Shown: piece by piece, positions 1 through 59,633 of the stretch | Numbering within the stretch: the first letter of the stretch is position 1 | Layout of the letters: every line of letters starts with the position of its first letter | Source: a virus | Direction: 5' to 3' (one strand) | DNA length: 59,633 nt | IMG/VR virus record: IMGVR_UViG_3300032323_001198 | Span: 1 to 59,633 of that record | The notes under the pieces: model-generated | Database searches by the model: none | The model's input: only the letters and a program-made list of their open reading frames with translations | What the model was told of the DNA's origin: nothing | Program-made: the position numbers and the translations under genes

Positions 1-55
1 AAAGTAGTAGGCTTTTAACCTATTAATCAGAGTTCGATTCTCTGTGCCCCTACCA
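1..55 (+). tRNA. tRNA-Lys(TTT), 5' end cut by window edge
   Basis: The anticodon arm (loop CTTTTAA), T arm (GTTCGATTC with a 5-bp CAGAG/CTCTG stem), the 3' acceptor strand and an encoded CCA end at 53-55 are visible. The 5' acceptor and D arm lie outside the window. Anticodon TTT reads Lys AAA/AAG. Confidence 0.85.
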
Positions 56-145
56 TATGAAAACATACTTGATTTTAGACATAGTCTAGATAGTAAGGAC
101 AGAACACCATCCGTTCAATGAGAAAGTTCCAAGTATGTTTCCATA
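56..145 (+). ncRNA. inter-tRNA hairpin element with long closing stem
   Basis: The spacer between tRNA-Lys and tRNA-Met is almost exactly filled by an element whose ends pair: 56-71 with 130-145, 15 of 16 positions, including 11 consecutive pairs. A small inner hairpin (TAGAC-ATA-GTCTA) lies at about 75-87. I see no ORF. It may be a stable RNA of unknown function or a processing stem flanking the tRNAs. T4 also carries stable RNAs of unknown role in its tRNA cluster, but no homology is claimed. Confidence 0.5.
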
Positions 146-146
146 T

Positions 147-221
147 GGTAATGTAGCATAATGGTTGTGCAACACCTTCATACGGTGCCCGGTGTGAGTT
201 CGAATCTCACCTTTACCACCA
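147..221 (+). tRNA. tRNA-Met(CAT), elongator type
   Basis: Acceptor strands 147-153 and 211-217 pair with one mismatch. The anticodon loop is TTCATAC, the T stem is GTGAG/CTCAC and CCA is encoded at 219-221. A normal G1-C72 pair argues against initiator identity. A lysidine-type Ile reading of CAT cannot be excluded. Confidence 0.85.
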
Positions 222-224
222 AGT

Positions 225-442
225 TTGTTGTAAGTGTCAGCAAGAGAACAACACGCTATAGAGGTTTCTTCGAAGGACTGATATAGTAGAAGGCAAATGG
301 GTTCGACTCCCAGAGGATCGGAAGATCCTCGCAGATTGGTTGCTACGCTGGTCCAGTATCCCAAGTGACTTACCGAGTCCTGCCCGGGCTAGTTAATCCA
401 GGTGAATGGTGCCAATAACGATGGTGGCACTACTTGCAACAA
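225..442 (+). ncRNA. large structured inter-tRNA RNA element
   Basis: Most of the 232-nt gap between tRNA-Met and tRNA-Gln is enclosed by an 11-bp stem (225-235 with 432-442, one G-U). Inside are a GC-rich hairpin with a GGAA tetraloop (GAGGATC/GATCCTC, about 314-331), a T-arm-like TGGGTTCGACTCCCA just before it, and a GTGCCA/TGGCAC hairpin near 410-430. No coding frame of note is present. The organisation suggests a structured RNA. Its family is not recognised; large phage RNAs near tRNAs such as GOLLD or ROOL are possible comparisons only. Confidence 0.5.
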
Positions 443-453
443 TTCAATACTGA

Positions 454-527
454 TCGGGTGTAGTGTAATGGTAACACCACAGACTTTGACTCTGTTATTC
501 TAGGTTCGAGCCCTAGCACCCGTGCCA
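454..527 (+). tRNA. tRNA-Gln(TTG)
   Basis: The anticodon stem ACAGA/TCTGT encloses loop CTTTGAC. The T stem CTAGG/CCTAG is perfect and CCA is encoded at 525-527. The first acceptor pair is weak or unpaired, as is usual for Gln tRNAs. Confidence 0.9.
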
Positions 528-533
528 ATCAAT

Positions 534-607
534 GGTGTTAGTAGTGTAGTGGTTGCACAACTGTCTGTGAAACAGTTAGACAGGGTTCGATTCCCGCTTT
601 CACCCCA
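534..607 (+). tRNA. tRNA-His(GTG)
   Basis: The anticodon loop CTGTGAA in stem ACTGT/ACAGT gives GTG. An extra G opposite the discriminator C fits the His G-1 identity element. CCA ends at 607. The acceptor and T stems contain mismatches, so the exact ends carry some doubt. Confidence 0.8.
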
Positions 608-612
608 AACAT

Positions 613-688
613 GCCAACTTAGCAAATGTGGTCATTGCGGCCGCCTGAAGAGCGGTGGAACTTGGTTCGATCCCAAGAGTTGGCACCA
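613..688 (+). tRNA. tRNA-Phe(GAA)
   Basis: A perfect 7-bp acceptor (GCCAACT/AGTTGGC) is present. Anticodon stem GCCGC/GCGGT encloses loop CTGAAGA, the T stem is CTTGG/CCAAG, and CCA is encoded. Confidence 0.93.
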
Positions 689-693
689 TATAT

Positions 694-770
694 CGGTCCT
701 TAACTCAGTTGGATAGAGTGCCTGTCTTCGAAACAGGAAGTCGTGGGTTCGAATCCTGCAGGACCGGCCA
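694..770 (+). tRNA. tRNA-Arg(TCG)
   Basis: The acceptor CGGTCCT/AGGACCG is perfect. The anticodon stem CCTGT/ACAGG encloses loop CTTCGAA. CCA is encoded at 768-770. This is one of three Arg tRNAs in the array. Confidence 0.93.
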
Positions 771-785
771 TTTTAGGAGAATGTT

Positions 786-977
786 ATGAAATCAACCTTG
801 TTTAAAAATAAACTTAATAACGAGCGTTTTGTTTGTGACGATATCCGGCTGACTGAAAACATCGATGGCGTTGAATATATTATTGTACATAGACCCAACG
901 AGCATCGACATTTTAAAATGCGTAAAGATGTTTTAGAAAAAATCAAAGTAACCGATAGTAAAAATAAACCTCTATAA
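786..977 (+). CDS. small conserved-type phage protein, unknown function
   Basis: A 63-residue charged, soluble protein with no recognisable motif, signal peptide or membrane segment. The start is supported by AGGAGA at 774-779, seven bases upstream of the ATG. It sits directly after tRNA-Arg(TCG), and its stop codon overlaps the TATAAATA late-promoter motif that serves the next gene. It could be a small regulator or an inhibitor; nothing in the sequence decides. Confidence 0.75.
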   Translation: MKSTLFKNKLNNERFVCDDIRLTENIDGVEYIIVHRPNEHRHFKMRKDVLEKIKVTDSKNKPL

Positions 978-980
978 ATA
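973..980 (+). promoter_or_regulatory. T4-late-type promoter motif TATAAATA
   Basis: An exact TATAAATA lies 21 bases upstream of the oxygenase ATG at 1002, with GAGGG as ribosome-binding site in between. T4-type phages read such motifs with a phage late sigma factor. Assignment rests on the motif and position only. Confidence 0.6.
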
Positions 981-1001
981 TGTTACTTTGAGGGAATATA
1001 C

Positions 1002-2057
1002 ATGAAGATAAGCAAAATACCAGGTCTAGGACGTTTTGGTGTATATATCGACAATGTCGATTTAAACAACATTTCAGACGAAGAATGGATGGAGATTGGT
1101 AAGATACATTTAGAATCTCTAGTAACAATTATTAGAAACACAGATGTTACTCCTTATAATTATTATAGATTGATAATGAAATGGGGTCCAAGCAGATGGA
1201 ATCGTCCTATTGCTTTCTATAAGAAATATGGAAAGCCTTTAAAAGAATTAGTAATGAATAAAGAACTAGATGAAGAAGATCAACTAGTTTTCGATAATGG
1301 TCGCAGATGGCAATTTGATAAGCGTTGCCCAGGCATGGTCTGTGTAACACCTAAAAAGAATACCCGAGGACAAAGTATGGGTATTTTTGGAGATGGAGAA
1401 TTGCTGTGGCACAGCAACGAATGCGGCGATGTAGCGTTTACTCCCGGAGTAGCATTGTTAGGATATGAAAACGTAGATCAAACTGCTACAGGGTTTTGTA
1501 CCAGTCCAGATTGGTATGAAAAACAATCGGAAAGTTTTCGCAGTGAACTAGATGAAATGATCATTGTTCATAATTATCGTCCAATGGCTATGAGTCCAAT
1601 TGTTATCGAAGATCAAGAAAAGTTTTATAAAAACAATATGGCTCCTGAAAACGATATGAAGGTGCCGCTGATCATACAAAGCCCAGGTGGCATCAAAGGT
1701 GTACACTTAGGTATTAACACCTTTGATAAAATTGAAGGCATGAGTGTAGAAGATAGTAAAAAAATCTTTGACAAAATTCGTAGAGAAATGATAGTGCCAG
1801 AATACTGCTACGATCATTGGTACGGTGGCCGAGACATCTGTTTGTTCGATAACAGTATTACTTTGCACAATAGATCTATTCACGAAAGTATTGGAATCGC
1901 TCCTGAGAGACTAGGACTGCGCATTCAATATGATTTTGATAATCTTACTGGCAAATTTTACGAGCCTTTCTATCAAGAAGAATTCAATGATCTCAAGAAA
2001 GAAAGATTGAATATTCTAGATAAGGCTATGGAAGGTATGCTAATTAAGACTGACTGA
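1002..2057 (+). CDS. TauD/TfdA-like 2-oxoglutarate/Fe(II) dioxygenase
   Basis: A 351-residue protein of the TauD/TfdA type, whose members oxidise small molecules or amino-acid side chains with Fe(II), O2 and 2-oxoglutarate. Seen: LLWHSNE (H137) in the position of the first iron-ligand motif, and a C-terminal DNSITLHNR block (H289) followed by Arg-rich ERLGLR (R303/R307), matching the TauD DNRxxLHR region. The first motif reads H-S-N-E, not H-x-D, so the acidic ligand is uncertain. Start: ATG with GAGGG upstream, preceded by TATAAATA. It overlaps the next gene by one base, so the two are probably co-translated. The substrate is unknown. Confidence 0.75.
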   Translation: MKISKIPGLGRFGVYIDNVDLNNISDEEWMEIGKIHLESLVTIIRNTDVTPYNYYRLIMKWGPSRWNRPIAFYKKYGKPLKELVMNKELDEEDQLVFDNGRRWQFDKRCPGMVCVTPKKNTRGQSMGIFGDGELLWHSNECGDVAFTPGVALLGYENVDQTATGFCTSPDWYEKQSESFRSELDEMIIVHNYRPMAMSPIVIEDQEKFYKNNMAPENDMKVPLIIQSPGGIKGVHLGINTFDKIEGMSVEDSKKIFDKIRREMIVPEYCYDHWYGGRDICLFDNSITLHNRSIHESIGIAPERLGLRIQYDFDNLTGKFYEPFYQEEFNDLKKERLNILDKAMEGMLIKTD

Positions 2058-2683
2058 TGTCATATAAAGTTGTCGAATATTCACCCAAACTAGACCTTAC
2101 GGAATTCTATAAAGAGAATCAACGTCGAGGTCTAGAAAACAATACTAGTCAACAGGCTATGTTTGATTGCTTTCGCAACGAACCACACTGGAACGGTTGG
2201 CTAGTAGAGTATAACAACAGATTCATCGGCGGAGTTTGTATACACAGTTTCGATGATGTCATGGGTCCTAATAGTTACAGAATTTATGCTAGATCCTGCT
2301 TTCATACAGAACTTAGCATGAAGCCAACAGGTTATGTAAAAAGTCATTATACTAATCTACAAAATGTAGGATTACAATTATTCACTCCTGTTTCTATAGA
2401 ATGGGCAGGCATAGATAAAAAATTTTACGGCAGCAGTAATTCAAGAGATGTTGGTTCTGCACAAGTAGTAGATAAAGTTTGGTTTCCAAGATTAGCAGAA
2501 AGAGGAATCTTTACAAGAATTACCGAAGTATTTTACAGAGGTCATTATCAAAATATCTGGGAATTAAATGTTCAAGAGTATTTGAGACAGATAAAAACAG
2601 TACCGCATTGGGATTGCAAATTTCCTGGTGTGGATCTTAGAAAAGAAATGCCTCTGCCGATGGAGCGGTGCCAGGCCTTCTAA
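2057..2683 (+). CDS. GNAT-like phage protein; 3' end overlaps a tRNA gene
   Basis: A 208-residue soluble protein. The central part (about residues 45-75, with RFIGGVCIHSF then a beta-rich SYRIYAR segment) looks like the core of a GNAT acetyltransferase, but the acetyl-CoA loop is not clear, so the family call is weak. It starts on the ATG that overlaps the TGA of the upstream oxygenase. Its last 34 bases lie inside tRNA-Arg(TCT) at 2650-2721, so the final residues (after KEM) are encoded by tRNA sequence. This suggests that an original stop was lost, or that the tRNA recombined into the gene end. Confidence 0.6.
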   Translation: MSYKVVEYSPKLDLTEFYKENQRRGLENNTSQQAMFDCFRNEPHWNGWLVEYNNRFIGGVCIHSFDDVMGPNSYRIYARSCFHTELSMKPTGYVKSHYTNLQNVGLQLFTPVSIEWAGIDKKFYGSSNSRDVGSAQVVDKVWFPRLAERGIFTRITEVFYRGHYQNIWELNVQEYLRQIKTVPHWDCKFPGVDLRKEMPLPMERCQAF

Positions 2684-2721
2684 GCCAGGTTATGGAGGTT
2701 CGAATCCTTCCAGAGGCGCCA
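2650..2721 (+). tRNA. tRNA-Arg(TCT), overlapping upstream CDS
   Basis: The acceptor GCCTCTG/CAGAGGC is perfect, the anticodon loop is CTTCTAA, and CCA is encoded at 2719-2721. The first 34 bases are also the end of the preceding coding region. Confidence 0.88.
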
Positions 2722-2728
2722 AAAACCG

Positions 2729-2757
2729 TTGACAAGTAGACAAATAGATCATATAAT
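2729..2757 (+). promoter_or_regulatory. perfect-consensus sigma70 promoter for tRNA-Leu cluster
   Basis: TTGACA at 2729-2734 and TATAAT at 2752-2757 are separated by exactly 17 bases. Transcription would start near 2764, 20 bases before tRNA-Leu(TAG). Confidence 0.88.
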
Positions 2758-2783
2758 ATAGGCTGTTCAATAGAAATTCAATT

Positions 2784-2866
2784 GCCCTGGTGGTGAAATT
2801 GGTAGACACGCTGGTCTTAGAAGCCAGTGCGCAAGCGTGACGGTTCGAGTCCGTCCTGGGGCACCA
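2784..2866 (+). tRNA. tRNA-Leu(TAG)
   Basis: Class II tRNA with Leu-type D arm (GGTAGACAC), anticodon loop CTTAGAA, a long variable arm and an encoded CCA. Confidence 0.93.
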
Positions 2867-2871
2867 AATAC

Positions 2872-2956
2872 GCGAGTGTGGTGAAATAGGTAGACACAAG
2901 AGACTTAAAATCTCTCGGCTTCGGTCGTGCCGGTTCGATTCCGGCCACTCGCACCA
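2872..2956 (+). tRNA. tRNA-Leu(TAA)
   Basis: Acceptor GCGAGTG/CACTCGC is perfect. Anticodon stem AGAGA/TCTCT encloses loop CTTAAAA. A long variable arm and encoded CCA are present. Confidence 0.93.
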
Positions 2957-2963
2957 AGTTTAC

Positions 2964-3038
2964 GGATCGTTAGCACAGCGGTAGTGCGGCGCCCTTACAA
3001 GGCGTAGGTCGTAGGTTCGATCCCTACACGATCCACCA
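2964..3038 (+). tRNA. tRNA-Val(TAC)
   Basis: Acceptor GGATCGT/ACGATCC is perfect. Anticodon stem GCGCC/GGCGT encloses loop CTTACAA. CCA is encoded. Confidence 0.93.
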
Positions 3039-3045
3039 AATTAAT

Positions 3046-3137
3046 GCCTCTGTAGTTTAATGGTAAAACGGCGGATTTATATCCCGTAAGCAACAGATAA
3101 TTGGTTCATCTGGGTTCGAATCCCGGCGGAGGCACCA
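3046..3137 (+). tRNA. tRNA of uncertain identity, anticodon reads TAT (Ile?), long variable arm
   Basis: Acceptor GCCTCTG/CGGAGGC, D arm, T arm and CCA are clear. The anticodon loop best reads TTTATAT in stem GCGGA/CCCGT (one A-C mismatch), giving TAT. About 20 bases (AGAT...ATCT hairpin) sit in the variable region, a class II trait normally seen in Leu, Ser or Tyr tRNAs, not Ile. If the loop is shifted by one, ATA (Tyr) would be read. Confidence 0.65.
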
Positions 3138-3166
3138 TTGACATACGTTAGAAAAGACTGTATAAT
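3138..3166 (+). promoter_or_regulatory. perfect-consensus sigma70 promoter, leaderless output
   Basis: TTGACA 3138-3143, a 17-base spacer, TATAAT 3161-3166. The next ATG is at 3173, where transcription would be expected to begin, so the mRNA should be leaderless. Confidence 0.88.
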
Positions 3167-3172
3167 AACATT

Positions 3173-3325
3173 ATGAAATTATATGAAGCAACAATAAGAA
3201 CCAAAGACGGTAAAGAATTTAAAGATCGTGTGGGTGCCAATTCTGCTGAAGAAGCAAGAATGCTATTACAGCAAAGGCACGGCCCTAGGGCTGTTCCATA
3301 TGTTCCTCATATGATTCCAAGTTAA
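3173..3325 (+). CDS. 50-residue phage protein, probably leaderless
   Basis: An open frame of 50 codons from the ATG seven bases after a consensus -10 box to TAA at 3323-3325. The product is charged in its first two thirds and ends in a Pro/His-rich tail (AVPYVPHMIPS). No ribosome-binding site fits between promoter and ATG. It resembles other short phage proteins carrying KDGKEF and SAEEAR segments, but no function is recognised. It ends just before tRNA-Ser. Confidence 0.6.
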   Translation: MKLYEATIRTKDGKEFKDRVGANSAEEARMLLQQRHGPRAVPYVPHMIPS

Positions 3326-3326
3326 C

Positions 3327-3416
3327 GGAGAGTGGGCAGGATGGTAATGCAGCGGATTGCTAATCCGTAGATCGTAGTAATACGGTCAGTGGGTTCGACT
3401 CCCACACTCTCCACCA
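3327..3416 (+). tRNA. tRNA-Ser(GCT)
   Basis: Acceptor GGAGAGT/ACTCTCC is perfect. Anticodon stem GCGGA/TCCGT encloses loop TTGCTAA. A long variable arm and encoded CCA are present. Confidence 0.93.
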
Positions 3417-3435
3417 TTTTTACAAAAGGAAAAAA

Positions 3436-3606
3436 ATGAAATCAGGTCCAAACTATAAAATGACTAAACAGTCCAAAAGATTTTTAGCCACTATTGTCGA
3501 TCCTCATAAAAGAGCATTGTTCAAGGCAGGCACTATCCAAGCAGAACTAGCAGCCTTGGTACAGCCTAGAAGAGAAAAAAATCGCAAAGAAGCACCAGCA
3601 GAATAA
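3436..3606 (+). CDS. 56-residue basic phage protein, unknown function
   Basis: An ATG preceded by AAAAGGAAAAA opens 56 codons between tRNA-Ser and tRNA-Ala. The product is Lys/Arg-rich with a central FLATIVDPHKRALF segment and a basic C-terminus (PRREKNRKE). No membrane segment is seen. Small basic proteins inside phage tRNA clusters are common and usually uncharacterised; nucleic-acid contact is only a guess from its charge. Confidence 0.65.
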   Translation: MKSGPNYKMTKQSKRFLATIVDPHKRALFKAGTIQAELAALVQPRREKNRKEAPAE

Positions 3607-3616
3607 GTAATTTACT

Positions 3617-3690
3617 GGGGGATTAGTTAAATGGGATAACAACGGCTTTGCAAGCCGTGATTAACAGTTCGATTCTGTTATCCTCCACCA
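3617..3690 (+). tRNA. tRNA-Ala(TGC)
   Basis: Anticodon stem ACGGC/GCCGT encloses loop TTTGCAA. The acceptor pairs through 3617-3623 and CCA is encoded at 3688-3690. Confidence 0.92.
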
Positions 3691-3695
3691 GAATT

Positions 3696-3769
3696 GCCGC
3701 TTTAGTTAAATGGTATAACAGTTGCCTTGTAAGCATCAATCGTTGGTTCGATTCCATCAAGCGGCACCA
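3696..3769 (+). tRNA. tRNA-Thr(TGT)
   Basis: Acceptor GCCGCTT/AAGCGGC is perfect. The anticodon loop is CTTGTAA. CCA is encoded at 3767-3769. Confidence 0.9.
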
Positions 3770-3785
3770 AGATAACCAAAATGTC

Positions 3786-3813
3786 TTGACAAAGACAAAA
3801 AAGAGTGTATAAT
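3786..3813 (+). promoter_or_regulatory. consensus sigma70 promoter, 16-base spacer
   Basis: TTGACA 3786-3791 and TATAAT 3808-3813. It would start a transcript with a roughly 290-base structured leader before the coding region at 4110. Confidence 0.85.
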
Positions 3814-3820
3814 AAGTTTT

Positions 3821-4109
3821 GTTGTGTAGCAATACACAACCGGCGAGGTAGAAGGTAGATGAGGATAGACACAAGGCTTAGGCTACATGCCTAATCCAAA
3901 CTACATCTGGCAAAGACTCTTGAAAAGTCTACGTGCTTGAGTGATCCGATTTTATCTAATACCCTGTCATTTGCTGATCGGAAATATTCAGGCCTCTGTC
4001 GCCTGTTTATTGAAAGTTGTCAAAGGGTGGACTTGTGAAACCCTGCCTGTCAATTGTCCGGTCTATTACTTGACCTTTTACCAAACCGTTTTTATAAAGA
4101 GAGACACAA
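3821..4109 (+). ncRNA. structured 5' leader or RNA of unknown class
   Basis: Right at the expected transcript start stands a perfect 8-bp hairpin with a GCAA tetraloop (3821-3840). Further hairpins follow: TTAGGC/GCCTAA, GACT/AGTC, CCGAT/ATCGG, CAGGC/GCCTG and AGGGT/ACCCT. Only weak, unlikely reading frames cross it. It may be a regulatory leader of the 190-residue protein or the 5' part of a larger RNA continuing after that gene. No known riboswitch was recognised. Confidence 0.45.
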
Positions 4110-4682
4110 ATGAATATCACACTACGCAAGGCAAACGCAGTTCAAAACAGCATCAATGATGCAGTTAAAAGCATCAAAGTTGAGTTGAATGTAGAACTTA
4201 ACGAGTTTCAAAATATTGAAGAAATCATCAGTAAAGCCAACAATGACCTTGTAAACAATGATGGTCGTAGACAGGCTCTTACTATGGCTCTATACAATAT
4301 TCGAGCCCTCGTAGGTACAGCCAATACCTCTAGCGGTATTGACACAGCATTGGCCAAGGCAGCGTTTATCGATAAGCGTATCAGCCAACTAGAAGAACTA
4401 GCCAAGGCTACAGAGATTACTTCTTTAGAAGTGATCAAAGGTAAACTTGAGAAAATTAAAAATCTCAAAGACGAAGCCCGTAGCCGCATGTTTGGTTACG
4501 GTGACACTGTAACAACATCTGTTCTTGGTAAAGAACAAATCGCTCAGGCCAAGGCAGAAATCCTTAACCTGAAAAAGCAAAAACAAAAACTCAATGACGA
4601 AATTCTTGAGTTGAATATCAAAACTGAGATTCCTCTCAGTGATGATGTAGTCAAGACACTACAAGCAGAAGGACTGCTTTAA
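4110..4682 (+). CDS. coiled-coil phage protein, unknown function
   Basis: A 190-residue, highly helical, charged protein. The C-terminal third (about residues 145-172) is a strong heptad-like Leu/Ile/Lys stretch. No catalytic motif, signal peptide or membrane segment is visible. The ATG is preceded by AAAGAGAGACAC, a plausible ribosome-binding site. It is flanked on both sides by about 300 bases of apparently structured RNA, and the arrangement (promoter, RNA, ORF, RNA, tRNA-fMet) raises the chance that protein and RNA form one unit. It could be an RNA-binding or scaffolding protein; this is inference. Confidence 0.7.
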   Translation: MNITLRKANAVQNSINDAVKSIKVELNVELNEFQNIEEIISKANNDLVNNDGRRQALTMALYNIRALVGTANTSSGIDTALAKAAFIDKRISQLEELAKATEITSLEVIKGKLEKIKNLKDEARSRMFGYGDTVTTSVLGKEQIAQAKAEILNLKKQKQKLNDEILELNIKTEIPLSDDVVKTLQAEGLL

Positions 4683-5000
4683 TAACCCCTGTTACACTTT
4701 TCAGGAAGAAAGTGCGCCATTACCAAGCGATAGAAGGTGCGGTGCTTAGGATCTACCGCAAGGCTCTGTTGGGAGCGACTTGAGAAATCCTAGGTACGAA
4801 CTGTAACGGCTCCAAAAGCAGAATACAGCGGACAGGGTAACAACTCAGTCTAGGGCGGAACGGGAACCGTGGCTAGACACTTTTAAAGAGTAGATTGACA
4901 AGATTTTAACACTCCGGCAAGAGTAACATTATCAAGTCGATTTGCCGATCGAGGGGTCCCATAATCGCCCTTCAGTCTACTCCTTAAAGTTAAGAACAGA
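4683..5000 (+). ncRNA. structured RNA region between coiled-coil gene and tRNA-fMet
   Basis: No gene is visible in these 318 bases, but inverted repeats are dense. The best is a 16-position stem, 4883-4898 with 4972-4987 (15 of 16 paired), enclosing 73 bases with an inner ACTC-CGGCAA-GAGT hairpin. Upstream are a GTCTAG/CTAGAC stem (about 4851-4879) and a CTTAGGAT/ATCCTAGG stem (about 4745-4795). The family is not recognised. Confidence 0.45.
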
Positions 5001-5076
5001 CGCAGAGTGTTAGAAGTGGTATCTGGCAAGGCTCATAACCTTGAGGTCGGTGGTTCGAATCCACCCTCTGCAACCA
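5001..5076 (+). tRNA. initiator-type tRNA-fMet(CAT)
   Basis: Positions 1 and 72 are C and A (unpaired) while pairs 2-7 are perfect, the hallmark of bacterial initiator tRNA. The anticodon loop CTCATAA is identical to that of typical fMet tRNAs, and the stem ends in G-C pairs. CCA is encoded at 5074-5076. Confidence 0.87.
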
Positions 5077-5079
5077 AGT

Positions 5080-5318
5080 TATTGATAGTAGTATAAGGTC
5101 CGAGCAACGATCGAAAGACGATTCTAAGCGGGTGGAACTGCAAAGTTGGTGCATCGTAGGTGCATTGTTGGCTGTAATATGATCAACGGCCTTTTACAGG
5201 GTAAAGGGATTGAACAGTAACGGATTCCATGTTAGGCTGGACTATAGAAGCAGGCGCTGTAATGCCTGGGCGGCCAAGGGTATCGTCCCAAACCAAAACT
5301 TCAGTATTACTATCAATA
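5080..5318 (+). ncRNA. large structured inter-tRNA RNA element
   Basis: The ends of the spacer between tRNA-fMet and tRNA-Arg(CCT) pair over 14 consecutive positions (5080-5093 with 5305-5318, one G-U). The enclosed 210 bases contain a CAGGC/GCCTG hairpin near 5252-5269 and repeated GGTGCAT units near 5149-5166, but no convincing ORF. Size and placement resemble the element at 225-442. It is probably a stable RNA or a processing substrate; the function is unknown. Confidence 0.5.
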
Positions 5319-5324
5319 TTCAAA

Positions 5325-5399
5325 CTCGCTGTAGTTCAATGGATAGAACGGCTCTCTCCTAAAGAGTAGATCCAGGTTCGATTCCTGGTAGCGAGACCA
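5325..5399 (+). tRNA. tRNA-Arg(CCT)
   Basis: Acceptor CTCGCTG/TAGCGAG pairs fully (one G-U). Anticodon stem GCTCT/AGAGT encloses loop CTCCTAA. CCA is encoded. Confidence 0.92.
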
Positions 5400-5420
5400 G
5401 AAGTTAAATAAAAGAATAAT

Positions 5421-5494
5421 GCGGGGTTCGTATAGTGGTAATACCTCAGCCTTCCAAGCTGATGCGGAGAGTTCGATTCTCTTACCCCGCTCCA
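5421..5494 (+). tRNA. tRNA-Gly(TCC)
   Basis: Acceptor GCGGGGT/ACCCCGC is perfect. Anticodon stem TCAGC/GCTGA encloses loop CTTCCAA. CCA is encoded. The next coding region begins only four bases later. Confidence 0.92.
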
Positions 5495-5498
5495 AAAT

Positions 5499-6074
5499 AT
5501 GCAAGTTATAGATCAAAACAATACCTTTAGAAAATTTGATTTTAGTTCTGTGATTTCTGAAGAAGACAATCAAGAAGCCTGCAGAATAATAAAGAGCATA
5601 ATAGCAGATGGTAATTATTTTACCAATTCGCCTAAGTACCAAACTAAAGAAAATATTTTCAGTCGTAAAGAACCTGTATGGTTAAAATACAGGATGAGTT
5701 TTTTATTTTCTGTATTCATGTATCTAGGTCGAGAAGTTAAAGTAGGTAACATGATGGCTTGGTCATTTATGACCAATCTCGAGGGTGCCGAGAATCGTGA
5801 AAAACTGTGGCACCATCATTGGCATCCTACTAAACCAGAAGCCAAAATGCTCAGCGGCATTTGGTATCTACATATTCCCAATGATGTTAAAGATTTAGAT
5901 TATTGCGGAACAGAAATGGCTCCGAATGGGTTAGATCACGAAGATAGATTTTTTGTAAAACCTAGCAATCATTCATGGTTGCTTTATCCCTCGGATAAAT
6001 GGCACAGACCTGGGATTGTACAAAGTAATCAATATAGATTTATATTAGCCGCAGACATAGAATACTTCGATTGA
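5499..6074 (+). CDS. putative 2-oxoglutarate/Fe(II) oxygenase-like protein
   Basis: A 191-residue protein whose second half looks like the jelly-roll of small 2OG oxygenases. A His-rich HHHWHP block lies at 105-110, SGIWYLHIP at 119-127, a late WHRPG (H169) and R180 in a final strand. The canonical H-x-D is not obvious, so catalytic competence is uncertain. The ATG lies four bases after the CCA of tRNA-Gly, leaving no room for a ribosome-binding site outside the tRNA. Either the mRNA is translated after 3' processing of the tRNA, nearly leaderless, or initiation uses tRNA sequence. Confidence 0.55.
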   Translation: MQVIDQNNTFRKFDFSSVISEEDNQEACRIIKSIIADGNYFTNSPKYQTKENIFSRKEPVWLKYRMSFLFSVFMYLGREVKVGNMMAWSFMTNLEGAENREKLWHHHWHPTKPEAKMLSGIWYLHIPNDVKDLDYCGTEMAPNGLDHEDRFFVKPSNHSWLLYPSDKWHRPGIVQSNQYRFILAADIEYFD

Positions 6075-6099
6075 CATCAGAGCAGTTTGGTGCTATAAT
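6071..6099 (+). promoter_or_regulatory. perfect-consensus sigma70 promoter
   Basis: TTGACA 6071-6076, 17-base spacer, TATAAT 6094-6099. It drives the phosphatase operon; AAGGAG at 6108-6113 is the ribosome-binding site for the ATG at 6120. Confidence 0.88.
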
Positions 6100-6119
6100 A
6101 TAACTTTAAGGAGTGAGAT

Positions 6120-6659
6120 ATGGCACCGTGGATTCAAAACGTAGCACTTAGCGACATCCGTAAAGGGTTTCATATCGATGCGGGCATCAACTCTATGCTG
6201 ATCCAAATTTGCGATCCGCCAGGAGATTTTCCTACTCCAAAATATCAATTCAAAGAAGTTCATCAGTTTCAGTTTTTGGACGTTGAAGAAAAGGATCATG
6301 TTTTGGACGAGGCAATGCGTTGTAGTCAAGAACAGGCTAACGAACTTGTGCGTCTGTTACAACGTGCATTTGAAAATCGTATGAATGTTGTTGTTCATTG
6401 TCATGCAGGTGTGTGTCGCAGCGGAGCAGTCTGCGAAATTGGTGTTATGCTAGGCTTCCGTGATACTGAAGCATTCCGTAGTCCTAATCTACTGGTCAAG
6501 CACCGTATGATGCGAGCCTTGGGTTGGACCTACGACGAGCAGGAACCACATTCTATTAATGGGAAACCTTTGACAGAAGATTGGACTAACGACAACGAAA
6601 AGATTTTTACACTGGCTGCAGAGCGTAGAGCACACAGAGAAAGAGAAGGTGATATATGA
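6120..6659 (+). CDS. protein tyrosine / dual-specificity phosphatase-like
   Basis: A 179-residue protein with the Cys-phosphatase signature HCHAGVCRSG: nucleophile C94 and phosphate-binding R100 in C-x5-R spacing. A general-acid Asp is likely in the preceding loop (LDVEEKD, about 53-59). Such enzymes remove phosphate from Tyr or Ser/Thr residues, or from RNA 5' ends in some relatives. It is transcribed from the consensus promoter at 6071 and overlaps the following small gene by four bases (ATGA). A host- or phage-protein target is likely but not identified. Confidence 0.8.
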   Translation: MAPWIQNVALSDIRKGFHIDAGINSMLIQICDPPGDFPTPKYQFKEVHQFQFLDVEEKDHVLDEAMRCSQEQANELVRLLQRAFENRMNVVVHCHAGVCRSGAVCEIGVMLGFRDTEAFRSPNLLVKHRMMRALGWTYDEQEPHSINGKPLTEDWTNDNEKIFTLAAERRAHREREGDI

Positions 6660-6847
6660 TACATTTGAATGTTTTTGAATTAGATAAAATTAAAAAGATC
6701 TGTGAAACTACAGGTGTAGAATATTTTGTACTAGAGCAAACAACTAACTCTGGTATTGGTAGCATTCTTACATTAACTTATGAAACAGAAATAGCAGATT
6801 ATCCTGCTAAAGTATCCGTTGAAGTAACTGGTGTAGAAAATTGGTAA
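6656..6847 (+). CDS. 63-residue hypothetical protein
   Basis: A small acidic protein starting on the ATGA overlap with the phosphatase gene, hence translationally coupled. Alternating beta-type segments (VEYFVLEQ, GSILTLTYE, KVSVEVTGV) suggest a compact beta-rich fold. No motif is recognised. Its location between phosphatase and phosphoesterase genes suggests the same early-type operon. Confidence 0.65.
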   Translation: MIHLNVFELDKIKKICETTGVEYFVLEQTTNSGIGSILTLTYETEIADYPAKVSVEVTGVENW

Positions 6848-6862
6848 AGAAAGGAGAGCACT

Positions 6863-7468
6863 ATGCCAAGCGTATTTTTAGTCAGTGACACGCACTTCGG
6901 CCACGCTGGCGTGTGCCGTTTCACTCGAAATGATGGTGTTACAAAGTTGCGTCCGTGGGACGACCCTGCCGAAATGGATGAAGCAATGATCAAGGCTTGG
7001 AACGAACGTGTCAAGCCCTCAGATAAAGTTTACCATTTAGGTGATGTTGTTATTAACCGTAAGGCCATGGCAACATTGGGCCGTTTAAACGGAGATAAAG
7101 TACTGATCCGTGGAAATCACGATATTTTCCGTGACGACGAGTACCGTATGTACTTCCGTGAACTACGTGCTTACCACGTTATGAACGGTATGATCTTAAG
7201 TCATATTCCAGTACATAGCGATAGTTTGGGTCGTTTTGGTGTTAACATTCACGGACACTTACACGCAAACCGTGTTCGTAAGCCTAGAGGAGTTGATGCT
7301 AAAACTGGTGAAATTTTATACAGCAATGAAATTGATACCAGATATCATTGCGTATGTGTGGAACAAACACCAGACTTTGCACCTATCTTGTTTGAAGACG
7401 TTATCAAACGTATTGAAGCAGAAGGCGGAAGTGTTGGGTTTAAGAACGGAAACGGTCCTACAATGTGA
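6863..7468 (+). CDS. calcineurin-like metallophosphoesterase
   Basis: A 201-residue enzyme with the full dinuclear-metal motif set: SDTHFGH (D9, H11), HLGDVV (G60-D61), RGNHD (N85, H86), SHIPVH (H114) and HGHLH (H130-H134). The family hydrolyses phosphomonoesters or diesters, including nucleotides and nucleic acids; the substrate here cannot be told. The ATG has GGAGAG upstream. It is the last gene of its operon and is followed by a strong terminator. Confidence 0.88.
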   Translation: MPSVFLVSDTHFGHAGVCRFTRNDGVTKLRPWDDPAEMDEAMIKAWNERVKPSDKVYHLGDVVINRKAMATLGRLNGDKVLIRGNHDIFRDDEYRMYFRELRAYHVMNGMILSHIPVHSDSLGRFGVNIHGHLHANRVRKPRGVDAKTGEILYSNEIDTRYHCVCVEQTPDFAPILFEDVIKRIEAEGGSVGFKNGNGPTM

Positions 7469-7486
7469 CATTATCTACGTAGTTTA

Positions 7487-7513
7487 TAGGGCTCTTCGGA
7501 GCCCTATTTTTTT
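7487..7513 (+). terminator. rho-independent terminator
   Basis: An 8-bp GC-rich stem with UUCG tetraloop (TAGGGCTC-TTCG-GAGCCCTA, 7487-7506) is followed by seven Ts. It ends the phosphatase-phosphoesterase operon. Confidence 0.95.
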
Positions 7514-7520
7514 GGCTGGA

Positions 7521-7528
7521 CTAAATAT
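7521..7528 (+). promoter_or_regulatory. late-type promoter motif CTAAATAT
   Basis: A TAAATA-type motif just after the terminator and 31 bases before the structural gene at 7560, with CAGGAG as ribosome-binding site between them. Confidence 0.5.
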
Positions 7529-7559
7529 ATGAGTTAGGAATGATTCCAGGAGTTACGTT

Positions 7560-9026
7560 ATGCCATTACAGCTTCGCAGAGGCAACACCGCTGAAGTTAA
7601 CAGTATTACGCCCTTAGTAGGCGAAATAGTCTATGACACCCAATTAAAAAGAGTCACTGTTGGTGACGGTTCCACTGCTGGCGGTATAGCCATTGCTGGC
7701 GTGTCTTTGAATGAAGCCAAAGATGCAGCAGCATCTTCCTTGTTAGCAGGAACACATAAAAATATTTCTTTTGCTTATAACAGCACAACAAAGGTTCTAA
7801 GCGCCACTGTTGATATTCTTACACACGAAACAATAGTTGCAGATGCCATTGATGTGTCTGCTGTAAAAGACGGATCTACAATAATATTAGATGTAGCCAA
7901 CGCTACCCTTTATGCAGATGTAACAGGAAACGTAACCGGCAATATTAACGGTGTTGTAACAGGCACTGCTGGTTCTAGTCTTATTGGCAATGTTACTGGT
8001 AATACCACAGGATATCATACAGGCGATGTTAAGGGTTCTGTATTTGCAGATGACTCAACAGTATTAGTAGATGGCGTATCTGGAAAACTATTTGGAGATC
8101 TAACTGGTAATGTTACTGGCAATTTAACAGGTAATGTTACTGGTAATTTAACAGGTAATGCAGATTCAGCAACTGTTTCTGCAACCATTAATATTACAAA
8201 TACTAACGGATTGGCAACTGTTTACTATCCAACATTTGTACAAGATAGAACAACCGGCCAGATTCTTCGTGGTGATGTAGATCTGTCATATAGAACAGAT
8301 ACTAACACATTAACTTCTCCAAATTTTGCAGGAAACCTAGTCGGTAATGTTACAGGCAATGTAACAGGTAATACCACAGGATATCATACAGGCGATGTTA
8401 AAGGTTCAATATTCGCAGATGATTCTACTGTACTAGTCAATTCTGTAGCAGGATTATTGAACGGTTCTGCTATTTCCGATATTACCACACCACGTGTTAC
8501 TATTAATAGAAACAGCGATACTGGAGTTTCTATTCTTATGAATGCCTTAACTAGTGCCGGTGATACTGCATCGGGTGCTGAGTTCCGTGTATCTCGAGGT
8601 ACATTGGCTTCGCCAACGGCTCCTTCTGCAGGCGATCCGGTATTCTTATTAACCGGTAAGGCCTATAAAGCAGATATTACAGATTATGCATTGTCATCGG
8701 CAATTATCGGTATTGTAGGATCCGATCCGCTGGTTCCTGCAGTCAATTATGTTAGCGGACAATTAGAGTTTTATGTTACAGACGGTACTAGAGATTTATT
8801 TGACTCTGCCTTTGTAATGTCCTATGATGGGGCTGGAGTACTATCTGTTCCAACAGTTGAAGCAAGAACTGCCTTTCAGTTACCTGTATATGCCGATGAT
8901 GCTGCTAGACTAGCAGCGATTCCTTCACCCGCCCAAGGTATGATGATATTCATGGTTTCTGGAACTGCACCTGCAGCCACTAATAACACACAAGTATTCA
9001 ACGGCTCGAATTGGGTCAACTTATAA
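7560..9026 (+). CDS. tail fibre / tropism-determinant-type structural protein
   Basis: A 488-residue virion-type protein. Residues 1-45 (LQLRRGNTAE, PLVGEIVYDT, VTVGDGSTAGG) match the major-tropism-determinant N-terminal domain seen in many phage tail proteins. The middle is a series of GN(V/L/I)TGN repeats and two copies of a GDVKGS(V/I)FADDSTVLV module, typical of beta-helical fibres. The C-terminus (DDAARLAAIPSPAQGM, then FNGSNWVNL) resembles a fibre tip or trimerisation segment. It is probably host-contacting. The 3' end overlaps the opposite gene by six bases. Confidence 0.8.
   Translation: MPLQLRRGNTAEVNSITPLVGEIVYDTQLKRVTVGDGSTAGGIAIAGVSLNEAKDAAASSLLAGTHKNISFAYNSTTKVLSATVDILTHETIVADAIDVSAVKDGSTIILDVANATLYADVTGNVTGNINGVVTGTAGSSLIGNVTGNTTGYHTGDVKGSVFADDSTVLVDGVSGKLFGDLTGNVTGNLTGNVTGNLTGNADSATVSATINITNTNGLATVYYPTFVQDRTTGQILRGDVDLSYRTDTNTLTSPNFAGNLVGNVTGNVTGNTTGYHTGDVKGSIFADDSTVLVNSVAGLLNGSAISDITTPRVTINRNSDTGVSILMNALTSAGDTASGAEFRVSRGTLASPTAPSAGDPVFLLTGKAYKADITDYALSSAIIGIVGSDPLVPAVNYVSGQLEFYVTDGTRDLFDSAFVMSYDGAGVLSVPTVEARTAFQLPVYADDAARLAAIPSPAQGMMIFMVSGTAPAATNNTQVFNGSNWVNL
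7999..8402 (+). repeat. duplicated fibre module at DNA level
   Basis: A block of about 35 bases beginning GGTAATACCACAGGATATC occurs at about 7999-8033 and again at 8368-8402, each followed by a diverged FADDSTVLV-coding segment. The interval also holds tandem GTAATGTTACTGGTAATTTA-like units. This is consistent with internal duplication in a beta-helical fibre. Confidence 0.8.
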
Positions 9027-9515
9027 GATTTCCGAAAGTTGTAACATAATTCTAGGGGAATAACTTATATTGGCAGCGCCGTGTAAATCGGTAGCATAGT
9101 CAAATTGATATAAGTCCCCTAGTTTGTAGTCCTTAATCATTTCCCCTTTATAGATAAACACATGTCCGGGCTCATAGTCCATGAGTGGCATCCAATATCT
9201 TCTAACATCAGAAGTATGAGTGAACGGATCAGAGTGCATGGGCATGTATTGTCCAGGCATTAACTTAGTGATCCACCAACTGGTCTTACCTTGACTCCAA
9301 CTAGGTTGGATATCTATTCCCAGATCATCTTTTTCGTAGATTGTCCATAAAGGTTTTGAAAAATCGTAACCTGCTTCTTGGGCTAGTTGATATTGCTCTC
9401 TTTCAAAGTAATTTAAAAGATCTCCAAAATCAGGTCTTGGTTTTCCAGGCCGTTGATTAACCAATTCAACCCAACGCGGGTCTACCCAATCTTTGTAATT
9501 TCCTATTAGATTCAT
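9021..9515 (-). CDS. small 2OG/Fe(II) oxygenase-like protein
   Basis: A 164-residue protein with a compact oxygenase core: MPGQYMPMHSD with H94-x-D96, LHGA with H145, and R155 in the last strand (SPRIMLQL), plus a PGHVFIYKGE strand. This is the usual Fe(II) triad plus 2OG-binding Arg. It is related in layout to the product at 31188-31679. The family hydroxylates protein residues or small molecules; the target is unknown. It follows the next upstream (minus-strand) gene with one base between them and overlaps the structural gene by six bases tail to tail. Confidence 0.75.
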   Translation of the reverse strand: MNLIGNYKDWVDPRWVELVNQRPGKPRPDFGDLLNYFEREQYQLAQEAGYDFSKPLWTIYEKDDLGIDIQPSWSQGKTSWWITKLMPGQYMPMHSDPFTHTSDVRRYWMPLMDYEPGHVFIYKGEMIKDYKLGDLYQFDYATDLHGAANISYSPRIMLQLSEIL

Positions 9516-9516
9516 T

Positions 9517-10332
9517 TTAATAACTGTCTACTTGATCTATACCTAGTCTCTTTCTAAAGTTTTCAGTGAACACACAGTCTATCCTAACTCCGTACTCTTG
9601 CTCTCTAGAAAATTCTCCACCGTGCCAATCTTGATCATTCCAAAAACTAGCATGGCCATTCATATAACATTTATTTTCCGATTCTGAATCTCTAACATAA
9701 AATCCACGCTTAGTTCTAGAGCGCATATGAATAAATTCATTTTTGTGAGGAGTATATTGACTGTTGTTGAATATTCCGTTCTTAGCATCTAGGTCTCGAT
9801 GTTCAAAAGCAACTCCATTGTGATCACATAAAAATATAATCACCCTTCCTATCTGTGAAATAACATCTGTATCTATAAGATTCTTAATCCATGCAACTAA
9901 CCCAGGAAAATATTTAGATTCTTCGGTTTGATTTTTTTCAGAATTTCTAGTATCCCAATTTCCTTCTTCCCAAAGAAAATAATATATGTAAGGATCATTT
10001 GCTCCCATAGTTGCTTTGAGATATCTAGTAAAAATATTTCTCTGTTTATAATCTTTGAAGTTATTAGGAAATATTTCTTTACCTGCAACCTTAATAGGAT
10101 CATTATCTGAGAGTGCCTGATATTCGTCAAATGCCTTATGTATAGGTTTCCAATCAATAATGTAACTAGCATCTTCCCATCTAAATCCAGGAGCCATCCA
10201 AGTTCCTTCTTTGGCATACTCTCTAGCCAAAGCCATACCTTTAGATATTTCAGGGTGTAGATTTTTGAATCCTTCTATATCTAAGTAAGGATCAAGATTA
10301 ATATAGGGCTGACCGCCAATTCCTTTGATCAT
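9517..10332 (-). CDS. 2OG/Fe(II) oxygenase-like protein
   Basis: A 271-residue protein. The oxygenase core is in the second half: H178-x-D180 (EHRDLD), H237 (DWHGGE) and R250 (GVRIDCVF). The N-terminal 110 residues are helical and charged and of unknown role. The ATG lies five bases after a TATAAATA motif on the minus strand, so the mRNA should be leaderless. It is the first gene of a two-gene operon with 9021-9515. The substrate is unknown. Confidence 0.7.
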   Translation of the reverse strand: MIKGIGGQPYINLDPYLDIEGFKNLHPEISKGMALAREYAKEGTWMAPGFRWEDASYIIDWKPIHKAFDEYQALSDNDPIKVAGKEIFPNNFKDYKQRNIFTRYLKATMGANDPYIYYFLWEEGNWDTRNSEKNQTEESKYFPGLVAWIKNLIDTDVISQIGRVIIFLCDHNGVAFEHRDLDAKNGIFNNSQYTPHKNEFIHMRSRTKRGFYVRDSESENKCYMNGHASFWNDQDWHGGEFSREQEYGVRIDCVFTENFRKRLGIDQVDSY

Positions 10333-10337
10333 GAAAA

Positions 10338-10345
10338 TATTTATA
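10338..10345 (-). promoter_or_regulatory. late-type promoter TATAAATA, 5 nt before ATG
   Basis: Exact TATAAATA on the minus strand, ending five bases before the ATG at 10332. A back-to-back TTAAATAT motif for the plus strand is adjacent. Confidence 0.65.
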
Positions 10346-10346
10346 G

Positions 10347-10354
10347 TTAAATAT
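10347..10354 (+). promoter_or_regulatory. late-type promoter TTAAATAT, 4 nt before ATG
   Basis: The motif ends four bases before the ATG at 10359; leaderless start expected. Confidence 0.55.
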
Positions 10355-10358
10355 CTCC

Positions 10359-11063
10359 ATGAACACTGAGTTTGAATACTACTATAATAATGTTCCTGAC
10401 AAGGGACTTTGCAGAAATAATTTGATTTATACTAGCCTAATCAGCCACGATAAAAAAACATTTTGTCAATGGTATTACAATGATCAAGGATATCATGGCG
10501 GGAAAAATCAAGTGGTAGATCCTAGTCTAATGGAATCAAAATGGCTACGTGAAGTGAAATTTATTAAACTTATAAGTGAACACTATCCAGAACACGTACC
10601 TGAAATTCTAGACATAGATTATATTAACAGAAAAATCTTTCTAAAAATCGACGGTCCCGATATGTGGGAATTAGCAGGTTGCCAAGGTAACGACTATATC
10701 AGCGTTCTTCCTAATTGGGAAGAACAGATGCTAGACATTATTAAAAGTTATCAATCATTAGGCATTTATAAAATGTCTATGCATCCTAGCAGTTATTTTA
10801 TCATTGACGGAAAAATGAAAGGTATAAATTATTTTTTCTGTTATACTGACGAGGATGAAGAAATATCTATGAGTAGTCTAATGAGTCATATCAGTAAAGA
10901 TAGACAAAAAACTCTACAACCTATATTTGACTCTTTGAAAATTAATCCCGATGAGCCAACTGCTTTTTGGAAAATACAGATGCTGACCTTTGAAACGTTT
11001 AAAACAAACTTCTTAGACAGTACTATGGAAAAGGCTAAACTGATTTATCAACGGCCTGTTTAA
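10359..11063 (+). CDS. kinase-like (aminoglycoside-phosphotransferase-type) phage protein
   Basis: A 234-residue protein related in layout to the product at 13142-13822. Shared are a central strand pair VPEILDIDYINRKIFLKIDG, then a helix, then KMSMHPSSYFIIDGKMKGINYFF. The last segment resembles the catalytic loop and the following metal-binding strand of small kinases (H-x-S..., then D/N). A clear ATP Lys loop is not seen, so activity is uncertain. It lies alone between opposing oxygenase and SDR genes. Its end overlaps the SDR gene by 29 bases. Confidence 0.5.
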   Translation: MNTEFEYYYNNVPDKGLCRNNLIYTSLISHDKKTFCQWYYNDQGYHGGKNQVVDPSLMESKWLREVKFIKLISEHYPEHVPEILDIDYINRKIFLKIDGPDMWELAGCQGNDYISVLPNWEEQMLDIIKSYQSLGIYKMSMHPSSYFIIDGKMKGINYFFCYTDEDEEISMSSLMSHISKDRQKTLQPIFDSLKINPDEPTAFWKIQMLTFETFKTNFLDSTMEKAKLIYQRPV

Positions 11064-11664
11064 TTCTTTCAACTAATTGATCCAACTGCGGTTTAGTTTT
11101 CATTTTAGTTGATATTTGATCATAGAGCAAATCTGTAATCTTAAAATTAAATCTTACATTATTGAAACTGGGATTTCGTATCCAAAAATTCACAGTGTCA
11201 ACTACTTCATCAAAAGATATAGTATAGTCACATTTAAGATTATTGGGATCGTCTATGTCTACAATATTGCCTTCTAGACAGGAAAGATCAAGATGCAGTA
11301 TTTTTGTTTTACTATTCTTATCTAGAGAAATTAAATGACAGACTTCTGCTAGATCTTTTTTATTTTTTCCGTAATCTGTAGGTATTAGATCATTAAAGAA
11401 TCCGCCTTGAGATCCTGATACTACTAACATCTTTACTCGATTATTTAGATGCTTGACTAATTCTATTTGTCTTCGATCTGCATAGGCATTGCTAATAAAC
11501 AAATCACAATTTTCTGCTGCGGCAATCACAGAGTCGATAGATGTTTTAATATCCGTTCCTTGACTTCTACTAAAACCTATTACTGTATTATTGGGATCTT
11601 TGACAAAATGATCATATAATGTTTTGCCTAAGCCTCTAGTATGACCTGTTATAACTATTTTCAT
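11035..11664 (-). CDS. short-chain dehydrogenase/reductase-like protein
   Basis: A 209-residue protein with the NAD(P)-binding TGHTRGLGK near the N-terminus, an NAYA segment (the NAG position) and the catalytic YGKNK (Y-x3-K). It is shorter than classic SDRs (about 250) but complete in motifs. I take the ATG at 11664 over a TTG one codon upstream; it overlaps the stop of the upstream 56-residue gene (TGATG). A second, smaller SDR lies at 12672-13145. A plausible role is redox of a sugar or small-molecule intermediate made in the island; this is inference. Confidence 0.75.
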   Translation of the reverse strand: MKIVITGHTRGLGKTLYDHFVKDPNNTVIGFSRSQGTDIKTSIDSVIAAAENCDLFISNAYADRRQIELVKHLNNRVKMLVVSGSQGGFFNDLIPTDYGKNKKDLAEVCHLISLDKNSKTKILHLDLSCLEGNIVDIDDPNNLKCDYTISFDEVVDTVNFWIRNPSFNNVRFNFKITDLLYDQISTKMKTKPQLDQLVERIKQAVDKSV

Positions 11665-11834
11665 CAAACTAAATTCTTTTTTACAAACTCTAAAAATCCG
11701 TTAGGCATTTTTTCATCTACAATTTTTTTGACTTCTTCAATTTCATAAAGATCCTTTAGAATCTTATACATAGCAGCATTGGCCTGCTGTAACTCCATGA
11801 ACTTGTTTAAGAAGAACTCGTCTTTGTTATCCAT
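11664..11834 (-). CDS. 56-residue helical protein, unknown function
   Basis: A short ORF between the cold-shock/hydroxylase gene (one base gap) and the SDR gene (overlapping stop/start). The ATG has GAGG ten bases upstream. The product is acidic and helical with Met/Leu/Lys heptad character and no Cys, Ser or Thr-rich core. It is the only short ORF inside the modification island, so it is worth considering as a partner or substrate peptide, but nothing marks it as a RiPP precursor. Confidence 0.65.
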   Translation of the reverse strand: MDNKDEFFLNKFMELQQANAAMYKILKDLYEIEEVKKIVDEKMPNGFLEFVKKNLV

Positions 11835-11835
11835 A

Positions 11836-12675
11836 TCAATATCCTCTGCTATCGTCTCTTTTCAAATTACTTAGACAGAAAATGATAGCAAATTTTTCGC
11901 CTTCGGTTATTTCTTTGCTTTCGTGTATCAATGACCAGTCTAAATCTAAATCTTCAGTGTGATGCCAAACAGACATTCTACCTTTTTTAGGTTTGATAGA
12001 AACATCTATGTGTGGAAAGTATGTTTCACCGCCAACAAAATCATCATTAAGATAAACCAGTGCTACTGCATCTCTAGTTCCTGCTTTTTGATAATAATCT
12101 AATTTTCTTGGATCATATGGCCAATCATGATGCGGAGTCATGTAATGACCTGTTTGATAGTATAATATGTCTGCTGACTCTATAAGATAGTAAGGTCTGC
12201 CTAACGCATCTGATGCGGCAGTTGAAATAGTATCATAATCTTGATAGGTAAAATCGTTAAGTATCCTTCGGTGGATATTTCGATCGTTGGCTTGACCATA
12301 TGTATCTCTAGAACAATCTGATCTATGGTCTCCCATGGTAATATACTTTCCAGGGTAATCTACGCTAAGACTACGTTTGATTAGATCATCGCAATATTCA
12401 TCGGGTAGAACATTATCATAGATACTGACTCTTGGATAGTCATGAAGAACAACTTCTTTGAACTTAGACGACTTTTCTTTAATTTGATCGTAACTAAAAT
12501 TAATTACATTAAGATCAAAGATTGAATTATCAATAACTTTAAATTCTACACGTTGACCTTCTAACAAACAACCTTGTCTGTAATTATACACCGGAATTTC
12601 CACACCATTATCGGAAGAGATGAGGCCATAAGATTTTGAGTTGTTAAACCATTTAACTGTTCCAGTTTCCATCAT
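11836..12675 (-). CDS. cold-shock domain fused to prolyl-4-hydroxylase-type oxygenase
   Basis: A 279-residue fusion. Residues 2-60 form a cold-shock domain: TGTVKWFN opening, KSYGLIS as a degenerate RNP1, and a closing GQRVEFKV strand. Residues 85-272 form a P4H-type 2OG oxygenase: TPHHDW with H182-x-D184, VGGETYFP, then IHES with H251 and 2OG-binding K261 (GEKFAIIF). Cold-shock domains bind single-stranded RNA or DNA; P4H domains hydroxylate prolines, including in translation proteins. The fusion suggests a nucleic-acid-tethered hydroxylase. It sits in a five-gene minus-strand operon with kinase-like and SDR genes. The activity is inferred, not shown. Confidence 0.82.
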   Translation of the reverse strand: MMETGTVKWFNNSKSYGLISSDNGVEIPVYNYRQGCLLEGQRVEFKVIDNSIFDLNVINFSYDQIKEKSSKFKEVVLHDYPRVSIYDNVLPDEYCDDLIKRSLSVDYPGKYITMGDHRSDCSRDTYGQANDRNIHRRILNDFTYQDYDTISTAASDALGRPYYLIESADILYYQTGHYMTPHHDWPYDPRKLDYYQKAGTRDAVALVYLNDDFVGGETYFPHIDVSIKPKKGRMSVWHHTEDLDLDWSLIHESKEITEGEKFAIIFCLSNLKRDDSRGY

Positions 12676-13145
12676 TTAGTCCTATATGAAAATGCTATAA
12701 TGTCAGTATTTAGTAACCAAAATTTAATAGAATCGTAGATCAGCCTACTGTCTTTATATACTTTACCTGTGAGATTTATGATCAGCAAATCGCTGACTTT
12801 TTTCTCCAGTGCCTGTTTTGTAAAATAGTCATCTAGTTCTTTTTTGTTCTGACTATATTCTACCATAGTAGAATCTGGATATCTTGCAGCCACAGATCCC
12901 ATCACTACTATTTTATTGTTAGTATTGATTAAATTTTCTAAAATCTTTTTTTGAACACCGTTGGCATAGGCATTTAAAATCACTAGACTGTTTTCTTCTA
13001 TCTGTGAAATTATTGTTGCGTAATCTTTTTCTATGTCGTAACCGTTGGTTCTATCAAACCCAGAAACATCGTATCCGTCTTTGACAAAGTAATCGGCAAT
13101 ATGTTTTCCAAGACCTCTGGATTTACCTATGACATAAACTTTCAT
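12672..13145 (-). CDS. short SDR-like protein
   Basis: A 157-residue relative of the SDR at 11035-11664: GKSRGLGKH nucleotide loop, NAYANG, and YSQNK in the catalytic Y-x3-K position. It is about 50 residues shorter, lacking much of the C-terminal substrate region, so it may be a reduced paralogue or have another role. It overlaps the downstream cold-shock fusion gene (ATGATG start inside its end) and begins inside the end of the kinase-like gene, so the operon is translationally coupled. Confidence 0.7.
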   Translation of the reverse strand: MKVYVIGKSRGLGKHIADYFVKDGYDVSGFDRTNGYDIEKDYATIISQIEENSLVILNAYANGVQKKILENLINTNNKIVVMGSVAARYPDSTMVEYSQNKKELDDYFTKQALEKKVSDLLIINLTGKVYKDSRLIYDSIKFWLLNTDIIAFSYRTK

Positions 13146-13822
13146 TTGTTAAAAATTAAATCGTGTATAAATTTTAAATCTTTATTGCCCCACAATACAT
13201 GTTCTTGTAATCCTCTTTTAAACATGATTTCTAGATTGTAATAGTCCCCGACTAACGGTCCGGTTTCGTCCAATCTAAATTTTGCTGATTCGTGTATAAT
13301 AGCGTCCATATATTTTCTATGGATAAGAGGATGTTCTATAGGAACACAACCATACCAATCTATGGCTTTTAACTGACCTTGATCAGTGACATAATGACAA
13401 TGGCTGTACATGGTTAATTTATAATAGCCTTCTTTGATCTGATCTAACATTACATCTTTTAATTGTTCGAGCCAATCTAGCGGCCAGTTACTGTCAGTAT
13501 AAACAGTATGATTACAACTGTTTCCATACCACTTTATGAAAATTTGTTTGTTGGCGTGATCAATATCTAAAACTTCAGGAGCATAATCTTTGCCGGCAAA
13601 ATGCTGTAAGTTTTTTATATCGTTATTAAAAAACCAATTTATAACTTCTTGATCATAGAGAGGTCGTTCGCCCATGGATTGGTGATACGAAGTATGCAAA
13701 TTATAATTTGCACAGAATACAGTGCCTTCAGGATTTATCAAAGGTTCATAGGTAGTTTGTGCCATACCCAGTTTACCCACTTCACTGAATTTATAGTAGT
13801 GATTCCAATTAGAGATATTCAT
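13142..13822 (-). CDS. kinase-like phage protein
   Basis: A 226-residue protein, paralogous in layout to 10359-11063: YAPEVLDIDHANKQIFIKWYG, then a helix, then KLTMYSHCHYVTDQGQLKAIDWYG. The latter looks like a catalytic loop and the metal-binding Asp of small-molecule kinases, but the ATP-binding Lys is unclear. It is first in its minus-strand operon; TTAAATAT lies six bases upstream of the ATG, so its mRNA is probably leaderless. Confidence 0.5.
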   Translation of the reverse strand: MNISNWNHYYKFSEVGKLGMAQTTYEPLINPEGTVFCANYNLHTSYHQSMGERPLYDQEVINWFFNNDIKNLQHFAGKDYAPEVLDIDHANKQIFIKWYGNSCNHTVYTDSNWPLDWLEQLKDVMLDQIKEGYYKLTMYSHCHYVTDQGQLKAIDWYGCVPIEHPLIHRKYMDAIIHESAKFRLDETGPLVGDYYNLEIMFKRGLQEHVLWGNKDLKFIHDLIFNK

Positions 13823-13828
13823 TTGTAA

Positions 13829-13836
13829 ATATTTAA
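13829..13836 (-). promoter_or_regulatory. late-type promoter TTAAATAT, 6 nt before ATG
   Basis: Minus-strand motif serving the five-gene operon that begins at 13822. A plus-strand AATAAATA motif (13840-13847) lies beside it, 14 bases before the ATG at 13862. Confidence 0.55.
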
Positions 13837-13861
13837 CGTAATAAATATTCTACTAAAAATA

Positions 13862-14827
13862 ATGTCTACTCAATTTCAACCCTCTACACTATGTTGGTAC
13901 GACGATAACGGTATCAATTTACCAATGATTTCTGATCATGCTAGGAATCAATTCTATCAACGTATACTATCCAAATCAGTAAAGAATAAAACATGTATCG
14001 ATGTTGGGTTCGGGACTGGTTTATTATCTCTAATGGCTTTAGAACAAGGTGCTGAAAAGATAATTGCTTTTGAAACAAACGCCGAACGATATCATCTAGG
14101 TTTAGATATTATTGAAAAGTTAAAACTTAAAAATCTAATTGACCTAAGAAATGAACGATATTGTTCAACATATTTCAAAGATCAAACTTGTGTGATAATA
14201 CAAGAAATTGTCGGACACAATTTATGGAATGAGGGTCTAAGATTTATTATAGATAAAGATCAAGTTTTAGTTCCTGGAGACTTTTACTGCGAATACTATT
14301 GTTGTCCTATTGATGAAAATATCTATCAACAGTTTATAAACCATCATACAGACTCAAGTAAAATAAATCTAGGAATTAATTTAAACAATTTTAATTTTTT
14401 AAAATTAATTTATGAATATCAAATAAAAGAGCAAAATGTAATAAATTTAAATGACGAAAAAATTATCAAAGACATTTACAAAGATCTATTATCTAAAGGC
14501 AGTTTAATCGGAAAGTATTGCGTACTTACTAATCAGAAAAAATTGTTGATCAACGAAGCGACAGTAGAATATAATTTAGACTGTGATCAGATAGGATATA
14601 TTGATGTTCCTTTAACTATAAATTTGAAATTTGATTGTTCAATAATATTAGCCAAATATTTTATAGGACACAATGAAGATCTGCTAGTTATATCTCCCAG
14701 TGAAGATAATCCAACTTCTCACTGGGCAGTGCCTACTCCTGTTTGCGTAATATCTGATTTAGAAAACAGTTTTATAGCCAGAACTTATCTAGATGACGGT
14801 TCTGTAAGAGTGTATCCTAAGAAATGA
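13862..14827 (+). CDS. PRMT-like class I methyltransferase
   Basis: A 321-residue SAM-dependent methyltransferase. Motif I is IDVGFGTG (46-53) with acidic E71 at the end of strand 2. The segment IIQEIVGHNLWNEG carries E115 and E124, nine residues apart, exactly the spacing of the PRMT double-E loop that grips the substrate arginine. The C-terminal half is beta-rich as in the PRMT barrel, with late HWAVPTPVC. It could methylate arginine or a guanidino product, which would connect to the two amidinotransferases. The 3' end overlaps the opposite oxygenase gene by 43 bases. Confidence 0.75.
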   Translation: MSTQFQPSTLCWYDDNGINLPMISDHARNQFYQRILSKSVKNKTCIDVGFGTGLLSLMALEQGAEKIIAFETNAERYHLGLDIIEKLKLKNLIDLRNERYCSTYFKDQTCVIIQEIVGHNLWNEGLRFIIDKDQVLVPGDFYCEYYCCPIDENIYQQFINHHTDSSKINLGINLNNFNFLKLIYEYQIKEQNVINLNDEKIIKDIYKDLLSKGSLIGKYCVLTNQKKLLINEATVEYNLDCDQIGYIDVPLTINLKFDCSIILAKYFIGHNEDLLVISPSEDNPTSHWAVPTPVCVISDLENSFIARTYLDDGSVRVYPKK

Positions 14828-15423
14828 AAAATGTAATTTGGCCTGTTGCTATTATTGATCAACGAATGTAGTTCTTTAGTAGTAGGCCACTTTACTACTG
14901 TGTGCTTAGATATATTTTCATATTTGTTATCACCGACTATAAAAATTTGATCTTGTACAGGATCATCTATGAATACCATGTATCTGACTAGATTTTTCTT
15001 TTCTAATTCAATCCAAGTTTTTTCTTGATCAAATTCGTCTTTATGAAAAGGTATAGTTGAGTATGCATCAACTCTGCTAATCCAACATTCCTGAACTGAG
15101 TGTCCAACAAGACTTTCAAACTTATCTACTATAGATTTTGAAAAATGATTCTCAGAATTATATTGCTCAAGATTTGGATAAAAATTTTGAAAGGTTATTT
15201 TTGTAAAATCAAGTCTCTGATCAAAATAATTCTTAACCATTTCAACAAACGGTGTTCTACTAAATTCAAATGGTAGAAGACCTTTGTCGATAATTTCTTG
15301 ATAAGTTTGTAACTCTGTTTTTTCTGTATCAATAGTTTGGTCTACATGACGTACTGAACCTGTCTTTGAGTCTAGGCTCTGAATAATGTCATCCCAATTT
15401 ATAATACCATCTGTGGTTATCAT
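14785..15423 (-). CDS. 2OG/Fe(II) oxygenase-like protein (NWDD family)
   Basis: A 212-residue member of a three-copy family in this island (also 25006-25551 and 25548-26117), recognised by an N-terminal INWDDIIQSL and a core WISRVDAYSTIPFHKD with H127-x-D129. The distal His lies in the C-terminal third (HSLINN) but is less clear than in the paralogues. I prefer the ATG at 15423, because a minus-strand TATAAATA lies between it and an upstream in-frame ATG at 15444. Leaderless expression is expected. The substrate is unknown. Confidence 0.65.
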   Translation of the reverse strand: MITTDGIINWDDIIQSLDSKTGSVRHVDQTIDTEKTELQTYQEIIDKGLLPFEFSRTPFVEMVKNYFDQRLDFTKITFQNFYPNLEQYNSENHFSKSIVDKFESLVGHSVQECWISRVDAYSTIPFHKDEFDQEKTWIELEKKNLVRYMVFIDDPVQDQIFIVGDNKYENISKHTVVKWPTTKELHSLINNSNRPNYIFHFLGYTLTEPSSR

Positions 15424-15427
15424 AAAG

Positions 15428-15435
15428 TATTTATA
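15428..15435 (-). promoter_or_regulatory. late-type promoter TATAAATA, 4 nt before ATG
   Basis: Exact motif on the minus strand; decides the start of the oxygenase at 15423. Confidence 0.65.
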
Positions 15436-15451
15436 GTGGTACATTATAGCC

Positions 15452-15459
15452 TATAAATA
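15452..15459 (+). promoter_or_regulatory. late-type promoter TATAAATA
   Basis: Exact motif on the plus strand. The first downstream ATG (15459) overlaps its last base, so the ATG at 15468, eight bases further, is the better start. Confidence 0.6.
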
Positions 15460-15467
15460 TGATAGTT

Positions 15468-16649
15468 ATGATTTTGTTCCAAAAAAAACTTTCTCCAACG
15501 ATTGAACATTTCAATCAAACATCTCCGTTAGAACATTGGTCGGCTGAGTTAAAAGAAGATTACTGTTTCTATTATAATTGGATTGATCAATTATATGGTT
15601 TTCGGTTTGATAATTTTTTAATCGAAACGCATATTAATTTTTTAAGGCAAAATCCTAATATCAAAATTGTTTACGATTTTAACGGAGAACCAATAGTTGA
15701 AAATATTTTATTGGATATATTGGAAACTGCACGACACTGGAAACTTAATGATAATCAAATTATTTTGATTGTTAGTAATATTTTACAAACAAATTTTGTC
15801 AATCAAAGACTAAAAGAAATTCGTAGTGTAACAACTTATGAGTGGAATTACGATATTAAAACTACTCTGATCTCTCAGCCTGCAAATAATATCGAAAAGA
15901 AAAAATTCAGCACCACTTGCAGATTACATAGACCCTGGAGATCTTATATAATTTGCAGATTAAAAGAACGACATCTCATAGATAATTTTCATTTTTCTTT
16001 TATGGGCTGTGAAAATAATATGACTGTTGCATTAGACAAAGTCATATCTGAAAACAAAGACATTAGTATTACTCTAGCAGAAGGTGACTGGAGTATTATT
16101 GCCAAACACGATAAAATTAAAAAAGACCTTACAAATATCTGCGGAATGTCATTAACAGCAGATATAAACGACTTCATTGATCTATGTCCGCATTATATAG
16201 AAAAAGAAAGATTTAAGACCGATGTCGAAACTCCTCAAGAAGTATTCCATTCGGATTTTCATCTTGTGATAGAAAATGGTTTTTTTGATTTGAACGAATC
16301 TGCGTATACTGTTCGATCATTTGAAATGGGGGAGAAAACATGGAAGGCTATTATAGCATCTAAACCTTTCTTAGTTTATTCAGATCCAGGTTATTTGTAT
16401 TCTTTAAGAAAACTAGGTTTCAAAACATTTGATCCTTGGATAGATGAATCATACGATAACGAAACAGATCCTAAATCTAGAGCAGAAATGATCATAGATC
16501 AAATTGAAAAAATTAATAGCCTAAGCATAGAAGAATATACTAACCTATTGCTAAATTGCAAGAGTATAACTGAACATAATTTTTCAATTTATTTTAATCT
16601 AAAGTTTAACCAACAAAACTTTACAGACATAAATTTTAATAAAATATGA
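15468..16649 (+). CDS. glycosyltransferase-like phage protein
   Basis: A 393-residue protein. The C-terminal 120 residues follow a pattern common in phage proteins and reminiscent of GT10-type glycosyltransferases: MGEKTWKAIIASKPFLVYSD, then GYLYSLRKLGFKTFDPWIDESYD, with the E-K-x-W donor-site block. The N-terminal half is helical and unassigned. The start is chosen after the promoter motif. It overlaps the next gene by four bases (ATGA), so it heads a three-gene operon with an Asp/Asn hydroxylase-like protein and a large unknown protein. Sugar donor and acceptor are unknown. Confidence 0.5.
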   Translation: MILFQKKLSPTIEHFNQTSPLEHWSAELKEDYCFYYNWIDQLYGFRFDNFLIETHINFLRQNPNIKIVYDFNGEPIVENILLDILETARHWKLNDNQIILIVSNILQTNFVNQRLKEIRSVTTYEWNYDIKTTLISQPANNIEKKKFSTTCRLHRPWRSYIICRLKERHLIDNFHFSFMGCENNMTVALDKVISENKDISITLAEGDWSIIAKHDKIKKDLTNICGMSLTADINDFIDLCPHYIEKERFKTDVETPQEVFHSDFHLVIENGFFDLNESAYTVRSFEMGEKTWKAIIASKPFLVYSDPGYLYSLRKLGFKTFDPWIDESYDNETDPKSRAEMIIDQIEKINSLSIEEYTNLLLNCKSITEHNFSIYFNLKFNQQNFTDINFNKI

Positions 16650-17386
16650 TATCCACTTCTTTAGATTTCTATAATAAAAACAAAAACATACCGTATAAAT
16701 TGCCGGCTCCGCCTGACACAAATCTAAATGATTATCAGTTATGTGACTGGTTGTTGAATCGTAGTGATTTCTCTTGGTTAGAACTAGACGTACAATTTGA
16801 TGTTGATAAATGGCAGAAAGAAATACTCAGTTGTAAAGATTTTTTAGTGCCGCACAGAGACAGTGAAAGTTCTGGATGGGAGAGCGCCTGCATACACGGA
16901 ATAGATATTCAATCCACAGGAGCGTGGACTAGATACGGGTATACAAACGAAGACGATGTTCCCTACCAATGGACTGAACTTGCAGATCAATGTCCGAATA
17001 TAAAAAAGTTTTGGTCAGAGTTTCCTTATGATAGTTACAGACGTATTAGGATCATGGCTGTAAAACCTGGAGGGTGTATAAATCCTCATAGCGATATGCC
17101 TGGCAAATTACCCGGAGAAGAAAACTTCGATGCATTAAAATTTGGTGTACCTATAAATGTAGCAGTAATACATCCTAAAGAATGCTACATGAGTTTAAAG
17201 GATCACGGAGTTGTTCCTTTTAAAGAGGGTAAGGCTTTTTTAATTAATATTAGAAATTATCATAGTGTAATAAATTTCTCAAACGAGACTAGATATCATA
17301 TTATTGCACACGGAAAACTTCAAAATAAAACTGACAAATTTGTAAAGTTAATATCGGATAGTTTTAGAAAACAATTTGTAAAATGA
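16646..17386 (+). CDS. aspartyl/asparaginyl beta-hydroxylase-like protein
   Basis: A 246-residue protein with the Asp/Asn hydroxylase core: RIRIMAVKPGG, H148-x-D150 (NPHSD), a PINVAVIHP strand, GKAFLINIRNYHSV with H206, and R216 (ETRYHI). These enzymes hydroxylate Asp or Asn side chains or related small molecules using 2OG. ATGA overlaps bind it to the genes on both sides. Together with 18596-19294 it represents a different oxygenase branch from the P4H and NWDD types in the same island. Confidence 0.78.
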   Translation: MISTSLDFYNKNKNIPYKLPAPPDTNLNDYQLCDWLLNRSDFSWLELDVQFDVDKWQKEILSCKDFLVPHRDSESSGWESACIHGIDIQSTGAWTRYGYTNEDDVPYQWTELADQCPNIKKFWSEFPYDSYRRIRIMAVKPGGCINPHSDMPGKLPGEENFDALKFGVPINVAVIHPKECYMSLKDHGVVPFKEGKAFLINIRNYHSVINFSNETRYHIIAHGKLQNKTDKFVKLISDSFRKQFVK

Positions 17387-18615
17387 ATGTAATTAAATTC
17401 GGTCAATATAAAAAAAGAAAAATTGTATTTTGTTTTTTAGATACATTGCATCTCTGTCAGGATAATTTTACTAAAGAAATAATTAAAAATCAATCCGACT
17501 ACGTAATATCTAGTTTAATCAGCAAAAGATTTAATGTATATCAAGGGCAAGACGAAGATCAATTATTAAGTTCCGCAGCAGAAGATGGATATGAATATGC
17601 TGTGATGTTTAGCACTGGCACTGAATTTATTAATGGAAAAATATTCTTTAAAAAAACCAAAGAATTAGTGAACACAGATTTTTTTATTTGCGGACATGTA
17701 TTGGATCGGAAAGATGCCTATTACGAATTACATCAACAATGTTATATTATAAATCTTAAAATTTACAAAAAGTTAGGTAGACCTTTAATTGGCAAACACA
17801 CGTGGAATTCTCCTCATCAACAGATAGAACCAAAAAGAAGTCTAGAAAATCATCACGATGAATACACTCCAAAATATGTAATGCCAGGTACAGATTTAAA
17901 AGATTATCAACATAAGTGCCACGGGTGGAATATTTTAAAAATAGCATTTGAGAATCAATTGCAGGTATTAGTTTTCGATGAAGAATTTAGATCAGGTAAG
18001 ACACATCATTATCCAGAGTCTCGGAAAGATTTTTATAAAAATTTAAGATGGATTTATTATAGAGAAAACGAATGTCTATATAATTTTGTTCACACTGAAA
18101 ATTCAGAATTTAAAAGAAGATTAACAGGTCAGTATGAACAGATAGTAATTCCGGCTAGTGGTACTTTATATCTAAACCTGATAGATAAAGGTGACGTGAT
18201 AATCTATGATTATAATCAAAAATCTTTAGACTATTGGCAAGAACACCTGCCTCGTAAAGAGAATGTTAATTATAATTTTGTAAAAACAGATCTGCTAATA
18301 GATAATAATTTGATAGATCAAATACAGGATAATAAATCAACATTAATTAATCTATCCAATATATTTGCCTATGAGGGTACCGCTGCATTTAAACCCTTGT
18401 TTTATAGATTACACAAAGAAAATCAATTAATAGAAAGTCTACAAAAAAAGATTCCAGATATTTTTATAATATTCTCAATACGATCTGTTACTGGTTTTTT
18501 AGAACTACCGCTTACTGGAAATTCGTCTCTCATCAAAACTACAGATATAGAAAAACTAAAAAGACCTACTTGGCATCAAAATGACGATTGGTTAATCAAG
18601 CCGTTACAATACTAA
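17383..18615 (+). CDS. two-domain protein, possibly glycosyltransferase plus methyltransferase fold
   Basis: A 410-residue protein of unknown function. Residues about 15-180 have GT-A-like character (YAVMFSTGTEF, FFICGHVLDR, CYIINLKIYKKLG). Residues about 240-375 contain IVIPASGTLYLNL and VIIYDYNQKSLDYW, reminiscent of a SAM-binding Rossmann fold without a proven Gly motif. I give both only as suggestions. It ends an operon of three, and its 3' end overlaps the opposite oxygenase gene by 20 bases. Confidence 0.45.
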   Translation: MNVIKFGQYKKRKIVFCFLDTLHLCQDNFTKEIIKNQSDYVISSLISKRFNVYQGQDEDQLLSSAAEDGYEYAVMFSTGTEFINGKIFFKKTKELVNTDFFICGHVLDRKDAYYELHQQCYIINLKIYKKLGRPLIGKHTWNSPHQQIEPKRSLENHHDEYTPKYVMPGTDLKDYQHKCHGWNILKIAFENQLQVLVFDEEFRSGKTHHYPESRKDFYKNLRWIYYRENECLYNFVHTENSEFKRRLTGQYEQIVIPASGTLYLNLIDKGDVIIYDYNQKSLDYWQEHLPRKENVNYNFVKTDLLIDNNLIDQIQDNKSTLINLSNIFAYEGTAAFKPLFYRLHKENQLIESLQKKIPDIFIIFSIRSVTGFLELPLTGNSSLIKTTDIEKLKRPTWHQNDDWLIKPLQY

Positions 18616-19294
18616 AATCATCAGCAAATTTATTTTGAATTTCTTCTAGAATAGAACTTTCTATGTCAAACCATATTTGTTTTTGATCTGTTTTAAAATT
18701 ATCAATTAGAGATTTTTTACAGGCATAATTTAACCAAGGACTTACTCGATCGTCAAAAACAAATCTAAATTTTTCTTTGCGGTTTCCTATATAATTCATT
18801 TGTACTCGTACAGGATTAACTAATACATTTTTAGGTAATAGTTTTCTCACAACAAGTTGTATTCGAGGAATTGAACCAAAGTTAGCCGCTGTGTGTCGAC
18901 AACCGGCATTCATTTCATACCATTCGCCGTCTACTTCTGTAGGAAACATCTGTTGATTTTTTAGATCAATAAGATAGGAATATTGCCCTTGAAGATTTAA
19001 GTGATATCGATCGTCTATGTCTGCATGACTATGATAACAGGTTCCCGGTTTAAGAACAATTAATCTTGCTTCGCCTATAGGTTTCGGTAAAGAATCCAAT
19101 ATATCCTCAAATACTGTACCACGAAAGTTGTCTTTAATTTTCCAAAAATCATAGAAAAAATCGCCCGACGGTTCGTTGAGTTCAGTTTTTATTTTATTAT
19201 CATCGCCGCTGTTTATAATAGAAGTAACATATTGGTCATTACATATGGACAATATTTTTTCTTTAGCAATCGAAATGGATATGGGCTTCAGCAT
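18596..19294 (-). CDS. aspartyl/asparaginyl hydroxylase-like 2OG oxygenase
   Basis: A 232-residue protein: GEARLIVLKPGTCYHSHAD with H90-x-D92, a YSYLIDL strand, NAGCRHTAANFG with H134, and R144 (IPRIQLVV). The layout matches the Asp/Asn beta-hydroxylase family. The last 80 residues are an extra, mostly helical tail. The ATG lies five bases after a TATAAATA on the minus strand. It is a single-gene unit between two plus-strand operons. Confidence 0.75.
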   Translation of the reverse strand: MLKPISISIAKEKILSICNDQYVTSIINSGDDNKIKTELNEPSGDFFYDFWKIKDNFRGTVFEDILDSLPKPIGEARLIVLKPGTCYHSHADIDDRYHLNLQGQYSYLIDLKNQQMFPTEVDGEWYEMNAGCRHTAANFGSIPRIQLVVRKLLPKNVLVNPVRVQMNYIGNRKEKFRFVFDDRVSPWLNYACKKSLIDNFKTDQKQIWFDIESSILEEIQNKFADDFSIVTA

Positions 19295-19299
19295 TAAAT

Positions 19300-19307
19300 T
19301 ATTTATA
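19300..19307 (-). promoter_or_regulatory. late-type promoter TATAAATA, 5 nt before ATG
   Basis: Exact minus-strand motif upstream of the ATG at 19294. Confidence 0.65.
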
Positions 19308-19322
19308 GGGTCGATTAGTGTG

Positions 19323-19330
19323 TTAAATAA
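19323..19330 (+). promoter_or_regulatory. late-type promoter TTAAATAA, 6 nt before ATG
   Basis: Plus-strand motif before the radical SAM operon starting at 19337; no ribosome-binding site is possible in the remaining six bases. Confidence 0.5.
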
Positions 19331-19336
19331 AAATCA

Positions 19337-20611
19337 ATGTCTATTAATAATTCAAAAACTTTCTGCATGCATCCGTTTACCGGTCTTGCAACTAGAGAAG
19401 ACGGTGCGATCAAGATCTGCTGTCGAAGCCTTCCTATAGGTTGGATACAAGAAAACAGTTTAGAACAAGTCTGGAATAATGATAAAATGCAGCAGGTTCG
19501 CAAACAAGTTTTATGTGGTGAAAGACCAGATGTTTGTAAACCTTGTTTTGACTTAGAGGATCAAGGAGTTGAAAGTCTACGCCAACGACACGTCAATGGT
19601 GTTATTCCCGAAGCAAGAATAAATCTATACCCTAACGCCTTAGATCAACTCCGAGAAGATTATACTATGCCTTTTGAATTTCCTACTATGGAAATTAAAA
19701 TCAATAATCTCTGTAACCTAAAATGCAGAATGTGCAATCCTTTAGATAGCACAAGTTGGCAGGATTGGGATCAAGTGAAACCATTCTATGAAAAAGAAAA
19801 CAACTACTTGGTTCCTACCATAGCAAAATTAGTTCGAAAGCCTGGTCAATACATAGGACCGTTTGAAGACACAAATCACTGGTGGGAAAATTTTGAAAAA
19901 CTACTTCCTCATTTTCGCAGAGTAGAATTTGCCGGTGGCGAACCTTTAATGGATCCTTATCATTATCGTATTTTAGATATGTTAAAACCTTACGGAAAAA
20001 ACATAGAAATAAAATATGCTACCAATGGCACTGTGTTAGGAATTAAAGGCGGTAGGACCATTCATGATTATTGGCCTTATTTTAAATCTGTAGCAGTCAA
20101 TGTTAGTATAGACGGCATACATGATGTTTACAATTACATTCGTACTAATAGTAATTTTGCCGATGTAGAAAAGAATATAAAAGAAATACAAACTATTCCC
20201 AATGTAAGCAGAGTGGTCGGTGCGTTTACTGCTCAGGCTGCCAATATATTACAAATTTCTGAGTGTATTGATTATTTTTTAAATCAAATGAACATTGTTT
20301 TTTACAGTCACAGAGTTAGTTATCCTAATTGTTTATCAGCACAGGTTCTGCCTCAAGAGTTAAAACAGTTGGCTATAGAAAGATTACGGAATGTTGAAAG
20401 CAGATTATGGACATTTGATAAAATTAATCAAAGTAACCTACTTGAAAAAGTTACTCGACAGCAGATCAAAGATAATATAAATTATCTACAAGCCAAAGAT
20501 CAACATCATTTGTGGAATGATTTTCTAGAATTCAATAGAAAACTAGATGAAACTAGAAATCAAAAACTATTAGATGTGATCCCAGAATTCAAAGAATATG
20601 TTAACAATTAA
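19337..20611 (+). CDS. radical SAM enzyme with N-terminal SPASM/twitch-like Cys module
   Basis: A 424-residue enzyme. The radical SAM [4Fe-4S] motif is C126-x3-C130-x2-C133 (CNLKCRMC), with EFAGGEP further on. Before the core, residues 1-75 carry CMHPF, CC28-29 and C67-x2-C70 with a conserved G and W pattern, as in SPASM/twitch modules that bind auxiliary Fe-S clusters, here placed N-terminally. Such enzymes often modify peptides. It is the first of three plus-strand radical SAM genes in a row. It shares architecture with 23579-25000. Confidence 0.85.
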   Translation: MSINNSKTFCMHPFTGLATREDGAIKICCRSLPIGWIQENSLEQVWNNDKMQQVRKQVLCGERPDVCKPCFDLEDQGVESLRQRHVNGVIPEARINLYPNALDQLREDYTMPFEFPTMEIKINNLCNLKCRMCNPLDSTSWQDWDQVKPFYEKENNYLVPTIAKLVRKPGQYIGPFEDTNHWWENFEKLLPHFRRVEFAGGEPLMDPYHYRILDMLKPYGKNIEIKYATNGTVLGIKGGRTIHDYWPYFKSVAVNVSIDGIHDVYNYIRTNSNFADVEKNIKEIQTIPNVSRVVGAFTAQAANILQISECIDYFLNQMNIVFYSHRVSYPNCLSAQVLPQELKQLAIERLRNVESRLWTFDKINQSNLLEKVTRQQIKDNINYLQAKDQHHLWNDFLEFNRKLDETRNQKLLDVIPEFKEYVNN

Positions 20612-20613
20612 AA

Positions 20614-21510
20614 ATGTTTAAAGTTACTAGTGTATGGCCTCATCAAGATCAATTAAAAGTTGAATGGAATCTCGGTAAACGATGTAATTACGATTGCAGT
20701 TATTGTCCTGTCAGTGTGCATGATAACTTTAGTCCGCACACCGACATTAACATTTTAGAAAAAACTGTAGATCGTTTGTGTGAATTAGATAAACCTTTGC
20801 GTATTAGCCTAACTGGCGGTGAGCCTTGCGTACACCCGGACATAGAAAGTTTATTAGAATACTTTAAAAGAAAAAATATCTACTGGGTCAATATAACAAC
20901 TAACGGCACACGGGGATATCAATGGTATCTACAGCACGAAATGTTTTTTAATCATTTAGTTTTTAGTTTACATTTTGAGTTTGATTATACTCGAATAGTA
21001 GATACTATATTAAAATATTATGATAGCACACAACAAGATTTCTTTGTTAATGTTATGGCACACCACGAATATATGCCTCAGGTAAAAACCGTGGTTAAAA
21101 AATTCAAAGAGATTGGAATAAAATTTGCTATTAGAAGAATAAGGTGGACTGAAGGAGATCATAATGTCTTTGACGATCTAAGATATAACGGTGATGATCT
21201 TCAGTGGATTATAGACAACGATGCCACGGCTAAACCTAATTGCAGGATTGACAATGAGCAAATTATACACGCTAATGATGTAATAAAAAAACATATGAAT
21301 CAATTTAAAGGTTGGACATGTAATGCTGGATTAGAAAGCCTTATGATCAATTGGGATGGTGAAGTTCATCGTGCTACTTGCCGTGTTGGTGGCAGTCTAG
21401 GTAACATATACCAGGGTACGTTTACTGAGCAATTACAACCTATAAGTTGTACTAGAGATTGGTGTACCTGTGCAGCAGATATTCCTTTAACAAAGATTAA
21501 AAATGATTAA
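20614..21510 (+). CDS. radical SAM enzyme
   Basis: A 298-residue enzyme with C24-x3-C28-x2-C31 (CNYDCSYC), SLTGGEPCVHPD, and a C-terminal Cys set (WTCNAG, ATCR, SCTRDWCTC) likely to bind an auxiliary cluster. It begins two bases after the preceding gene and overlaps the next by eight bases. Closest relatives within the window are 21503-22594, 22587-23582 and 34364-35347, which all share the CNYxCxYC core. Substrate unknown. Confidence 0.85.
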   Translation: MFKVTSVWPHQDQLKVEWNLGKRCNYDCSYCPVSVHDNFSPHTDINILEKTVDRLCELDKPLRISLTGGEPCVHPDIESLLEYFKRKNIYWVNITTNGTRGYQWYLQHEMFFNHLVFSLHFEFDYTRIVDTILKYYDSTQQDFFVNVMAHHEYMPQVKTVVKKFKEIGIKFAIRRIRWTEGDHNVFDDLRYNGDDLQWIIDNDATAKPNCRIDNEQIIHANDVIKKHMNQFKGWTCNAGLESLMINWDGEVHRATCRVGGSLGNIYQGTFTEQLQPISCTRDWCTCAADIPLTKIKND

Positions 21511-22594
21511 AGTGGATGCTGTTAGACTTGTAAAACCAGAGCCTATGATGATCACTTGGGATGTTGGTCGCAGATGTAATTACGACTGTAGTTACTGTGA
21601 AATTTATCGACATGATAATATTAGTAAGTTTCACAGCATTGAAGAATATTTAAAAACATTTAAATTTATAAAGCAGTGGACTAACACGTATAATGATAAC
21701 AGAAAAGAAAAAGTATCTACAAATATAAATTTCACAGGCGGTGAACCTACACTTAACCCTGCTCTTTGGGAATTGGCTGACGTAATTAAAACAGACTCAG
21801 ACGAGTTTAATCTAAGTTTAACCACTAATGGTGCATGGAATAGAAAATATACAGACAAACTGTTAAAAAGATTCAACGGGGTTACGGTCAGTTATCACAC
21901 AGAAGGGCATTCTAATTTAAAAAAACAAGTAATAGAAAACATATTAGAATTATCAAAGACTAATATGCGTTTACAGGTAAATCTAATGATGCATGTAGAT
22001 CACTGGAATGAATGTTTAGAAGTTTTTGATATGTTAAAATCTAACAACGTGCTAGTAAAACCTAGGCCAATCGGTGACGGTAATATAGAACGCACTGGAT
22101 GGTTCATAGATTCAGATGGATCAAATAGAAGAACTAGTCATCAATATACTGCTGATCAACAACTGTGGTTTTCAACTGTAGCAGGTCACAATATTTCTGT
22201 ATGCGAAAACAAAACAGAAGGCACAGGGCTAGGAAGGGGGTGCTGCGGTGGTCGTTGTATGGAAGGCAAGATAAACAATCAATGGCAGGAAATTAAAATT
22301 ATTGATACTAATTTTAAAAACTGGAACTGTATGGTCGATTGGTTTTTCCTGCACATAGATCAACACACTGGTTTAGTTTACCATCATCAAACCTGTCAGG
22401 CTCTTCACGAAAATAAAAGAGGATCTTTAGGTAATCTTATAGATTCAGATATTTTAATAAAAGATCTAGAACAAAGAATGCTCAATAAAACAGCAATTGT
22501 CTGTCCCAATAATAGATGCGGCTGCGGAATGTGTATCCCAAAGTCTAAAGACAGCGTTGTTTTTAAAGAACTTTGGGACAGTGTAGTTAACTAA
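21503..22594 (+). CDS. radical SAM enzyme with Cys-rich C-terminus
   Basis: A 363-residue enzyme: C25-x3-C29-x2-C32 (CNYDCSYC), NFTGGEPTLNP, and a C-terminal region unusually rich in Cys (GRGCCGGRC, NWNCM, HQTCQA, VCPNNRCGCGMC), pointing to at least one auxiliary Fe-S cluster. It is the third gene of the plus-strand radical SAM operon. Its end overlaps the opposite radical SAM gene by eight bases, so plus- and minus-strand operons meet tail to tail. Confidence 0.85.
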   Translation: MIKVDAVRLVKPEPMMITWDVGRRCNYDCSYCEIYRHDNISKFHSIEEYLKTFKFIKQWTNTYNDNRKEKVSTNINFTGGEPTLNPALWELADVIKTDSDEFNLSLTTNGAWNRKYTDKLLKRFNGVTVSYHTEGHSNLKKQVIENILELSKTNMRLQVNLMMHVDHWNECLEVFDMLKSNNVLVKPRPIGDGNIERTGWFIDSDGSNRRTSHQYTADQQLWFSTVAGHNISVCENKTEGTGLGRGCCGGRCMEGKINNQWQEIKIIDTNFKNWNCMVDWFFLHIDQHTGLVYHHQTCQALHENKRGSLGNLIDSDILIKDLEQRMLNKTAIVCPNNRCGCGMCIPKSKDSVVFKELWDSVVN

Positions 22595-23582
22595 CCTTAT
22601 GTTTTGCTAAGGTTACTTCTCCGTTACATAAACACTGTAATTGTTTACATATAACTGGTTTAATTTCTGGTGAAAAATTCTGCACAAAATCTTTATCAAA
22701 AATATTAAAATAATAATCTAGCCCGTACAACTTCTGATTACAGTTTACAGTAATGTCGCCATTAAATAAAACCTTTATATCATTTACGCCAACGGTGCAT
22801 TCCCAACCAGAGAAGTAATTTAATTTGTTTAATCTTATCCAAGAATCAGAAGGCAATTCAAAAACTTCACCATCTTCAAATGTTACCCAATATCTGTTAA
22901 TGGTTCCTCTAAAAAATTCTTCTACTTCCTTAAAGTCGGGAACTCTTTTCTTTGCTGATTGCAAATAGTCTTTCTGCTCGGACGGATAACTGGTAACTCC
23001 GTCGATATGTATAGCCTTAAGGATAATAGGCCAATTATATTTGCTTTCTAATTGAAACTTTTCAACGATGCTTCGACATTTGTCAAAGTTCTTTGGATCC
23101 ATGAGTACATTGGCAACTACCATATGTTTATGAGAAAACAAGTAATCAGCCACTTCTATAATATGATTAGGATCACAAAATTCATTGTGAACAGATATCT
23201 CAATATGATCAAACAGTTTAGCATACTTTTCCCACCAATGTACTTTTCTAAATCCATTGGTAGCCATATGAACAATAATTCTATCCTGATACTTGCTTTT
23301 AAAATGGGTTAAAAACTCAGGCAAATGTTTCCATAAGGTAGTTTCGCCACCTAACAGATACAACTGTATAACATCTTTGTTATTTTTTAGGTAATAATCA
23401 AATAGGTGAGTAAAATTATTTTTTAATAATTCTACATTCTCTCCTGCGGGCCAAGGAATATCGCCTTCGTGAGAACCAGGAAAACAATAATTACAACTGT
23501 AATTACAGGTATTTCCTATTGCCCATTCTACTCTGATCTTTTTAGGATCATGATTGTTTTCAATTTTAATAATCTTTTTCAT
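22587..23582 (-). CDS. radical SAM enzyme
   Basis: A 331-residue enzyme with C26-x3-C30-x2-C33 (CNYSCNYC), YLLGGETTLW (GGE with T in place of P), and a C-terminal Cys cluster (WECTVG, TVNCNQ, PVICKQLQCLC). It is the last gene of a long minus-strand operon (27865 down to 22587) that also codes for a second radical SAM, two NWDD oxygenases, an amidinotransferase and a P4H-like oxygenase. It starts on an ATGA overlap with 23579-25000. Confidence 0.85.
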   Translation of the reverse strand: MKKIIKIENNHDPKKIRVEWAIGNTCNYSCNYCFPGSHEGDIPWPAGENVELLKNNFTHLFDYYLKNNKDVIQLYLLGGETTLWKHLPEFLTHFKSKYQDRIIVHMATNGFRKVHWWEKYAKLFDHIEISVHNEFCDPNHIIEVADYLFSHKHMVVANVLMDPKNFDKCRSIVEKFQLESKYNWPIILKAIHIDGVTSYPSEQKDYLQSAKKRVPDFKEVEEFFRGTINRYWVTFEDGEVFELPSDSWIRLNKLNYFSGWECTVGVNDIKVLFNGDITVNCNQKLYGLDYYFNIFDKDFVQNFSPEIKPVICKQLQCLCNGEVTLAKHKVS

Positions 23583-25000
23583 TCTACCAGTGTACTTAGT
23601 TCTGGGAAATACTCTTTGAAATTAGTCTTTCTAAGTGTATCCAATTGTTCTATATATTCTTTGAACGCTGGCAATAAATTAGTATGATCCTCTGCGTCCA
23701 TAAAGTCTAATACTGCCTGCCAGCGTTTCCACCCATATGGATTTTGTTTCCAAAAGTCGTCGTCTTGGCGATAATTTTCATGCAACCAATTAGCCAACTC
23801 CTCAAACTTACGTCTTACTTCTGCTTTGTCTTCTGGAGGTAAACAACGTATACTCAAGAATGTAGGAATGTACAATAAGTGCATATTAACAATGCCGCCG
23901 CCCGCTTGTATCCCCCCAGTGACATTTTCAAAGTTTATTTTCTTAAAATTTTGTTGTATCTTCCATTTTGCAAAATCTGGAAGATGTTTTATATTTAGAA
24001 TCTGTATAGCAGTAGCAATACTGACTTCTATGTTGCCAGGAGTGTTATCTAGTATATGAAGATTTTTTTCTATCTTTGACCAATCGCTGGGATATCTTAT
24101 ATAGTAATTTCTATCTCCTACAGCATCGATACTAAACCCTACTTTAACTTTTTTAAATTTTTTCCATAAATCTATAATCGAGTCGTCTATCAATAATCCG
24201 TTGGTATTATATCTAATTAATATTTTGTCAGCATATCCTTGTCTGATAATTTCTTCTAAGAATGTTTTGTGTTCTTTGATCAGTAAAGGTTCACCGCCTG
24301 CAAAATAAACCTGTTTGAGATTAGGAATTTGTGCATACATCTCTTTCCAGAATTCTGGATTTTCATGCCAATAATTATTAAAAGTTTTTTGATCCCACTG
24401 CATCTGGTCTTTGATTGCATCATGTTTGAACAAAGGAAATATCTTTTTATGATCCTGAACCCATAGACTGCTGTCATGCGGACTACACATTACACATTTT
24501 AAGTTACAGGTGTGTCCAAGTCTTAAATCTAAATAGACTAATTTTTCTGGTACAGTACCATCTTCTTCAGTCTGTTTAATTAATTCTTCTAGGTCAACAC
24601 CTTCCAACGACCAGTATGCTGTTTCCCAGATCCTTTTGCTAGCCACACCTTTACTTTCTTCTTTGAAACATTTTTGACAACTATTAGGTATGTTGCCTGC
24701 CATCATGGTAGTTCTAACTGAACGCATATATTCATTATTCCATGCGCTCAACGGAGTTTCATGACCAAAATTGGCAGGTGTTCCCTTTTCGTTTTTCACA
24801 AGACCGACTGTATGATCATTGCCTGCACCACTAGCGTTGGCGCTGCAACATAAACGCATATCCCCATTGGGTCTTGTAGCGAAATGTATCCAAGGTAAAG
24901 CACAGAATGTCGAAGATTCTGTTTTATCTTTGATTGTTTTTTGCCAAAAACCTATTTTAGATTCTTCAGGCTGCCACCAATATTCGTTTACATCATCCAT
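23579..25000 (-). CDS. radical SAM enzyme with N-terminal SPASM/twitch-like module
   Basis: A 473-residue enzyme of the same architecture as 19337-20611. N-terminal Cys module: C33 (CALPW), C51-C52 and C108-x2-C111. Core motif: C165-x3-C169-x2-C172 (CNLKCVMC), with YFAGGEPLL. The N-terminal module probably binds an auxiliary cluster. It lies between the NWDD oxygenases and the radical SAM at 22587-23582 in one minus-strand operon. A peptide or protein substrate is plausible by family; none is identified. Confidence 0.85.
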   Translation of the reverse strand: MDDVNEYWWQPEESKIGFWQKTIKDKTESSTFCALPWIHFATRPNGDMRLCCSANASGAGNDHTVGLVKNEKGTPANFGHETPLSAWNNEYMRSVRTTMMAGNIPNSCQKCFKEESKGVASKRIWETAYWSLEGVDLEELIKQTEEDGTVPEKLVYLDLRLGHTCNLKCVMCSPHDSSLWVQDHKKIFPLFKHDAIKDQMQWDQKTFNNYWHENPEFWKEMYAQIPNLKQVYFAGGEPLLIKEHKTFLEEIIRQGYADKILIRYNTNGLLIDDSIIDLWKKFKKVKVGFSIDAVGDRNYYIRYPSDWSKIEKNLHILDNTPGNIEVSIATAIQILNIKHLPDFAKWKIQQNFKKINFENVTGGIQAGGGIVNMHLLYIPTFLSIRCLPPEDKAEVRRKFEELANWLHENYRQDDDFWKQNPYGWKRWQAVLDFMDAEDHTNLLPAFKEYIEQLDTLRKTNFKEYFPELSTLVE

Positions 25001-25005
25001 TTAGA

Positions 25006-25551
25006 TTACCAAAAATTAAAAATATACTTAGGAACTAATCCGCAATTGGCGCCTGCATGCCAGAACCTTCTATCGCTCCATTCATATGTAGCACCTTGTT
25101 CTTGATTGTAAAAGCATTTATCATCTGCGCAAAATGCATGACCAAATTGAGGAGTAGACATGTGCGCATGCCACCTTTTAAAATTAGGAAGTTTAGATAA
25201 TTCTTCTTCGTTATCGTGAACATCCCAATGATAAGGTACTATCATTCCGGGATTAACTCTACTGATCCATGCACTATTATAAGTCTTTACTCCGACAAAT
25301 TCTGCAAATACATCAACTATGCGTCTATCAAAATTTGTTCCAGGTAAAAACATATCCCAACCCGCTGTTCCGCCGTCCTTTTGTAGAACATAACCAGCAC
25401 GATCCCAAATATCCAAGACATCGTGAACTCCAGGAATATTATCTTTTCTACTGTGACTAGGTCCTATGTAAGCGGGTTTTTGATCCTTTACTATAGAAAT
25501 TAATTCACTCCAATTTATCACACTGTTAGAGTTACCTACGTAAGTTATCAT
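25006..25551 (-). CDS. 2OG/Fe(II) oxygenase-like protein (NWDD family)
   Basis: A 181-residue protein close to its upstream neighbour: VINWSELISIV opening, WISRVNPGMIVPYHWD with H108-x-D110, FGHAFCADDKCFYNQ, and RRFWHAGANCG with H165. I choose the ATG at 25551, which overlaps the upstream stop (ATGA) and aligns with the paralogue starts; an upstream in-frame start would extend it into the neighbour. A tandem duplication is likely. Substrate unknown. Confidence 0.72.
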   Translation of the reverse strand: MITYVGNSNSVINWSELISIVKDQKPAYIGPSHSRKDNIPGVHDVLDIWDRAGYVLQKDGGTAGWDMFLPGTNFDRRIVDVFAEFVGVKTYNSAWISRVNPGMIVPYHWDVHDNEEELSKLPNFKRWHAHMSTPQFGHAFCADDKCFYNQEQGATYEWSDRRFWHAGANCGLVPKYIFNFW

Positions 25552-26117
25552 CTTGGTGTTCCTACAAAATGAAATAGATAAAAAGGTTCGGGCCCACAAT
25601 TTGTTCCTGCATGATAGGCTCTGTGATCATTCCACTGTATTACAGAATGTTGAGGCTCGTTGTAATAATGTTGATTGTCTAAAACAAATATATGACCAAA
25701 ACTAGGCTTTTCTATAAAACATGTATACCTGATCAAGGGGCCTTCATTGAGCCAAAACTCCTCGTGATCGTCTACATCCCAATGATAGGGTGCAGATCTA
25801 CCCGGCATTATTTCGCTGATCCAAACTCTTCGAGCCTTTGCGTTTACTAGATTCTCAAATACAGTTTCTATTTGTTTGTCAAAGTGTTCATCTGGATAAT
25901 AATCAAACCATTTAATGTTTTTTAAATCGTAGCCTGCATCTATCCACGTCTGTGAAATTTTTGTATAGGCGTCCATAACTTTAGAGTTTTTGTCTTTTAT
26001 TGTAGACTTGTCTAGAACCAAATCCATAGTGATCGGATCCCCACTTTTGTGGATTAGGGATTGCAAAACATCATCCCAATCTATTAAGTTTTTAGTGGTA
26101 ATCGCCATAGTGATCAT
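25548..26117 (-). CDS. 2OG/Fe(II) oxygenase-like protein (NWDD family)
   Basis: A 189-residue protein: LIDWDDVLQSL opening, WISEIMPGRSAPYHWD with H112-x-D114, FGHIFVLDNQHYYNE, and HRAYHAGTNCG with H169. It is the tandem partner of 25006-25551 and relative of 14785-15423. The start overlaps the end of the amidinotransferase gene; an ATG three codons later (26108) is an alternative. The tight coupling suggests that it acts in the same pathway as the amidinotransferase. Confidence 0.72.
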   Translation of the reverse strand: MITMAITTKNLIDWDDVLQSLIHKSGDPITMDLVLDKSTIKDKNSKVMDAYTKISQTWIDAGYDLKNIKWFDYYPDEHFDKQIETVFENLVNAKARRVWISEIMPGRSAPYHWDVDDHEEFWLNEGPLIRYTCFIEKPSFGHIFVLDNQHYYNEPQHSVIQWNDHRAYHAGTNCGPEPFYLFHFVGTPR

Positions 26118-27150
26118 CTCTAACTGTATCTAAAGTCACGCAGTGTGGACCTCCACTGAGTGTTCTACAATGTCTAAGTCGAACTGGTACAATATCAAAA
26201 CCTTCTCGCTCTAACTGATTGATTAAAACTGTCTGCGATTGTTCCACGGCTATTGTATGATCGTTGATACTTAAAACATTCATACCTAACCAAGGACTAG
26301 CAGGCGCCCAGTGTTCTATATAAGGTGTTTCTATGGGCTCTTCTGACCAAATCTTTTTCCACGAACGAAAGTATTCAGGAAGGTTAGATTCGGTAACTCT
26401 GGCAGGATTCAATAAAACAGTGCCAGCACTTAATGGTAATATACTTGTATCTAAATGCACATAAGCATAGATGTTATCTAAGATGTGAACCGTATATCGA
26501 TCCCCTAAAGTAGACTGCAACCATTTGGCACCTAGCCTATTTCCAGAATTAGAAATTAAAAAGAAAATATCTTTACCACATTTAATCACATTAGCAGCAT
26601 CAAATGCCGGCTCGAAATCTGTTAATGTTGGTTTGCTGAGATCAGTTCTGTCATATAACTCATCCAGTAATTGTCCTTTAGGAGCAGATATCCAACGACT
26701 GCCGGCATTAAAATAATTTTTAAAAATTTTTCTATAGGCAAAGTTTTCAAAGTATCTAGATCTCAACGGCATAGGAGTTTCTATAATCATATCTCCTATA
26801 ACTAATGCACTGTCTCTAGGACAGTAATTGTAATAACCTTCAGACTGCCAGTCAGTAGTTGAATGTGTTTTAGCCAAATCTAAAACATCTGGTCGTAAAA
26901 CTTTTATTCCTAGAGATTCTAGTTGTTGTTGAAAAAGATCTAGATCCTCTTTTGTTTCTTCTATGAGTTGTTGAGGATAGTATCCACCAGGCAATGCATC
27001 TACTGAATCGTAGTTTGCATAATCAACGCAATGGATATCTTTATTTTTGGTACGAGGTATACTAGCGTTTTCTGCTCTACCTAAAATAATCTCTTTTAAC
27101 GCTCCCCATTCTGTATTTGAATTTACTTTATTCATGTGACCTATCATCAA
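26092..27150 (-). CDS. glycine-amidinotransferase-like enzyme
   Basis: A 352-residue homologue of arginine:glycine amidinotransferase, which moves the amidino group of arginine onto an amine. Catalytic features are present: EPAFDAANVI (Asp), YAYVHLDTS (His), and GGPHCVTLD with nucleophile C337. The acceptor may differ from glycine. Start: ATG at 27150 overlaps the upstream oxygenase gene; ATG at 27135 (MNKVNSN) is also possible. It lies in one operon with P4H-like and NWDD oxygenases and radical SAM enzymes. A diverged second copy is at 31710-32690. Confidence 0.85.
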   Translation of the reverse strand: MMIGHMNKVNSNTEWGALKEIILGRAENASIPRTKNKDIHCVDYANYDSVDALPGGYYPQQLIEETKEDLDLFQQQLESLGIKVLRPDVLDLAKTHSTTDWQSEGYYNYCPRDSALVIGDMIIETPMPLRSRYFENFAYRKIFKNYFNAGSRWISAPKGQLLDELYDRTDLSKPTLTDFEPAFDAANVIKCGKDIFFLISNSGNRLGAKWLQSTLGDRYTVHILDNIYAYVHLDTSILPLSAGTVLLNPARVTESNLPEYFRSWKKIWSEEPIETPYIEHWAPASPWLGMNVLSINDHTIAVEQSQTVLINQLEREGFDIVPVRLRHCRTLSGGPHCVTLDTVRDDHYGDYH

Positions 27151-27865
27151 CTGGTTTTTGATTTTGCAAATCGTACCAATATAAACTTCTATGTGGAGGT
27201 TGATCTTTTAAAGGTTCCTGATTACTAACATAGTAAAAAAGTCTTAAAGTCTTTCTAGATTGATCAGTAGGACAATCTATTGGATCTGGGTATCCGTGAA
27301 AACAACTTTCATGGTGCTGCCAAATTATTGCTCTATTCCATTTAATATAAACTTTATTGATACTATCTTGATTATCAAAACTAGAAAATTCTAAATTACC
27401 GCCCCAGTCTTCTTGCCATCCCTCACTAAGGTAAACTATCAGAGTTAATGCTCTGTATAATTTTATAGTATCATTCCAATTAAAGTCTATGTGATTTTTA
27501 AGACTGTCACCTTTGAAACTTCTACTATATCCTGCTCCGATCAAATAAGGATCAGGTATAAGATGATCTATACCCGTAACTTGATTTAACCATTTCATAA
27601 AAGTCTGAGAATGCAATTGACCTATAACATCTTGTGCTAAAGGCATCAAAGATAGATTGTTACATTCTTCCATGTAACTTCCGTTTCTAGTAAACTTTCT
27701 ACAAAGGTCTGCGTCTATGGAATCAATTTCTTTGCTGAGATTTTTAGCTGTGTCTTCTGGAAAAAAGTTGTCTAAAACTATCATAGGTGCAGGACTCGCG
27801 TCTTTAAACACAGAGTTAAGATTTTTTACATCGTAATTTTCAATTAATCGATCAATGATGGGCAT
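27128..27865 (-). CDS. P4H/Ofd1-type 2OG oxygenase
   Basis: A 245-residue protein with the classical P4H-type core: LKNHIDF with H125-x-D127, a RALTLIVYLSEGW strand, WGGNLEF, CFHGYPDP with H190, and RKTLRLFYY with R208. Family members hydroxylate proline in proteins (for example ribosomal protein uS12) or small molecules. It is first in its six-gene minus-strand operon. I prefer the ATG at 27865 to a TTG two codons upstream; TTAAATAT lies six bases before it. Confidence 0.8.
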   Translation of the reverse strand: MPIIDRLIENYDVKNLNSVFKDASPAPMIVLDNFFPEDTAKNLSKEIDSIDADLCRKFTRNGSYMEECNNLSLMPLAQDVIGQLHSQTFMKWLNQVTGIDHLIPDPYLIGAGYSRSFKGDSLKNHIDFNWNDTIKLYRALTLIVYLSEGWQEDWGGNLEFSSFDNQDSINKVYIKWNRAIIWQHHESCFHGYPDPIDCPTDQSRKTLRLFYYVSNQEPLKDQPPHRSLYWYDLQNQKPVDDRSHE

Positions 27866-27871
27866 GATCAA

Positions 27872-27879
27872 ATATTTAA
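27872..27879 (-). promoter_or_regulatory. late-type promoter TTAAATAT, 6 nt before ATG
   Basis: Minus-strand motif heading the six-gene operon 27865-22587. Confidence 0.55.
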
Positions 27880-27921
27880 CCTAAAAAATTTTGGTGCAGA
27901 TAATAACGGAATAATTACAAT

Positions 27922-28512
27922 ATGAGCTTTGATAAAGTAACCGAATTTGAAAATACAATCGCAGAATATTTTGGATCCCCATATGCTGTGGCTGTAGACT
28001 GTTGTACTCACGGTATCGAACTGTGTCTTAGATTGCAAGACATCAAAGAAACCCTATGTCCAAAACGTACATATGTTTCTGTTCCAATGACCCTAAAAAA
28101 GTTAGGCATTAAATGGGACTGGAATAACGAAGAATGGCAGGATTATTATTTTCTTCCTGGAACAAATATCATAGATGCGGCTGTTTTATGGAAACCAAAC
28201 AGTTACATACCTAATACTATGATGTGTCTTAGTTTTCAATTCCATAAACATCTAGGAATTGGCAGGGGTGGAATGATTCTTGTAGATGATTTAGAAACTA
28301 AAAATCAACTAATACGCATGAGTTATGATGGCAGAGATAGAAATATCTTTTGGCCAGAACAGAATATTTCTACTATGGGATATCATTATTATATGATACC
28401 AGAAGTTGCTGCCGCAGGAATAGAAAAATTTAATAAAATAAAAGATTTAGAACCTAAAAAAATAGGGTACTCTGATTACCCGGATCTTTCATTGCTTCCT
28501 GTTTTTAATTAA
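27922..28512 (+). CDS. minimal DegT/DnrJ-type PLP protein
   Basis: A 196-residue protein, about half the length of ordinary DegT/DnrJ/EryC1/StrS aminotransferases, which add amino groups to nucleotide sugars. Seen: AVAVDCCTHGIEL (cofactor phosphate region), DAA with D85, and FQFHKHLGIGRGG with K109 in the PLP-lysine position. The C-terminal domain is missing. It may be a reduced active enzyme or a repurposed fold. It is directly adjacent (no gap) to a B12-type radical SAM gene, with which it forms an operon. Confidence 0.7.
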   Translation: MSFDKVTEFENTIAEYFGSPYAVAVDCCTHGIELCLRLQDIKETLCPKRTYVSVPMTLKKLGIKWDWNNEEWQDYYFLPGTNIIDAAVLWKPNSYIPNTMMCLSFQFHKHLGIGRGGMILVDDLETKNQLIRMSYDGRDRNIFWPEQNISTMGYHYYMIPEVAAAGIEKFNKIKDLEPKKIGYSDYPDLSLLPVFN

Positions 28513-30411
28513 ATGAAAAATGTATATCTTATACAGGTAGTAGACAACTACGGACCTAATAAGTTTTTGCCGTTAGCAATTTCTTATCATTGGCTTGACG
28601 CTATCTCTGACGAATATGTCGCACAAACATATACTTTAAAAGAAGTATTGATAGAAAAAGAAAACATAGATTCATTTGTCAGTCGAATTGAAAAACCAGA
28701 TGTATTGGTAATGAGTTGTTATATATGGAATTGGAACTATAACTGCGCATTGGCTGAGCGAGTGAAAGAATTATGGCCTGATTGTTTTATAGTTGTTGGC
28801 GGTCCTCAAATTAGCACCACTGATGCTTTCTTGTTAAAAAAACATCCTTATTTTGATATAGGAGTGCTAGGCGAAAACGAAGGAGCATTAACTATAATTT
28901 TAAAAAATTTAGAAACTAGAAATTTCCAAGAACTTTTAGGAATCAGTTTACCAGGAAAAATTATTTCAGGTGTAACAAGAACAAAAAACTTAGACAGTTT
29001 ACCTAGTCCTATTTTATCTGGATTTTATGATCAAATAATTGATCAATACGAAACACGAAATCAACAAAAATTTTTATGGCAAGTTACTATAGAAACTATG
29101 AGAGGTTGTCCCTATCATTGTACATTCTGTGACATAGGCGATTCGTACTGGAACAAAGTACAGATGTTTGACTTAGAAAGAATTTACAAAGAAATTGATT
29201 GGATATCTGAAAAACAAATTGAATATGTGTCTGTATGCGATAGTAATTGGGGTATGTTTGACAGAGATTTAGATATCACAAGATATGTTATTGAAAAAAA
29301 ATTAGAAACTGGATATCCAAAAGTGTGGGACATAGACTGGGCAAAAAATAATTCTGAACGTATTAAAAGCATGGCCATATTAGATAAAAATGCAGGCACT
29401 AATCTTTTTAAAGGAATTACTTTTGCTTTACAAAGTTTAAATGACAACACCTTAGCAGCCATAGATAGATTTAATCTCTCAGAACAAACTATTAGAGATG
29501 CTATGGATTTTTATAAAAAGAATGATATTAAGACTTATTCAGAATTAATATGGCCTCTTCCAGAAGAAACAATCACAAGTTTCACAGAAGGTTTACAAAA
29601 ATTAATAGACATGGGACAAGAACATTTTTTAATGGTTCATCCCTTATCCCTTACTCCTAATGCTCCTATGAGCGATCCTAACTACTTAGATAAACATAAA
29701 CTTTCACAGAAGAAAGTTCCTTTAGATACATTTTGGTTAACAGTTGACGACGAGAATTCGTATATTGTAGAAACTATGGGAACTGTTGATTCAACTAGTG
29801 TTCTAAACACGCAAGAAGTATTAGACGGATATATGATTGCTCATTGGACCATAGTCATGTACTACTATGGATGGGGACATTATATAATGAAATATCTAAA
29901 GAAACAGGGCACCAAAGAAACAGAGTTTATATTAGACCTTGTAAATTATATCGAAACAAGTAAACAAGGTTTGTTTTATAATGAACACGCAGTTACAAGA
30001 TCCAATATAGAAGAAGTTATTAACAAAGGTACGTTCTGGGGTAGAAAAATAGACAGAACTTACTGGGAGTATAAATCTGCGACTTGTATATTTTTTCAAA
30101 AGAACAGACAACAGTTTATTGAAGAATTAACAGAGTTTCTTAAAAACGTCTATAACATAAACAACGAACAATTGATAGAAATTAATGACCTAATGTGCAT
30201 AGACTACAATAAAACATATCCAGTGATTTATCAAACTAAAAATAATTCAGTGATAAAAGATTTATTTGATCTACATACTGATTATGTAGAAATATCACAT
30301 GAGGATTTATCAGATCATACTGAAGAAGAATTTTTTAGAAAAGCCTATCACTACCAAAGAAAAAATCAATACTGGAAATGTTCAATTAAATCTTTGAGTA
30401 AAAATAGTTAA
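28513..30411 (+). CDS. B12-binding-type radical SAM enzyme
   Basis: A 632-residue protein. Residues 1-130 resemble a cobalamin-binding Rossmann domain (VLVMSCYIWNW, FIVVGGPQ, GVLGENEG), without the D-x-H-x-x-G motif, as is common in this class. The radical SAM core follows with C199-x3-C203-x2-C206 (CPYHCTFC). The C-terminal 200 residues are unassigned. Family members methylate unreactive carbons or carry out ring-forming chemistry. It is coupled to the DegT-type gene. The 3' end overlaps the opposite oxygenase gene by 30 bases. Confidence 0.82.
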   Translation: MKNVYLIQVVDNYGPNKFLPLAISYHWLDAISDEYVAQTYTLKEVLIEKENIDSFVSRIEKPDVLVMSCYIWNWNYNCALAERVKELWPDCFIVVGGPQISTTDAFLLKKHPYFDIGVLGENEGALTIILKNLETRNFQELLGISLPGKIISGVTRTKNLDSLPSPILSGFYDQIIDQYETRNQQKFLWQVTIETMRGCPYHCTFCDIGDSYWNKVQMFDLERIYKEIDWISEKQIEYVSVCDSNWGMFDRDLDITRYVIEKKLETGYPKVWDIDWAKNNSERIKSMAILDKNAGTNLFKGITFALQSLNDNTLAAIDRFNLSEQTIRDAMDFYKKNDIKTYSELIWPLPEETITSFTEGLQKLIDMGQEHFLMVHPLSLTPNAPMSDPNYLDKHKLSQKKVPLDTFWLTVDDENSYIVETMGTVDSTSVLNTQEVLDGYMIAHWTIVMYYYGWGHYIMKYLKKQGTKETEFILDLVNYIETSKQGLFYNEHAVTRSNIEEVINKGTFWGRKIDRTYWEYKSATCIFFQKNRQQFIEELTEFLKNVYNINNEQLIEINDLMCIDYNKTYPVIYQTKNNSVIKDLFDLHTDYVEISHEDLSDHTEEEFFRKAYHYQRKNQYWKCSIKSLSKNS

Positions 30412-31188
30412 ACCTATTTTTTTATTGTGCCCAGAGCAAGCACAATGCAGTCTAGTTCTTTCAAAGGCAAAACAACTACCAACATTCCAGTGGATTATAG
30501 AATTTAATGTCAGGCCGTGTAAAGTTTCTATAGGAATATGTGTGAAGTTTTGAGCATGTATCTGTTCATTAAATTTTAATTGTGGGTCATATCCTATTAC
30601 GTTTGTGTAATCATAACATCGACCATCAACTTTACTTGTTTTTAAATCTTGTCTTGCATCTATTAGATATCTAAGGGTAGATATAAATTTTTCATCTATA
30701 ATAAAATCACTTATAGTTTCTGGAGAATTTAAACATTGGTCTAATAGTATTCGAAGATCTTTAATATAGGACCAACTATTGAAACGATTAGGTAAATTGT
30801 ATTCAAAGGGTTCTATTTTTACTTTGCTAAATCTTGCGCTCTCCGAATGCCAATGGTTATCAAATAGTGCTGTTGATCCTATACCATCTACAGACAATGG
30901 AAAAATAATTACATGTCCTTTTCTTGAACTTTCATTTTTTCCGCTGTCAACATGTAGACTATAACTTATCTTGGTATCAAAAAATACAACTTCTTCTACA
31001 TGATAATCATAATCTAAAATGTTATCTAATACATTTTTAATACTGTACTTAGGCCATTGACTGTCCCATTGAGGATGTTTGCTTCTAACATCTGGCCTAT
31101 CATCAACTGTTTCATCGTCTGTATGAAAATAATCTAACAGAGATCTAATGTTGTCGTTGGATAATTGATCATTGAATATTTGAATCAT
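30382..31188 (-). CDS. 2OG/Fe(II) oxygenase-like protein
   Basis: A 268-residue protein with SYSLHVDSG (H79-x-D81), a GHVIIFPLS strand, and RTRLHCACSGHNKKIGLTIF with H248 and a following Lys that could bind 2OG. A roughly 110-residue insertion separates the metal motifs, longer than usual. It shares one base with the upstream oxygenase gene, forming a two-gene minus-strand operon. Substrate unknown. Confidence 0.65.
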   Translation of the reverse strand: MIQIFNDQLSNDNIRSLLDYFHTDDETVDDRPDVRSKHPQWDSQWPKYSIKNVLDNILDYDYHVEEVVFFDTKISYSLHVDSGKNESSRKGHVIIFPLSVDGIGSTALFDNHWHSESARFSKVKIEPFEYNLPNRFNSWSYIKDLRILLDQCLNSPETISDFIIDEKFISTLRYLIDARQDLKTSKVDGRCYDYTNVIGYDPQLKFNEQIHAQNFTHIPIETLHGLTLNSIIHWNVGSCFAFERTRLHCACSGHNKKIGLTIFTQRFN

Positions 31189-31679
31189 TATTTGTAGCCA
31201 GTTATCTGAAGTGCGTATCTGTCAACTTTGCTAAGATTATAGAAAGCATGAGAATCATAACTATTCCAAGAGAACCAATCTCCCGCTAACCATTCGCAAT
31301 AAACTTTATTTTTAACCTGTAATACTTGCCCCGGAGAACTATCCTCCAACATTAAAACTATTCTAACAACCGAATCTGCATTTTCTAAGTTATGTATCTT
31401 TGTATATCTTTCATATCTGTCAGAATGCAAAGGAATATATTGCCCAGGTGTAAAAAAGTTAACTGCGGCTGTTATACCTTTTAGATCAAATTTATCCAAT
31501 ATATGAGATAAAGGAAAATCTATATCGGTTTCGAAACAATTATAAAATTTCATCGAATCTATACTGTGTCCATATTTGGAATATTCGTCACAGAGAATAG
31601 GATCTGGATCAAAATTGTATTTTAGATCTTTGAATTGTTGAATATTCCAGGTTGATTCGATGTGTCCAAAATTTCTCAT
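31188..31679 (-). CDS. small 2OG/Fe(II) oxygenase-like protein
   Basis: A 163-residue protein related to 9021-9515: FTPGQYIPLHSD with H85-x-D87, SSPGQVLQVKN, SHAFYN with H144, and R154 (DRYALQIT). It opens the operon with 30382-31188. A TTAAATAT motif on the minus strand ends four bases before its ATG, so the message is probably leaderless. Confidence 0.72.
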   Translation of the reverse strand: MRNFGHIESTWNIQQFKDLKYNFDPDPILCDEYSKYGHSIDSMKFYNCFETDIDFPLSHILDKFDLKGITAAVNFFTPGQYIPLHSDRYERYTKIHNLENADSVVRIVLMLEDSSPGQVLQVKNKVYCEWLAGDWFSWNSYDSHAFYNLSKVDRYALQITGYK

Positions 31680-31683
31680 AAGT

Positions 31684-31691
31684 ATATTTAA
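31684..31691 (-). promoter_or_regulatory. late-type promoter TTAAATAT, 4 nt before ATG
   Basis: Minus-strand motif upstream of the ATG at 31679. Confidence 0.55.
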
Positions 31692-31709
31692 TTTGATACA
31701 CTTTATAAA

Positions 31710-32690
31710 ATGTTAAGTTCGAACGAATGGGATACCCTCAAAACAGTAATTGTCGGTGATGCTACTGGTGCTAAAGTACCAAATGTAGATATCAGTCTGC
31801 GTACTGTAAATTATGCTGATGTAGTAGACGACAGTGAAATACCTGTAGGTCCTTATCCACAACAGGTTATTGACGAAGCCAATGAAGATCTAGAAATTTT
31901 TTGTAATTTTCTTAAAGAAGAAAATGTGACTGTACTTCGTCCAGAAAATATCGATCCAGAATACTACAATTACTGTCCTAGAGATGGTGTATTAGTTTAC
32001 AAAGATTTAATATTAGCCACTCCCCAACCTTTAAAATCTCGTCGTTTAGAATATCTTGCTTTAGACACTCATCTAAAAAATCATAGCGACCAAGCAAACT
32101 ATATCTTACAAAGGCCAGAATTTACAGACGAATTGTATAATACGTCATGTATAAAAAACAAAGATGTTCTTGCATTAAATGAAACAGAGCCTAGTTTTGA
32201 TGCAGCCAATGTTTTAAGATGCAATGACGATTTATATTATCTAGTAAGTAATAGCGGTAATAAAAAAGGTGCAGACTATCTACAATCACTAGTAGGTAAT
32301 TCGGCCAAGGTGCATACTTTAGAAAATATCTACAGTTATATGCATCTGGACAGCACTATTGCTTTTCTTCGAGAAGGTTTAATGTTATTGAATCCTAGCA
32401 GAATCAAAGACAAAAGCCAACTGCCTGCACCTTTACAAAGTTGGGACGTTGTATGGGCACCGGAGCCTATAGATATCGGTCATTATCCTGGATACTGTAA
32501 TGCTAGTATATGGATGAACATGAATGTATTTTCTATTAATCCGAATCTTATTGTCGTCGAAGAACATCAAGAACCACTAAGAAAATTATTAGAAGATTAC
32601 AATATAGACTGTGCTATGTTACCAATGCGTCATGAAAGAACATTAGGTGGCGGTTTTCATTGTGTAACGTTGGATTTGATTAGAAATTAA
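31710..32690 (+). CDS. glycine-amidinotransferase-like enzyme, second copy
   Basis: A 326-residue paralogue of 26092-27150. Catalytic blocks are intact: EPSFDAANVL, YSYMHLDST and GGGFHCVTLD with nucleophile C318. The N-terminus is shorter and the middle differs (no TTDWQ block), so acceptor specificity probably differs. It stands as a single plus-strand gene; TTTATAAA precedes the ATG. The last four bases overlap the opposite radical SAM gene. Two diverged copies suggest two amidination steps or two substrates. Confidence 0.85.
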   Translation: MLSSNEWDTLKTVIVGDATGAKVPNVDISLRTVNYADVVDDSEIPVGPYPQQVIDEANEDLEIFCNFLKEENVTVLRPENIDPEYYNYCPRDGVLVYKDLILATPQPLKSRRLEYLALDTHLKNHSDQANYILQRPEFTDELYNTSCIKNKDVLALNETEPSFDAANVLRCNDDLYYLVSNSGNKKGADYLQSLVGNSAKVHTLENIYSYMHLDSTIAFLREGLMLLNPSRIKDKSQLPAPLQSWDVVWAPEPIDIGHYPGYCNASIWMNMNVFSINPNLIVVEEHQEPLRKLLEDYNIDCAMLPMRHERTLGGGFHCVTLDLIRN

Positions 32691-33772
32691 TTTAATCCAG
32701 ATCTTTCTACAAACTGATCTTTGGGTTTTGAAATTGTTTGTTTTTCATTAACCCCGCAGGTTCTAGCACACACAATAAGTTTGTAATCATTCCAATAATA
32801 ATCCCAAACCGTTTGCCAAGCAGTTGAACTAAGAACATTTTTAATACCAACATTTACTGCATCTAATTGATCAATTCCACCTAAAGAATCAACTAGCAGG
32901 GAATATTGTTTTTTAATTTCTTGTCTAACAGGAAAAGTTAAGTCAGAAGTTTCTGTATAGTTGTACGGAGTTGATGCTAAAAAGCAACACGGAAATATTT
33001 TTTTATAAGCGTCTATATATATTTCTTTGTTGTTTAATACATAACAATCTATTTTAGATTCGCTTACCCAAGTTTTATAATTCTTGATCATATCTGGACT
33101 TATCAGTGTCACCTGATTGTTTCTAGGTGGTTCTAAGTGATACATAGTATTTCCAGATTTATCTACGACTTTGGATTTTTCTTCTAAAAATCTAGTGCTA
33201 TTTTTTACAGTGAATAAACTAAATCCTAGATCCTTGGCTCTCTGTCTTGCTTCGTCAACTTGATGCTCATTGTGTTTAAATTTTATAAAGACCCATTCAG
33301 CCGTGCCGCCTGCATCAATAAATGCTTTGGCATTACGTGTGACATTTTCGTAAGTGGTGCCTATTCTATACAAATGATGAGTATCTTCTAAACCATCTAT
33401 ACCAAATATTACAAAATGATTCTTAGGTAATTTTGTTACTAACGATTTCCACCACGCTTGAGATCTAGCACCACCATTGGTATGAATTCTAATTTGTAAA
33501 TCTGGATTGATTGCTGTGACGTATTCACACATTAGATCTAGATCATTATTAATTATAGGATCACCAAAGTTTCCACAAAAATAGATATTTTTAATTTGTC
33601 TAAGAACTTCCTCAGTGAATATATTTTGAAAGTCACTCAACGACCATTCGTTGATCTTTATATAAGGATTATCTAAGCCGCCTCTGAAATTTCTAGAACA
33701 CATAGGGCATGATGCCTGACAGTTGTTGGTAATTTCTAGATGTACAGAATCTAATTCTGAAAAATTAAACAT
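32687..33772 (-). CDS. radical SAM enzyme with C-terminal SPASM-like Cys module
   Basis: A 361-residue enzyme: C18-x3-C22-x2-C25 (CQASCPMC), IYFCGNFGDP in the GGE position, and a C-terminal module with DCYV, FPCCFL and VCARTC that likely binds an auxiliary cluster. It is closely similar in order of motifs to the split gene at 37318-38224. It overlaps the upstream methyltransferase gene by eight bases, in a three-gene minus-strand operon starting at 35347. Confidence 0.83.
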   Translation of the reverse strand: MFNFSELDSVHLEITNNCQASCPMCSRNFRGGLDNPYIKINEWSLSDFQNIFTEEVLRQIKNIYFCGNFGDPIINNDLDLMCEYVTAINPDLQIRIHTNGGARSQAWWKSLVTKLPKNHFVIFGIDGLEDTHHLYRIGTTYENVTRNAKAFIDAGGTAEWVFIKFKHNEHQVDEARQRAKDLGFSLFTVKNSTRFLEEKSKVVDKSGNTMYHLEPPRNNQVTLISPDMIKNYKTWVSESKIDCYVLNNKEIYIDAYKKIFPCCFLASTPYNYTETSDLTFPVRQEIKKQYSLLVDSLGGIDQLDAVNVGIKNVLSSTAWQTVWDYYWNDYKLIVCARTCGVNEKQTISKPKDQFVERSGLN

Positions 33773-34373
33773 ATTTCTTGCCTATTATCATGTATCTAGT
33801 ATACAAAGGAAGATCCATCTCACCAGCATAAAAAATCTGTGCTAACTGGCTTTGACTTTTGAACTCATCTAGATTTTCTGCTATTCTTACATGCTCCGGT
33901 ATTTTATAATTATTGCTTTGTAATACGATTAAACTATTTTTAGGAATCTTTTCAAGCCATATAAGATACTGCTCTTGAGTAATGTGTTCGAAACTAGTGT
34001 TAATAATTATATCTGCAGTACTAGAAAACGAACACATGTCTGCAGTTATGGCATTAAACTTTCCAGACTCTAATTCCATTTGATTCATATCTAGTGCTAT
34101 GTCTTTACAATTTGGATCTATGTCTATACTGTTGATATGAGAAATATATAAATCGCTTTGAAATATCAAACTAGCCAGGGTTCCTACCCAACCGCCGTGT
34201 ATATCAATAGACGGCCATTGTTTAGTATGATGTCTTTGTTTTTTTAGTTCATCAATTAACCATTCTTTGCTAAGAATTTGTCCTCGCCAAAATGCATCCA
34301 TGGTGCGCATAGGATCTTTACTGTTGCGTATGGCTCGCATCCAATGATGTATGTGTTCTGTATCTATTTGCAT
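33765..34373 (-). CDS. class I SAM methyltransferase
   Basis: A 202-residue protein with IDIHGGWVGTLASLI as motif I, NSIDIDPNC at the end of strand 2, ADIIINTSFEH in the strand-4 position, and LIVLQSNNY. Methyl acceptor unknown. It is sandwiched between two radical SAM genes with overlaps of 10 and 8 bases, suggesting stepwise action on the same substrate. Confidence 0.75.
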   Translation of the reverse strand: MQIDTEHIHHWMRAIRNSKDPMRTMDAFWRGQILSKEWLIDELKKQRHHTKQWPSIDIHGGWVGTLASLIFQSDLYISHINSIDIDPNCKDIALDMNQMELESGKFNAITADMCSFSSTADIIINTSFEHITQEQYLIWLEKIPKNSLIVLQSNNYKIPEHVRIAENLDEFKSQSQLAQIFYAGEMDLPLYTRYMIIGKKYV

Positions 34374-35347
34374 TTTGGTATCTTTGAATCCGCTGAACTA
34401 ACGCATGACGGTGTAATACAGATTTTAGGTTCTTTAAATAAGTTGAACCCTGCTGTTAGTGTACCTAATAGTTGGTCATGGCAACTATAAGATCTTTTAA
34501 CTTCTTCGCTTCTTATTATAACACTTTGATATCCAGAATTGCAATGCCAATCTTGGAATTTATTAAAACCGTAGGCATTAAATCGCTCTGCTTGATCGAA
34601 TAGATATTCGGTGTTGTCTGAATCGTATAATGCAATTTGATAGATATCTTCTCCATCGGCTCTCTGCGGAAAGCCAACCTGCATTAGAGTCATCATATCA
34701 TCTGTGTATCCACTAACGACAGAACTAGCAGTAGGATCGCTTTGCGGTTTAAGTGTTACATTAATACCGCGACTGTGAAGTCTACTGCATCTATCGTAGA
34801 GTTCATAAAACTGATCAGGTACCATCACTTGATTAACTGTAACAAAAACATTGTCATTCATTAACTGTAGACACTTGTCTCCAAACTCCTGTTCCTTAGA
34901 AAACTCTGCGTGATAACTGGCCGTAATACTTCTACGTTGAAGGTCGGCGGTTATGTCGCACCAATTCTTCCACCATTTCGATCCTGGAGAGAGATTGGTA
35001 GTCATGTGTATGCTTTGATATGGAGTTAATGGTCCATCATCCAAATGTTTAATCAATTCTGGTAACCGTTTATAAGCAGTTGGTTCCCCGCCACTAAAAC
35101 TCCAATGGAATTCAGTAAATCCATTTTGTCGTGCCTGGCGTTTGATTTCATCTATAGTCTGTATATACACTTCGTGATCTTGGTGATCAACTCGATCGCT
35201 ACGGGCATACGGCCAGCAATATGAGCAATTATAATTGCAGAATCTGCCCAAAATCCAACTAACAGAAAACAAAGGACGGTTCAACATTGTTCTCTGTCCA
35301 AACTTGATTATATTTTGAAATGGTATATTTTGAAATTCATGTGTCAT
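34364..35347 (-). CDS. radical SAM enzyme
   Basis: A 327-residue enzyme with C37-x3-C41-x2-C44 (CNYNCSYC), WSFSGGEPT, and C-terminal Cys residues (DWHCNSG, YSCHDQ, ICITPSCVS). It heads the last minus-strand operon of the island; TTAAATAT lies nine bases upstream of the ATG. It belongs to the CNYxCxYC group with the three enzymes at 20.6-23.6 kb. Confidence 0.85.
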   Translation of the reverse strand: MTHEFQNIPFQNIIKFGQRTMLNRPLFSVSWILGRFCNYNCSYCWPYARSDRVDHQDHEVYIQTIDEIKRQARQNGFTEFHWSFSGGEPTAYKRLPELIKHLDDGPLTPYQSIHMTTNLSPGSKWWKNWCDITADLQRRSITASYHAEFSKEQEFGDKCLQLMNDNVFVTVNQVMVPDQFYELYDRCSRLHSRGINVTLKPQSDPTASSVVSGYTDDMMTLMQVGFPQRADGEDIYQIALYDSDNTEYLFDQAERFNAYGFNKFQDWHCNSGYQSVIIRSEEVKRSYSCHDQLLGTLTAGFNLFKEPKICITPSCVSSADSKIPKCK

Positions 35348-35356
35348 AAACTGTTA

Positions 35357-35364
35357 ATATTTAA
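35357..35364 (-). promoter_or_regulatory. late-type promoter TTAAATAT
   Basis: Minus-strand motif nine bases before the ATG at 35347. Confidence 0.5.
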
Positions 35365-35375
35365 TCTAGAAATAG

Positions 35376-35404
35376 TTGACCTTAATTCTTTAAGGTTATA
35401 TAAT
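35376..35404 (+). promoter_or_regulatory. sigma70-type promoter for tRNA-like gene
   Basis: TTGACC 35376-35381, 17-base spacer, TATAAT 35399-35404. Transcription is expected at 35411, exactly the first base of the tRNA-like gene. Confidence 0.85.
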
Positions 35405-35410
35405 ATACTT

Positions 35411-35521
35411 GTGGTCGTGAGTGGAACTTGGTAGACCTCCGGTCCGTTGCGAAACGCACTTGGGAATGGGGCAACGTCCTAGACACAGCCTTTGTAGGTT
35501 CGAATCCTACCGACCACACCA
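35411..35521 (+). tRNA. atypical tRNA-like gene, anticodon unresolved
   Basis: A perfect 7-bp acceptor (GTGGTCG/CGACCAC), Leu-type D arm (GGAACTTGGTAGAC), perfect T arm (GTAGG-TTCGAAT-CCTAC) and encoded CCA are present. However, 54 bases separate D and T arms, about 16-20 more than a class II tRNA. The region folds as CGTTGC/GCAACG around 20 bases, and CTTGGGA (TGG, Pro) is a possible anticodon loop without a good stem. It may be a tRNA with an inserted segment, a degenerate tRNA, or another tRNA-like RNA. Confidence 0.6.
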
Positions 35522-35566
35522 TTTACATTTATAAGTAAATGACGCATAACTAAAAGGAAAAATATT

Positions 35567-35758
35567 ATGTCAAACACAGTAGAACAACTCAAAGCAGATT
35601 TCGAAGCATTCTTAGCAGAGGATGCAAAGTTTACAGCAGGCAACGGCGCAGCAGGTACTCGTGCTCGTAAAGCCCTACAAGAAGTCGCTAAGGGTGTTAA
35701 GGCTCGTCGCAACGAAATCACTGCAGAAAAGAACGCCCGCAAAGAAGCCAAGGCCTAA
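35567..35758 (+). CDS. histone H1-like small basic protein
   Basis: A 63-residue protein: VEQLKADFEAFLAED, then GNGAAGTRARKALQEVAKGVKARR, then a Lys/Arg/Ala tail. This is the pattern of short phage proteins annotated as histone H1-like (Hc1-like), thought to contact nucleic acid. AAAAGGAAAAAT supplies the ribosome-binding site. It is probably expressed together with the upstream tRNA-like gene promoter. Function inferred from composition and family pattern. Confidence 0.75.
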   Translation: MSNTVEQLKADFEAFLAEDAKFTAGNGAAGTRARKALQEVAKGVKARRNEITAEKNARKEAKA

Positions 35759-35760
35759 TC

Positions 35761-36273
35761 ATGAGCGACAAGGACAGTATCACATTCGATGATATTGAAA
35801 TTGATCTAAGCAGTTATGGTGCTGCTCAGGCAAGCACTATAACTGATACTTTAGATACAATTACTCTTACCGGAGCAGGGACTACTATTACTTTACCTTC
35901 AACAAGTTATTCCTATTCTTCAGGAGCAACTGTTGGCGGCATCAACTCTATTAATAATATCAATAGCACTTGGCATACCGGAACAACAGGGACTAGTGGA
36001 CAGTATTATACTGTAGGTACAAATGGCAATAACTGGAATAGTCCCTCAACTATTAATATCAGTAACACTGGTATTGATATGGCTGCTGGTACAGATATCA
36101 AAGTAGATGGCAAAAGTCTAAAAGAATTTATGACTAAGATGGAACAGAGGTTGTCTATACTTGTCCCTGATCCCGAAAAACTTGAAAAGTTCGAAGCATT
36201 AAAAAGAGCATATGAACACTACAAGACCATGGAAAGCCTTTGCTTCCCAGATGAGAAAGATCCAAAAGAATGA
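35761..36273 (+). CDS. phage protein with Ser/Thr/Gly-rich region, unknown function
   Basis: A 170-residue protein. Residues 10-115 are low-complexity Ser/Thr/Gly/Asn, fibre-like. Residues 118-165 (KVDGKSLKEFMTKMEQRLS, then FEALKRAYEHYKTMESL) form a helical C-terminal module found in several phage proteins. It starts two bases after the H1-like gene and overlaps thyX by four bases. Possibly a minor virion protein; no firm assignment. Confidence 0.6.
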   Translation: MSDKDSITFDDIEIDLSSYGAAQASTITDTLDTITLTGAGTTITLPSTSYSYSSGATVGGINSINNINSTWHTGTTGTSGQYYTVGTNGNNWNSPSTINISNTGIDMAAGTDIKVDGKSLKEFMTKMEQRLSILVPDPEKLEKFEALKRAYEHYKTMESLCFPDEKDPKE

Positions 36274-36935
36274 ATGTTAAACTTTTATCATATTCACAAC
36301 CAACATCAGAATTTGCAAATATGGGCATTGACGATGCGCAGGAACTCATTGCGTATTGCGCCCGTGTCAGCAACCCATCGAACCAATTCAATACAGAGAC
36401 ATCAGAAAAGCTTATACGATATCTTGTTAAACACGCACACTGGAGTCCCTTGGAAATGGTTTCAGCCTGTTGTGAAATCACCACAACTAGAGATATTGCA
36501 AGACAGATATTGCGTCACAGATCATTCTCCTTCCAAGAGTTCAGTCAACGATATGCTGACCCTACTAAAGACCTCTCGTTCGTATTGCGAGAAGCACGAC
36601 TTCAAGACACCAAGAATAGACAGAACAGTATCGAAACAGATGACGAACGCCTACATAAAGATTGGGAACATCAGCAACAGCAGGTCATTGACTATGCCCG
36701 AAGTGCCTATCAATGGGCTATCGCTAAAGGCATAGCCAAAGAACAGGCTCGTGCAGTATTGCCCGAAGGATTAATAGAAAGCAAACTATACATGAATGGT
36801 ACTTTACGTTCGTGGATACATTTTATTGAACTTCGTTCTGCTAACGGTACACAATTAGAACATCAGGAAGTTGCCAAGGCCTGTGCCAAAGTAATTGCAG
36901 AAATATTTCCTCTAGCAGAAAGCCTAGTACAATGA
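36270..36935 (+). CDS. thyX: flavin-dependent thymidylate synthase
   Basis: A 221-residue ThyX, converting dUMP to dTMP with methylene-tetrahydrofolate, FAD and NADPH. The signature R-H-R-x-x-S is present as RHRSFSFQEFSQRY, and the C-terminal GTLRSWIHFIELR carries further active-site residues. Length is normal. It starts on an ATGA overlap and its end overlaps the next gene by four bases. It supports phage DNA synthesis; a link to modified thymidines would be speculation. Confidence 0.93.
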   Translation: MNVKLLSYSQPTSEFANMGIDDAQELIAYCARVSNPSNQFNTETSEKLIRYLVKHAHWSPLEMVSACCEITTTRDIARQILRHRSFSFQEFSQRYADPTKDLSFVLREARLQDTKNRQNSIETDDERLHKDWEHQQQQVIDYARSAYQWAIAKGIAKEQARAVLPEGLIESKLYMNGTLRSWIHFIELRSANGTQLEHQEVAKACAKVIAEIFPLAESLVQ

Positions 36936-37315
36936 AAGAAAAAGTTGATCAGTTTTGTGAAAACTACGAGGTACAAATCGTAGATGATCAAAAACGGAGG
37001 GCTAGGTATCACCCTCCTAAGTATTTTACAAATCCCCTGCGAGCAGATATCATAAGCAGAGATTTCGTAGAATATGAAACAGAGAGAGTCTTTACAGTTC
37101 AGATACCCGAAAGCCGTTTTCGAGCCTTAGTTGAAATGGAACAGAGATTTTTTGGCAATCACAATCACGGCTACAGCGATGCTGATATGTTTTCTATGCT
37201 TATGGAAAAGGAACGTGAGGAAAGTTGGTACCGTCAATCGAACACGGCTGTCCAAAAAGCCTATGAGCAATATTCAGTCATGCTCAATCTAGCAGGATAT
37301 CAAAAAAAGTTTTAA
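36932..37315 (+). CDS. 127-residue hypothetical phage protein
   Basis: A charged, mostly helical protein starting on the overlap with thyX. Segments ARYHPPKYFTNP and VQIPESRFRALVEMEQRF are distinctive, but no domain is recognised. No membrane segment. Its operon position suggests an early-type metabolic or regulatory role. Confidence 0.65.
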   Translation: MKEKVDQFCENYEVQIVDDQKRRARYHPPKYFTNPLRADIISRDFVEYETERVFTVQIPESRFRALVEMEQRFFGNHNHGYSDADMFSMLMEKEREESWYRQSNTAVQKAYEQYSVMLNLAGYQKKF

Positions 37316-37317
37316 AA

Positions 37318-37983
37318 TTGACTTCTTTACATTCTCATAAAGAAAACACCACTGTAAAATCAATAAAAGAATTGCACATAGAAGCAACGACTAGATGCCA
37401 ACTGGCGTGTCCTGCCTGTCCTAGAACATATGCCAAAGACAAATTAAAAATTTCTGATATAGATATTGATGTTGTAGTTAAATCTGCTAGGGAATTTAAT
37501 TTAGTATACTTCTGTGGGGATCACGGAGATGCTATCTATCATCCAAATTTCATTGAGATAGTTCGTCAACTTAAAACAAATTATTCTAATATTAAAATCT
37601 ACTTAGATACAAATGGATCAGGTAGAAAAATAGAATGGTGGACGGAGTTGTCTAAGTTATTAGATCAACACGATAAGATCAACTTCAATATAGATGGCGT
37701 TGAATCTAACAATCATCTATATAGAAAAAATAGTAGATGGCCAAGTATTCTTGATGCACTGACAACTGTAAAAAATAATTCAAAGTGTCAAGTTTTTTGG
37801 AGATATATTGTTTTCAAACACAACGAAGACACAGTGTTCGAAGCATATAAATTATCAAAAGAATTGAAATTGGATTCATTTACGGTTATAGAAAGCAATA
37901 GATACGATACTTTTGAATTTCTTAGACCAACGAAATCATTAAACGATATAGTAAGAGAACTAGATGATAGATCCGAAATGTAA
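37318..37983 (+). CDS. radical SAM core protein, separated from its C-terminal module
   Basis: A 221-residue product with C27-x3-C31-x2-C34 (CQLACPAC), VYFCGDHGDA in the GGE position and NFNIDGVESNNHLYRK. It closely follows the enzyme at 32687-33772 but stops before the C-terminal Cys module, which lies in the next ORF in another frame. No ATG is available: the start is probably TTG at 37318, two bases after the previous stop, with weak initiation signals. The gene may be frameshifted or genuinely split. Confidence 0.7.
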   Translation: MTSLHSHKENTTVKSIKELHIEATTRCQLACPACPRTYAKDKLKISDIDIDVVVKSAREFNLVYFCGDHGDAIYHPNFIEIVRQLKTNYSNIKIYLDTNGSGRKIEWWTELSKLLDQHDKINFNIDGVESNNHLYRKNSRWPSILDALTTVKNNSKCQVFWRYIVFKHNEDTVFEAYKLSKELKLDSFTVIESNRYDTFEFLRPTKSLNDIVRELDDRSEM

Positions 37984-38224
37984 ATCCGATAATATCTTAC
38001 CGTATATAAATGCAGAAGGTTTGTTTTTTCCCTGTTGTCTAATGGCCAACGAACCCGATTTAAGTACTTTTAAATTATTAATTGGTCAAGAAATTAGCAG
38101 TATTGATTTAAATGTAGTAAGTATAGATGATGCTAAAAATAGCAAGGCTATACAGATATTGGAAAATACATGGGTTTCAACAAATCCATTTCCGCCTTGT
38201 CAACATCATTGCGGAAAAAATTAA
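37964..38224 (+). CDS. SPASM-like C-terminal module of the split radical SAM gene
   Basis: An 86-residue ORF overlapping the previous one by 20 bases in a different frame. It contains DPKCKSD, LFFPCCLMA and FPPCQHHCG, the same Cys pattern as the end of the enzyme at 32687-33772. Its ATG at 37964 has only weak AAGAGA upstream. Together the two ORFs equal one full-length enzyme. Options are a +1 programmed frameshift, a two-subunit enzyme, or a decayed gene or assembly error. Confidence 0.65.
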   Translation: MIDPKCKSDNILPYINAEGLFFPCCLMANEPDLSTFKLLIGQEISSIDLNVVSIDDAKNSKAIQILENTWVSTNPFPPCQHHCGKN

Positions 38225-38235
38225 AGGAATTTAAA

Positions 38236-38499
38236 ATGACATTTATATTAGACTACATCAAAGCACATATTCCTCAGTTTGAAATGGCTGGGGTAATTAT
38301 GCGTATCATTTGTTTTACACTAGTATCATGGCTAGGTCCAGCCAGTCCATTCATGTTTGTTTGGATTGTTAATACTTTGGATGCTATATTGCTTACCTAT
38401 TGTGCTATAATTAAGAAAGACAAAGCATATACCCTATTAAATAGTTTTTGGATTTTGGTGGGTATAGTCGGAATCCTTCGCGCAGGCGGTTGGATGTAA
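38236..38499 (+). CDS. small membrane protein
   Basis: An 87-residue protein with two or three hydrophobic segments (about residues 17-34, 38-57 and 65-82) and a short charged loop KKDKAY. The start at 38236 is chosen because AAAGGAA precedes it; a longer in-frame ORF would start inside the previous gene. It might be an inner-membrane transporter-like or superinfection-related protein; not recognised. Confidence 0.7.
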   Translation: MTFILDYIKAHIPQFEMAGVIMRIICFTLVSWLGPASPFMFVWIVNTLDAILLTYCAIIKKDKAYTLLNSFWILVGIVGILRAGGWM

Positions 38500-38519
38500 C
38501 CAATCAAAAAAGGATCATA

Positions 38520-38548
38520 TTGACAGGTTATTAGAAAGATTGTATAAT
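38520..38548 (+). promoter_or_regulatory. perfect-consensus sigma70 promoter
   Basis: TTGACA 38520-38525, 17-base spacer, TATAAT 38543-38548. AGAAAGAAA precedes the ATG at 38575. Confidence 0.88.
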
Positions 38549-38574
38549 TAAAGTGTTCGACAGAAAGAAATTAT

Positions 38575-39384
38575 ATGAGAAATTATTGGACTTGTTCAAA
38601 ATTTGCCGATTGGATCCGAGGTACTACTAAAATAAAGTGCGGTACTGGAAAAGAGTGGGCGGAGTGGGAAAAGGCTGCTAAAGCCAAGTACCCCATTCGG
38701 TGGTGGATTGCTGAAGAAGGTTTGGACAAGATTCAAACTGTTTGGTGTTGGATTCCAGAAAGGTTAGACGATGTTAGATACTATGTTAACAACCGTTGGA
38801 TTACTCGCAGTCATGCTCTTACTGCTCATCCTCGGGATATCAAGCCTGGTGCTTGGGCAGATGTTGGGAACCGTTTTCTCCCATGTCTTTTTAATGAACT
38901 AGTAGACTTTGTAGAAATTGAGCAGGCATGGCATCACTGTGTTTGGGACGATGCCGCTCGCAAAAAACATTCTTATCCATGGTGGCGTCGTTGGTATCGC
39001 AACTGGCGTTGCCCAGAAGCAGGCATTGCTTATTTGAATTGGGCGATGACTCTTACCAATAAAGAATTTATCGAAGAAGGCGAACAAGAAGAGCCTACTC
39101 ATCAAGCCAAGGCCGCCAAAGAAATTTTAGAACTTTATACATGGTGGAAGGAAGTTTATCCAAATCGCCCTGACGTTCACGATGCCAGCGGCTGGATGGC
39201 CTACTGCGAGATGCGTAGAGAAAAAGGATATCATCTTCTAGATATGGAAGATAAAACTCCAGAGGATGCTGAAATGTGCAAGACTGCTCTTGACAAAAGC
39301 CGTGAGTTGGAAGCACAATACGAAGCAGAAGATGAAGAAATGATGATCCGATTAATCAAAGTTAGACAATCACTATGGACTTAA
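38575..39384 (+). CDS. Trp-rich phage protein, unknown function
   Basis: A 269-residue protein remarkable for its Trp content (blocks RWWIAEEG, PWWRRWYRNWR, YTWWKEVYP). No catalytic signature is recognised; the second half is acidic and helical. First gene after the consensus promoter at 38520 and probably head of a run of small early-type genes to 40872. Long ORFs of this kind are typical conserved hypotheticals of large T4-like phages. Confidence 0.65.
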   Translation: MRNYWTCSKFADWIRGTTKIKCGTGKEWAEWEKAAKAKYPIRWWIAEEGLDKIQTVWCWIPERLDDVRYYVNNRWITRSHALTAHPRDIKPGAWADVGNRFLPCLFNELVDFVEIEQAWHHCVWDDAARKKHSYPWWRRWYRNWRCPEAGIAYLNWAMTLTNKEFIEEGEQEEPTHQAKAAKEILELYTWWKEVYPNRPDVHDASGWMAYCEMRREKGYHLLDMEDKTPEDAEMCKTALDKSRELEAQYEAEDEEMMIRLIKVRQSLWT

Positions 39385-39385
39385 A

Positions 39386-39574
39386 ATGAAAAATTCTGCG
39401 TTTAGAACTTGGGTGAGAGAGTTATGGTACACTAATTGCGATGAGCACTTCGAAGCCAACTTGCCCAAATATACGCACGAAGAATATTTTCAAAAGTTTA
39501 AATGGTGGTTAAAACGAGAATACAAACACCAAAGAGAAGAAGATGACAGAAAACAAAGAAGAAGAACTATATAG
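39386..39574 (+). CDS. 62-residue hypothetical phage protein
   Basis: A basic, aromatic-rich small protein (RELWYTNCDEHF, FKWWLKREYKHQ) ending in a Lys/Arg tail. It starts two bases after the previous stop and overlaps the next gene by 32 bases. Unknown function. Confidence 0.6.
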   Translation: MKNSAFRTWVRELWYTNCDEHFEANLPKYTHEEYFQKFKWWLKREYKHQREEDDRKQRRRTI

Positions 39575-39764
39575 CAAATATATGGCTTTTAATCAAATCA
39601 TGTTAGAAGAATATGATGCTGTAGAAATTGCTGCCATCATGGCTGTACAGGCTTTGAGTTTTTATAGAACTGTAATGAACGAAGAAGACTATCTAAAGAT
39701 AGTAGACAGCATCTATAACAATCGACTTAATGTTCAAACTTTTGACGGACCATTTATACAATGA
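39543..39764 (+). CDS. 73-residue hypothetical phage protein
   Basis: An acidic helical protein with the segment AVEIAAIMAVQALSFYRT. The start inside the previous gene (GAAGAAGATG) is supported by GAGAAGA upstream. It overlaps the next gene by four bases. No recognised domain. Confidence 0.6.
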   Translation: MTENKEEELYSKYMAFNQIMLEEYDAVEIAAIMAVQALSFYRTVMNEEDYLKIVDSIYNNRLNVQTFDGPFIQ

Positions 39765-40090
39765 AAGCACAAACTCCAGCCGAAGGTATTTTGAAAACTC
39801 ACGACTTTGGAAATTCAAAATGGTATCAGGTTGTCTGCGGTTGCGGACAACCGGATCACAGTCTTAGTGTAGAAGTTGAAGCAGAAGATGTTGGAGTTAG
39901 TGTTAACACCTATGTAACTGTCAAATCACCATTTTGGTCTATGAATAGGTTTAAACAAATTTGGCTGTTGCTAACCCGCGGTTATCTAGAGCACGAGTCT
40001 ACTATTGTTATGACTGAGCAGCAGGCTCTTAACTACGCAGAAACTATTAAATCCGCAATTCAAGATGTCAAAGATTTCAAAAAGCCCTGA
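39761..40090 (+). CDS. 109-residue hypothetical phage protein
   Basis: A small protein with VVCGCGQPDHSLSVEVEAED (possible metal site C-x-C-G, unproven) and a central aromatic stretch FWSMNRFKQIWLLLTRG. A member of the hypothetical-gene block expressed from 38520. It overlaps both neighbours. Confidence 0.6.
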   Translation: MKAQTPAEGILKTHDFGNSKWYQVVCGCGQPDHSLSVEVEAEDVGVSVNTYVTVKSPFWSMNRFKQIWLLLTRGYLEHESTIVMTEQQALNYAETIKSAIQDVKDFKKP

Positions 40091-40658
40091 TCGACACTCT
40101 TTCCAAAAAGAAGGCTATGTTCGGCGTCAGGAAGAAGCAGGTGAACCCGTCAGCGAAGATTATCTTGATTGGTTTGAAAAGATAATTGACAACCATAAAC
40201 GTAAGTTTGACGACCCTGCGAGTCGTGTGAACAATATGGAATACGATCTCTTAACCACTGATTGGATTTTAGAGAAGGTTCGTGCCGACGATGCATATGC
40301 TCAAAACTTATATGCGGCGATCTGCAACAACGATTTTATCCCCCTTGATGTTGTTCCTATCCTTAGACAGGACCCAGAAAAAGACTATTGGGGTGCTTCT
40401 TGGCGTTCTGCTGGGGGCATAATTGCAGATATGCAAGAAAAGGGTGATTACATCGATTGGTACTGTTCGGGTATTCGTGATATTGGTCTGTACGATCATT
40501 ACAATGAAAAAGAAGAATTTACCAAAGAACAATTGGCTCATTTAGAAATAACTAAAAGATATGTACCAGAAGGTTGTATAACCGACGAGATCCGGAATGA
40601 TCTTCAACGTCTTGGTTGGGCAGTGGCGCCCGATGGAGATTGGAAAAAGTTTGTTTAA
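40065..40658 (+). CDS. 197-residue hypothetical phage protein
   Basis: An acidic soluble protein overlapping the previous gene by 26 bases. Segments EEAGEPVSEDYLDWFEKI and LDVVPILRQDPEKDYWG are distinctive but unassigned. No catalytic motif is recognised. Confidence 0.6.
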   Translation: MSKISKSPDRHSFQKEGYVRRQEEAGEPVSEDYLDWFEKIIDNHKRKFDDPASRVNNMEYDLLTTDWILEKVRADDAYAQNLYAAICNNDFIPLDVVPILRQDPEKDYWGASWRSAGGIIADMQEKGDYIDWYCSGIRDIGLYDHYNEKEEFTKEQLAHLEITKRYVPEGCITDEIRNDLQRLGWAVAPDGDWKKFV

Positions 40659-40683
40659 CCTAATAGGAGAAAAGTGAATCAAA

Positions 40684-40872
40684 ATGACCTGGGAACTGTA
40701 TGAGGTCTGGTCCGACATCGACGGACACGAAGAACTAGTAGATACTACCAAAAGTAAAAAAGAAGCACAGGCACTAGCCAAAAAAACTCTAAACGAGGGT
40801 GCTGATGAAGTTTGGATCTATAGAGAAACCGGTGCCGGTGACTACGAAGAAATTGAGCGGTTGACATTGTGA
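40684..40872 (+). CDS. 62-residue acidic hypothetical protein
   Basis: A compact protein with alternating strands and one helix (WELYEVWSD, KKEAQALAKKTL, EVWIYRETG), suggesting a small alpha/beta fold. TAGGAG lies about 14 bases before the ATG. The last 12 bases overlap the promoter at 40861. Unknown function. Confidence 0.6.
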   Translation: MTWELYEVWSDIDGHEELVDTTKSKKEAQALAKKTLNEGADEVWIYRETGAGDYEEIERLTL

Positions 40873-40889
40873 CAGAATGGTGTTATAAT
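40861..40889 (+). promoter_or_regulatory. perfect-consensus sigma70 promoter
   Basis: TTGACA 40861-40866, 17-base spacer, TATAAT 40884-40889. CTAGGAGC precedes the ATG at 40921. Confidence 0.88.
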
Positions 40890-40920
40890 ATACATATACT
40901 GAAACAACTAGGAGCATACA

Positions 40921-42096
40921 ATGGCAACTAAAACTCGAGTTACTAAAAAGCATGTAGCAGAACATCGTGCCAAGCAGGCACGTGATCTTAGTCCAAAATG
41001 GGAAGGCCATGAGTCTTGGGATGAGAATCAGTTTTTGCGATTCTTTCATGTTTCTATGAACTATTATCGGCTCGAGTCTAACGGTCGCGATCTCAAGCCC
41101 AAAGTCATTAATTGGATGAGCGCAAACGGTTATACCAAAGATCAAATTAAAGCATTCAAAGATACTAAAGATTTTCGTTGTAATACTACCATGGGTTCTA
41201 TTGCAGCCAATCTTCTGCGTGGGATGCCTCCTGTTCGAGCAGACTTTAATGATGGCCGGAGTACTGCACAATGGTTGATTCAGCAGATTTCAACTGTAAT
41301 TGAAAATGGCAAGAATGATGCTGAACCAGAAGTTATTGAAGAAAAAAATACTATGCCCGTGGTTTCTATACAAGAAAGAGTACGAGAAGCCACTTTCGGA
41401 ATGACTGAAGAGATTGAGGAGGCTATTGAATCTTTTTCGGCAGACCCTGAATCATTTGATCCTAAAGCATTCAAAGTTTTAAATTTACTGCGTGGCAAAC
41501 AGGTCAAAGCCGCACATGCTCGTATCATCAAAGACTTTTATCAACGTCAGTATGATGAATATCTAGAAGTGCAAGAGGGCAAATGCGATCAACTCAAAGA
41601 AGCATACAGCCATCTGTCTAAAGCACAGATCAAAAAAATCATTGTATTTTACCACGAAATTATCTCGGCCTGCGATATGCTAATGCAAGAAGCCAAGGTT
41701 AATCGCAAGCCACGTGCTAAGAAGTCTAAGCCTGTTGAGAAGATCGTAGAAAAACTCAAGTTCCTTAAACAAGACGAAAAACTCAAGTTGGTTTCTATTG
41801 CTCCTGCTGATATTGTAGGTGCTAAAGAACTGTGGATTTACAACACCAAAAGTCGCAAGTTGGGCAAATATGTTGCTGGTGAATTCAACGATCTTGGTGT
41901 AAAAGGTACTTCAATCACAGGGTTTGATGAGATTAAATCTGTGCAAAAAACCCTGCGCAAGCCAGAAGAACAACTCAAAGAATTTAAAAATTCTGGTAAA
42001 GTTGCTCTGCGCAAGTTTTTAGATGACATCAAAGCCGTTGATATTAAACTCAACGGGCGAATTAACGAAGATACTATTCTTCTAAAAACACAATAA
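40921..42096 (+). CDS. 391-residue hypothetical phage protein, DNA-contact-like basic linker
   Basis: A soluble protein with its own consensus promoter. The N-terminal 90 residues (GHESWDENQFLRFFHVSMNYY) and a Lys-rich linker near 265-285 (NRKPRAKKSKP) suggest nucleic-acid binding, but no known domain is seen. The C-terminal 100 residues form a distinct beta-containing segment (AKELWIYNTKSRKLG). A strong promoter implies abundant early expression. Function unknown. Confidence 0.65.
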   Translation: MATKTRVTKKHVAEHRAKQARDLSPKWEGHESWDENQFLRFFHVSMNYYRLESNGRDLKPKVINWMSANGYTKDQIKAFKDTKDFRCNTTMGSIAANLLRGMPPVRADFNDGRSTAQWLIQQISTVIENGKNDAEPEVIEEKNTMPVVSIQERVREATFGMTEEIEEAIESFSADPESFDPKAFKVLNLLRGKQVKAAHARIIKDFYQRQYDEYLEVQEGKCDQLKEAYSHLSKAQIKKIIVFYHEIISACDMLMQEAKVNRKPRAKKSKPVEKIVEKLKFLKQDEKLKLVSIAPADIVGAKELWIYNTKSRKLGKYVAGEFNDLGVKGTSITGFDEIKSVQKTLRKPEEQLKEFKNSGKVALRKFLDDIKAVDIKLNGRINEDTILLKTQ

Positions 42097-42114
42097 TGTT
42101 TGTGCTAGGAGTTT

Positions 42115-42122
42115 GATAAATA
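42115..42122 (+). promoter_or_regulatory. late-type promoter GATAAATA, 5 nt before ATG
   Basis: The motif ends five bases before the ATG at 42128, which decides that start over an upstream TTG at 42113. Confidence 0.55.
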
Positions 42123-42127
42123 CTGGT

Positions 42128-43003
42128 ATGAACAATACCAATCTCGATCAAACTCTAGCAGATCTTAACAAAATAATTAAAGATCTAGCCGAAGCCGCAC
42201 ACCAACCTGTTGCGCAAGAAGTAACACAGTTCCTTGAATTTCGTGCTAAAAAAGGCGAAAATAACAACGGTAAAGGTGTTATATGGAGTGGCGACGGTTA
42301 TACAAAACAGTTCGTTTTCAGCACAGGTCCTGACAAATTCTTTTCTTCAGAAAGCATCGATCTAAACAAGGGCAAAAGCCTAAGCATTGGCGGTGTTAAA
42401 ACTTTAGATGACAAAGAATTAGGCTCTAATGTTACCAAAAGTAATCTACAACAAGTGGGTAGATTAAAAGGGCTGATCGTAGATGGTTCAGTAAGTATCA
42501 ATCAATATCTGATTTATAATGCGGCTACTGATCGTTTAGGATTAGGCACCGAAGCACCTAATGCTGCATTCAGTGTTGCAGAAATGGGCATCGAAGTCAT
42601 GGTAGGAACTAACGATGACTTTCACGGCATGGTTGGCACTTATGCGTCTACCGACTTTGATATTGTCACTGATAATACTACAAGAATTAACGTTGCTGCC
42701 AACGGTAACATATTACTTGGTAATTTTAATAGAAACCCTATACAAGTTTCAATCAATGGTAAACTTGCTATAGGTGTTAAGAATCCAGATCCTAATGTTG
42801 ATCTACATGTTGCTGGACCAGTAAGATTTAATAATCATTTACACACCTACGGTGCAGCACCTCCCAGTGAAGGCACACATCAACTAGGTGACATTGTTTG
42901 GAACAGCGCCCCTAGAGTAGGTGCCGGTATCGGTTGGGTATGTCTGAGAGCAGGTAGTCCAGGCGCTTGGTACCCATTCGGCGAAATCAAAGAAAGAGGT
43001 TAA
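42128..43003 (+). CDS. virion structural / fibre-associated protein
   Basis: A 291-residue protein with fibre-like beta repeats (GLIVDGSVSINQYLIYN, RLGLGTEAPNAAFSV, KLAIGVKNPDPNVDLHV) and a C-terminal GWVCLRAGSPGAWYPFG that is common at the end of phage fibre proteins. The N-terminal 45 residues are helical. A late-type promoter fits a structural role. It stands one base before the next gene. Confidence 0.7.
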   Translation: MNNTNLDQTLADLNKIIKDLAEAAHQPVAQEVTQFLEFRAKKGENNNGKGVIWSGDGYTKQFVFSTGPDKFFSSESIDLNKGKSLSIGGVKTLDDKELGSNVTKSNLQQVGRLKGLIVDGSVSINQYLIYNAATDRLGLGTEAPNAAFSVAEMGIEVMVGTNDDFHGMVGTYASTDFDIVTDNTTRINVAANGNILLGNFNRNPIQVSINGKLAIGVKNPDPNVDLHVAGPVRFNNHLHTYGAAPPSEGTHQLGDIVWNSAPRVGAGIGWVCLRAGSPGAWYPFGEIKERG

Positions 43004-43004
43004 T

Positions 43005-43643
43005 ATGCGAGCCCTAGTGATAGGGAACGGCGAAAGTCGACGCAACATCAACATCGGCAGTTTTCAAGATCATACATTGATCGGCTGTAATGCCTTGCAC
43101 AGAGACCTCACCGTAGATCATCTTGTCTGTTGCGATCAAAGAATGGTACGAGAAGCAGTTGAAAATCCCAACACCATAAACACTACCATCTATGTAAGAG
43201 ACCTTTGGTATCATTATTTTAGAAAGATAAGAAAAAACAAAAATATTAGTCTTGTGCCTGATCTTCCTTATAAAGGAGATCGGAGACATGATCAATCTAT
43301 ACACTGGGGTAGTGGTCCGTATGCAGTACTATTGGCCTGCGTTTTAGAACACAGAGAAATTTCTATGATAGGGTTTGATCTTTATGCCAAAGAAGATCGT
43401 GTCAATAACATATACAAAGGCACTCCCAATTATGCTAGGTCAGAGTCATCTCCAATCGATCCTGCGTATTGGGTCTATCAGATAGGAAAAATATTTCATC
43501 ATTTTCCAGATACTCAATTTAATATCTATAATTATTCCAGTTGGCAATGTCCATTAGATTGGCAAAAAGAAAATGTCCAGTTATGTCATATTGATGTTGA
43601 CCTTAATGTAAATATATCTTATAATAGTTCAACAGTGGTCTAA
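43005..43643 (+). CDS. Rossmann-like protein, possibly glycan-related (DUF115-like)
   Basis: A 212-residue protein opening with ALVIGNGESRR, a nucleotide-binding-like loop, followed by TLIGCNALHRD, VCCDQRM and SGPYAVLLACVL. The pattern recalls DUF115/MptE-like and some sialyltransferase-like proteins that act on sugars, but assignment is weak. Neighbouring glycosyltransferase and kdsA genes support a glycan link by context only. Confidence 0.5.
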   Translation: MRALVIGNGESRRNINIGSFQDHTLIGCNALHRDLTVDHLVCCDQRMVREAVENPNTINTTIYVRDLWYHYFRKIRKNKNISLVPDLPYKGDRRHDQSIHWGSGPYAVLLACVLEHREISMIGFDLYAKEDRVNNIYKGTPNYARSESSPIDPAYWVYQIGKIFHHFPDTQFNIYNYSSWQCPLDWQKENVQLCHIDVDLNVNISYNSSTVV

Positions 43644-43710
43644 GACGTTCACCCCACTTTAAATACTCTGCATGTCATCAAACTTGCTACCTATATAAAG
43701 GAGACTAGAG

Positions 43711-44238
43711 ATGGCAAAATATCTTTCAACAAAAACTTACGGCAACGACAGAGGGCTGTCATGCTGTTTTAGACAATGGCGTTCAACGCACTCACATTGT
43801 TCTATGCTACATGGTTACTCCATTGGCATTAAACTAATCTTTGAATCAGAAACCTTAGATGATCGCAATTGGGTCATGGACTTTGGCGGGCTCAAAGCAT
43901 TCAAAGAATGGAGTGAATGGCAATTTGATCATACACTAGTTATTGGCAAAGACGATCCAGAACGTGGCACATTTGTAGAACTAAACAAAATCCAAGGTGG
44001 TTTTAAAAACATGGGCATCATCGATCTACGTATTGTAGATGGTGTAGGCTGTGAAATGTTTGCCGAGTTAGTTTACAAGACTATGAACGAAATTCTAACT
44101 GCTTATCAAGAAGGCCGTGGCTGGACACATCCTGACGGTCGTGTTTTTGAAGCACGTTATCCTGTTGGCGTAGGCGTTAAACTAAAATCTGCCGAAGTAT
44201 TCGAACACGCAGGTAATTCTGCAATATACGAAGGATGA
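43711..44238 (+). CDS. queD: QueD/6-pyruvoyl-tetrahydropterin-synthase-like protein
   Basis: A 175-residue member of the PTPS/QueD family, which makes 6-carboxytetrahydropterin on the way to 7-deazaguanines. Seen: THSHCSMLHGYS with His ligand(s), catalytic-type C30 and H34, MDFGGLK, FDHTLV and SAEVFEHAG. The third zinc ligand of the usual LHGH is Tyr here (LHGY), so metal binding may be altered. TATAAAGGAGAC supplies the ribosome-binding site. Other queuosine genes are not in this window. It may serve DNA or tRNA base modification. Confidence 0.78.
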   Translation: MAKYLSTKTYGNDRGLSCCFRQWRSTHSHCSMLHGYSIGIKLIFESETLDDRNWVMDFGGLKAFKEWSEWQFDHTLVIGKDDPERGTFVELNKIQGGFKNMGIIDLRIVDGVGCEMFAELVYKTMNEILTAYQEGRGWTHPDGRVFEARYPVGVGVKLKSAEVFEHAGNSAIYEG

Positions 44239-44426
44239 ATAGTTTTGAACGTATATGGGCTCGGGCAACTGGGCACCTAATGGGGCAGACGGACGAAGAT
44301 CGTCCAGATGTTCCTATTCTCACTTTACGAGAAGCACGTATAGCATTATTCTTAAAAACATTCTGGGTAATCATTCATGTAATTACCTGTCTGTTTATTA
44401 TTGCCAACGTCATTAGACACTGGTAA
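44235..44426 (+). CDS. 63-residue single-pass membrane protein
   Basis: A polar N-terminal half (ATGHLMGQTDEDRPD) is followed by one hydrophobic helix (about residues 38-60). It starts on an ATGA overlap with the queD-like gene. Orientation and role unknown; small phage inner-membrane proteins sometimes affect superinfection or lysis. Confidence 0.65.
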   Translation: MNSFERIWARATGHLMGQTDEDRPDVPILTLREARIALFLKTFWVIIHVITCLFIIANVIRHW

Positions 44427-44430
44427 ATAT
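44423..44430 (+). promoter_or_regulatory. late-type promoter GTAAATAT, 3 nt before ATG
   Basis: The motif overlaps the stop of the membrane protein gene and ends three bases before the kdsA ATG at 44434. Confidence 0.5.
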
Positions 44431-44433
44431 TTT

Positions 44434-45258
44434 ATGCGTACATTTTCAATCAATAAAATAGTTGCCGGTAATGAGAATAAAATTTTTCTCATTGCTGGTC
44501 CCTGCCAAATAGAAAGTCAAGATCATGCAGAACAAACTGCAGGTCGTATCAAAGAAGTCTGCGATGAGTTAGATATTGATCTCATATACAAAAGCAGTTT
44601 TGACAAAGCCAACCGATCTAGTATTAATACCAAAAGAGGTATAGGTATAGACGAGGGTTTAAAGATACTTAATTCTATTAAACACGAATTTGGTATCCCT
44701 GTGCTTACAGACATACACGAAAGTTATCAAGCAGAATTATCAGCAGATGCAGGTATAGATGTACTACAGATACCAGCATTCCTATGTAGGCAAACTGATT
44801 TATTATTGGCTGCAGGGAAAACTAATTGTGCAATTAATGTCAAAAAAGGACAATTTCTTGCACCACACGATATGAAGAACGTTGCGGAAAAAATTGCCTC
44901 TACTGGCAATCATCGTATTATGTTATGTGAAAGAGGATACACTCATGGATATAATAATCTTGTTGTTGATATGCGTAGTCTACCCATTATGGCAAGCACC
45001 GGGTATCCAGTGGTCTTTGATGCTACACATTCTGTTCAACAGCCTGGAGGAATGGGAGAACGATCCGGCGGTGATCGAACTATGGTCCCATACCTGGCGA
45101 GGGCGGCTGTAGCCACAGGGTGTGTTGCTGGTGTATTCATGGAAGTACATGAAGATCCAGATTCTGCTCCCAGCGACGGGCCTAACATGATCAAACTTAA
45201 AGACCTTAAAGGGGTCTTAGAAAAACTTGTAGACATAGACAGAATAGTTAAATTATAA
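44434..45258 (+). CDS. kdsA: 3-deoxy-D-manno-octulosonate-8-phosphate synthase
   Basis: A 274-residue KdsA, condensing arabinose-5-phosphate and phosphoenolpyruvate into Kdo-8-phosphate, the first committed step to the Kdo of Gram-negative LPS. Family blocks are complete: GPCQIES, KSSFDKANRSS, DIHES, NVKKGQFLAP, ERGYTHGYNNLVVDMR, DATHSVQQPGG and EVHEDPDSAPSDGPNM. The ATG at 44434 is preferred over a TTG 33 bases upstream. It is followed directly by a glycosyltransferase gene, suggesting alteration or maintenance of host LPS during infection. Confidence 0.95.
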   Translation: MRTFSINKIVAGNENKIFLIAGPCQIESQDHAEQTAGRIKEVCDELDIDLIYKSSFDKANRSSINTKRGIGIDEGLKILNSIKHEFGIPVLTDIHESYQAELSADAGIDVLQIPAFLCRQTDLLLAAGKTNCAINVKKGQFLAPHDMKNVAEKIASTGNHRIMLCERGYTHGYNNLVVDMRSLPIMASTGYPVVFDATHSVQQPGGMGERSGGDRTMVPYLARAAVATGCVAGVFMEVHEDPDSAPSDGPNMIKLKDLKGVLEKLVDIDRIVKL

Positions 45259-46089
45259 ATGAATTACGACAGGGGACTCCTTAAAGAAACATTAAGCAAG
45301 GAGCAATGGAGACATTTTAAAAGAACTGGCGAACTTCCTGAAAGTTTCGTCATTCCATCTATCGAACCCGAACCTATCATCACAGACATTAACGAACGTA
45401 TCACTGTTCTCTGTGTACGGTTTGGTACAAAGTACGGTCCAGAATACGTAGAAAAATTACGCAACATGGTCGCAAGACATCTCACAGTGCCTTATGAATT
45501 CTGCTGTCTTACTGACGATCAAACTCCGATAGAAGGTGTAACTTCAATTGTAAGACCTAACGAAGGCTATCCTAAAGGATGGTGGCATAAGGTACACATG
45601 TTTGACCCGAATCTAGGACTTAAGGGCAGAGTTCTATATATGGATCTAGATGTTATCATACATTCAAACATAAACAAATTGATTGCCAATCAAGGAAATC
45701 AGTTTTTGGGTATCAGAGATTTCAATCGTAAATTTAATCCCACATGGAATATTTTAAACAGTTCTGTCATGAGTTGGCCTGCCGGGCTTCATCCAGATAT
45801 CTACACCGTTTTCAAAACTGATCCAAAAAAAGCACAAAGAATGCACGGTGATCAAGATTGGATTTGGCATGTGGCTAAATCCAGAATTACATTTTGGTCC
45901 GATCGTTGGATACAAAGTTACAAATGGGAAATCCGAGATCGCAGTGAAATATTGTATAGCGGAAACAAGCGTGTGTTCAAAACCGTAAGAAACGTCGCGA
46001 TACCTAGAGATTGTTCAATATGCGTGTTTCACGGAGATCCAAATCCTCACGAAGTTCAAGATCCATATGTACTTGACAACTGGCGATAA
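45259..46089 (+). CDS. glycosyltransferase-like protein (GT-A fold, DxD)
   Basis: A 276-residue protein with ITVLCVRFGTKYG, GWWHKVHMFDPNLGLKGRVLYMDLDVII (the D-x-D of GT8-like enzymes), NSSVMSWPAG and MHGDQDWI (second metal or acceptor motif). This pattern matches phage and bacterial GT-A glycosyltransferases that act on nucleotide sugars. It begins right after the kdsA stop, with a ribosome-binding site inside kdsA. Probably decorates LPS, teichoic-like or virion targets; not decided by sequence. Confidence 0.75.
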   Translation: MNYDRGLLKETLSKEQWRHFKRTGELPESFVIPSIEPEPIITDINERITVLCVRFGTKYGPEYVEKLRNMVARHLTVPYEFCCLTDDQTPIEGVTSIVRPNEGYPKGWWHKVHMFDPNLGLKGRVLYMDLDVIIHSNINKLIANQGNQFLGIRDFNRKFNPTWNILNSSVMSWPAGLHPDIYTVFKTDPKKAQRMHGDQDWIWHVAKSRITFWSDRWIQSYKWEIRDRSEILYSGNKRVFKTVRNVAIPRDCSICVFHGDPNPHEVQDPYVLDNWR

Positions 46090-46101
46090 AGATGTTATAC
46101 T
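46073..46101 (+). promoter_or_regulatory. sigma70-type promoter, leaderless output
   Basis: TTGACA 46073-46078, 17-base spacer, TATACT 46096-46101. The next ATG (46108) is seven bases after the -10 box, so the UV endonuclease mRNA is predicted to be leaderless. Confidence 0.8.
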
Positions 46102-46107
46102 TACAGT

Positions 46108-47169
46108 ATGATTAAAAAAATTGGCTTCGCTTGCAAATGGATTGACCGTCCCGATCAGGTAAACGGTATTAAACCCAAGGACGACTGTAAAAAATACAAC
46201 ACAGGTTCTACTACTGTGGCTTGGTTAAATAGACAAACCAAGGATGTGGCTGTAGAAAAACTATGGTCGTTGATGGAACAAAATATAGAATCGTGTCGAC
46301 TATTGGTTGAGCGAGTAGGAGAATTAGATGAAGATCTTAGAATGGTACGACTCAGTAGTGATATACTACCTGTCTACACTGAGCCAACTTGGGGCTGGTT
46401 TTGGCGGCTTCCCGATGTTAGAGCATATTGTGAAAGAGGATTTAAGCAGATCGGAGATGTGGCTAGGTCGCGTGGCGTTCGGTTGTCTTTTCATCCTGGC
46501 CAGTTTTGCGTGTTGGCATCTGATAACCCAGATATCGTAAATCGATCTATCGAAGAATTTGAATACCATGTCGATATGGCTCGATGGATGGGCTATGGTC
46601 AAAAGTTTCAGGACTATAAGATTAATGTGCATATTGCTGGTCGGCAAGGTCCGCAAGGTATCGTTACTGCTCTAAGTCGTATGACGCCTGAGGCTCGCAA
46701 TTGCCTTACTATCGAGAATGACGAAATGACCTGGGGTATCGAACACAGTCTTGAACTAGTCGATCACTGTGCTTTAGTCTTAGACATACATCACCATTGG
46801 ATTAAATCTGGAGAATATATTGAACCATCTGACGACCGTGTTAAAAGGATTATTGATAGTTGGCGTGGTCAGCGTCCTGTCATACATTATAGTGTATCAC
46901 GGGAAGAGCATCTTATTGACCATCCCAGACACATCCGTCCCGATCTTTGGACGCTATTAGAATCTGGACACAAAAAAGCAAAACTCAGAGCACATTCAAA
47001 CTTCTACTGGAACACAGCAGTGAATCAATGGGCACTGAGTTTTAGGGATAACTTCGATATGATGTGCGAAAGCAAGGCTAAAAATCTAGCATCGTTCGCA
47101 CTATACGAAGAGGCTAAAGGTATTACTTTGCCTGTGGCTTGCGACCACGAGTCGGTGCTACTTTCTTAA
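46108..47169 (+). CDS. uvsE: UV damage endonuclease (UvdE/UvsE family)
   Basis: A 353-residue enzyme that nicks DNA 5' of UV photoproducts. TIM-barrel landmarks: GFACKW opening, YNTGSTT, RLSSDILP, LSFHPGQFCVLAS, NVHIAGRQGPQG, CLTIENDEM, VLDIHHHWI and IHYSVSREEH, which supply the His/Glu/Asp metal ligands. Length is normal for the family. It is transcribed from its own promoter and predicted leaderless. The 3' end overlaps the convergent dockerin-like gene by 47 bases. Confidence 0.92.
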   Translation: MIKKIGFACKWIDRPDQVNGIKPKDDCKKYNTGSTTVAWLNRQTKDVAVEKLWSLMEQNIESCRLLVERVGELDEDLRMVRLSSDILPVYTEPTWGWFWRLPDVRAYCERGFKQIGDVARSRGVRLSFHPGQFCVLASDNPDIVNRSIEEFEYHVDMARWMGYGQKFQDYKINVHIAGRQGPQGIVTALSRMTPEARNCLTIENDEMTWGIEHSLELVDHCALVLDIHHHWIKSGEYIEPSDDRVKRIIDSWRGQRPVIHYSVSREEHLIDHPRHIRPDLWTLLESGHKKAKLRAHSNFYWNTAVNQWALSFRDNFDMMCESKAKNLASFALYEEAKGITLPVACDHESVLLS

Positions 47170-47434
47170 CAGTTTCTTTGGCTTTGGCAGTTGTTTTTTT
47201 GGCAACTGTTTTAGCCTTTTCTGTAACGACTTTTACGTCAGCAGCATCAACCTTACCGTCCTTGTTAACGTCTGCAGTTTCTTTAGCACCGCAGACAACA
47301 TTTTGGACAGCGGCCTTAACATCAGCAGAGTCTACTTTGCCGTCATTGTTTACATCCAATCCTTTAGAACTGCGATTGTAATAAATGAAAGCACCGATGA
47401 CTACTACGGCGATTGCTAAAAGTACGATTTCCAT
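47123..47434 (-). CDS. membrane-anchored protein with two dockerin-like Ca2+ loops
   Basis: A 103-residue protein: an N-terminal hydrophobic helix (residues 2-19), then two repeats LDVNNDGKVDSADV and ADVNKDGKVDAADV, each with the D-x-N-x-D-G-x-(V)-D pattern of dockerin/EF-hand calcium loops, then a Lys/Ala/Thr-rich basic tail. AAGGAG precedes the ATG. Dockerins pair with cohesins in cellulosomes; here a role at the cell envelope or in holding something at the membrane is only inference. Expressed from a minus-strand TATAAATA at 47455-47462. Confidence 0.75.
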   Translation of the reverse strand: MEIVLLAIAVVVIGAFIYYNRSSKGLDVNNDGKVDSADVKAAVQNVVCGAKETADVNKDGKVDAADVKVVTEKAKTVAKKTTAKAKETVKKVAPTRGRKPQAK

Positions 47435-47454
47435 GGTTAAATCTCCTTGTGGAT

Positions 47455-47462
47455 TATTTATA
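47455..47462 (-). promoter_or_regulatory. late-type promoter TATAAATA
   Basis: Minus-strand motif 20 bases before the ATG at 47434, with AAGGAG between. Confidence 0.6.
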
Positions 47463-47464
47463 CG

Positions 47465-47472
47465 GTAAATAT
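47465..47472 (+). promoter_or_regulatory. late-type promoter GTAAATAT, 6 nt before ATG
   Basis: Plus-strand motif back to back with 47455-47462, preceding the SOD-family ATG at 47479. Confidence 0.55.
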
Positions 47473-47478
47473 TAGACC

Positions 47479-48033
47479 ATGCTACATTTTATTAAAAGTT
47501 TAACAGAAAATACAGACAAAAGAGAATTATATCAGGAAAAGTTAAAGTTTGATAAAAACGAACTGGAACCTGTTATGAGTGAAGCCACTATCAAATATCA
47601 CTACGATGGTTTGGCTGCAAAATATTCAGATCGCTATAATAAAGGCGAAGGGGATCCCGATTTTAACTACGGGGGTGCTATTTTACACAATATCTTCTTT
47701 GCCAATTTAACCCCGCCTAGAGCAGCAAATAAACCCGAGGGAATCAGTAAATCTATTATAGATAATGTCTACGGTAATTTTGACAAGTTTAAAGAAGCCG
47801 TTGAAAAAGAATTTATGGCCGCCCAAGGATCTAATTGGATTTATATGGATACCAGCGGAAAACTTCATACTATTCATAATCACGAATATAAAAAAACAAT
47901 GAAGATTGCTCTGTTAATCGATGCTTGGGAGCATGCTTGGGCCCTTGATTATCAGCAGGATAAAGCCAAATATCTACAAAACATTTGGCGAATTGTTAAT
48001 TGGGAAGTTGTTGATATTAGACTAGGAGTATAA
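47479..48033 (+). CDS. iron/manganese superoxide dismutase family protein, diverged
   Basis: A 184-residue SOD-fold protein. The four metal ligands are present: H41 (IKYHYDG), H70 (AILHNIFF), and D148 plus H152 (DAWEHAW). The C-terminal NIWRIVNWEVV is typical. Second-sphere residues differ from active FeSODs: the K-H-H after the first ligand motif is missing (YHYDGLAAKY), and the Gln before the second ligand is not seen. It may be a divergent SOD or a family member with another role. Located before the iscU-iscA genes. Confidence 0.75.
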   Translation: MLHFIKSLTENTDKRELYQEKLKFDKNELEPVMSEATIKYHYDGLAAKYSDRYNKGEGDPDFNYGGAILHNIFFANLTPPRAANKPEGISKSIIDNVYGNFDKFKEAVEKEFMAAQGSNWIYMDTSGKLHTIHNHEYKKTMKIALLIDAWEHAWALDYQQDKAKYLQNIWRIVNWEVVDIRLGV

Positions 48034-48035
48034 AA

Positions 48036-48119
48036 ATGGCAAAGAAATATTCACAGAAAACTCGAGCAGTAAGAGCCGCAAAACGTGCCCTTGGACAAAG
48101 ACGTACTAGGAGAAGTTAA
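48036..48119 (+). CDS. 27-residue, extremely basic microprotein
   Basis: ATG preceded by TAGGAG at the right distance opens 27 codons, ending one base pair short of iscU spacing (TAA 48117-48119, ATG 48122). The product has 12 Lys/Arg residues (MAKKYSQKTRAVRAAKR, then RRTRRS). Good initiation signals on both sides support translation. It may bind nucleic acid or simply couple translation to iscU. Confidence 0.6.
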   Translation: MAKKYSQKTRAVRAAKRALGQRRTRRS

Positions 48120-48121
48120 TT

Positions 48122-48508
48122 ATGGCATACAGCGATAAGGTCATTGACCATTATGAAAATCCACGTAACGTAGGGTCGTTCGACAAGAACGATACCAGCG
48201 TGGGTACTGGCATGGTTGGTGCTCCTGCTTGTGGTGATGTAATGAAATTGCAGATAAAGGTGGACGATGATACAGGTATTATTACAGATGCGAAATTTAA
48301 AACGTATGGCTGCGGATCGGCTATTGCGAGTTCGAGTCTTGTCACAGAGTGGGTCAAAGGTAAAACACTTGACGAAGCAGGATCAATCAAAAACTCCGAA
48401 ATTGCCACAGAACTAGCATTACCACCAGTTAAGATACATTGTTCAATTCTAGCAGAAGATGCTATCAAGGCGGCCGTAAATGATTACCGTAACAAGCACA
48501 GCCAGTAA
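48122..48508 (+). CDS. iscU: Fe-S cluster scaffold protein IscU
   Basis: A 128-residue IscU with its three cluster cysteines C37 (PACGD), C64 (GCGSAIASSS) and C107 (KIHCSIL), conserved D39, and the LPPVK chaperone-binding motif (100-104). It builds [2Fe-2S]/[4Fe-4S] clusters with sulfur from host IscS. CTAGGAGAAG precedes the ATG. The last 29 bases overlap iscA. The phage could use it to supply its many radical SAM enzymes. Confidence 0.95.
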   Translation: MAYSDKVIDHYENPRNVGSFDKNDTSVGTGMVGAPACGDVMKLQIKVDDDTGIITDAKFKTYGCGSAIASSSLVTEWVKGKTLDEAGSIKNSEIATELALPPVKIHCSILAEDAIKAAVNDYRNKHSQ

Positions 48509-48806
48509 TCAAATAGAAAAACTGCTGAAAAAAAGAGGCAAGGGCAAGGGTATTTCTATAGGCATAAGAACCACAGGCTGTTCTGGATTAGCCTACACCC
48601 TAGAATATCTAGACGACATAACAAATCTCGAACCCGGGTATACAAAGTTATTTGAAAAATTCTGCGTTTATATTAACGAAAGACATCTTCCTTATTTCAC
48701 AGAACTAGAAATAGATTATGTTAAAAACGGACTAAACGAAGGTTTTGAGTTCCGTAACTCTGCAGAAAAAGATCGCTGTGGCTGCGGAGAAAGTTTTAGA
48801 ATCTAA
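48480..48806 (+). CDS. iscA: A-type Fe-S carrier protein IscA
   Basis: A 108-residue A-type carrier with the three conserved cysteines C34 (TTGCSG), C100 and C102 (CGCGESF). It passes Fe-S clusters from the scaffold to target enzymes. Translationally coupled to iscU by a 29-base overlap. Full length. Its end overlaps the opposite zinc-ribbon gene by four bases. Confidence 0.93.
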   Translation: MITVTSTASNQIEKLLKKRGKGKGISIGIRTTGCSGLAYTLEYLDDITNLEPGYTKLFEKFCVYINERHLPYFTELEIDYVKNGLNEGFEFRNSAEKDRCGCGESFRI

Positions 48807-49090
48807 TGTTTGCCTACAGGCCAGTCTAGGCTGGCAGGCATATCCCATATAGTTTTACGCTCTGCACCTTTACTTTGAGCAAATCTTTTACTATCACAAT
48901 TAGAGCAACAGTGAAAGTAATTGTTACTTAATCTTCTATGATCTATATTTTTTAGATCTCTAGAAAATATCTCGTCGCAGTTGTCGCAGCGAAATTCCAC
49001 TACTATCTTTTCTCTCGAATAGCAATGTTCTACACCTAATTTACTGACCCTAGTGTATTGATTCTTAATTGTTTTTTTATTTAAGAACAT
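48803..49090 (-). CDS. zinc-ribbon-type small protein
   Basis: A 95-residue basic protein with FRCDNC and CCSNC forming a C-x2-C...C-x2-C zinc site separated by about 27 residues, including FSRDLKNIDHRRLS. Similar modules occur at the N-terminus of phage homing endonucleases and as stand-alone DNA-binding proteins; no HNH core is seen. A minus-strand GTAAATAC ends four bases from the ATG. Confidence 0.65.
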   Translation of the reverse strand: MFLNKKTIKNQYTRVSKLGVEHCYSREKIVVEFRCDNCDEIFSRDLKNIDHRRLSNNYFHCCSNCDSKRFAQSKGAERKTIWDMPASLDWPVGKH

Positions 49091-49093
49091 AAA

Positions 49094-49101
49094 GTATTTA
49101 C
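49094..49101 (-). promoter_or_regulatory. late-type promoter GTAAATAC
   Basis: Minus-strand motif just before the ATG at 49090. Confidence 0.5.
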
Positions 49102-49123
49102 ATTCGGCTTATAAAATTTATTG

Positions 49124-49131
49124 GTAAATAC
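49124..49131 (+). promoter_or_regulatory. late-type promoter GTAAATAC
   Basis: Plus-strand motif 28 bases before the giant fibre gene ATG at 49160, with ACTAGGG as the nearest ribosome-binding site candidate. Confidence 0.55.
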
Positions 49132-49159
49132 TAGTTGAAACCATTTACTAGGGTAAATT

Positions 49160-52100
49160 ATGGCACGTAAAATCATTGATATTGGTGTTGTCGGTAATGA
49201 CGGCACAGGCGATAGTATTCGCGATTCGTTTAGAAAAGTTAACGACAACTTTAGAGAACTGTATAGTTCGTTAGGTCTCGGAGAAAATTTAACCTTTATT
49301 GGGTTAGACGATACTCCGGGCTCTTATCAGGGACAGAATGACCCCGACACTGGCAACACTCCTGTAGTAACTATTAACAATAACGCCAGCGGGATACAAT
49401 TTAAAAAGATAATGGCTGGTTCTGGTATTGCTTTAGACTTTACTACAAATCCCAACGAAATAACTATTAGTTCTGAATTTTCACAGGTAGTGGGTGATTC
49501 TAGCCCTCAACTAGGCGGAGATCTTAGTGCTAGATCTGGTGGTCAACAACACAGAATAATAGACTTAGGTACAAATACATCGCCATTGTTGCCTGCATAT
49601 GAACACGAAGCAACTAGTAAAGGATATGTTGATACCAAGATCAGCAAGGCAGGAACTAATGCTATAGATCCTAGAACTGGTCAAAATGATACGTCATTTG
49701 GCGTAATGACTGGTCCGCTTATCTTAGCACGTGACCCTTTACCCGATGATGACACTGTTTACGACGGATTAATTGCTGCTACTAAGAGATATGTAGATAA
49801 TGCTGCGTTTGGTAGTTCAGTTAACTTATATGTTGCTACCAGTGGAGAAGACGAACGAATTGGTGTGTCTCCAGAAATACAAGGTCGAGCATTGGCTTAT
49901 GCTTACAGAAGTCTAGAAGCCGCTCTAAAACGAGCAGAAGAAATCATGCTCGAATCAAGATTAGAAATTGGACCTTATAAGAAAATATTAACCTATAACA
50001 ATGGGGTTAATGAATGTACACTAGAACTTATAGATGACGCTCCTAGTGCCGGGGCAGGATTTAGCGGTCAAGTATTAATGAGTGTAGATACTATCACTGT
50101 TAGTTATACTGGCGTTAACTACTTGCCTGGAGATATTATTACCCTAGCAGGCGGTACATTTATTGAACCTGCTAGATATGAAGTATTATCGACTACAGAT
50201 ACACCCGGCGGTGTATTAACAGTTAGACAGTTAAGTTCTGGGGTTTACACAACATTACCAGGATCAACATTAGTTGATACTACCAGCGATAGCGCAATCC
50301 CTCATCCCGATCTTGCTGACAGAGTAAAGTTTAATATCACTTACAAAGTAAACAACGTTCAAGTAATATCAGGCGGCACAGGTTACGGTTTGGTATCTGT
50401 GAGAATTGTAGGTGGTGGCGGAAGTGGATCTTTTGGTACTGCTGACGTAAATGGTGGAATAGTACAGAGTATTACTATCACTGACCAAGGTTCTGGATTT
50501 GTTAGTTTACCTGTGGTGCAAGTTAGTTTGCCTAGATTTTATCTTAAAACTGAAGGACAGCGTACAGACTTTACAGGAGATGTGTTAACTAGCACACCCG
50601 AAGCAGTTAGAACTAGAGATCTTAGAGAAGGTCTATTTCTTCGTGGTGAAACTTCCGGAGCATTGGCTCAAATTCTTTCGCACAGCGGAGAACTAGACAG
50701 CGGTGGAAGAGAAATATTTGACGTCGATATTAAGTTTGGTGCGTTTGAAATTGGTGAAGTTATTGCCTACGGCGACGTGGCTAGAGATACAAACATTACT
50801 GTTTTAGTTGAAAGTGGCATATACTACGAAAACTTACCGTTACGTGTGCCTATTAATACTTCTATTGTTGGTGACGAATTTAGAAGATGCATTGTAAGAC
50901 CTAAACCCGGCATAAGTTCTAGTCCATGGGCGTTTTTAAAATTCCGCAGAGACCTTACTATAGGTGAAGAAGGTATTGATCAGATCACTATTGCGGACAG
51001 ATTATTTGGTTGGCACTATCTAACCGATTCATCTCAGCCAGTTTATCCATTAATTAATAACAAAGGTTTCTACAGATCAGCAGCACAACTATTAGTACTG
51101 AACAGGTTCTTCTTACAAAAAGAGGTAGTAGGTTGGATTCAAAATCAAATCACAAATAACATTGCTCCGTTCACTAGTTCATTTACATATTCCTCTTCTA
51201 CTTGTGAAAGAGATGTCGGCCTGCTAATAGATGCCATGGTGTTTGATCTTCGCTACGGTAGTTCAGATCGAACAGTTAGTGCTGCGCTAAAATATTATTC
51301 TAACGCTAGTGGACTAATAGCCATTGGTGCTCAATTAGACGAAACTAAAGCAGCCATACGCAGATTAGGTGTGTTGGCGCAGGCTGTGATTCGAAATGTT
51401 GAAATTACAGAAAGATATCAACAGACATTCCCTCAGATCGTTGACGGTGCCTACATTGCAGAAACTGGTGCAGGCGGAACATCATTTAACATCAACGGAG
51501 CATCAATATCTGATCCTGTTGTAATTACAACGTTGGCCACACACGGATTGATCAACGGAGATAATATTATTATCGACGATGTTGGAGGAATGACTGAGAT
51601 TAACGGCAATGATTATTTTGTTTCAGTACTAACTCCTAATGCATTTAGATTGTATAATGACTCGGGGCTAACCGACGGCGTTGACGGAACTAACTTTAGT
51701 TCTTATACCACTGGCGGTACTGCTTATAACAATGGCGGTGTAATTGGTGCATTGATCAATGTTATCATTGATGTTATAGACGAATCCGGTCCCGGTCTAG
51801 GTAGTGTAAACACTCCTAAAAACAACGACCAAATGGATGTATTCCTATGTAATGATGCTGTGCGATTCCAGGCCATAACTTGTCAGGGCCATGGCGGATT
51901 CTTTATGGTATTAGATCCCGCAGGTCAAATTCTTGCCAAGTCACCGTATGCTCAAGAATGCGCATCATTCTCTAAGAGTACAGGTAGACAAACATTTGCT
52001 GGTGGACAGTTCATTGACGGCTTTACTGGTAACATAAAATTTGAATTATTAGGAAAAAGAGAACTAGGAGTATCAGGAATGATCTCCGGTCGTCAATACA

Positions 52101-55100
52101 CTATTAAGACTGTAGGGACCACTAACTTTACCGCACTAGGTGCTACTGACAACAACCTAGGTACAGTGTTTAGATACAACGGTGTATTAACATCCGGCAC
52201 TGGCATTGTTGAAGATAACAGTTTCTTGTATGTGTCAGGATTAGATAGATTTCCTCAATTACCAGCGTCTTTCATTGTTGCAGACACAGTTTATCGAATT
52301 AACTACGTAAGAGATTATACATTTAGTGTAACAGGCTCTACAGCATCCTTTGTATTAGACGAAGCCACTCCGTGGCCGTTTGGGGTCTTTTCTTATGATG
52401 AATCAATATGCTTCCGAGATGTTGGATTGATCATAGACAGTTTGAGTTATGATATAGTCTTTAGTACAAACTATAATCAAAGAAAAGCAGGTCTAACTTA
52501 TCGACAGGCGAATGCGCAGGTAGTTATCGATGACCAACTTGAACTTACAGCCAGAGCCATTTCGCTGGCCCACGATCTAGCCATAGAAGCACTATCTGGT
52601 TATCCTGCGGCTCAATCAGTTGCCGAAACTAGCCAATTGGTTTTAGATAATATTATACGAAATGGTGTAACTTTTGCTCCAACTCTAAGTTTTACTAGCC
52701 CGCCGGGATTGCCATCTAATCGTGTTAATGCTAAAGGATTGTTAATCCCAAACATAGATTACATTATTGACGAAACTGTAGGTTGGATAGCCTCACAAGT
52801 TGCATCTAATATTTCACCATTTAGTACTTCCTATACCTATGGGCAAGATAGATTTAGAAGCAATTTACAATATCACATCGAAGCATTAATATATGACATA
52901 ACTTATGGCGGAAATAGTCAAACTAGATTAGAAGGTATAAGATATTGGGACGGAGTAGGTTCTGCAGTTTCATTGCAGATTCCTGCAGGTGAACAAGCAC
53001 AAACAGCAGCAGCACTCAATTACGCAAGATATCTAATTAAGCAGGTAATATTAAATTTACCACCTGCTGTGTCTTACAGTGCAACTCCAAGAATCACAGG
53101 TACAGCCAGTGATATAACTATACAGAATGAAATTGAAGTATTGTTTGCAGAAATCAGTTATGTTTTAGTTAATGGTGTTTCTGTTGCAGCCACAGAGGTG
53201 TTACCAGATCTCAATGCCTATGCATATTCAACATCATTAAAAACTGCCAGAACTACTTTATTGGCAGAAAAACTTGACATCCAAAATGGTGTTATAGATT
53301 TTGTAGATGCAAATGCTAATATCTACGAAGTGCTGATGCCAGGTAACAGAAGTATGTTAGGCAACGACTTCACACAAATTAACGATCTTGGATACGGTGT
53401 TGTTACTACCAACGGTGGTTTGGCTGAAGAAGTTTCGATGTTCACATACTACTGCCATATTTCCTATTACGCAGTAAATGGTGGTCAGATTAGATCAGTG
53501 GGTGGATCTAGTGCGCACGGTAATTTTGCTTTAGTTGCTGAAGGTGCAGATCCGTTAGAAGTTCCAACTCCTGTTACATTATATCACGAACTGGCACAAG
53601 GTGCAACAGTATATGCTCCAAGTCCTACTTATTTTAATTCGCTCAACGGATTAATTCTTTACGTTAACAATTATTCATATGCGCCGTTGGATCGAGGAGA
53701 ACTCGAAGTCGATCACGGTTTAGGTTCTATATATAGATATCCTATTGCTACTGCAGAGACCGGAGGAGATTTGCCTGCAGGAGTTTGTAAATTAAGTTTA
53801 CAAAGTTCTGAAGGTGCAGGCATTGAGGGATTGGCTGCTGTTATTGCCGATGGTTCTTTAGTAACCATTCGTCAAGGAACACAAACAGTATTAACTGGTG
53901 ATGTTGTAGACGTTGCTGTTAGACCGTCCACTGGTATGGTGTTAAGAGAATCACCTACTGTTTATCGTATTCTACAATTTGATGAATATCAGGATCCTGC
54001 TGGTTCAAGAACATTTACAATTAATATCGGTAGCCCTGCAGTAATTACTAGAGCGTCTCATGGGCTGCAACCAGATTATCAAATCAGTTTAGTTACTACA
54101 GGATCATTACCAACAGGTGTTAATCAGGTTTCTATCTATTATGTTCTAGCAGACGGATTTACTGCTAACAGTTTTAGAATATCTGAAACCAAACGAGGTA
54201 CTCCGATCAGTACCTCAGGAACACAGTCCGGAGTACACAGTTATTTCGTAGAAGGTCTAGCAAGAACCACGCTACGTGAAAACTATAACTATGTTGATTT
54301 GTCTATTTGGCCTTCACAACCGTATCTTATCAGTTCACAGATCTGTACTGTTTCAATTGCTAGTCCAGCAGTGGTGACATTGGCCGGGCATGGATTTATA
54401 GCCAATGATGTAGTAAGATTTGAAACTAATGGATCGTTGCCGTCTGGAATTATTTCAGGTGCCCATTATTTTGTTAAAACTGTGTTAGATCCTAATACAT
54501 TTACTGTTACTAGAGAGTCTATTTCAGGTTCAGTGGCTATAGATACCACTGGTTCACAAAGCGGTACCCATAGTGTTGGCAGAGTTGTTGGTACAGGTCG
54601 AGGATCTTCAAGAAATGCCAGCACATTAACATCTTCACACAACGGAATACAATACGAGATCTTAACCACTGGTACATTTGACTTTACTCTAATAGGTGCG
54701 TCATCGAATACAGTTGGTCAAATATTCACTAAAACTGGAACAGCATCTACCGGAACTGGTACATTAAGAGAAGTTGGTAATTCTACATTTGCTGTTGTGC
54801 CATTAGGTGGCGATGAAAAAGAAAGAGTTCTTAATAGTCTATTAATATGGAAAGGTATTGAATATGAAATTGTAGCCTATAATGACGAGAATATTACTGG
54901 TCAGGCTTATGCTACAATTACACTAAATCAACGTTTAGTTGATAGTGTGATTTATTTCACTGCATTACCTTCCCTTAAATCCGCCGTACCTAAAGATGAA
55001 CCCGGTACACTAACCATACGTATTGGTTTGACAAGGGTTACATCTCATGACTTGTTAGACATTGGTACAGGTTCATATGCTGACACAAACTATCCAAATG

Positions 55101-56905
55101 AAATATTTGGACCTCCGGTTAACGCATATAACCCCGGTCAAGAAGTACAAGAACGTGGAGTGGGTCGTGTATTCTATGTGACCACTGACCAATTTGGTAA
55201 CTTCTCAGTAGGTCCTTATTTTAGAGTTGACCAAGGTACTGGTACAGTTACTTTTGCTGCTTCTATTGCATTAAGTAATCTAGATGGTTTAGGTTTCAAA
55301 CGAGGCGTTCCTATCAGTGAATTCTCTACTGATTCTGGAATGTCTGACAATGCCACTGACAGTGTGCCAACAGAAAATGCCACTAGAACTTATATAGATA
55401 GACGTTTGGGTATTTCGCATACTGGGGCTATAATACCAAATACTACATTAATTCCGTCTATATCAGGCGGCTTTATGAGTTTAGATGGTCAGTTGTCCAT
55501 GAAGGCTAACATGGACATTGGTGATTTCAAAATTACCAATGTAGGTGATGCAACTACTCCTAAAGATGCAATTAATTTAAGAAGCATGACGTTTGCAAAC
55601 TTCCAAGATGCTGATTTAAGCAATGTGAAGGCTGCGGACATATTAACGTTTACAGGTGCTGGTAATATTGTACAAAACTCTACAGTAGTCGGAGATATTA
55701 GTTTTAATATTGATAGTACTGCTAATACTGTAGATGCACAGATTGTTCCTGGAGTAATAACCAATACTGATATCAATGCAGCGGCGGCTATAGTTCAAAG
55801 CAAACTGTCTATGACTGCTGCTTCGACTAGAGCCAATGCCACCGGTATTACACAGGCAGATCGAGGATTATCTAGTTTTGACGATGCACAATTCACTGCC
55901 ACAAATGGCTGGATTACTGTTAAAAATAATGGACTGACTTTAGATAAACTAGCACAGATCGCTACTAAAACTGTAGTTGGTAATGCATCGTTGGCTGCTG
56001 CCGATCCAGCAGCCGTAGCATTTACTACTGTGGTCAATGATGGCGGTGCTGTTAAGAAATCACAGTACAATACAGGCACTGGTTATCTACGTAGAATTGG
56101 TTTTACTGCTACCCAAGACACTGATTACACTGTGGTAGACGAAGCGTCTGCCAACGTGATCAGCACATTGGTCAAGCGTGACAGCAACGGAGACTTTGGC
56201 GCTAGAAATGTCAGTGTTGAAAGACTGTTAGTTGATACTAAGATAGTGCTAGATACCACAACTAGTGCTACTGGCGGATATACTCAAGTTCACGGTTTCA
56301 ACAGTCAGGTTGGTATATTAATCGGTGACGGTTCGCTGGCCACTGACAAGAGAAACTTTTATGACAATGACGGTCATACTTTCCGTACACAGAATGGTCT
56401 AAGCAATGCTCCTATTGTGTGTTCATCTGTAACTGCTACTACATTAACTACTGGTGGTACTACTACTGTAGGTAATATTACTGGCGACTGGCGCTTAGGT
56501 GCTGGAAGTAAATGGCAGGCTACCTATGCAGACTTGGCCGAATATTACGAAGGCGATAAGATCTACGAAGTCGGAACAGTGTTAATTTTTGGAGGAGAGC
56601 GAGAAGTTACTACTGGAACCATTCGTGGAGATCATCGTGTGGCAGGTGTTGTATCAGAACATGCTGCATTCATCATGAATGAGGGCTGCCAAGGAAACAA
56701 AGTTCTTATAGCATTACAAGGGCGTGTTCCTGCTCGAGTCGTAGGAAAAATTAAAAAGGGAGACCTAATTATCACTTCAGGAATTCCAGGAGTTGGTGTT
56801 TCAGCAAGCGGCGAGGCTCGCGCTGGAACAATCATAGGTAAAGCATTAGTAGACTATGATTCAGATCACATTGGCACTATTGAAGTGGCCGTAGGAAGAA
56901 CATAA
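49160..56905 (+). CDS. giant tail fibre / virion structural protein
   Basis: A 2581-residue protein. Residues 1-40 (GNDGTGDSIRDSFRKVNDNFRELY) are an adaptor-like module shared with the next two genes. The middle contains three diverged RDVGLxIDxxxYDxxYG blocks and three modules of the type DPVVITT...HGL...GD (near 785, 1630 and 1730), as seen in many phage fibre proteins. The end (TYADLAEYYEGDKIYEVGTVLIFGGE, then GVVSEHAAFIMN) resembles the C-terminal domain of marine T4-like fibres, possibly a chaperone or self-cleaving peptidase-type domain. It is probably the long host-contact fibre. Confidence 0.85.
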   Translation: MARKIIDIGVVGNDGTGDSIRDSFRKVNDNFRELYSSLGLGENLTFIGLDDTPGSYQGQNDPDTGNTPVVTINNNASGIQFKKIMAGSGIALDFTTNPNEITISSEFSQVVGDSSPQLGGDLSARSGGQQHRIIDLGTNTSPLLPAYEHEATSKGYVDTKISKAGTNAIDPRTGQNDTSFGVMTGPLILARDPLPDDDTVYDGLIAATKRYVDNAAFGSSVNLYVATSGEDERIGVSPEIQGRALAYAYRSLEAALKRAEEIMLESRLEIGPYKKILTYNNGVNECTLELIDDAPSAGAGFSGQVLMSVDTITVSYTGVNYLPGDIITLAGGTFIEPARYEVLSTTDTPGGVLTVRQLSSGVYTTLPGSTLVDTTSDSAIPHPDLADRVKFNITYKVNNVQVISGGTGYGLVSVRIVGGGGSGSFGTADVNGGIVQSITITDQGSGFVSLPVVQVSLPRFYLKTEGQRTDFTGDVLTSTPEAVRTRDLREGLFLRGETSGALAQILSHSGELDSGGREIFDVDIKFGAFEIGEVIAYGDVARDTNITVLVESGIYYENLPLRVPINTSIVGDEFRRCIVRPKPGISSSPWAFLKFRRDLTIGEEGIDQITIADRLFGWHYLTDSSQPVYPLINNKGFYRSAAQLLVLNRFFLQKEVVGWIQNQITNNIAPFTSSFTYSSSTCERDVGLLIDAMVFDLRYGSSDRTVSAALKYYSNASGLIAIGAQLDETKAAIRRLGVLAQAVIRNVEITERYQQTFPQIVDGAYIAETGAGGTSFNINGASISDPVVITTLATHGLINGDNIIIDDVGGMTEINGNDYFVSVLTPNAFRLYNDSGLTDGVDGTNFSSYTTGGTAYNNGGVIGALINVIIDVIDESGPGLGSVNTPKNNDQMDVFLCNDAVRFQAITCQGHGGFFMVLDPAGQILAKSPYAQECASFSKSTGRQTFAGGQFIDGFTGNIKFELLGKRELGVSGMISGRQYTIKTVGTTNFTALGATDNNLGTVFRYNGVLTSGTGIVEDNSFLYVSGLDRFPQLPASFIVADTVYRINYVRDYTFSVTGSTASFVLDEATPWPFGVFSYDESICFRDVGLIIDSLSYDIVFSTNYNQRKAGLTYRQANAQVVIDDQLELTARAISLAHDLAIEALSGYPAAQSVAETSQLVLDNIIRNGVTFAPTLSFTSPPGLPSNRVNAKGLLIPNIDYIIDETVGWIASQVASNISPFSTSYTYGQDRFRSNLQYHIEALIYDITYGGNSQTRLEGIRYWDGVGSAVSLQIPAGEQAQTAAALNYARYLIKQVILNLPPAVSYSATPRITGTASDITIQNEIEVLFAEISYVLVNGVSVAATEVLPDLNAYAYSTSLKTARTTLLAEKLDIQNGVIDFVDANANIYEVLMPGNRSMLGNDFTQINDLGYGVVTTNGGLAEEVSMFTYYCHISYYAVNGGQIRSVGGSSAHGNFALVAEGADPLEVPTPVTLYHELAQGATVYAPSPTYFNSLNGLILYVNNYSYAPLDRGELEVDHGLGSIYRYPIATAETGGDLPAGVCKLSLQSSEGAGIEGLAAVIADGSLVTIRQGTQTVLTGDVVDVAVRPSTGMVLRESPTVYRILQFDEYQDPAGSRTFTINIGSPAVITRASHGLQPDYQISLVTTGSLPTGVNQVSIYYVLADGFTANSFRISETKRGTPISTSGTQSGVHSYFVEGLARTTLRENYNYVDLSIWPSQPYLISSQICTVSIASPAVVTLAGHGFIANDVVRFETNGSLPSGIISGAHYFVKTVLDPNTFTVTRESISGSVAIDTTGSQSGTHSVGRVVGTGRGSSRNASTLTSSHNGIQYEILTTGTFDFTLIGASSNTVGQIFTKTGTASTGTGTLREVGNSTFAVVPLGGDEKERVLNSLLIWKGIEYEIVAYNDENITGQAYATITLNQRLVDSVIYFTALPSLKSAVPKDEPGTLTIRIGLTRVTSHDLLDIGTGSYADTNYPNEIFGPPVNAYNPGQEVQERGVGRVFYVTTDQFGNFSVGPYFRVDQGTGTVTFAASIALSNLDGLGFKRGVPISEFSTDSGMSDNATDSVPTENATRTYIDRRLGISHTGAIIPNTTLIPSISGGFMSLDGQLSMKANMDIGDFKITNVGDATTPKDAINLRSMTFANFQDADLSNVKAADILTFTGAGNIVQNSTVVGDISFNIDSTANTVDAQIVPGVITNTDINAAAAIVQSKLSMTAASTRANATGITQADRGLSSFDDAQFTATNGWITVKNNGLTLDKLAQIATKTVVGNASLAAADPAAVAFTTVVNDGGAVKKSQYNTGTGYLRRIGFTATQDTDYTVVDEASANVISTLVKRDSNGDFGARNVSVERLLVDTKIVLDTTTSATGGYTQVHGFNSQVGILIGDGSLATDKRNFYDNDGHTFRTQNGLSNAPIVCSSVTATTLTTGGTTTVGNITGDWRLGAGSKWQATYADLAEYYEGDKIYEVGTVLIFGGEREVTTGTIRGDHRVAGVVSEHAAFIMNEGCQGNKVLIALQGRVPARVVGKIKKGDLIITSGIPGVGVSASGEARAGTIIGKALVDYDSDHIGTIEVAVGRT

Positions 56906-59633: not shown

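What the first reader, a model, noticed from the sequence alone, without database searches (positions are those of the whole stretch)
9021..35347. 26-kb phage island of radical SAM, 2OG oxygenase, amidinotransferase and methyltransferase genes
Seen: 30-odd genes in short opposing operons, of which eight have intact radical SAM CxxxCxxC motifs, ten look like 2OG/Fe(II) oxygenases, two are amidinotransferases, three look like methyltransferases, two SDR, two kinase-like, and one minimal DegT. Established: SPASM/twitch radical SAM enzymes and 2OG oxygenases typically modify peptides, proteins, sugars or bases. Inference: this is a modification or biosynthesis system of a kind I do not know from described phages. 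No obvious precursor peptide is encoded, so the target may be a host or virion macromolecule.
Basis: partly seen in the sequence, partly recalled or inferred. Interest (0 to 1): 0.92.

Follow-up and report, generated by a model that had tools for sequence, protein, structure and literature searches.

The report
Jumbo-phage radical-SAM and oxygenase gene cassette
A family of giant T4-like lake and coastal phages carries a shared block of 20-30 working genes for unusual radical and oxygen chemistry, probably to build or decorate an unusual surface sugar; rSAM-rich blocks have been noticed before in a few phages, but nobody has shown what they make.

Summary
Window 9021-35347 has 30 intact genes: eight radical SAM (rSAM), nine supported 2OG-type oxygenases, two StrB-like amidinotransferases, two SDR, two kinase-like proteins, a minimal DegT and two methyltransferase-like genes. 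Every gene is under purifying selection (dN/dS 0.02-0.15 against the nearest sister). The genes travel together: 75 of 80 viral loci found through g02 carry island rSAM genes within 10 kb, against 0 of 39 long loci found through a backbone gene of the same phage lineage. The carriers are about 360-kb T4-like jumbo phages, which also encode IscU, an IscA-type protein and Fe-SOD. A core (N-twitch rSAM g18, rSAMs g28 and g30, often methyltransferase-like g29) lies next to a GT-A-fold protein in Bdellovibrionota chromosomes and in other phages. The DegT-rSAM-oxygenase-amidinotransferase run keeps its order inside a glycosyltransferase cluster of cyanophage S-SCSM2R. Best reading (about 50%): a modular cassette that makes or tailors an amino/guanidino-modified glycan. 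The acceptor is unknown; peptide or protein modification is the main rival. rSAM-rich phage modules were described before (Campylobacter phages 2010, T4-like virus 2017, pelagimyophages 2020), so this is a new variant, not a new kind.

The parts
9021..9515 (-). g01, AspH-like 2OG oxygenase (HxD)
   Evidence: weak PF05118; profile-profile to g09/g19/g20 and g26
9517..10332 (-). g02, HxD protein, possible oxygenase; most widely conserved marker (203 viral stretches matched)
   Evidence: no profile support as 2OG enzyme
10359..11063 (+). g03, kinase fold without HRD/DFG residues
   Evidence: AF2 pLDDT 90, Foldseek to kinases; residues read from alignment
11035..11667 (-). g04, SDR-like
   Evidence: weak PF00106
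11664..11834 (-). conserved 56-aa ORF, the only conserved small ORF inside the island
11836..12675 (-). g05, cold-shock domain plus 2OG-Fe(II) oxygenase
   Evidence: PF00313, PF13640
12672..13145 (-). g06, SDR
   Evidence: PF00106
13142..13822 (-). g07, kinase-like, same family as g03
   Evidence: profile-profile 100%
13862..14827 (+). g08, methyltransferase-like (close copies only in nearest sisters)
   Evidence: weak hits
14785..15444 (-). g09, AspH-like family
15459..16649 (+). g10, unassigned
   Evidence: no family
16646..17386 (+). g11, AspH-type oxygenase
   Evidence: PF05118 above cut-off
17383..18615 (+). g12, unassigned, often paired with g11
18596..19294 (-). g13, AspH-like oxygenase, core position before g14
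19337..20611 (+). g14, rSAM with N-terminal SPASM/twitch (core)
   Evidence: NF033640 332 bits against cut-off 170
20614..21510 (+). g15, rSAM (core)
   Evidence: PF04055
21503..22594 (+). g16, rSAM
   Evidence: PF04055
22587..23582 (-). g17, rSAM
   Evidence: PF04055
23579..25000 (-). g18, rSAM with N-terminal SPASM/twitch (core; also in Bdellovibrionota)
   Evidence: NF033640 411 bits
25006..25599 (-). g19, AspH-like family
25548..26117 (-). g20, AspH-like family
26092..27150 (-). g21, StrB-like amidinotransferase
   Evidence: 1bwd E 9.4e-99
27128..27871 (-). g22, 2OG-Fe(II) oxygenase
   Evidence: PF13640
27922..28512 (+). g23, minimal DegT aminotransferase
   Evidence: PF01041; 53% to S-SCSM2R
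28513..30411 (+). g24, B12-binding rSAM (KedN5-like)
30382..31188 (-). g25, unassigned, HxD motif
31188..31679 (-). g26, AspH-like oxygenase
   Evidence: weak PF05118; 43% to S-SCSM2R 2OG gene
31710..32690 (+). g27, StrB-like amidinotransferase
   Evidence: 1bwd E 4e-72; 57% to S-SCSM2R
32687..33772 (-). g28, rSAM (core; also in Bdellovibrionota)
33765..34373 (-). g29, methyltransferase-like (core), by sequence reading
   Evidence: no family hit
34364..35347 (-). g30, rSAM (core; 45-57% in Bdellovibrionota)
37318..38224 (+). ninth rSAM, split into core ORF (37318-37983) and SPASM-like ORF (37964-38224)
   Evidence: PF04055; same split in sister contigs
47479..48033 (+). Fe/Mn superoxide dismutase (possible support gene)
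   Evidence: PF02777
48122..48508 (+). IscU-type Fe-S scaffold (possible support gene)
   Evidence: sequence; NifU_N in 15 of 16 long lineage contigs
48480..48806 (+). IscA-type Fe-S protein (possible support gene)
   Evidence: PF01521
7560..9026 (+). fibre-like virion protein with Mtd_N domain, left border of island
   Evidence: PF18454

Best explanation
The island is a modular biosynthesis and tailoring cassette of a jumbo T4-like phage lineage, most likely making or decorating an unusual sugar-containing molecule during infection. Proposed path (inferred): a DegT-type enzyme (g23) aminates a keto-sugar or cyclitol; StrB-like amidinotransferases (g21, g27) turn amines into guanidines using arginine; the rSAM enzymes (g14-g18, g28, g30 and the B12-dependent g24) and AspH/P4H-type oxygenases change C-H bonds (epimerisation, dehydrogenation, methylation, hydroxylation); SDR and methyltransferase-like enzymes finish the unit; glycosyltransferases, present as a GT-A-fold partner in sister islands and bacteria but not identified inside this island, attach it to a host-envelope or virion acceptor. 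Phage IscU, IscA-type protein and SOD may supply and protect the Fe-S clusters. Shown: enzyme families, linkage, purifying selection, conserved order, GT-A fold of the partner (predicted), synteny of the g23-g27 run with a glycosyltransferase cluster. Inferred: sugar substrate, reaction order, acceptor, and benefit (receptor masking or superinfection exclusion, or an altered virion surface).
For: Co-occurrence: 75 of 80 g02-seeded loci hold island rSAM genes; 29 of 54 long g14-seeded loci have all six core genes and the rest at least three; control with a backbone gene 0 of 39. Function kept: dN/dS 0.02-0.15. Glycan link: a GT-A-fold protein (pLDDT 94; Foldseek hits nearly all glycosyltransferases; VIA Z up to 12 to glycosyl- and nucleotidyltransferases of this fold) lies beside g18/g28/g30 in Bdellovibrionota and in 34 phage loci. 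Cyanophage S-SCSM2R has DegT (53% to g23), rSAM, GT, 2OG (43% to g26) and amidinotransferase (57% to g27) in the order of g23-g27, among glycosyltransferases. g21 and g27 match StrB, an aminocyclitol enzyme, best of all solved structures. Sister islands hold UDP-sugar dehydrogenase, GDP-mannose dehydratase-like and aminotransferase genes. Campylobacter CP220 has five rSAM genes plus an amidinotransferase next to sugar-transferase-fold genes. The window also has KdsA and a glycosyltransferase. Fe-S supply: IscU and IscA-type genes in most lineage loci.
Against: No island rSAM or oxygenase has a characterised close relative, so no substrate is assigned by homology; N-terminal SPASM/twitch enzymes could act on peptides. 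No certain glycosyltransferase lies inside this island itself (g10 and g12 unassigned; profile comparison of g12 with the GT-A family gave nothing). The core rSAM genes and the g23-g27 run may be two systems lying side by side: g21-g27 are rare in relatives, while the core is common. Tail-fibre proximity is not above background (26-30% against 34%), so there is no positional support for a virion target. The Fe-S genes are backbone genes of the lineage, so their link to the island is circumstantial.
Confidence: 0.5

Rival explanations
1. Peptide or protein modification: the N-twitch rSAM enzymes and AspH-type oxygenases modify side chains of a virion protein (for example repeat-rich fibres) or a host protein, and amidinotransferase and glycosyltransferase act on those modified residues.
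For: NCBIfam places g14-g18 nearest to SPASM/twitch rSAM families, many of them peptide maturases; AspH is a protein hydroxylase family (background knowledge); several Foldseek hits of the GT-A partner are protein or peptide glycosyltransferases such as SunS and GalNAc-T; a fibre with Mtd_N borders the island.
Against: No precursor gene; fibre proximity not above background; StrB and DegT families act on small molecules or sugars.
Confidence: 0.25
2. A diffusible small molecule (guanidino or aminocyclitol-like natural product, antimetabolite or signal) made during infection.
For: StrB, DegT and KedN5-like enzymes are typical of natural-product pathways; a halogenase-like gene (by sequence reading) and class III aminotransferase genes occur in some sister islands.
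Against: No NRPS/PKS and no exporter identified; repeated association with a glycosyltransferase fold fits an attached product better.
Confidence: 0.13
3. DNA or tRNA modification protecting the phage genome or its tRNAs.
For: The phage carries many tRNA genes and a QueD-like gene; DNA of Campylobacter phage IBB_35, a relative of CP220, inhibited polymerases (PMC3322345).
Against: The QueD-like gene lies outside the island as a lineage backbone gene; no base-modification family found in the island; amidinotransferase and DegT do not fit.
Confidence: 0.07
4. Anti-defence or viperin-like nucleotide chemistry.
For: Weak matches of g14, g16, g18 and g30 to pVip and a match of g24 to candidate defence family PDC-M51A.
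Against: Scores far below the NCBIfam viperin cut-off (52 against 180 bits at best); the other enzyme classes are unexplained.
Confidence: 0.04

Closest known systems
rSAM-amidinotransferase module of Campylobacter phages CP220/CPt10 (PMC2853527)
   Same: Several rSAM genes plus a StrB-like amidinotransferase (34% to g21) and sugar-transferase-fold genes in a replaceable block of a T4-related phage
   Different: No relatives of g14/g18, of the oxygenases or of the kinase-fold pair found in the CP220 block; different phage subfamily
Glycosyltransferase-rSAM-2OG-amidinotransferase cluster of Synechococcus phage S-SCSM2R (PQ898602)
   Same: Orthologues of g23, g26, g27 in the same order, with one rSAM between
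   Different: Only one rSAM in the cluster, no core-type relative, several glycosyltransferases
rSAM cassettes in the host recognition cluster of pelagimyophages (PMC7029224) and T4-like TARA virus with 12 rSAM genes (PMC5332604)
   Same: T4-like aquatic phages with many rSAM genes, and an Fe-S assembly gene (ATC) in the TARA virus
   Different: Gene-level relation to this island not tested here; no function given beyond surface change or Fe-S metabolism
Bdellovibrionota chromosomal set GT-A + g18 + g28 + g30 (sometimes g29)
   Same: Same core enzymes at about 33-57% identity, adjacent
   Different: Chromosomal, small, no oxygenase array; not described as a system in the papers I could search
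Streptomycin StrB (inosamine-phosphate amidinotransferase)
   Same: Closest solved structure of g21 and g27
   Different: No streptomycin pathway; acceptor unknown

Membership tests
N_Twi_rSAM (NF033640) | whole-protein score above curated cut-off (170 bits) | tested here: met
   g14 332, g18 411 bits; conserved N-terminal Cys and CxxxCxxC
Radical SAM superfamily (PF04055) | score above gathering cut-off | tested here: met
   eight island genes and the split ninth
StrB/AGAT amidinotransferase | full-length homology to a solved amidinotransferase | tested here: met
   the His-Cys motif is visible in the g21 alignment
StrB/AGAT amidinotransferase | amidino transfer from arginine to an aminocyclitol phosphate | not testable with these tools
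   needs enzyme assay
AspH/2OG-Fe(II) oxygenases | profile support plus HxD motif | tested here: met
   nine genes; g02 and g25 not supported
Catalytically competent kinase (g03) | HRD Asp and DFG Asp | tested here: not met
   kinase fold, but both residues replaced in g03 by reading against TTK; conserved columns
RiPP biosynthetic cluster | conserved precursor peptide gene next to the rSAM genes | tested here: not met
   no small ORF with leader/core layout; only 11664-11834 conserved inside the island
Prokaryotic viperin | score above NF038283 cut-off (180 bits) | tested here: not met
   best 52 bits
CP220-type phage rSAM module | several rSAM genes plus amidinotransferase in a replaceable block | tested here: met
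   but the core genes differ
T4-like jumbo phages | gp23/gp20/gp17/gp18 homologues and genome size | tested here: met
   for relatives G032 and G035, syntenic with the window flanks; the window itself is a fragment without gp23
Glycan biosynthesis system | a product containing a modified sugar | not testable with these tools
   needs mass spectrometry

The most novel reading that the evidence does not exclude
Jumbo phages and predatory Bdellovibrionota share a previously unrecognised radical-chemistry core (GT-A-fold protein + N-twitch rSAM g18 + rSAMs g28/g30, with or without g29) that installs a new type of modification on a surface glycoconjugate or adhesin, and phages have expanded it into an exchangeable 20-30-gene cassette with oxygenases and guanidination enzymes.
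Probability: 0.22. Interest if true: 0.85.

Novelty: new variant of a known kind. Interest (0 to 1): 0.62.

Why it matters
It is a dense set of uncharacterised radical and oxygen enzymes on a virus, kept by selection and spread over many members of a jumbo-phage lineage in lakes and estuaries. If it makes or edits surface glycans, it would explain why several unrelated phage groups collect rSAM genes, a question open since 2010, and offer new carbohydrate enzymes. The short core shared with Bdellovibrionota gives a testable entry point.

Tried and rejected
RiPP reading: small-ORF clustering found no precursor. Defence reading: only weak pVip hits and one candidate-family hit. Tail-fibre linkage as evidence for a virion target: in G032 the island lies between fibre-like genes, but over all loci fibre proximity is not above background. 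Recent foreign origin from base composition: GC is lower, but GC at third codon positions differs little (0.26 against 0.29), so not used. Long rSAM arrays in marine MAGs (L218, L250, L253) were not counted as bacterial, since those genomes also hold T4-type capsid genes; L237 and L235 had none but were not relied on either. Profile comparison of g12 with the GT-A family found nothing. PDB sequence searches with the GT-A and g12 alignments found nothing. Searches of deposited phage genomes for g02, g30 and the GT-A partner found no match.
Full report
WHAT IS THERE. The window is a 59.6-kb virus record. Between a fibre-like gene with an Mtd_N domain (7560-9026) and the gene at 35761-36273 lie 30 genes in short opposing runs, with GC 0.29-0.37 against about 0.39-0.42 around them. 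Pfam, NCBIfam, PDB and profile-profile comparisons give eight radical SAM genes, nine supported 2OG oxygenases, two amidinotransferases, a minimal DegT, SDR and kinase-fold genes. Without an assigned family remain g02, g10, g12 and g25, and g29 rests on reading alone.

INTACT AND SELECTED. Against the nearest sister contigs every one of the 30 genes has dN/dS between 0.02 and 0.15. A ninth rSAM outside the range is split over two overlapping frames; the same split occurs in the sister contigs with 91-93% protein identity, so a random sequencing error is unlikely.

DO THE GENES BELONG TOGETHER? A scan with g14 gave 79 viral loci; most also carry g15, g18, g13, g29 and g30. Of the 54 loci of at least 15 kb, 29 have all six core genes (g14, g15, g18, g28, g29, g30) and none has fewer than three. 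An independent seed, g02, gave 80 loci, of which 75 have island rSAM genes. As control, a backbone endonuclease gene of the same lineage gave 80 loci, of which one (a near-identical sister contig) has island rSAM genes, and none of the 39 of at least 15 kb. All 29 records tested hold 5-13 rSAM domains. Gene order recurs: g13- g14+ g15+ (g16/g17) g18-, and g28/g29/g30 as a group.

WHICH PHAGES. Two relatives of 358 and 364 kb, syntenic with the window's flanks, have T4-type gp17, gp18, gp20, gp21 and gp23; the capsid protein of one is about 70% identical to those of jumbo phages PA5oct/Paride and Vibrio 2.275.O. In these relatives the island lies at other places than in the window, and nearly all rSAM genes sit in one block, so the cassette changes place as a unit. 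The lineage also carries IscU, an IscA-type protein, Fe-SOD, KdsA, a QueD-like gene and a glycosyltransferase as common backbone genes.

WHAT IT MAY DO. Three lines lean to sugar chemistry. First, in Bdellovibrionota chromosomes the core (g18, g28, g30, sometimes g29) stands next to small proteins that AlphaFold and Foldseek place in the GT-A glycosyltransferase fold; the same partner occurs in 34 phage loci. g30 was found in 15 of 144 genomes of that class. Second, cyanophage S-SCSM2R has orthologues of g23, g26 and g27 in the same order, with an rSAM, inside a run of glycosyltransferases. Third, g21 and g27 are closest to StrB of the aminocyclitol pathway, and sister islands add NDP-sugar enzymes. 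The acceptor is not known. The core and the g23-g27 run could be separate systems side by side.

WHAT IS KNOWN. Campylobacter phages CP220/CPt10 carry an interchangeable block with five rSAM genes and an amidinotransferase (PMC2853527). A T4-like virus with 12 rSAM genes and an ATC gene was reported in 2017 (PMC5332604), rSAM cassettes in pelagimyophage host-recognition clusters in 2020 (PMC7029224), and eight rSAM genes in Aeromonas phage 332-Vera in 2025 (PMC12390700). None gives a product. What is added here: the core set, its link to a GT-A-fold protein and to Bdellovibrionota, the oxygenase array, the evidence of selection, and a controlled co-occurrence test.

LIMITS. All close relatives are metagenome contigs, mostly fragments; many are near copies of each other, so counts are not independent events. 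The residues of g03/g07 and the methyltransferase features of g29 were read by eye. No product, substrate or expression was measured.

Noticed in passing
window 37318-38224: Ninth rSAM gene (g28 paralogue) split into two overlapping ORFs in different frames; the split is kept in sister contigs.
   Followed up: partly
window 35411-35518: tRNA-like sequence (25 bits, below the Rfam cut-off) of 108 bases with a tRNA T-arm and acceptor stem, not called by ARAGORN, at the right border of the island; the same neighbourhood occurs in several relatives next to g30.
   Followed up: partly
window 35567-35758: Small conserved basic protein resembling a histone H1-like protein, between the tRNA-like sequence and the gene at 35761.
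   Followed up: no
window 44401-46089: Phage-borne KdsA (Kdo-8-phosphate synthase, far above cut-off) followed by a glycosyltransferase; KdsA in 49 of 80 lineage loci.
   Followed up: partly
window 47479-48806: Fe-SOD, IscU and IscA-type genes in a row; IscU in 15 of 16 long lineage contigs.
   Followed up: yes
window 43711-44238: QueD-like gene; the relative G032 also has a QueE-like gene near 205.1-206.0 kb (by reading), suggesting 7-deazaguanine modification.
   Followed up: no
window 1-5500: Dense tRNA array (16 called genes plus one cut at the start).
   Followed up: no
L218:15206-15763: Nucleoside phosphorylase-type gene (PF01048), possibly a 5'-deoxyadenosine/SAH nucleosidase, inside an rSAM array of a marine MAG contig that may be phage DNA.
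   Followed up: partly

What the first reader, a model, noticed from the sequence alone, without database searches (positions are those of the whole stretch)
11836..12675. Cold-shock domain fused to a prolyl-4-hydroxylase-type oxygenase
Seen: TGTVKWFN cold-shock opening in residues 2-60, followed by a P4H core with H182-x-D184, H251 and K261. Established: cold-shock domains bind single-stranded nucleic acid, and P4H enzymes such as those acting on ribosomal protein uS12 tune translation. Inference: a hydroxylase delivered to RNA or ribosomes during infection. The RNP1 motif is degenerate, so binding may be altered.
Basis: partly seen in the sequence, partly recalled or inferred. Interest (0 to 1): 0.85.

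Follow-up and report, generated by a model that had tools for sequence, protein, structure and literature searches.

The report
Phage cold-shock/prolyl-hydroxylase fusion enzyme
Uncultivated aquatic phages, at least some of them of the jumbo T4 type, carry a conserved enzyme that joins a remodelled cold-shock (RNA-binding-type) domain to a prolyl-hydroxylase-type oxygenase, nearly always inside the same small gene cluster; no cultured phage searched has it and no paper searched describes it.

Summary
The fusion is real. It is a 279-aa gene on the MINUS strand (11836-12675): a cold-shock domain (CSD, residues 1-59) plus a prolyl-hydroxylase-fold 2OG/Fe oxygenase (68-275). Both pass Pfam cut-offs and fold confidently; H182, D184, H251, K261 are as stated. 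It is no one-off: 31 distinct fusion proteins on about 45 viral contigs, both halves under purifying selection, none in 50,697 phage records. (2) It travels in a conserved cluster: a 230-aa protein of unknown family, two HxD...H proteins and a 60-aa protein that is fused to the hydroxylase in three contigs. (3) Every CSD keeps RNP1 but has lost RNP2, and the tyrosine shared by prolyl-4-hydroxylases is Leu/Met/Ile in all 35 members, as in ribosomal prolyl-3-hydroxylases. So 'P4H' holds for the fold, not the chemistry. Best reading: a protein hydroxylase of a phage modification island with the CSD as docking module. Substrate unknown; ribosome targeting possible, unproven.

The parts
11836..12675 (-). 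CSD-prolyl-hydroxylase fusion gene, 279 aa; start codon overlaps the stop of the upstream gene by 4 bases
12496..12675 (-). Cold-shock domain, residues 1-60, five-strand OB barrel
   Evidence: Pfam PF00313 7.5e-8; CspA Z 9.9, rmsd 1.5; model strands 2-11, 16-21, 26-30, 42-48, 51-59
12619..12636 (-). RNP1-like KSYGLI (residues 14-19), largely retained
   Evidence: K7, W8, N10, K13 positions near-invariant in the family
12583..12600 (-). RNP2 position EIPVYN (residues 26-31), lost: no counterpart of CspB Phe27, His29, Phe30
11851..12474 (-). Prolyl-hydroxylase-fold 2OG/Fe(II) oxygenase domain, residues 68-275
   Evidence: Pfam PF13640; Z 22.4 to algal P4H 3gze, 21.1 to B. anthracis P4H 5hv0
12124..12132 (-). 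H182-H183-D184, proximal Fe ligands
   Evidence: HHD in 35 of 35 members
12139..12141 (-). M179, position of the P4H-conserved tyrosine; Leu/Met/Ile throughout this family
   Evidence: PMC4396695
12073..12075 (-). R201, position of the arginine shared by P4Hs and P3Hs at the active-site opening
   Evidence: invariant in A6; PMC4396695
11923..11925 (-). H251, distal Fe ligand
11893..11895 (-). K261, 2OG-binding lysine at H+10
   Evidence: K in 35 of 35
11664..11834 (-). 56-aa small protein; its homologue is fused to the C-terminus of the fusion enzyme in L331, L333, L334
12672..13145 (-). Short-chain dehydrogenase-like, 157 aa, YxxxK present
   Evidence: adh_short 3.7e-7; synteny
11035..11667 (-). 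Second SDR-like protein, 210 aa, weak family match
   Evidence: E 0.031, below cut-off; synteny
13142..13822 (-). Conserved 226-aa cluster protein (nickname 'kin' in my scripts), no Pfam, PDB or cultured-phage match
14785..15444 (-). HxD...H protein of the cluster type, 219 aa; oxygenase assignment by motif only

Best explanation
The gene encodes a two-domain 2-oxoglutarate/Fe(II)/O2-dependent hydroxylase of the prolyl-hydroxylase fold. The C-terminal barrel is probably catalytically competent and probably hydroxylates a residue (most likely proline) in a protein or peptide; shown: fold and complete Fe/2OG residue set; inferred: substrate and regiochemistry. The N-terminal CSD is a remodelled OB barrel acting as a docking module that brings the enzyme to its substrate or partner complex; shown: OB fold, retained RNP1 face, lost RNP2 face, occurrence on a peroxidase as well; inferred: docking. 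It works as part of a conserved phage cluster (a 230-aa protein, two HxD...H proteins, a 60-aa partner, in some lineages two SDRs) inside a large phage island of radical-SAM-like, oxygenase-like and transferase-like genes. The cluster most likely modifies a phage or host protein or peptide during infection.
For: Both domains. Fe/2OG residues invariant in 35 members. 31 distinct fusions, purifying selection on both halves. In a scan seeded by the oxygenase alone, all 10 family members found have the CSD fused or on the GPx gene directly upstream; more distant relatives do not. Cluster synteny in practically every contig long enough to show it. The 60-aa protein is fused to the enzyme in three contigs, which suggests physical partnership. 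The CSD is on GPx in at least two separate branches.
Against: No substrate is known. The cluster partners have no family match, so a protein-modification pathway is inferred from company, not shown. A retained RNP1 face in all members argues that some nucleic-acid contact may remain, which favours the RNA/ribosome rival. The P4H tyrosine is missing, so proline itself is not certain as the target.
Confidence: 0.42

Rival explanations
1. Ribosome- or translation-directed hydroxylase: the CSD binds RNA or the ribosome and the oxygenase hydroxylates a translation protein of the host such as uS12 or EF-Tu.
For: Leu/Met/Ile in place of the P4H tyrosine, as in the uS12 prolyl-3-hydroxylases OGFOD1/Tpa1; close fold match to the B. 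anthracis entry titled as modifying EF-Tu (5v7y, Z 20.7) and to the Pseudomonas putida P4H-EF-Tu complex (4iw3, Z 16.7); RNP1 residues kept.
Against: Counterparts of His29, Phe30 and the Phe38 loop are lost in all fusions and Phe27 in most; no translation genes seen in the conserved cluster; same CSD on a peroxidase; 2OG is held by Lys rather than the OGFOD1 Arg.
Confidence: 0.25
2. The nucleic acid itself is the substrate: the CSD holds single-stranded RNA or DNA and the oxygenase oxidises a base or sugar.
For: CSD fold and retained RNP1; phages often modify nucleotides (own knowledge).
Against: The oxygenase groups with peptidyl-prolyl hydroxylases by sequence and fold, and the arginine that holds the substrate backbone carbonyl is kept.
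Confidence: 0.1
3. It hydroxylates a collagen-like phage tail fibre, as classical collagen P4Hs do.
For: The window carries a collagen-like fibre with long G-X-Y repeats at 58938-59630.
Against: Collagen repeats in only 2 of 31 records with the module, absent even from the 364-kb and 282-kb records (records may be fragments); the repeats have proline mainly in the X position.
Confidence: 0.06
4. The CSD is an evolutionary passenger or expression element (for example autoregulation through its own mRNA) with no role in the enzyme's reaction.
For: The CSD stays on the 5' side of the hydroxylase whether or not GPx lies between them.
Against: Fusion kept across very diverged lineages under purifying selection; gene order in the cluster varies, so the CSD gene is not always first.
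Confidence: 0.15

Closest known systems
Bacterial P4H of Bacillus anthracis (3itq, 5hv0, 5v7y)
   Same: Best sequence match in the PDB (phmmer 1.2e-11, family profile 2.5e-26) and fold Z about 21; Fe/2OG residues aligned
   Different: No CSD; has Tyr three residues before the Fe ligand where this family has Leu/Met/Ile
uS12 prolyl-3-hydroxylases OGFOD1/Tpa1
   Same: Leu at the position of the P4H tyrosine; conserved Arg; accessory non-catalytic domain
   Different: Eukaryotic, tandem barrels, 2OG held by an RXS arginine; lower fold score (Z 15.1)
Chlamydomonas P4H-1 with (Ser-Pro)5 (3gze)
   Same: Top fold match, Z 22.4 over 192 residues
   Different: No CSD; Tyr140 present
CspA/CspB cold-shock proteins
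   Same: OB fold (rmsd 1.5 A to CspA); W8, N10, K13 kept and aromatic 15 in all but one
   Different: RNP2 and the Phe38 loop lost; fused to an enzyme
Phage 2OG oxygenases without CSD (Erwinia phages Y3 and Yoloswag, Salmonella phage Sen-NF, cyanophage PiuC-like)
   Same: Related oxygenase domain, 25-37% identity
   Different: Unfused, and those inspected lie in other gene contexts

Membership tests
Prolyl hydroxylase superfamily (PH fold) | HxD...H iron triad plus basic residue binding 2OG | tested here: met
   HHD and K at H+10 in 35 of 35
Prolyl hydroxylase superfamily (PH fold) | Double-stranded beta-helix fold close to known PHs | tested here: met
   pLDDT 88.8, pTM 0.87; Z 22.4 to 3gze, 21.1 to 5hv0
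Prolyl hydroxylase superfamily (PH fold) | Conserved Arg at the active-site opening (Arg161 CrP4H) | tested here: met
   R201 aligned and invariant; criterion from PMC4396695
Prolyl hydroxylase superfamily (PH fold) | Hydroxylates prolyl residues with 2OG | not testable with these tools
   Needs enzyme assay
Prolyl-4-hydroxylase (regiochemical class) | Conserved Tyr (Tyr140 CrP4H, Tyr310 PHD2) | tested here: not met
   Position H-3 is L 31, M 3, I 1, never Y; five of nine unfused phage relatives checked have Y, the other four F
Prolyl-3-hydroxylase (OGFOD1 type) | Leu at that position | tested here: inconclusive
   Leu in 31 of 35, Met in the window protein; the paper says this residue alone does not set regiochemistry
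Cold-shock domain | Five-strand OB barrel with RNP1 | tested here: met
Cold-shock domain | RNP2 nucleic-acid-contact residues (CspB F27, H29, F30) | tested here: not met
   H29 in 0 of 29 fusions against 57 of 58 standalone Csps; F30 0 of 29; F27 3 of 29; F38 column empty in 29 of 29
Cold-shock domain | Binds single-stranded nucleic acid | not testable with these tools
   Needs binding assay

The most novel reading that the evidence does not exclude
A phage-made, oxygen-dependent protein hydroxylase steered to ribosomes or RNA by a remodelled cold-shock domain: a multi-domain prolyl hydroxylase outside eukaryotes that rewrites host translation during infection, with a domain that phages swap between a hydroxylase and a peroxidase.
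Probability: 0.2. Interest if true: 0.88.

Novelty: new variant of a known kind. Interest (0 to 1): 0.62.

Why it matters
[quoted passage not shown] Here is a conserved, selected two-domain form in phages, in a conserved cluster of which two companion families tested have no match in cultured phages, Pfam or PDB. It gives a defined handle (the substrate of one enzyme, the partner role of one 60-aa protein) on large oxygenase/radical-SAM-rich islands of uncultivated T4-superfamily phages, and a natural experiment in domain swapping (CSD on a hydroxylase versus CSD on a peroxidase).

Tried and rejected
Collagen-fibre substrate: tested by a Pfam Collagen search over 31 records carrying the module; only 2 positive, so dropped as a general explanation. 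Split-gene or assembly artefact: rejected by about 45 contigs and dN/dS. CSD as a chance match: rejected. Defence-system membership: PADLOC gave only generic 2OG and CSD models. Identity of the 230-aa 'kin' protein and of the HxD...H proteins: nothing convincing in Pfam, PHROGs, PDB profiles or phages; hhalign did not link the HxD...H proteins to the hydroxylase. My script labels 'kin' and 'Asp' are nicknames, not assignments. The genome-collection scan found only standalone Csps, but its patterns came from the CSD, so bacterial oxygenase-only relatives were not sampled. Papers: no report of a CSD-hydroxylase fusion; the library is open-access only. The first structure model (7 sequences) was poor, pLDDT 57, and was replaced by one from 71 sequences; but the CSD rows of the fold comparison come from that first model, whose CSD blocks scored 63-81. 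The fold comparison of the better model was filled by the oxygenase, so it did not test the CSD. In the viral structure library the listed best matches are oxygenases of about the size of that domain, none with TM-score above 0.56 to the full query.

Full report
Observation. The ORF 11836-12675 is on the minus strand, 279 aa, start codon at 12675, overlapping the preceding SDR-like gene by four bases. Pfam finds CSD at 4-50 (7.5e-8) and 2OG-FeII_Oxy_3 at 170-265 (2.3e-9), both above curated cut-offs.

How widespread. One protein query in IMG/VR found full-length fusions at 96% and 72% identity. Alignment queries found a deep family at 32-45% identity over most of the length. In all, 31 distinct fusion proteins (30 from loci plus the window's; two of them cut by contig ends) on about 45 contigs were collected. 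No record among 50,697 phage genomes holds the fusion over 80% of its length; a search with the CSD alone found 20 records, of which the annotated ones read cold-shock or hypothetical protein (I did not check each for fusion). The tool may leave out records very near the window. A scan of bacterial and archaeal genomes found only CSD matches, but its patterns came from the CSD.

Is the CSD really tied to this oxygenase? Ten contigs encoded family members at 62% identity or more to the query oxygenase; eight have the CSD fused and two have a CSD on the gene directly upstream, while the next relatives (about 35% or less) have none. Four of the ten contigs had not been seen before.

The swap. In L117-L123, L125 and L127-L131 the oxygenase stands alone and the CSD is the N-terminus of a glutathione peroxidase-family gene upstream of it (in L127 GSHPx 1.4e-33 and CSD 6.8e-11). 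In L125 and L127-L131 the two genes overlap by a few bases; in the L117 group about 900 bases lie between them. About 18 contigs carry CSD-GPx. On a maximum-likelihood tree of the oxygenase the GPx state needs three changes, at least two forced by well-supported branches (many inner forks are weak). Insertion of GPx at the domain boundary, or recombination with such a locus, is the simplest reading (inference).

The cluster. In practically every contig long enough to tell, the enzyme sits with the same genes: a roughly 230-aa protein, two proteins of about 160-220 aa with an HxD...H motif, and a 56-82-aa protein; one subgroup also has two SDR-like proteins. In L331, L333 and L334 the small protein is fused to the C-terminus of the enzyme (343-348 aa). 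In the window the order is 226-aa protein (13142-13822), SDR (12672-13145), fusion enzyme, 56-aa protein (11664-11834), second SDR (11035-11667), all on the minus strand. The 230-aa and HxD...H families match nothing convincing in Pfam, PHROGs, cultured phages or PDB. By reading of the ORFs (not tested by models) the surrounding tens of kilobases are rich in radical-SAM-like, amidinotransferase-like, methyltransferase-like and further oxygenase-like proteins.

Oxygenase domain. A model from 71 aligned sequences has pLDDT 88.8 and pTM 0.87. Residues 68-275 match algal P4H with (Ser-Pro)5 (Z 22.4, 2.7 A, 192 residues), B. anthracis P4H (Z 21.1), the B. anthracis entry titled as modifying EF-Tu (Z 20.7), the P. 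putida P4H-EF-Tu complex (Z 16.7) and OGFOD1 (Z 15.1). The Fe/2OG set is invariant in 35 members (30 fused including the window's, 5 GPx-associated). PMC4396695 gives two substrate residues: an Arg shared by P4Hs and P3Hs, and a Tyr shared by all P4Hs but Leu in P3Hs. The Arg is present (R201). The Tyr position, three residues before the first Fe ligand and aligned without gaps to BaP4H and CrP4H, is Leu in 31, Met in 3 (the window's group), Ile in 1, never Tyr. Unfused phage relatives have Tyr or Phe there. So the family should not be filed as P4H by chemistry; [quoted passage not shown]

Cold-shock domain. Residues 1-58 superpose on CspA at 1.5 A (Z 9.9; first model). Against 58 standalone Csps, the 29 alignable fusions keep W8, N10, K13 (29 of 29), an aromatic at 15 (28) and Phe at 17 (23), but have no His29 (0, against 57 of 58 Csps), no Phe30 (0), Phe27 in 3 only, and no residue at Phe38. 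CSD-GPx proteins show the same pattern, consistent with one ancestral remodelled CSD. Nucleic-acid binding is therefore likely weakened or changed; a protein-docking role is plausible. The PDB hits include an endolysin in complex with CspC (8xyf), a reminder that CSDs can bind proteins.

Selection. dN/dS in pairs: CSD 0.02-0.20, oxygenase 0.03-0.05. Several synonymous distances are saturated, so these are rough, but neither half is decaying.

Phage and host. A T4-type major capsid protein is present in the records of 364, 282 and 113 kb; the one tested (113-kb record) is 67-72% identical to those of Sinorhizobium phage Phosso, Vibrio phage 2.275.O and Serratia phage BF, all of roughly 350-470 kb. 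The window's ThyX is nearest to Limnohabitans and Methylophilales phages. The window itself is a 59.6-kb record, probably a fragment, so its own phage type is inferred.

Verdict. Domain identity is near certain (my estimate above 0.95). Function is inferred: most likely a docking-module-guided protein hydroxylase in a phage modification island (0.42), with translation targeting the main rival (0.25).

Noticed in passing
window about 58532-59633 (+, open at the window end): Tail-fibre-like protein with long collagen-like G-X-Y repeats; tested as a possible hydroxylase substrate but not linked to the module in general.
   Followed up: yes
L117:8378-9112, L127:9276-10004, L131:9258-9983, L125:2402-3112: Cold-shock domain fused to glutathione peroxidase, upstream of a free-standing hydroxylase of the same family; no such fusion over 80% of its length in the cultured-phage records.
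   Followed up: partly
window 13142-13822 (-) and 10359-11063 (+): Two members (23% identical) of a conserved roughly 230-aa family without Pfam, PHROG or PDB match (the first also none in cultured phages); conserved motif YKLTMYPHCHYI...AIDWYG hints at a phosphotransferase-like fold (unverified).
   Followed up: partly
window 25006-26117 (-), 14785-15444 (-): HxD...H proteins conserved in the cluster, oxygenase-like by motif only, not recognised by Pfam.
   Followed up: partly
window 19337-25000, 28513-30411, 32687-35347: Many radical-SAM-like proteins with amidinotransferase-like and methyltransferase-like genes nearby; looks like a large biosynthetic or modification island in a phage. Nearest cultured relatives of one are in 250-kb Vibrio phages at 21-26% identity.
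   Followed up: no
window 44401-45258, 46108-47169, 47479-48806: By reading only: KdsA-like, UV-damage-endonuclease-like, superoxide dismutase-like, IscU- and IscA-like genes; unusual phage cargo, not tested.
   Followed up: no
window 147-5494: Sixteen tRNA genes in the first 5.5 kb.
   Followed up: no
L230:4938-5912: A 324-aa viral-contig protein with a standard CSD near its N-terminus and a different, unidentified C-terminal part.
   Followed up: no

What the first reader, a model, noticed from the sequence alone, without database searches (positions are those of the whole stretch)
19337..25000. Five radical SAM genes in two tail-to-tail operons, two with the Cys module ahead of the core
Seen: three genes on the plus strand meet two on the minus strand with an eight-base overlap. 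In 19337-20611 and 23579-25000 a SPASM-like Cys module (C, CC, CxxC) precedes the radical SAM core; the other three have Cys-rich C-termini. Such density is unusual in any genome.
Basis: partly seen in the sequence, partly recalled or inferred. Interest (0 to 1): 0.75.

Follow-up and report, generated by a model that had tools for sequence, protein, structure and literature searches.

The report
Conserved phage radical-SAM biosynthesis island
Five iron-sulphur "radical" enzymes packed side by side in a lake or sea virus of bacteria are the conserved heart of a larger gene island, also found in Bdellovibrio-like bacteria, that probably builds an unusual sugar-like molecule; such virus islands have been reported before but nobody knows what they make.

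Summary
In detail: three plus-strand and two minus-strand radical SAM genes meet with an 8-base overlap. Two (19337-20611, 23579-25000) carry a SPASM/twitch Cys module before the core, and the other three carry it after. The Cys-first layout is not new: both proteins belong to NCBIfam NF033640, N_Twi_rSAM. Rich radical SAM clusters are already reported in Campylobacter and marine T4-like phages (PMC2853527, PMC5332604). The five genes are the core of a 9-enzyme island. Its convergent layout recurs in 95 of 105 relative groups; long relatives carry 7-19 radical SAM genes each. Its closest cellular kin are chromosomal islands of some Bdellovibrionota, beside glycosyltransferases. The window also encodes a StrB1-type inosamine-phosphate amidinotransferase with its triad intact and a mini-DegT aminotransferase; the same cassette sits among glycosyltransferases in Synechococcus phage S-SCSM2R. 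Best reading: synthesis of an unusual amino/guanidino sugar or cyclitol for a surface or virion glycan, not peptide maturation (no precursor found). The product is unknown.

The parts
19337..20611 (+). TwA: N_Twi_rSAM radical SAM enzyme, SPASM/twitch Cys module before the core (C10, C28, C29, C67, C70; core C126, C130, C133)
   Evidence: NF033640 332 bits (cut-off 170); SPASM residues 10-70 and Radical_SAM 121-285; these Cys >=99% in 123 homologues
19352..19561 (+). N-terminal SPASM/twitch module of TwA (about residues 6-75)
   Evidence: Pfam SPASM match, residues 10-70
20614..21510 (+). R2: radical SAM enzyme with C-terminal auxiliary-cluster Cys (236, 256, 279, 284, 286)
   Evidence: Radical_SAM 49.3 bits; core and C-terminal Cys 100% in 123 homologues; model pLDDT 90; PDB matches include viperin-like enzymes, BlsE, anSME, BtrN and SpeY
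21503..22594 (+). R3: radical SAM enzyme with nine conserved C-terminal Cys (247, 248, 252, 276, 298, 334, 339, 341, 344)
   Evidence: Radical_SAM 44.1 bits; these Cys 100% and core Cys 97% in 33 homologues
22587..23582 (-). R4: radical SAM enzyme, paralogue of R2, C-terminal Cys 262, 281, 312, 317, 319
   Evidence: Radical_SAM 43.9 bits; these Cys 99-100% in 76 homologues at a median of 37% identity; clusters with R2
23579..25000 (-). TwB: N_Twi_rSAM radical SAM enzyme, Cys module before the core (C33, C51, C52, C108, C111; core C165, C169, C172)
   Evidence: NF033640 411 bits; these Cys >=99% in 137 homologues; model pLDDT 89; 27% identical to TwA over full length
24653..24916 (-). N-terminal SPASM/twitch module of TwB (about residues 29-116)
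   Evidence: SPASM match, residues 33-111, 20 bits, just under the 21.5 cut-off; NF033640 alignment starts at residue 29
34364..35347 (-). R8: radical SAM enzyme, part of the conserved core, at the island edge
   Evidence: Radical_SAM 43.9 bits; present in 63 of 79 relative groups; found beside TwB in Bdellovibrionota, 45-49% identical
33765..34373 (-). MT: conserved small protein, methyltransferase-like by eye only, usually with the core
   Evidence: present in 63 of 79 relative groups; in Bdellovibrionota core loci; no Pfam match
32687..33772 (-). R7: radical SAM enzyme with C-terminal Cys (CC and two later Cys)
   Evidence: Radical_SAM 31.2 bits; present in 75 of 79 relative groups
28513..30411 (+). 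B12-binding radical SAM, nearest to the KedN5-type C-methyltransferase family but far below its cut-off
   Evidence: B12-binding and Radical_SAM over cut-off; NF033712 217 bits against cut-off 700
37318..38224 (+). R9: radical SAM core (37318-37983) with its C-terminal Cys part in a second overlapping ORF (37964-38224)
   Evidence: Radical_SAM 36.4 bits; split ORFs
31710..32690 (+). GATb: StrB1-type inosamine-phosphate amidinotransferase, catalytic Asp/His/Cys conserved
   Evidence: 246 bits to PDB 1bwd; D179, H227, C332 aligned; 57% to Synechococcus phage S-SCSM2R
26092..27150 (-). GATa: second amidinotransferase (same PHROG as GATb)
   Evidence: phrog_25854; 34% to the CP220 'glycine amidinotransferase'
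27922..28512 (+). mini DegT/DnrJ/EryC1 sugar/cyclitol aminotransferase homologue (196 aa), Lys-containing FQFHKHLG motif kept
   Evidence: PF01041 64 bits; WbpE and AHBA synthase hits; 54% to S-SCSM2R
31188..31679 (-). 2OG-oxygenase-like gene paired with GATb
   Evidence: 43% to S-SCSM2R '2OG-Fe(II) oxygenase' adjacent to its amidinotransferase; no Pfam match
16646..17386 (+). Asp/Asn beta-hydroxylase-like oxygenase, usually paired with the 17383 gene
   Evidence: PF05118 35 bits; pair recurs in relatives
18596..19294 (-). oxH: conserved gene next to TwA, oxygenase-like by eye
   Evidence: present in 65 of 79 relative groups; no Pfam match
48122..48508 (+). IscU Fe-S scaffold
   Evidence: TIGR01999 226.9 bits, cut-off 192.4
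48480..48806 (+). A-type Fe-S carrier (IscA-like)
   Evidence: TIGR00049 80.4 bits, cut-off 58.8

Best explanation
The five genes are the conserved core of a phage biosynthetic island whose radical SAM enzymes, each with an extra Fe-S cluster in a twitch/SPASM-type module, act with oxygenases, aminotransferases and amidinotransferases on a sugar or cyclitol. Proposed steps: DegT-type amination and StrB1-type transfer of an amidino group give an amino/guanidino sugar or cyclitol; radical SAM dehydrogenation, epimerisation or C-methylation and 2OG hydroxylation tailor it; glycosyltransferases attach it to the host surface or to the virion. Plausible uses are excluding rival phages or changing receptor recognition. 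Phage-encoded IscU and an A-type carrier would help supply Fe-S clusters. Shown here: gene content, invariant Cys ligands, conserved layout, an intact amidinotransferase triad, glycosyltransferase neighbours in relatives. Inferred: the substrate class, the reaction order, the use on a surface.
For: All radical SAM and auxiliary Cys are invariant or nearly so. The TwA-R2 pair and convergent TwB are conserved: the TwA scan gave 45 of 45 long loci with R2 and TwB, the R2 scan 47 of 47 with TwA and TwB. GATb matches inosamine-phosphate amidinotransferase 1bwd at 4e-72 with D179/H227/C332 aligned. The DegT homologue hits WbpE and AHBA synthase. S-SCSM2R has DegT (54%), a radical SAM, the oxygenase (43%) and GATb (57%) in one operon with several glycosyltransferases. 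The CP220 cluster has radical SAMs, an amidinotransferase and two nucleotide-diphospho-sugar-transferase-fold proteins. In Bdellovibrionota, glycosyltransferase family 2 is the commonest Pfam family beside the core (12 of 84 neighbours). R2's fold hits include BtrN, SpeY and BlsE, which act on aminocyclitols or a sugar nucleoside. Marine T4-like phages carry radical SAM cassettes in a host-recognition island with glycosyltransferases (PMC7029224). IscU and carrier in the window.
Against: R2's best structural hits also include viperin-like enzymes and peptide maturases (anSME, EpeE, SkfB), so fold alone does not give the substrate. Neither N_Twi structure nor sequence matches any solved enzyme beyond the radical SAM core. 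The aminotransferase/amidinotransferase cassette is variable: found in few relatives, while the radical SAM core is nearly constant, so the core may do something independent of it. In the window itself no glycosyltransferase reaches a Pfam cut-off among the genes scanned.
Confidence: 0.42

Rival explanations
1. The enzymes modify a protein, such as a tail fibre or collagen-like virion protein, or a host protein: radical SAM and prolyl/aspartyl-hydroxylase-like oxygenases act on side chains, and glycosyltransferases add sugars to them.
For: Asp_Arg_Hydrox and prolyl-hydroxylase-type 2OG proteins; the last window ORF reads as collagen-like and large tail-type proteins flank the island (by eye); SPASM enzymes often act on proteins or peptides, and anSME, SkfB and SuiB are among the fold hits.
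Against: StrB1-type amidinotransferase and DegT aminotransferase are small-molecule enzymes; no target protein co-conserved with the core was found.
Confidence: 0.22
2. RiPP maturation: the SPASM/twitch radical SAM enzymes modify a short phage-encoded precursor peptide.
For: SPASM/twitch modules are common in peptide maturases; ribosomal peptide maturase families are among the weak profile hits.
Against: No conserved precursor-like ORF within 3 kb of the core in 236 loci; the clear conserved small gene in the window is an Hc1 histone. No NCBIfam RiPP maturase model comes near its cut-off. The genes are packed without gaps in the window. A precursor elsewhere in the genome is not excluded.
Confidence: 0.1
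3. Nucleic-acid hypermodification or a nucleotide-analogue function, against host nucleases or rival phages.
For: Viperin-like enzymes are the top PDB hits for R2 and viperin_w_prok is a leading weak profile hit for R3 and R4; a QueD-like gene is present; PP-loop QueC-like proteins are common in relatives.
Against: All viperin scores are far below cut-off (29-52 against 180 bits); no recognisable nucleotide hydroxymethylase in the window scans; amidinotransferase, DegT and glycosyltransferase context points elsewhere.
Confidence: 0.1
4. General metabolic help to the host (iron-sulphur or cofactor supply), with no dedicated product.
For: IscU and an A-type carrier in the window; Nishimura et al. 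proposed coordination of Fe-S supply (PMC5332604).
Against: IscU was found in few relatives while the radical SAM core is nearly constant; the radical SAM enzymes match no known cofactor pathway over cut-off.
Confidence: 0.06

Closest known systems
NCBIfam NF033640, N_Twi_rSAM (twitch domain-containing radical SAM protein)
   Same: 19337-20611 and 23579-25000 are full-length members, 332 and 411 bits against cut-off 170: Cys module first, then radical SAM core.
   Different: Nothing in architecture. The family's function is not given by the model; here two diverged paralogues (27% identical) are kept together in nearly all the phage islands.
Radical SAM cluster of Campylobacter phages CP220/CPt10 (PMC2853527)
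   Same: Five clustered radical SAM genes, a putative glycine amidinotransferase, T4-related phage, exchangeable metabolic region, sugar-transferase-fold neighbours.
   Different: CP220 proteins in that stretch match mainly R7/R9, R3 and R4 at 22-35% and no N_Twi enzyme was matched there; GATa is 34% identical.
T4-like marine EVG TARA_ERS488813_N000010 (PMC5332604) and pelagimyophage host-recognition islands (PMC7029224)
   Same: 12 radical SAM genes with an A-type Fe-S carrier; radical SAM gene cassettes in a hypervariable island with tail fibres and glycosyltransferases.
   Different: Sequence relation to the present core was not tested (those records were not compared).
Synechococcus phage S-SCSM2R cassette (PQ898602)
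   Same: mini-DegT 54%, oxygenase 43%, amidinotransferase 57% to the window, with a radical SAM.
   Different: Single operon full of glycosyltransferases; lacks R8, MT and the N_Twi pair (no phage record matched R8 or MT; no N_Twi match in it).
Bdellovibrionota chromosomal islands (e.g. L252, L256, L260)
   Same: TwB, R8, R7 and MT side by side, and homologues of about 20 further island families.
   Different: Chromosomal, with family 2 glycosyltransferases; close TwB gene in only 3 of 59 sampled genomes of the phylum.
StrB1 inosamine-phosphate amidinotransferase (PDB 1bwd)
   Same: GATb aligns over its full length with the catalytic triad.
   Different: No streptomycin-type pathway around it; substrate unknown.

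Membership tests
NF033640 N_Twi_rSAM | whole-protein score over the curated cut-off (170 bits) | tested here: met
   332.4 and 410.8 bits
NF033640 N_Twi_rSAM | SPASM/twitch Cys module N-terminal to the CxxxCxxC core, Cys conserved | tested here: met
   SPASM at residues 10-70 of TwA and 33-111 of TwB (the latter just under Pfam cut-off), core later; Cys >=99% conserved
Radical SAM superfamily (PF04055) | over Pfam cut-off and conserved CxxxCxxC in all five genes | tested here: met
   37-49 bits against 29.5; Cys 97-100%
RiPP maturation system with radical SAM/SPASM maturase | conserved precursor peptide gene near the maturase | tested here: not met
   no such conserved small ORF within 3 kb in 236 loci; elsewhere in the genome not testable with a partial record
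RiPP maturation system with radical SAM/SPASM maturase | maturase over cut-off of a RiPP maturase model | tested here: not met
   best RiPP-type scores far below cut-offs
Viperin / pVip | over cut-off of NF038283 (180 bits) | tested here: not met
   29-52 bits
StrB1-type amidinotransferase (GATb) | catalytic Asp, His, Cys | tested here: met
   D179, H227, C332 of 1bwd aligned to identical residues
Aminocyclitol biosynthesis pathway | complete set: cyclitol synthase or dehydrogenase, aminotransferase, amidinotransferase, known product | tested here: inconclusive
   amidinotransferase and a shortened aminotransferase present; no cyclitol synthase seen; product unknown
Campylobacter phage CP220-type radical SAM module | homologous radical SAM genes plus amidinotransferase in T4-like phage | tested here: inconclusive
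   amidinotransferase 34%, radical SAMs 22-35% and no N_Twi pair in the CP220 stretch
T4-like phage (Gp23 major capsid) | Gp23 in the same genome | tested here: inconclusive
   Gp23 not searched in this fragment; found in 5 of 18 long relatives, including the 4 longest (186-364 kb) and a 145 kb one

The most novel reading that the evidence does not exclude
T4-like phages of lakes and seas and some Bdellovibrio-like bacteria share an undescribed biosynthetic module, built on two N-terminal-twitch radical SAM enzymes plus R2, R7, R8 and MT, that makes a new class of radical-tailored amino/guanidino glycan or aminocyclitol serving invasion of, or competition over, Gram-negative cells.
Probability: 0.2. 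Interest if true: 0.8.

Novelty: new variant of a known kind. Interest (0 to 1): 0.52.

Why it matters
Radical SAM clusters in T4-like phages have been noted since 2010 without a function. This work isolates a small, nearly constant core (TwA, R2, TwB, with R7, R8, MT) from variable cargo, shows its Fe-S ligands are under strong constraint, and finds the same core in bacterial chromosomes of the Bdellovibrionota. It also ties the cargo to a StrB1-type amidinotransferase and, in a cultured Synechococcus phage, to glycosyltransferases. That makes the question testable: the S-SCSM2R cassette and the chromosomal loci can be assayed for a modified sugar or cyclitol. It also gives targets for a radical SAM subfamily (N_Twi) whose chemistry is not stated by its model and for which no solved structure was found here.

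Tried and rejected
RiPP precursor search: small ORFs of 20-99 aa in gaps within 3 kb of core genes in 236 loci; the larger clusters were antisense or shadow frames (including ones over a tRNA-like element), an Hc1 histone, and a few small genes that are absent from the window. Viperin-like antiviral enzyme: scores far below cut-off. Bdellovibrionota as the phage's host: weak, because the window's IscU had no match in seven Bdellovibrionota genomes but matched an MAG labelled Neisseriaceae at 82%, while the KDO-8-P synthase reached only 55-61% in a sample of that MAG's class; the host stays unknown. Direct descent from the Campylobacter module: homology too weak. Solved-structure matches for TwB, the Bdellovibrionota glycosyltransferase-like protein and the 17383 protein: none useful. 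A pairwise link of the PP-loop protein to one chromosomal neighbour failed, though a profile search found 2 cellular loci. The near-DNA search of the first 20 kb in phages found only tRNA-sized matches. L249, titled Thermoplasmata (TwB 67%), groups inside the phage clade and is taken as a probable viral contig in a MAG.
Full report
WHAT IS THERE. The window is a 59,633-base IMG/VR virus record, 37% G+C, with 16 tRNA genes. The five ORFs named in the finding exist at the stated coordinates and overlap tail to tail by eight bases at 22587-22594. All five pass the Pfam Radical_SAM cut-off. The window has nine such genes in all: 19337, 20614, 21503, 22587, 23579, 28513, 32687, 34364 and 37318. I call the five TwA, R2, R3, R4 and TwB, the conserved others R7 (32687) and R8 (34364), and the small protein at 33765 MT.

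THE CYS MODULES. In TwA and TwB a SPASM-type module precedes the radical SAM core (TwB's Pfam SPASM score is just under cut-off). Both are members of NF033640, N_Twi_rSAM, so this arrangement is a known subfamily. They are 27% identical to each other over their length. In 123 TwA homologues (median 69% identity) and 137 TwB homologues (median 66%), the five N-terminal and three core Cys are 99-100% conserved, while other Cys are 19-39%. R2's three core and five C-terminal Cys are 100% conserved, R3's nine C-terminal Cys 100% (core 97%), and R4's five 99-100% at a median identity of 37%. Predicted structures are confident (R2 pLDDT 90, TwB 89). TwB has no solved relative beyond the core.

THE ISLAND. 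Scans with TwB, TwA and R2 each returned 79-80 viral loci, most 60-97% identical. After merging near-identical loci there are 136 groups (the window included), 79 with a locus of at least 17 kb. TwA is in 73 of these, R2 in 73, TwB in 77, R7 in 75, R8 in 63 and MT in 63; all six are in 53. TwA and R2 share a strand in 105 of 105 groups that have all three genes, and TwB is convergent with TwA in 95 of 105. The scans are independent of each other's gene: all 45 long loci found with TwA have R2 and TwB, all 47 found with R2 have TwA and TwB, and of the 31 found with TwB 23 have TwA and R2. R3 and R4 are less constant. Around this core the gene order is a patchwork of oxygenase-like genes, short dehydrogenases, aminotransferases, PP-loop proteins, SGNH-type proteins, sugar epimerases and more radical SAM genes (some of these names rest on motifs read by eye). 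Eighteen long relatives carry 7-19 radical SAM genes each, and five of them, including the four longest, encode the T4-type capsid protein Gp23. One edge of the island is stable: R8 next to an Hc1 histone gene and ThyX.

CARGO IN THIS WINDOW. GATb (31710-32690) matches StrB1 inosamine-phosphate amidinotransferase (PDB 1bwd) at 4e-72 over its full length, with the residues aligned to D179, H227 and C332 identical. That these three are the StrB1 catalytic triad is from my own knowledge of the enzyme. A second amidinotransferase (26092-27150), a 196-aa DegT-family protein (27922-28512), a B12 radical SAM protein (28513-30411) and oxygenase-like genes lie close by. Synechococcus phage S-SCSM2R has the DegT (54%), oxygenase (43%) and amidinotransferase (57%) genes and a radical SAM gene in one run with several glycosyltransferases. 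IscU (48122) and an A-type carrier (48480) are in the window.

CELLULAR KIN. The genome scan found TwB homologues mainly in MAGs of Bdellovibrionota at 44-51% identity, on contigs up to 936 kb. There TwB sits with R8 (45-49%), R7 and MT, and glycosyltransferase family 2 is the commonest Pfam family among 84 neighbours. Profiles of the phage families find homologues of about 20 further island families in these loci. N_Twi enzymes are numerous in several of these genomes, and none passes the cut-off in 14 control genomes. But only 3 of 59 sampled genomes of the phylum have a close TwB, so the module is patchy. In a tree the phage TwB proteins form one clade (support 1.0, including one probable mis-binned contig) within a 0.99 clade with the cellular TwB group; phage TwA also forms one clade with Bdellovibrionota sequences nearest, at lower support. 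The direction of transfer is not resolved.

WHAT IS KNOWN. Timms et al. (PMC2853527) described 11-12 radical SAM proteins in Campylobacter phages CP220 and CPt10, with an exchangeable cluster of five plus a putative glycine amidinotransferase. Nishimura et al. (PMC5332604) described a T4-like marine genome with 12 radical SAM genes and an A-type carrier. Pelagimyophage islands gain and lose radical SAM cassettes in a host-recognition region (PMC7029224). So the kind of feature is known. What I did not find described in the papers searched is this six-gene core, its constancy, and its presence in Bdellovibrionota. Subscription papers and preprints were not searched. No isolate phage record matched R8 or MT.

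HOW IT MOST LIKELY WORKS. The only cargo enzymes whose substrate class can be read with confidence, the StrB1-type amidinotransferase and the DegT homologue, point to amino/guanidino sugars or cyclitols. R2's fold neighbours include BtrN, SpeY and BlsE, but also viperin-like enzymes and peptide maturases, so this is suggestive only. Glycosyltransferases accompany the relatives in three settings: Synechococcus phage, Campylobacter phage and Bdellovibrionota. I therefore favour synthesis of an unusual surface or virion glycan. The weak point is that the radical SAM core is constant while the amidinotransferase cassette is not, so the core could act on a different, shared substrate. No peptide precursor was found near the core.

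VERDICT. The two claimed surprises, Cys-first architecture and radical SAM density, have precedents. The conserved core and its link to Bdellovibrionota and aminocyclitol-type enzymes are the interesting part.

Noticed in passing
37318-38224: A ninth radical SAM gene is split: the core ORF ends at 37983 and the C-terminal Cys part reads in another frame from 37964. Assembly error, frameshift or two chains; not resolved.
   Followed up: partly
35411-35518: tRNA-like element of about 108 bases at the island edge: Rfam tRNA 25.3 bits, below the gathering score of 29, and missed by ARAGORN; shadow ORFs over it recur in relatives.
   Followed up: partly
35567-35758: Hc1 histone H1-like protein (PF07432, 51.5 bits against 23.5) next to the conserved island edge.
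   Followed up: no
11836-12675: By eye, an N-terminal cold-shock domain fused to an oxygenase-like protein; in relative L033 a cold-shock-like start is fused to a glutathione-peroxidase-like protein.
   Followed up: no
44401-45258: Phage-encoded KDO-8-phosphate synthase, over the curated cut-off, best 55-61% identical to the bacteria sampled.
   Followed up: partly
58912-59633: Window end looks collagen-like (Gly-x-y repeats by eye), next to large tail-type proteins at 49160-58521.
   Followed up: no
L142:17422-18891: Tryptophan-halogenase-like gene in a relative's island, 35% identical to the 'PrnA' gene near the S-SCSM2R cassette.
   Followed up: no
L249: A 3.5 kb contig labelled Thermoplasmata archaeon carries TwB at 67% identity and groups within the phage clade: probably a viral contig in a MAG.
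   Followed up: partly
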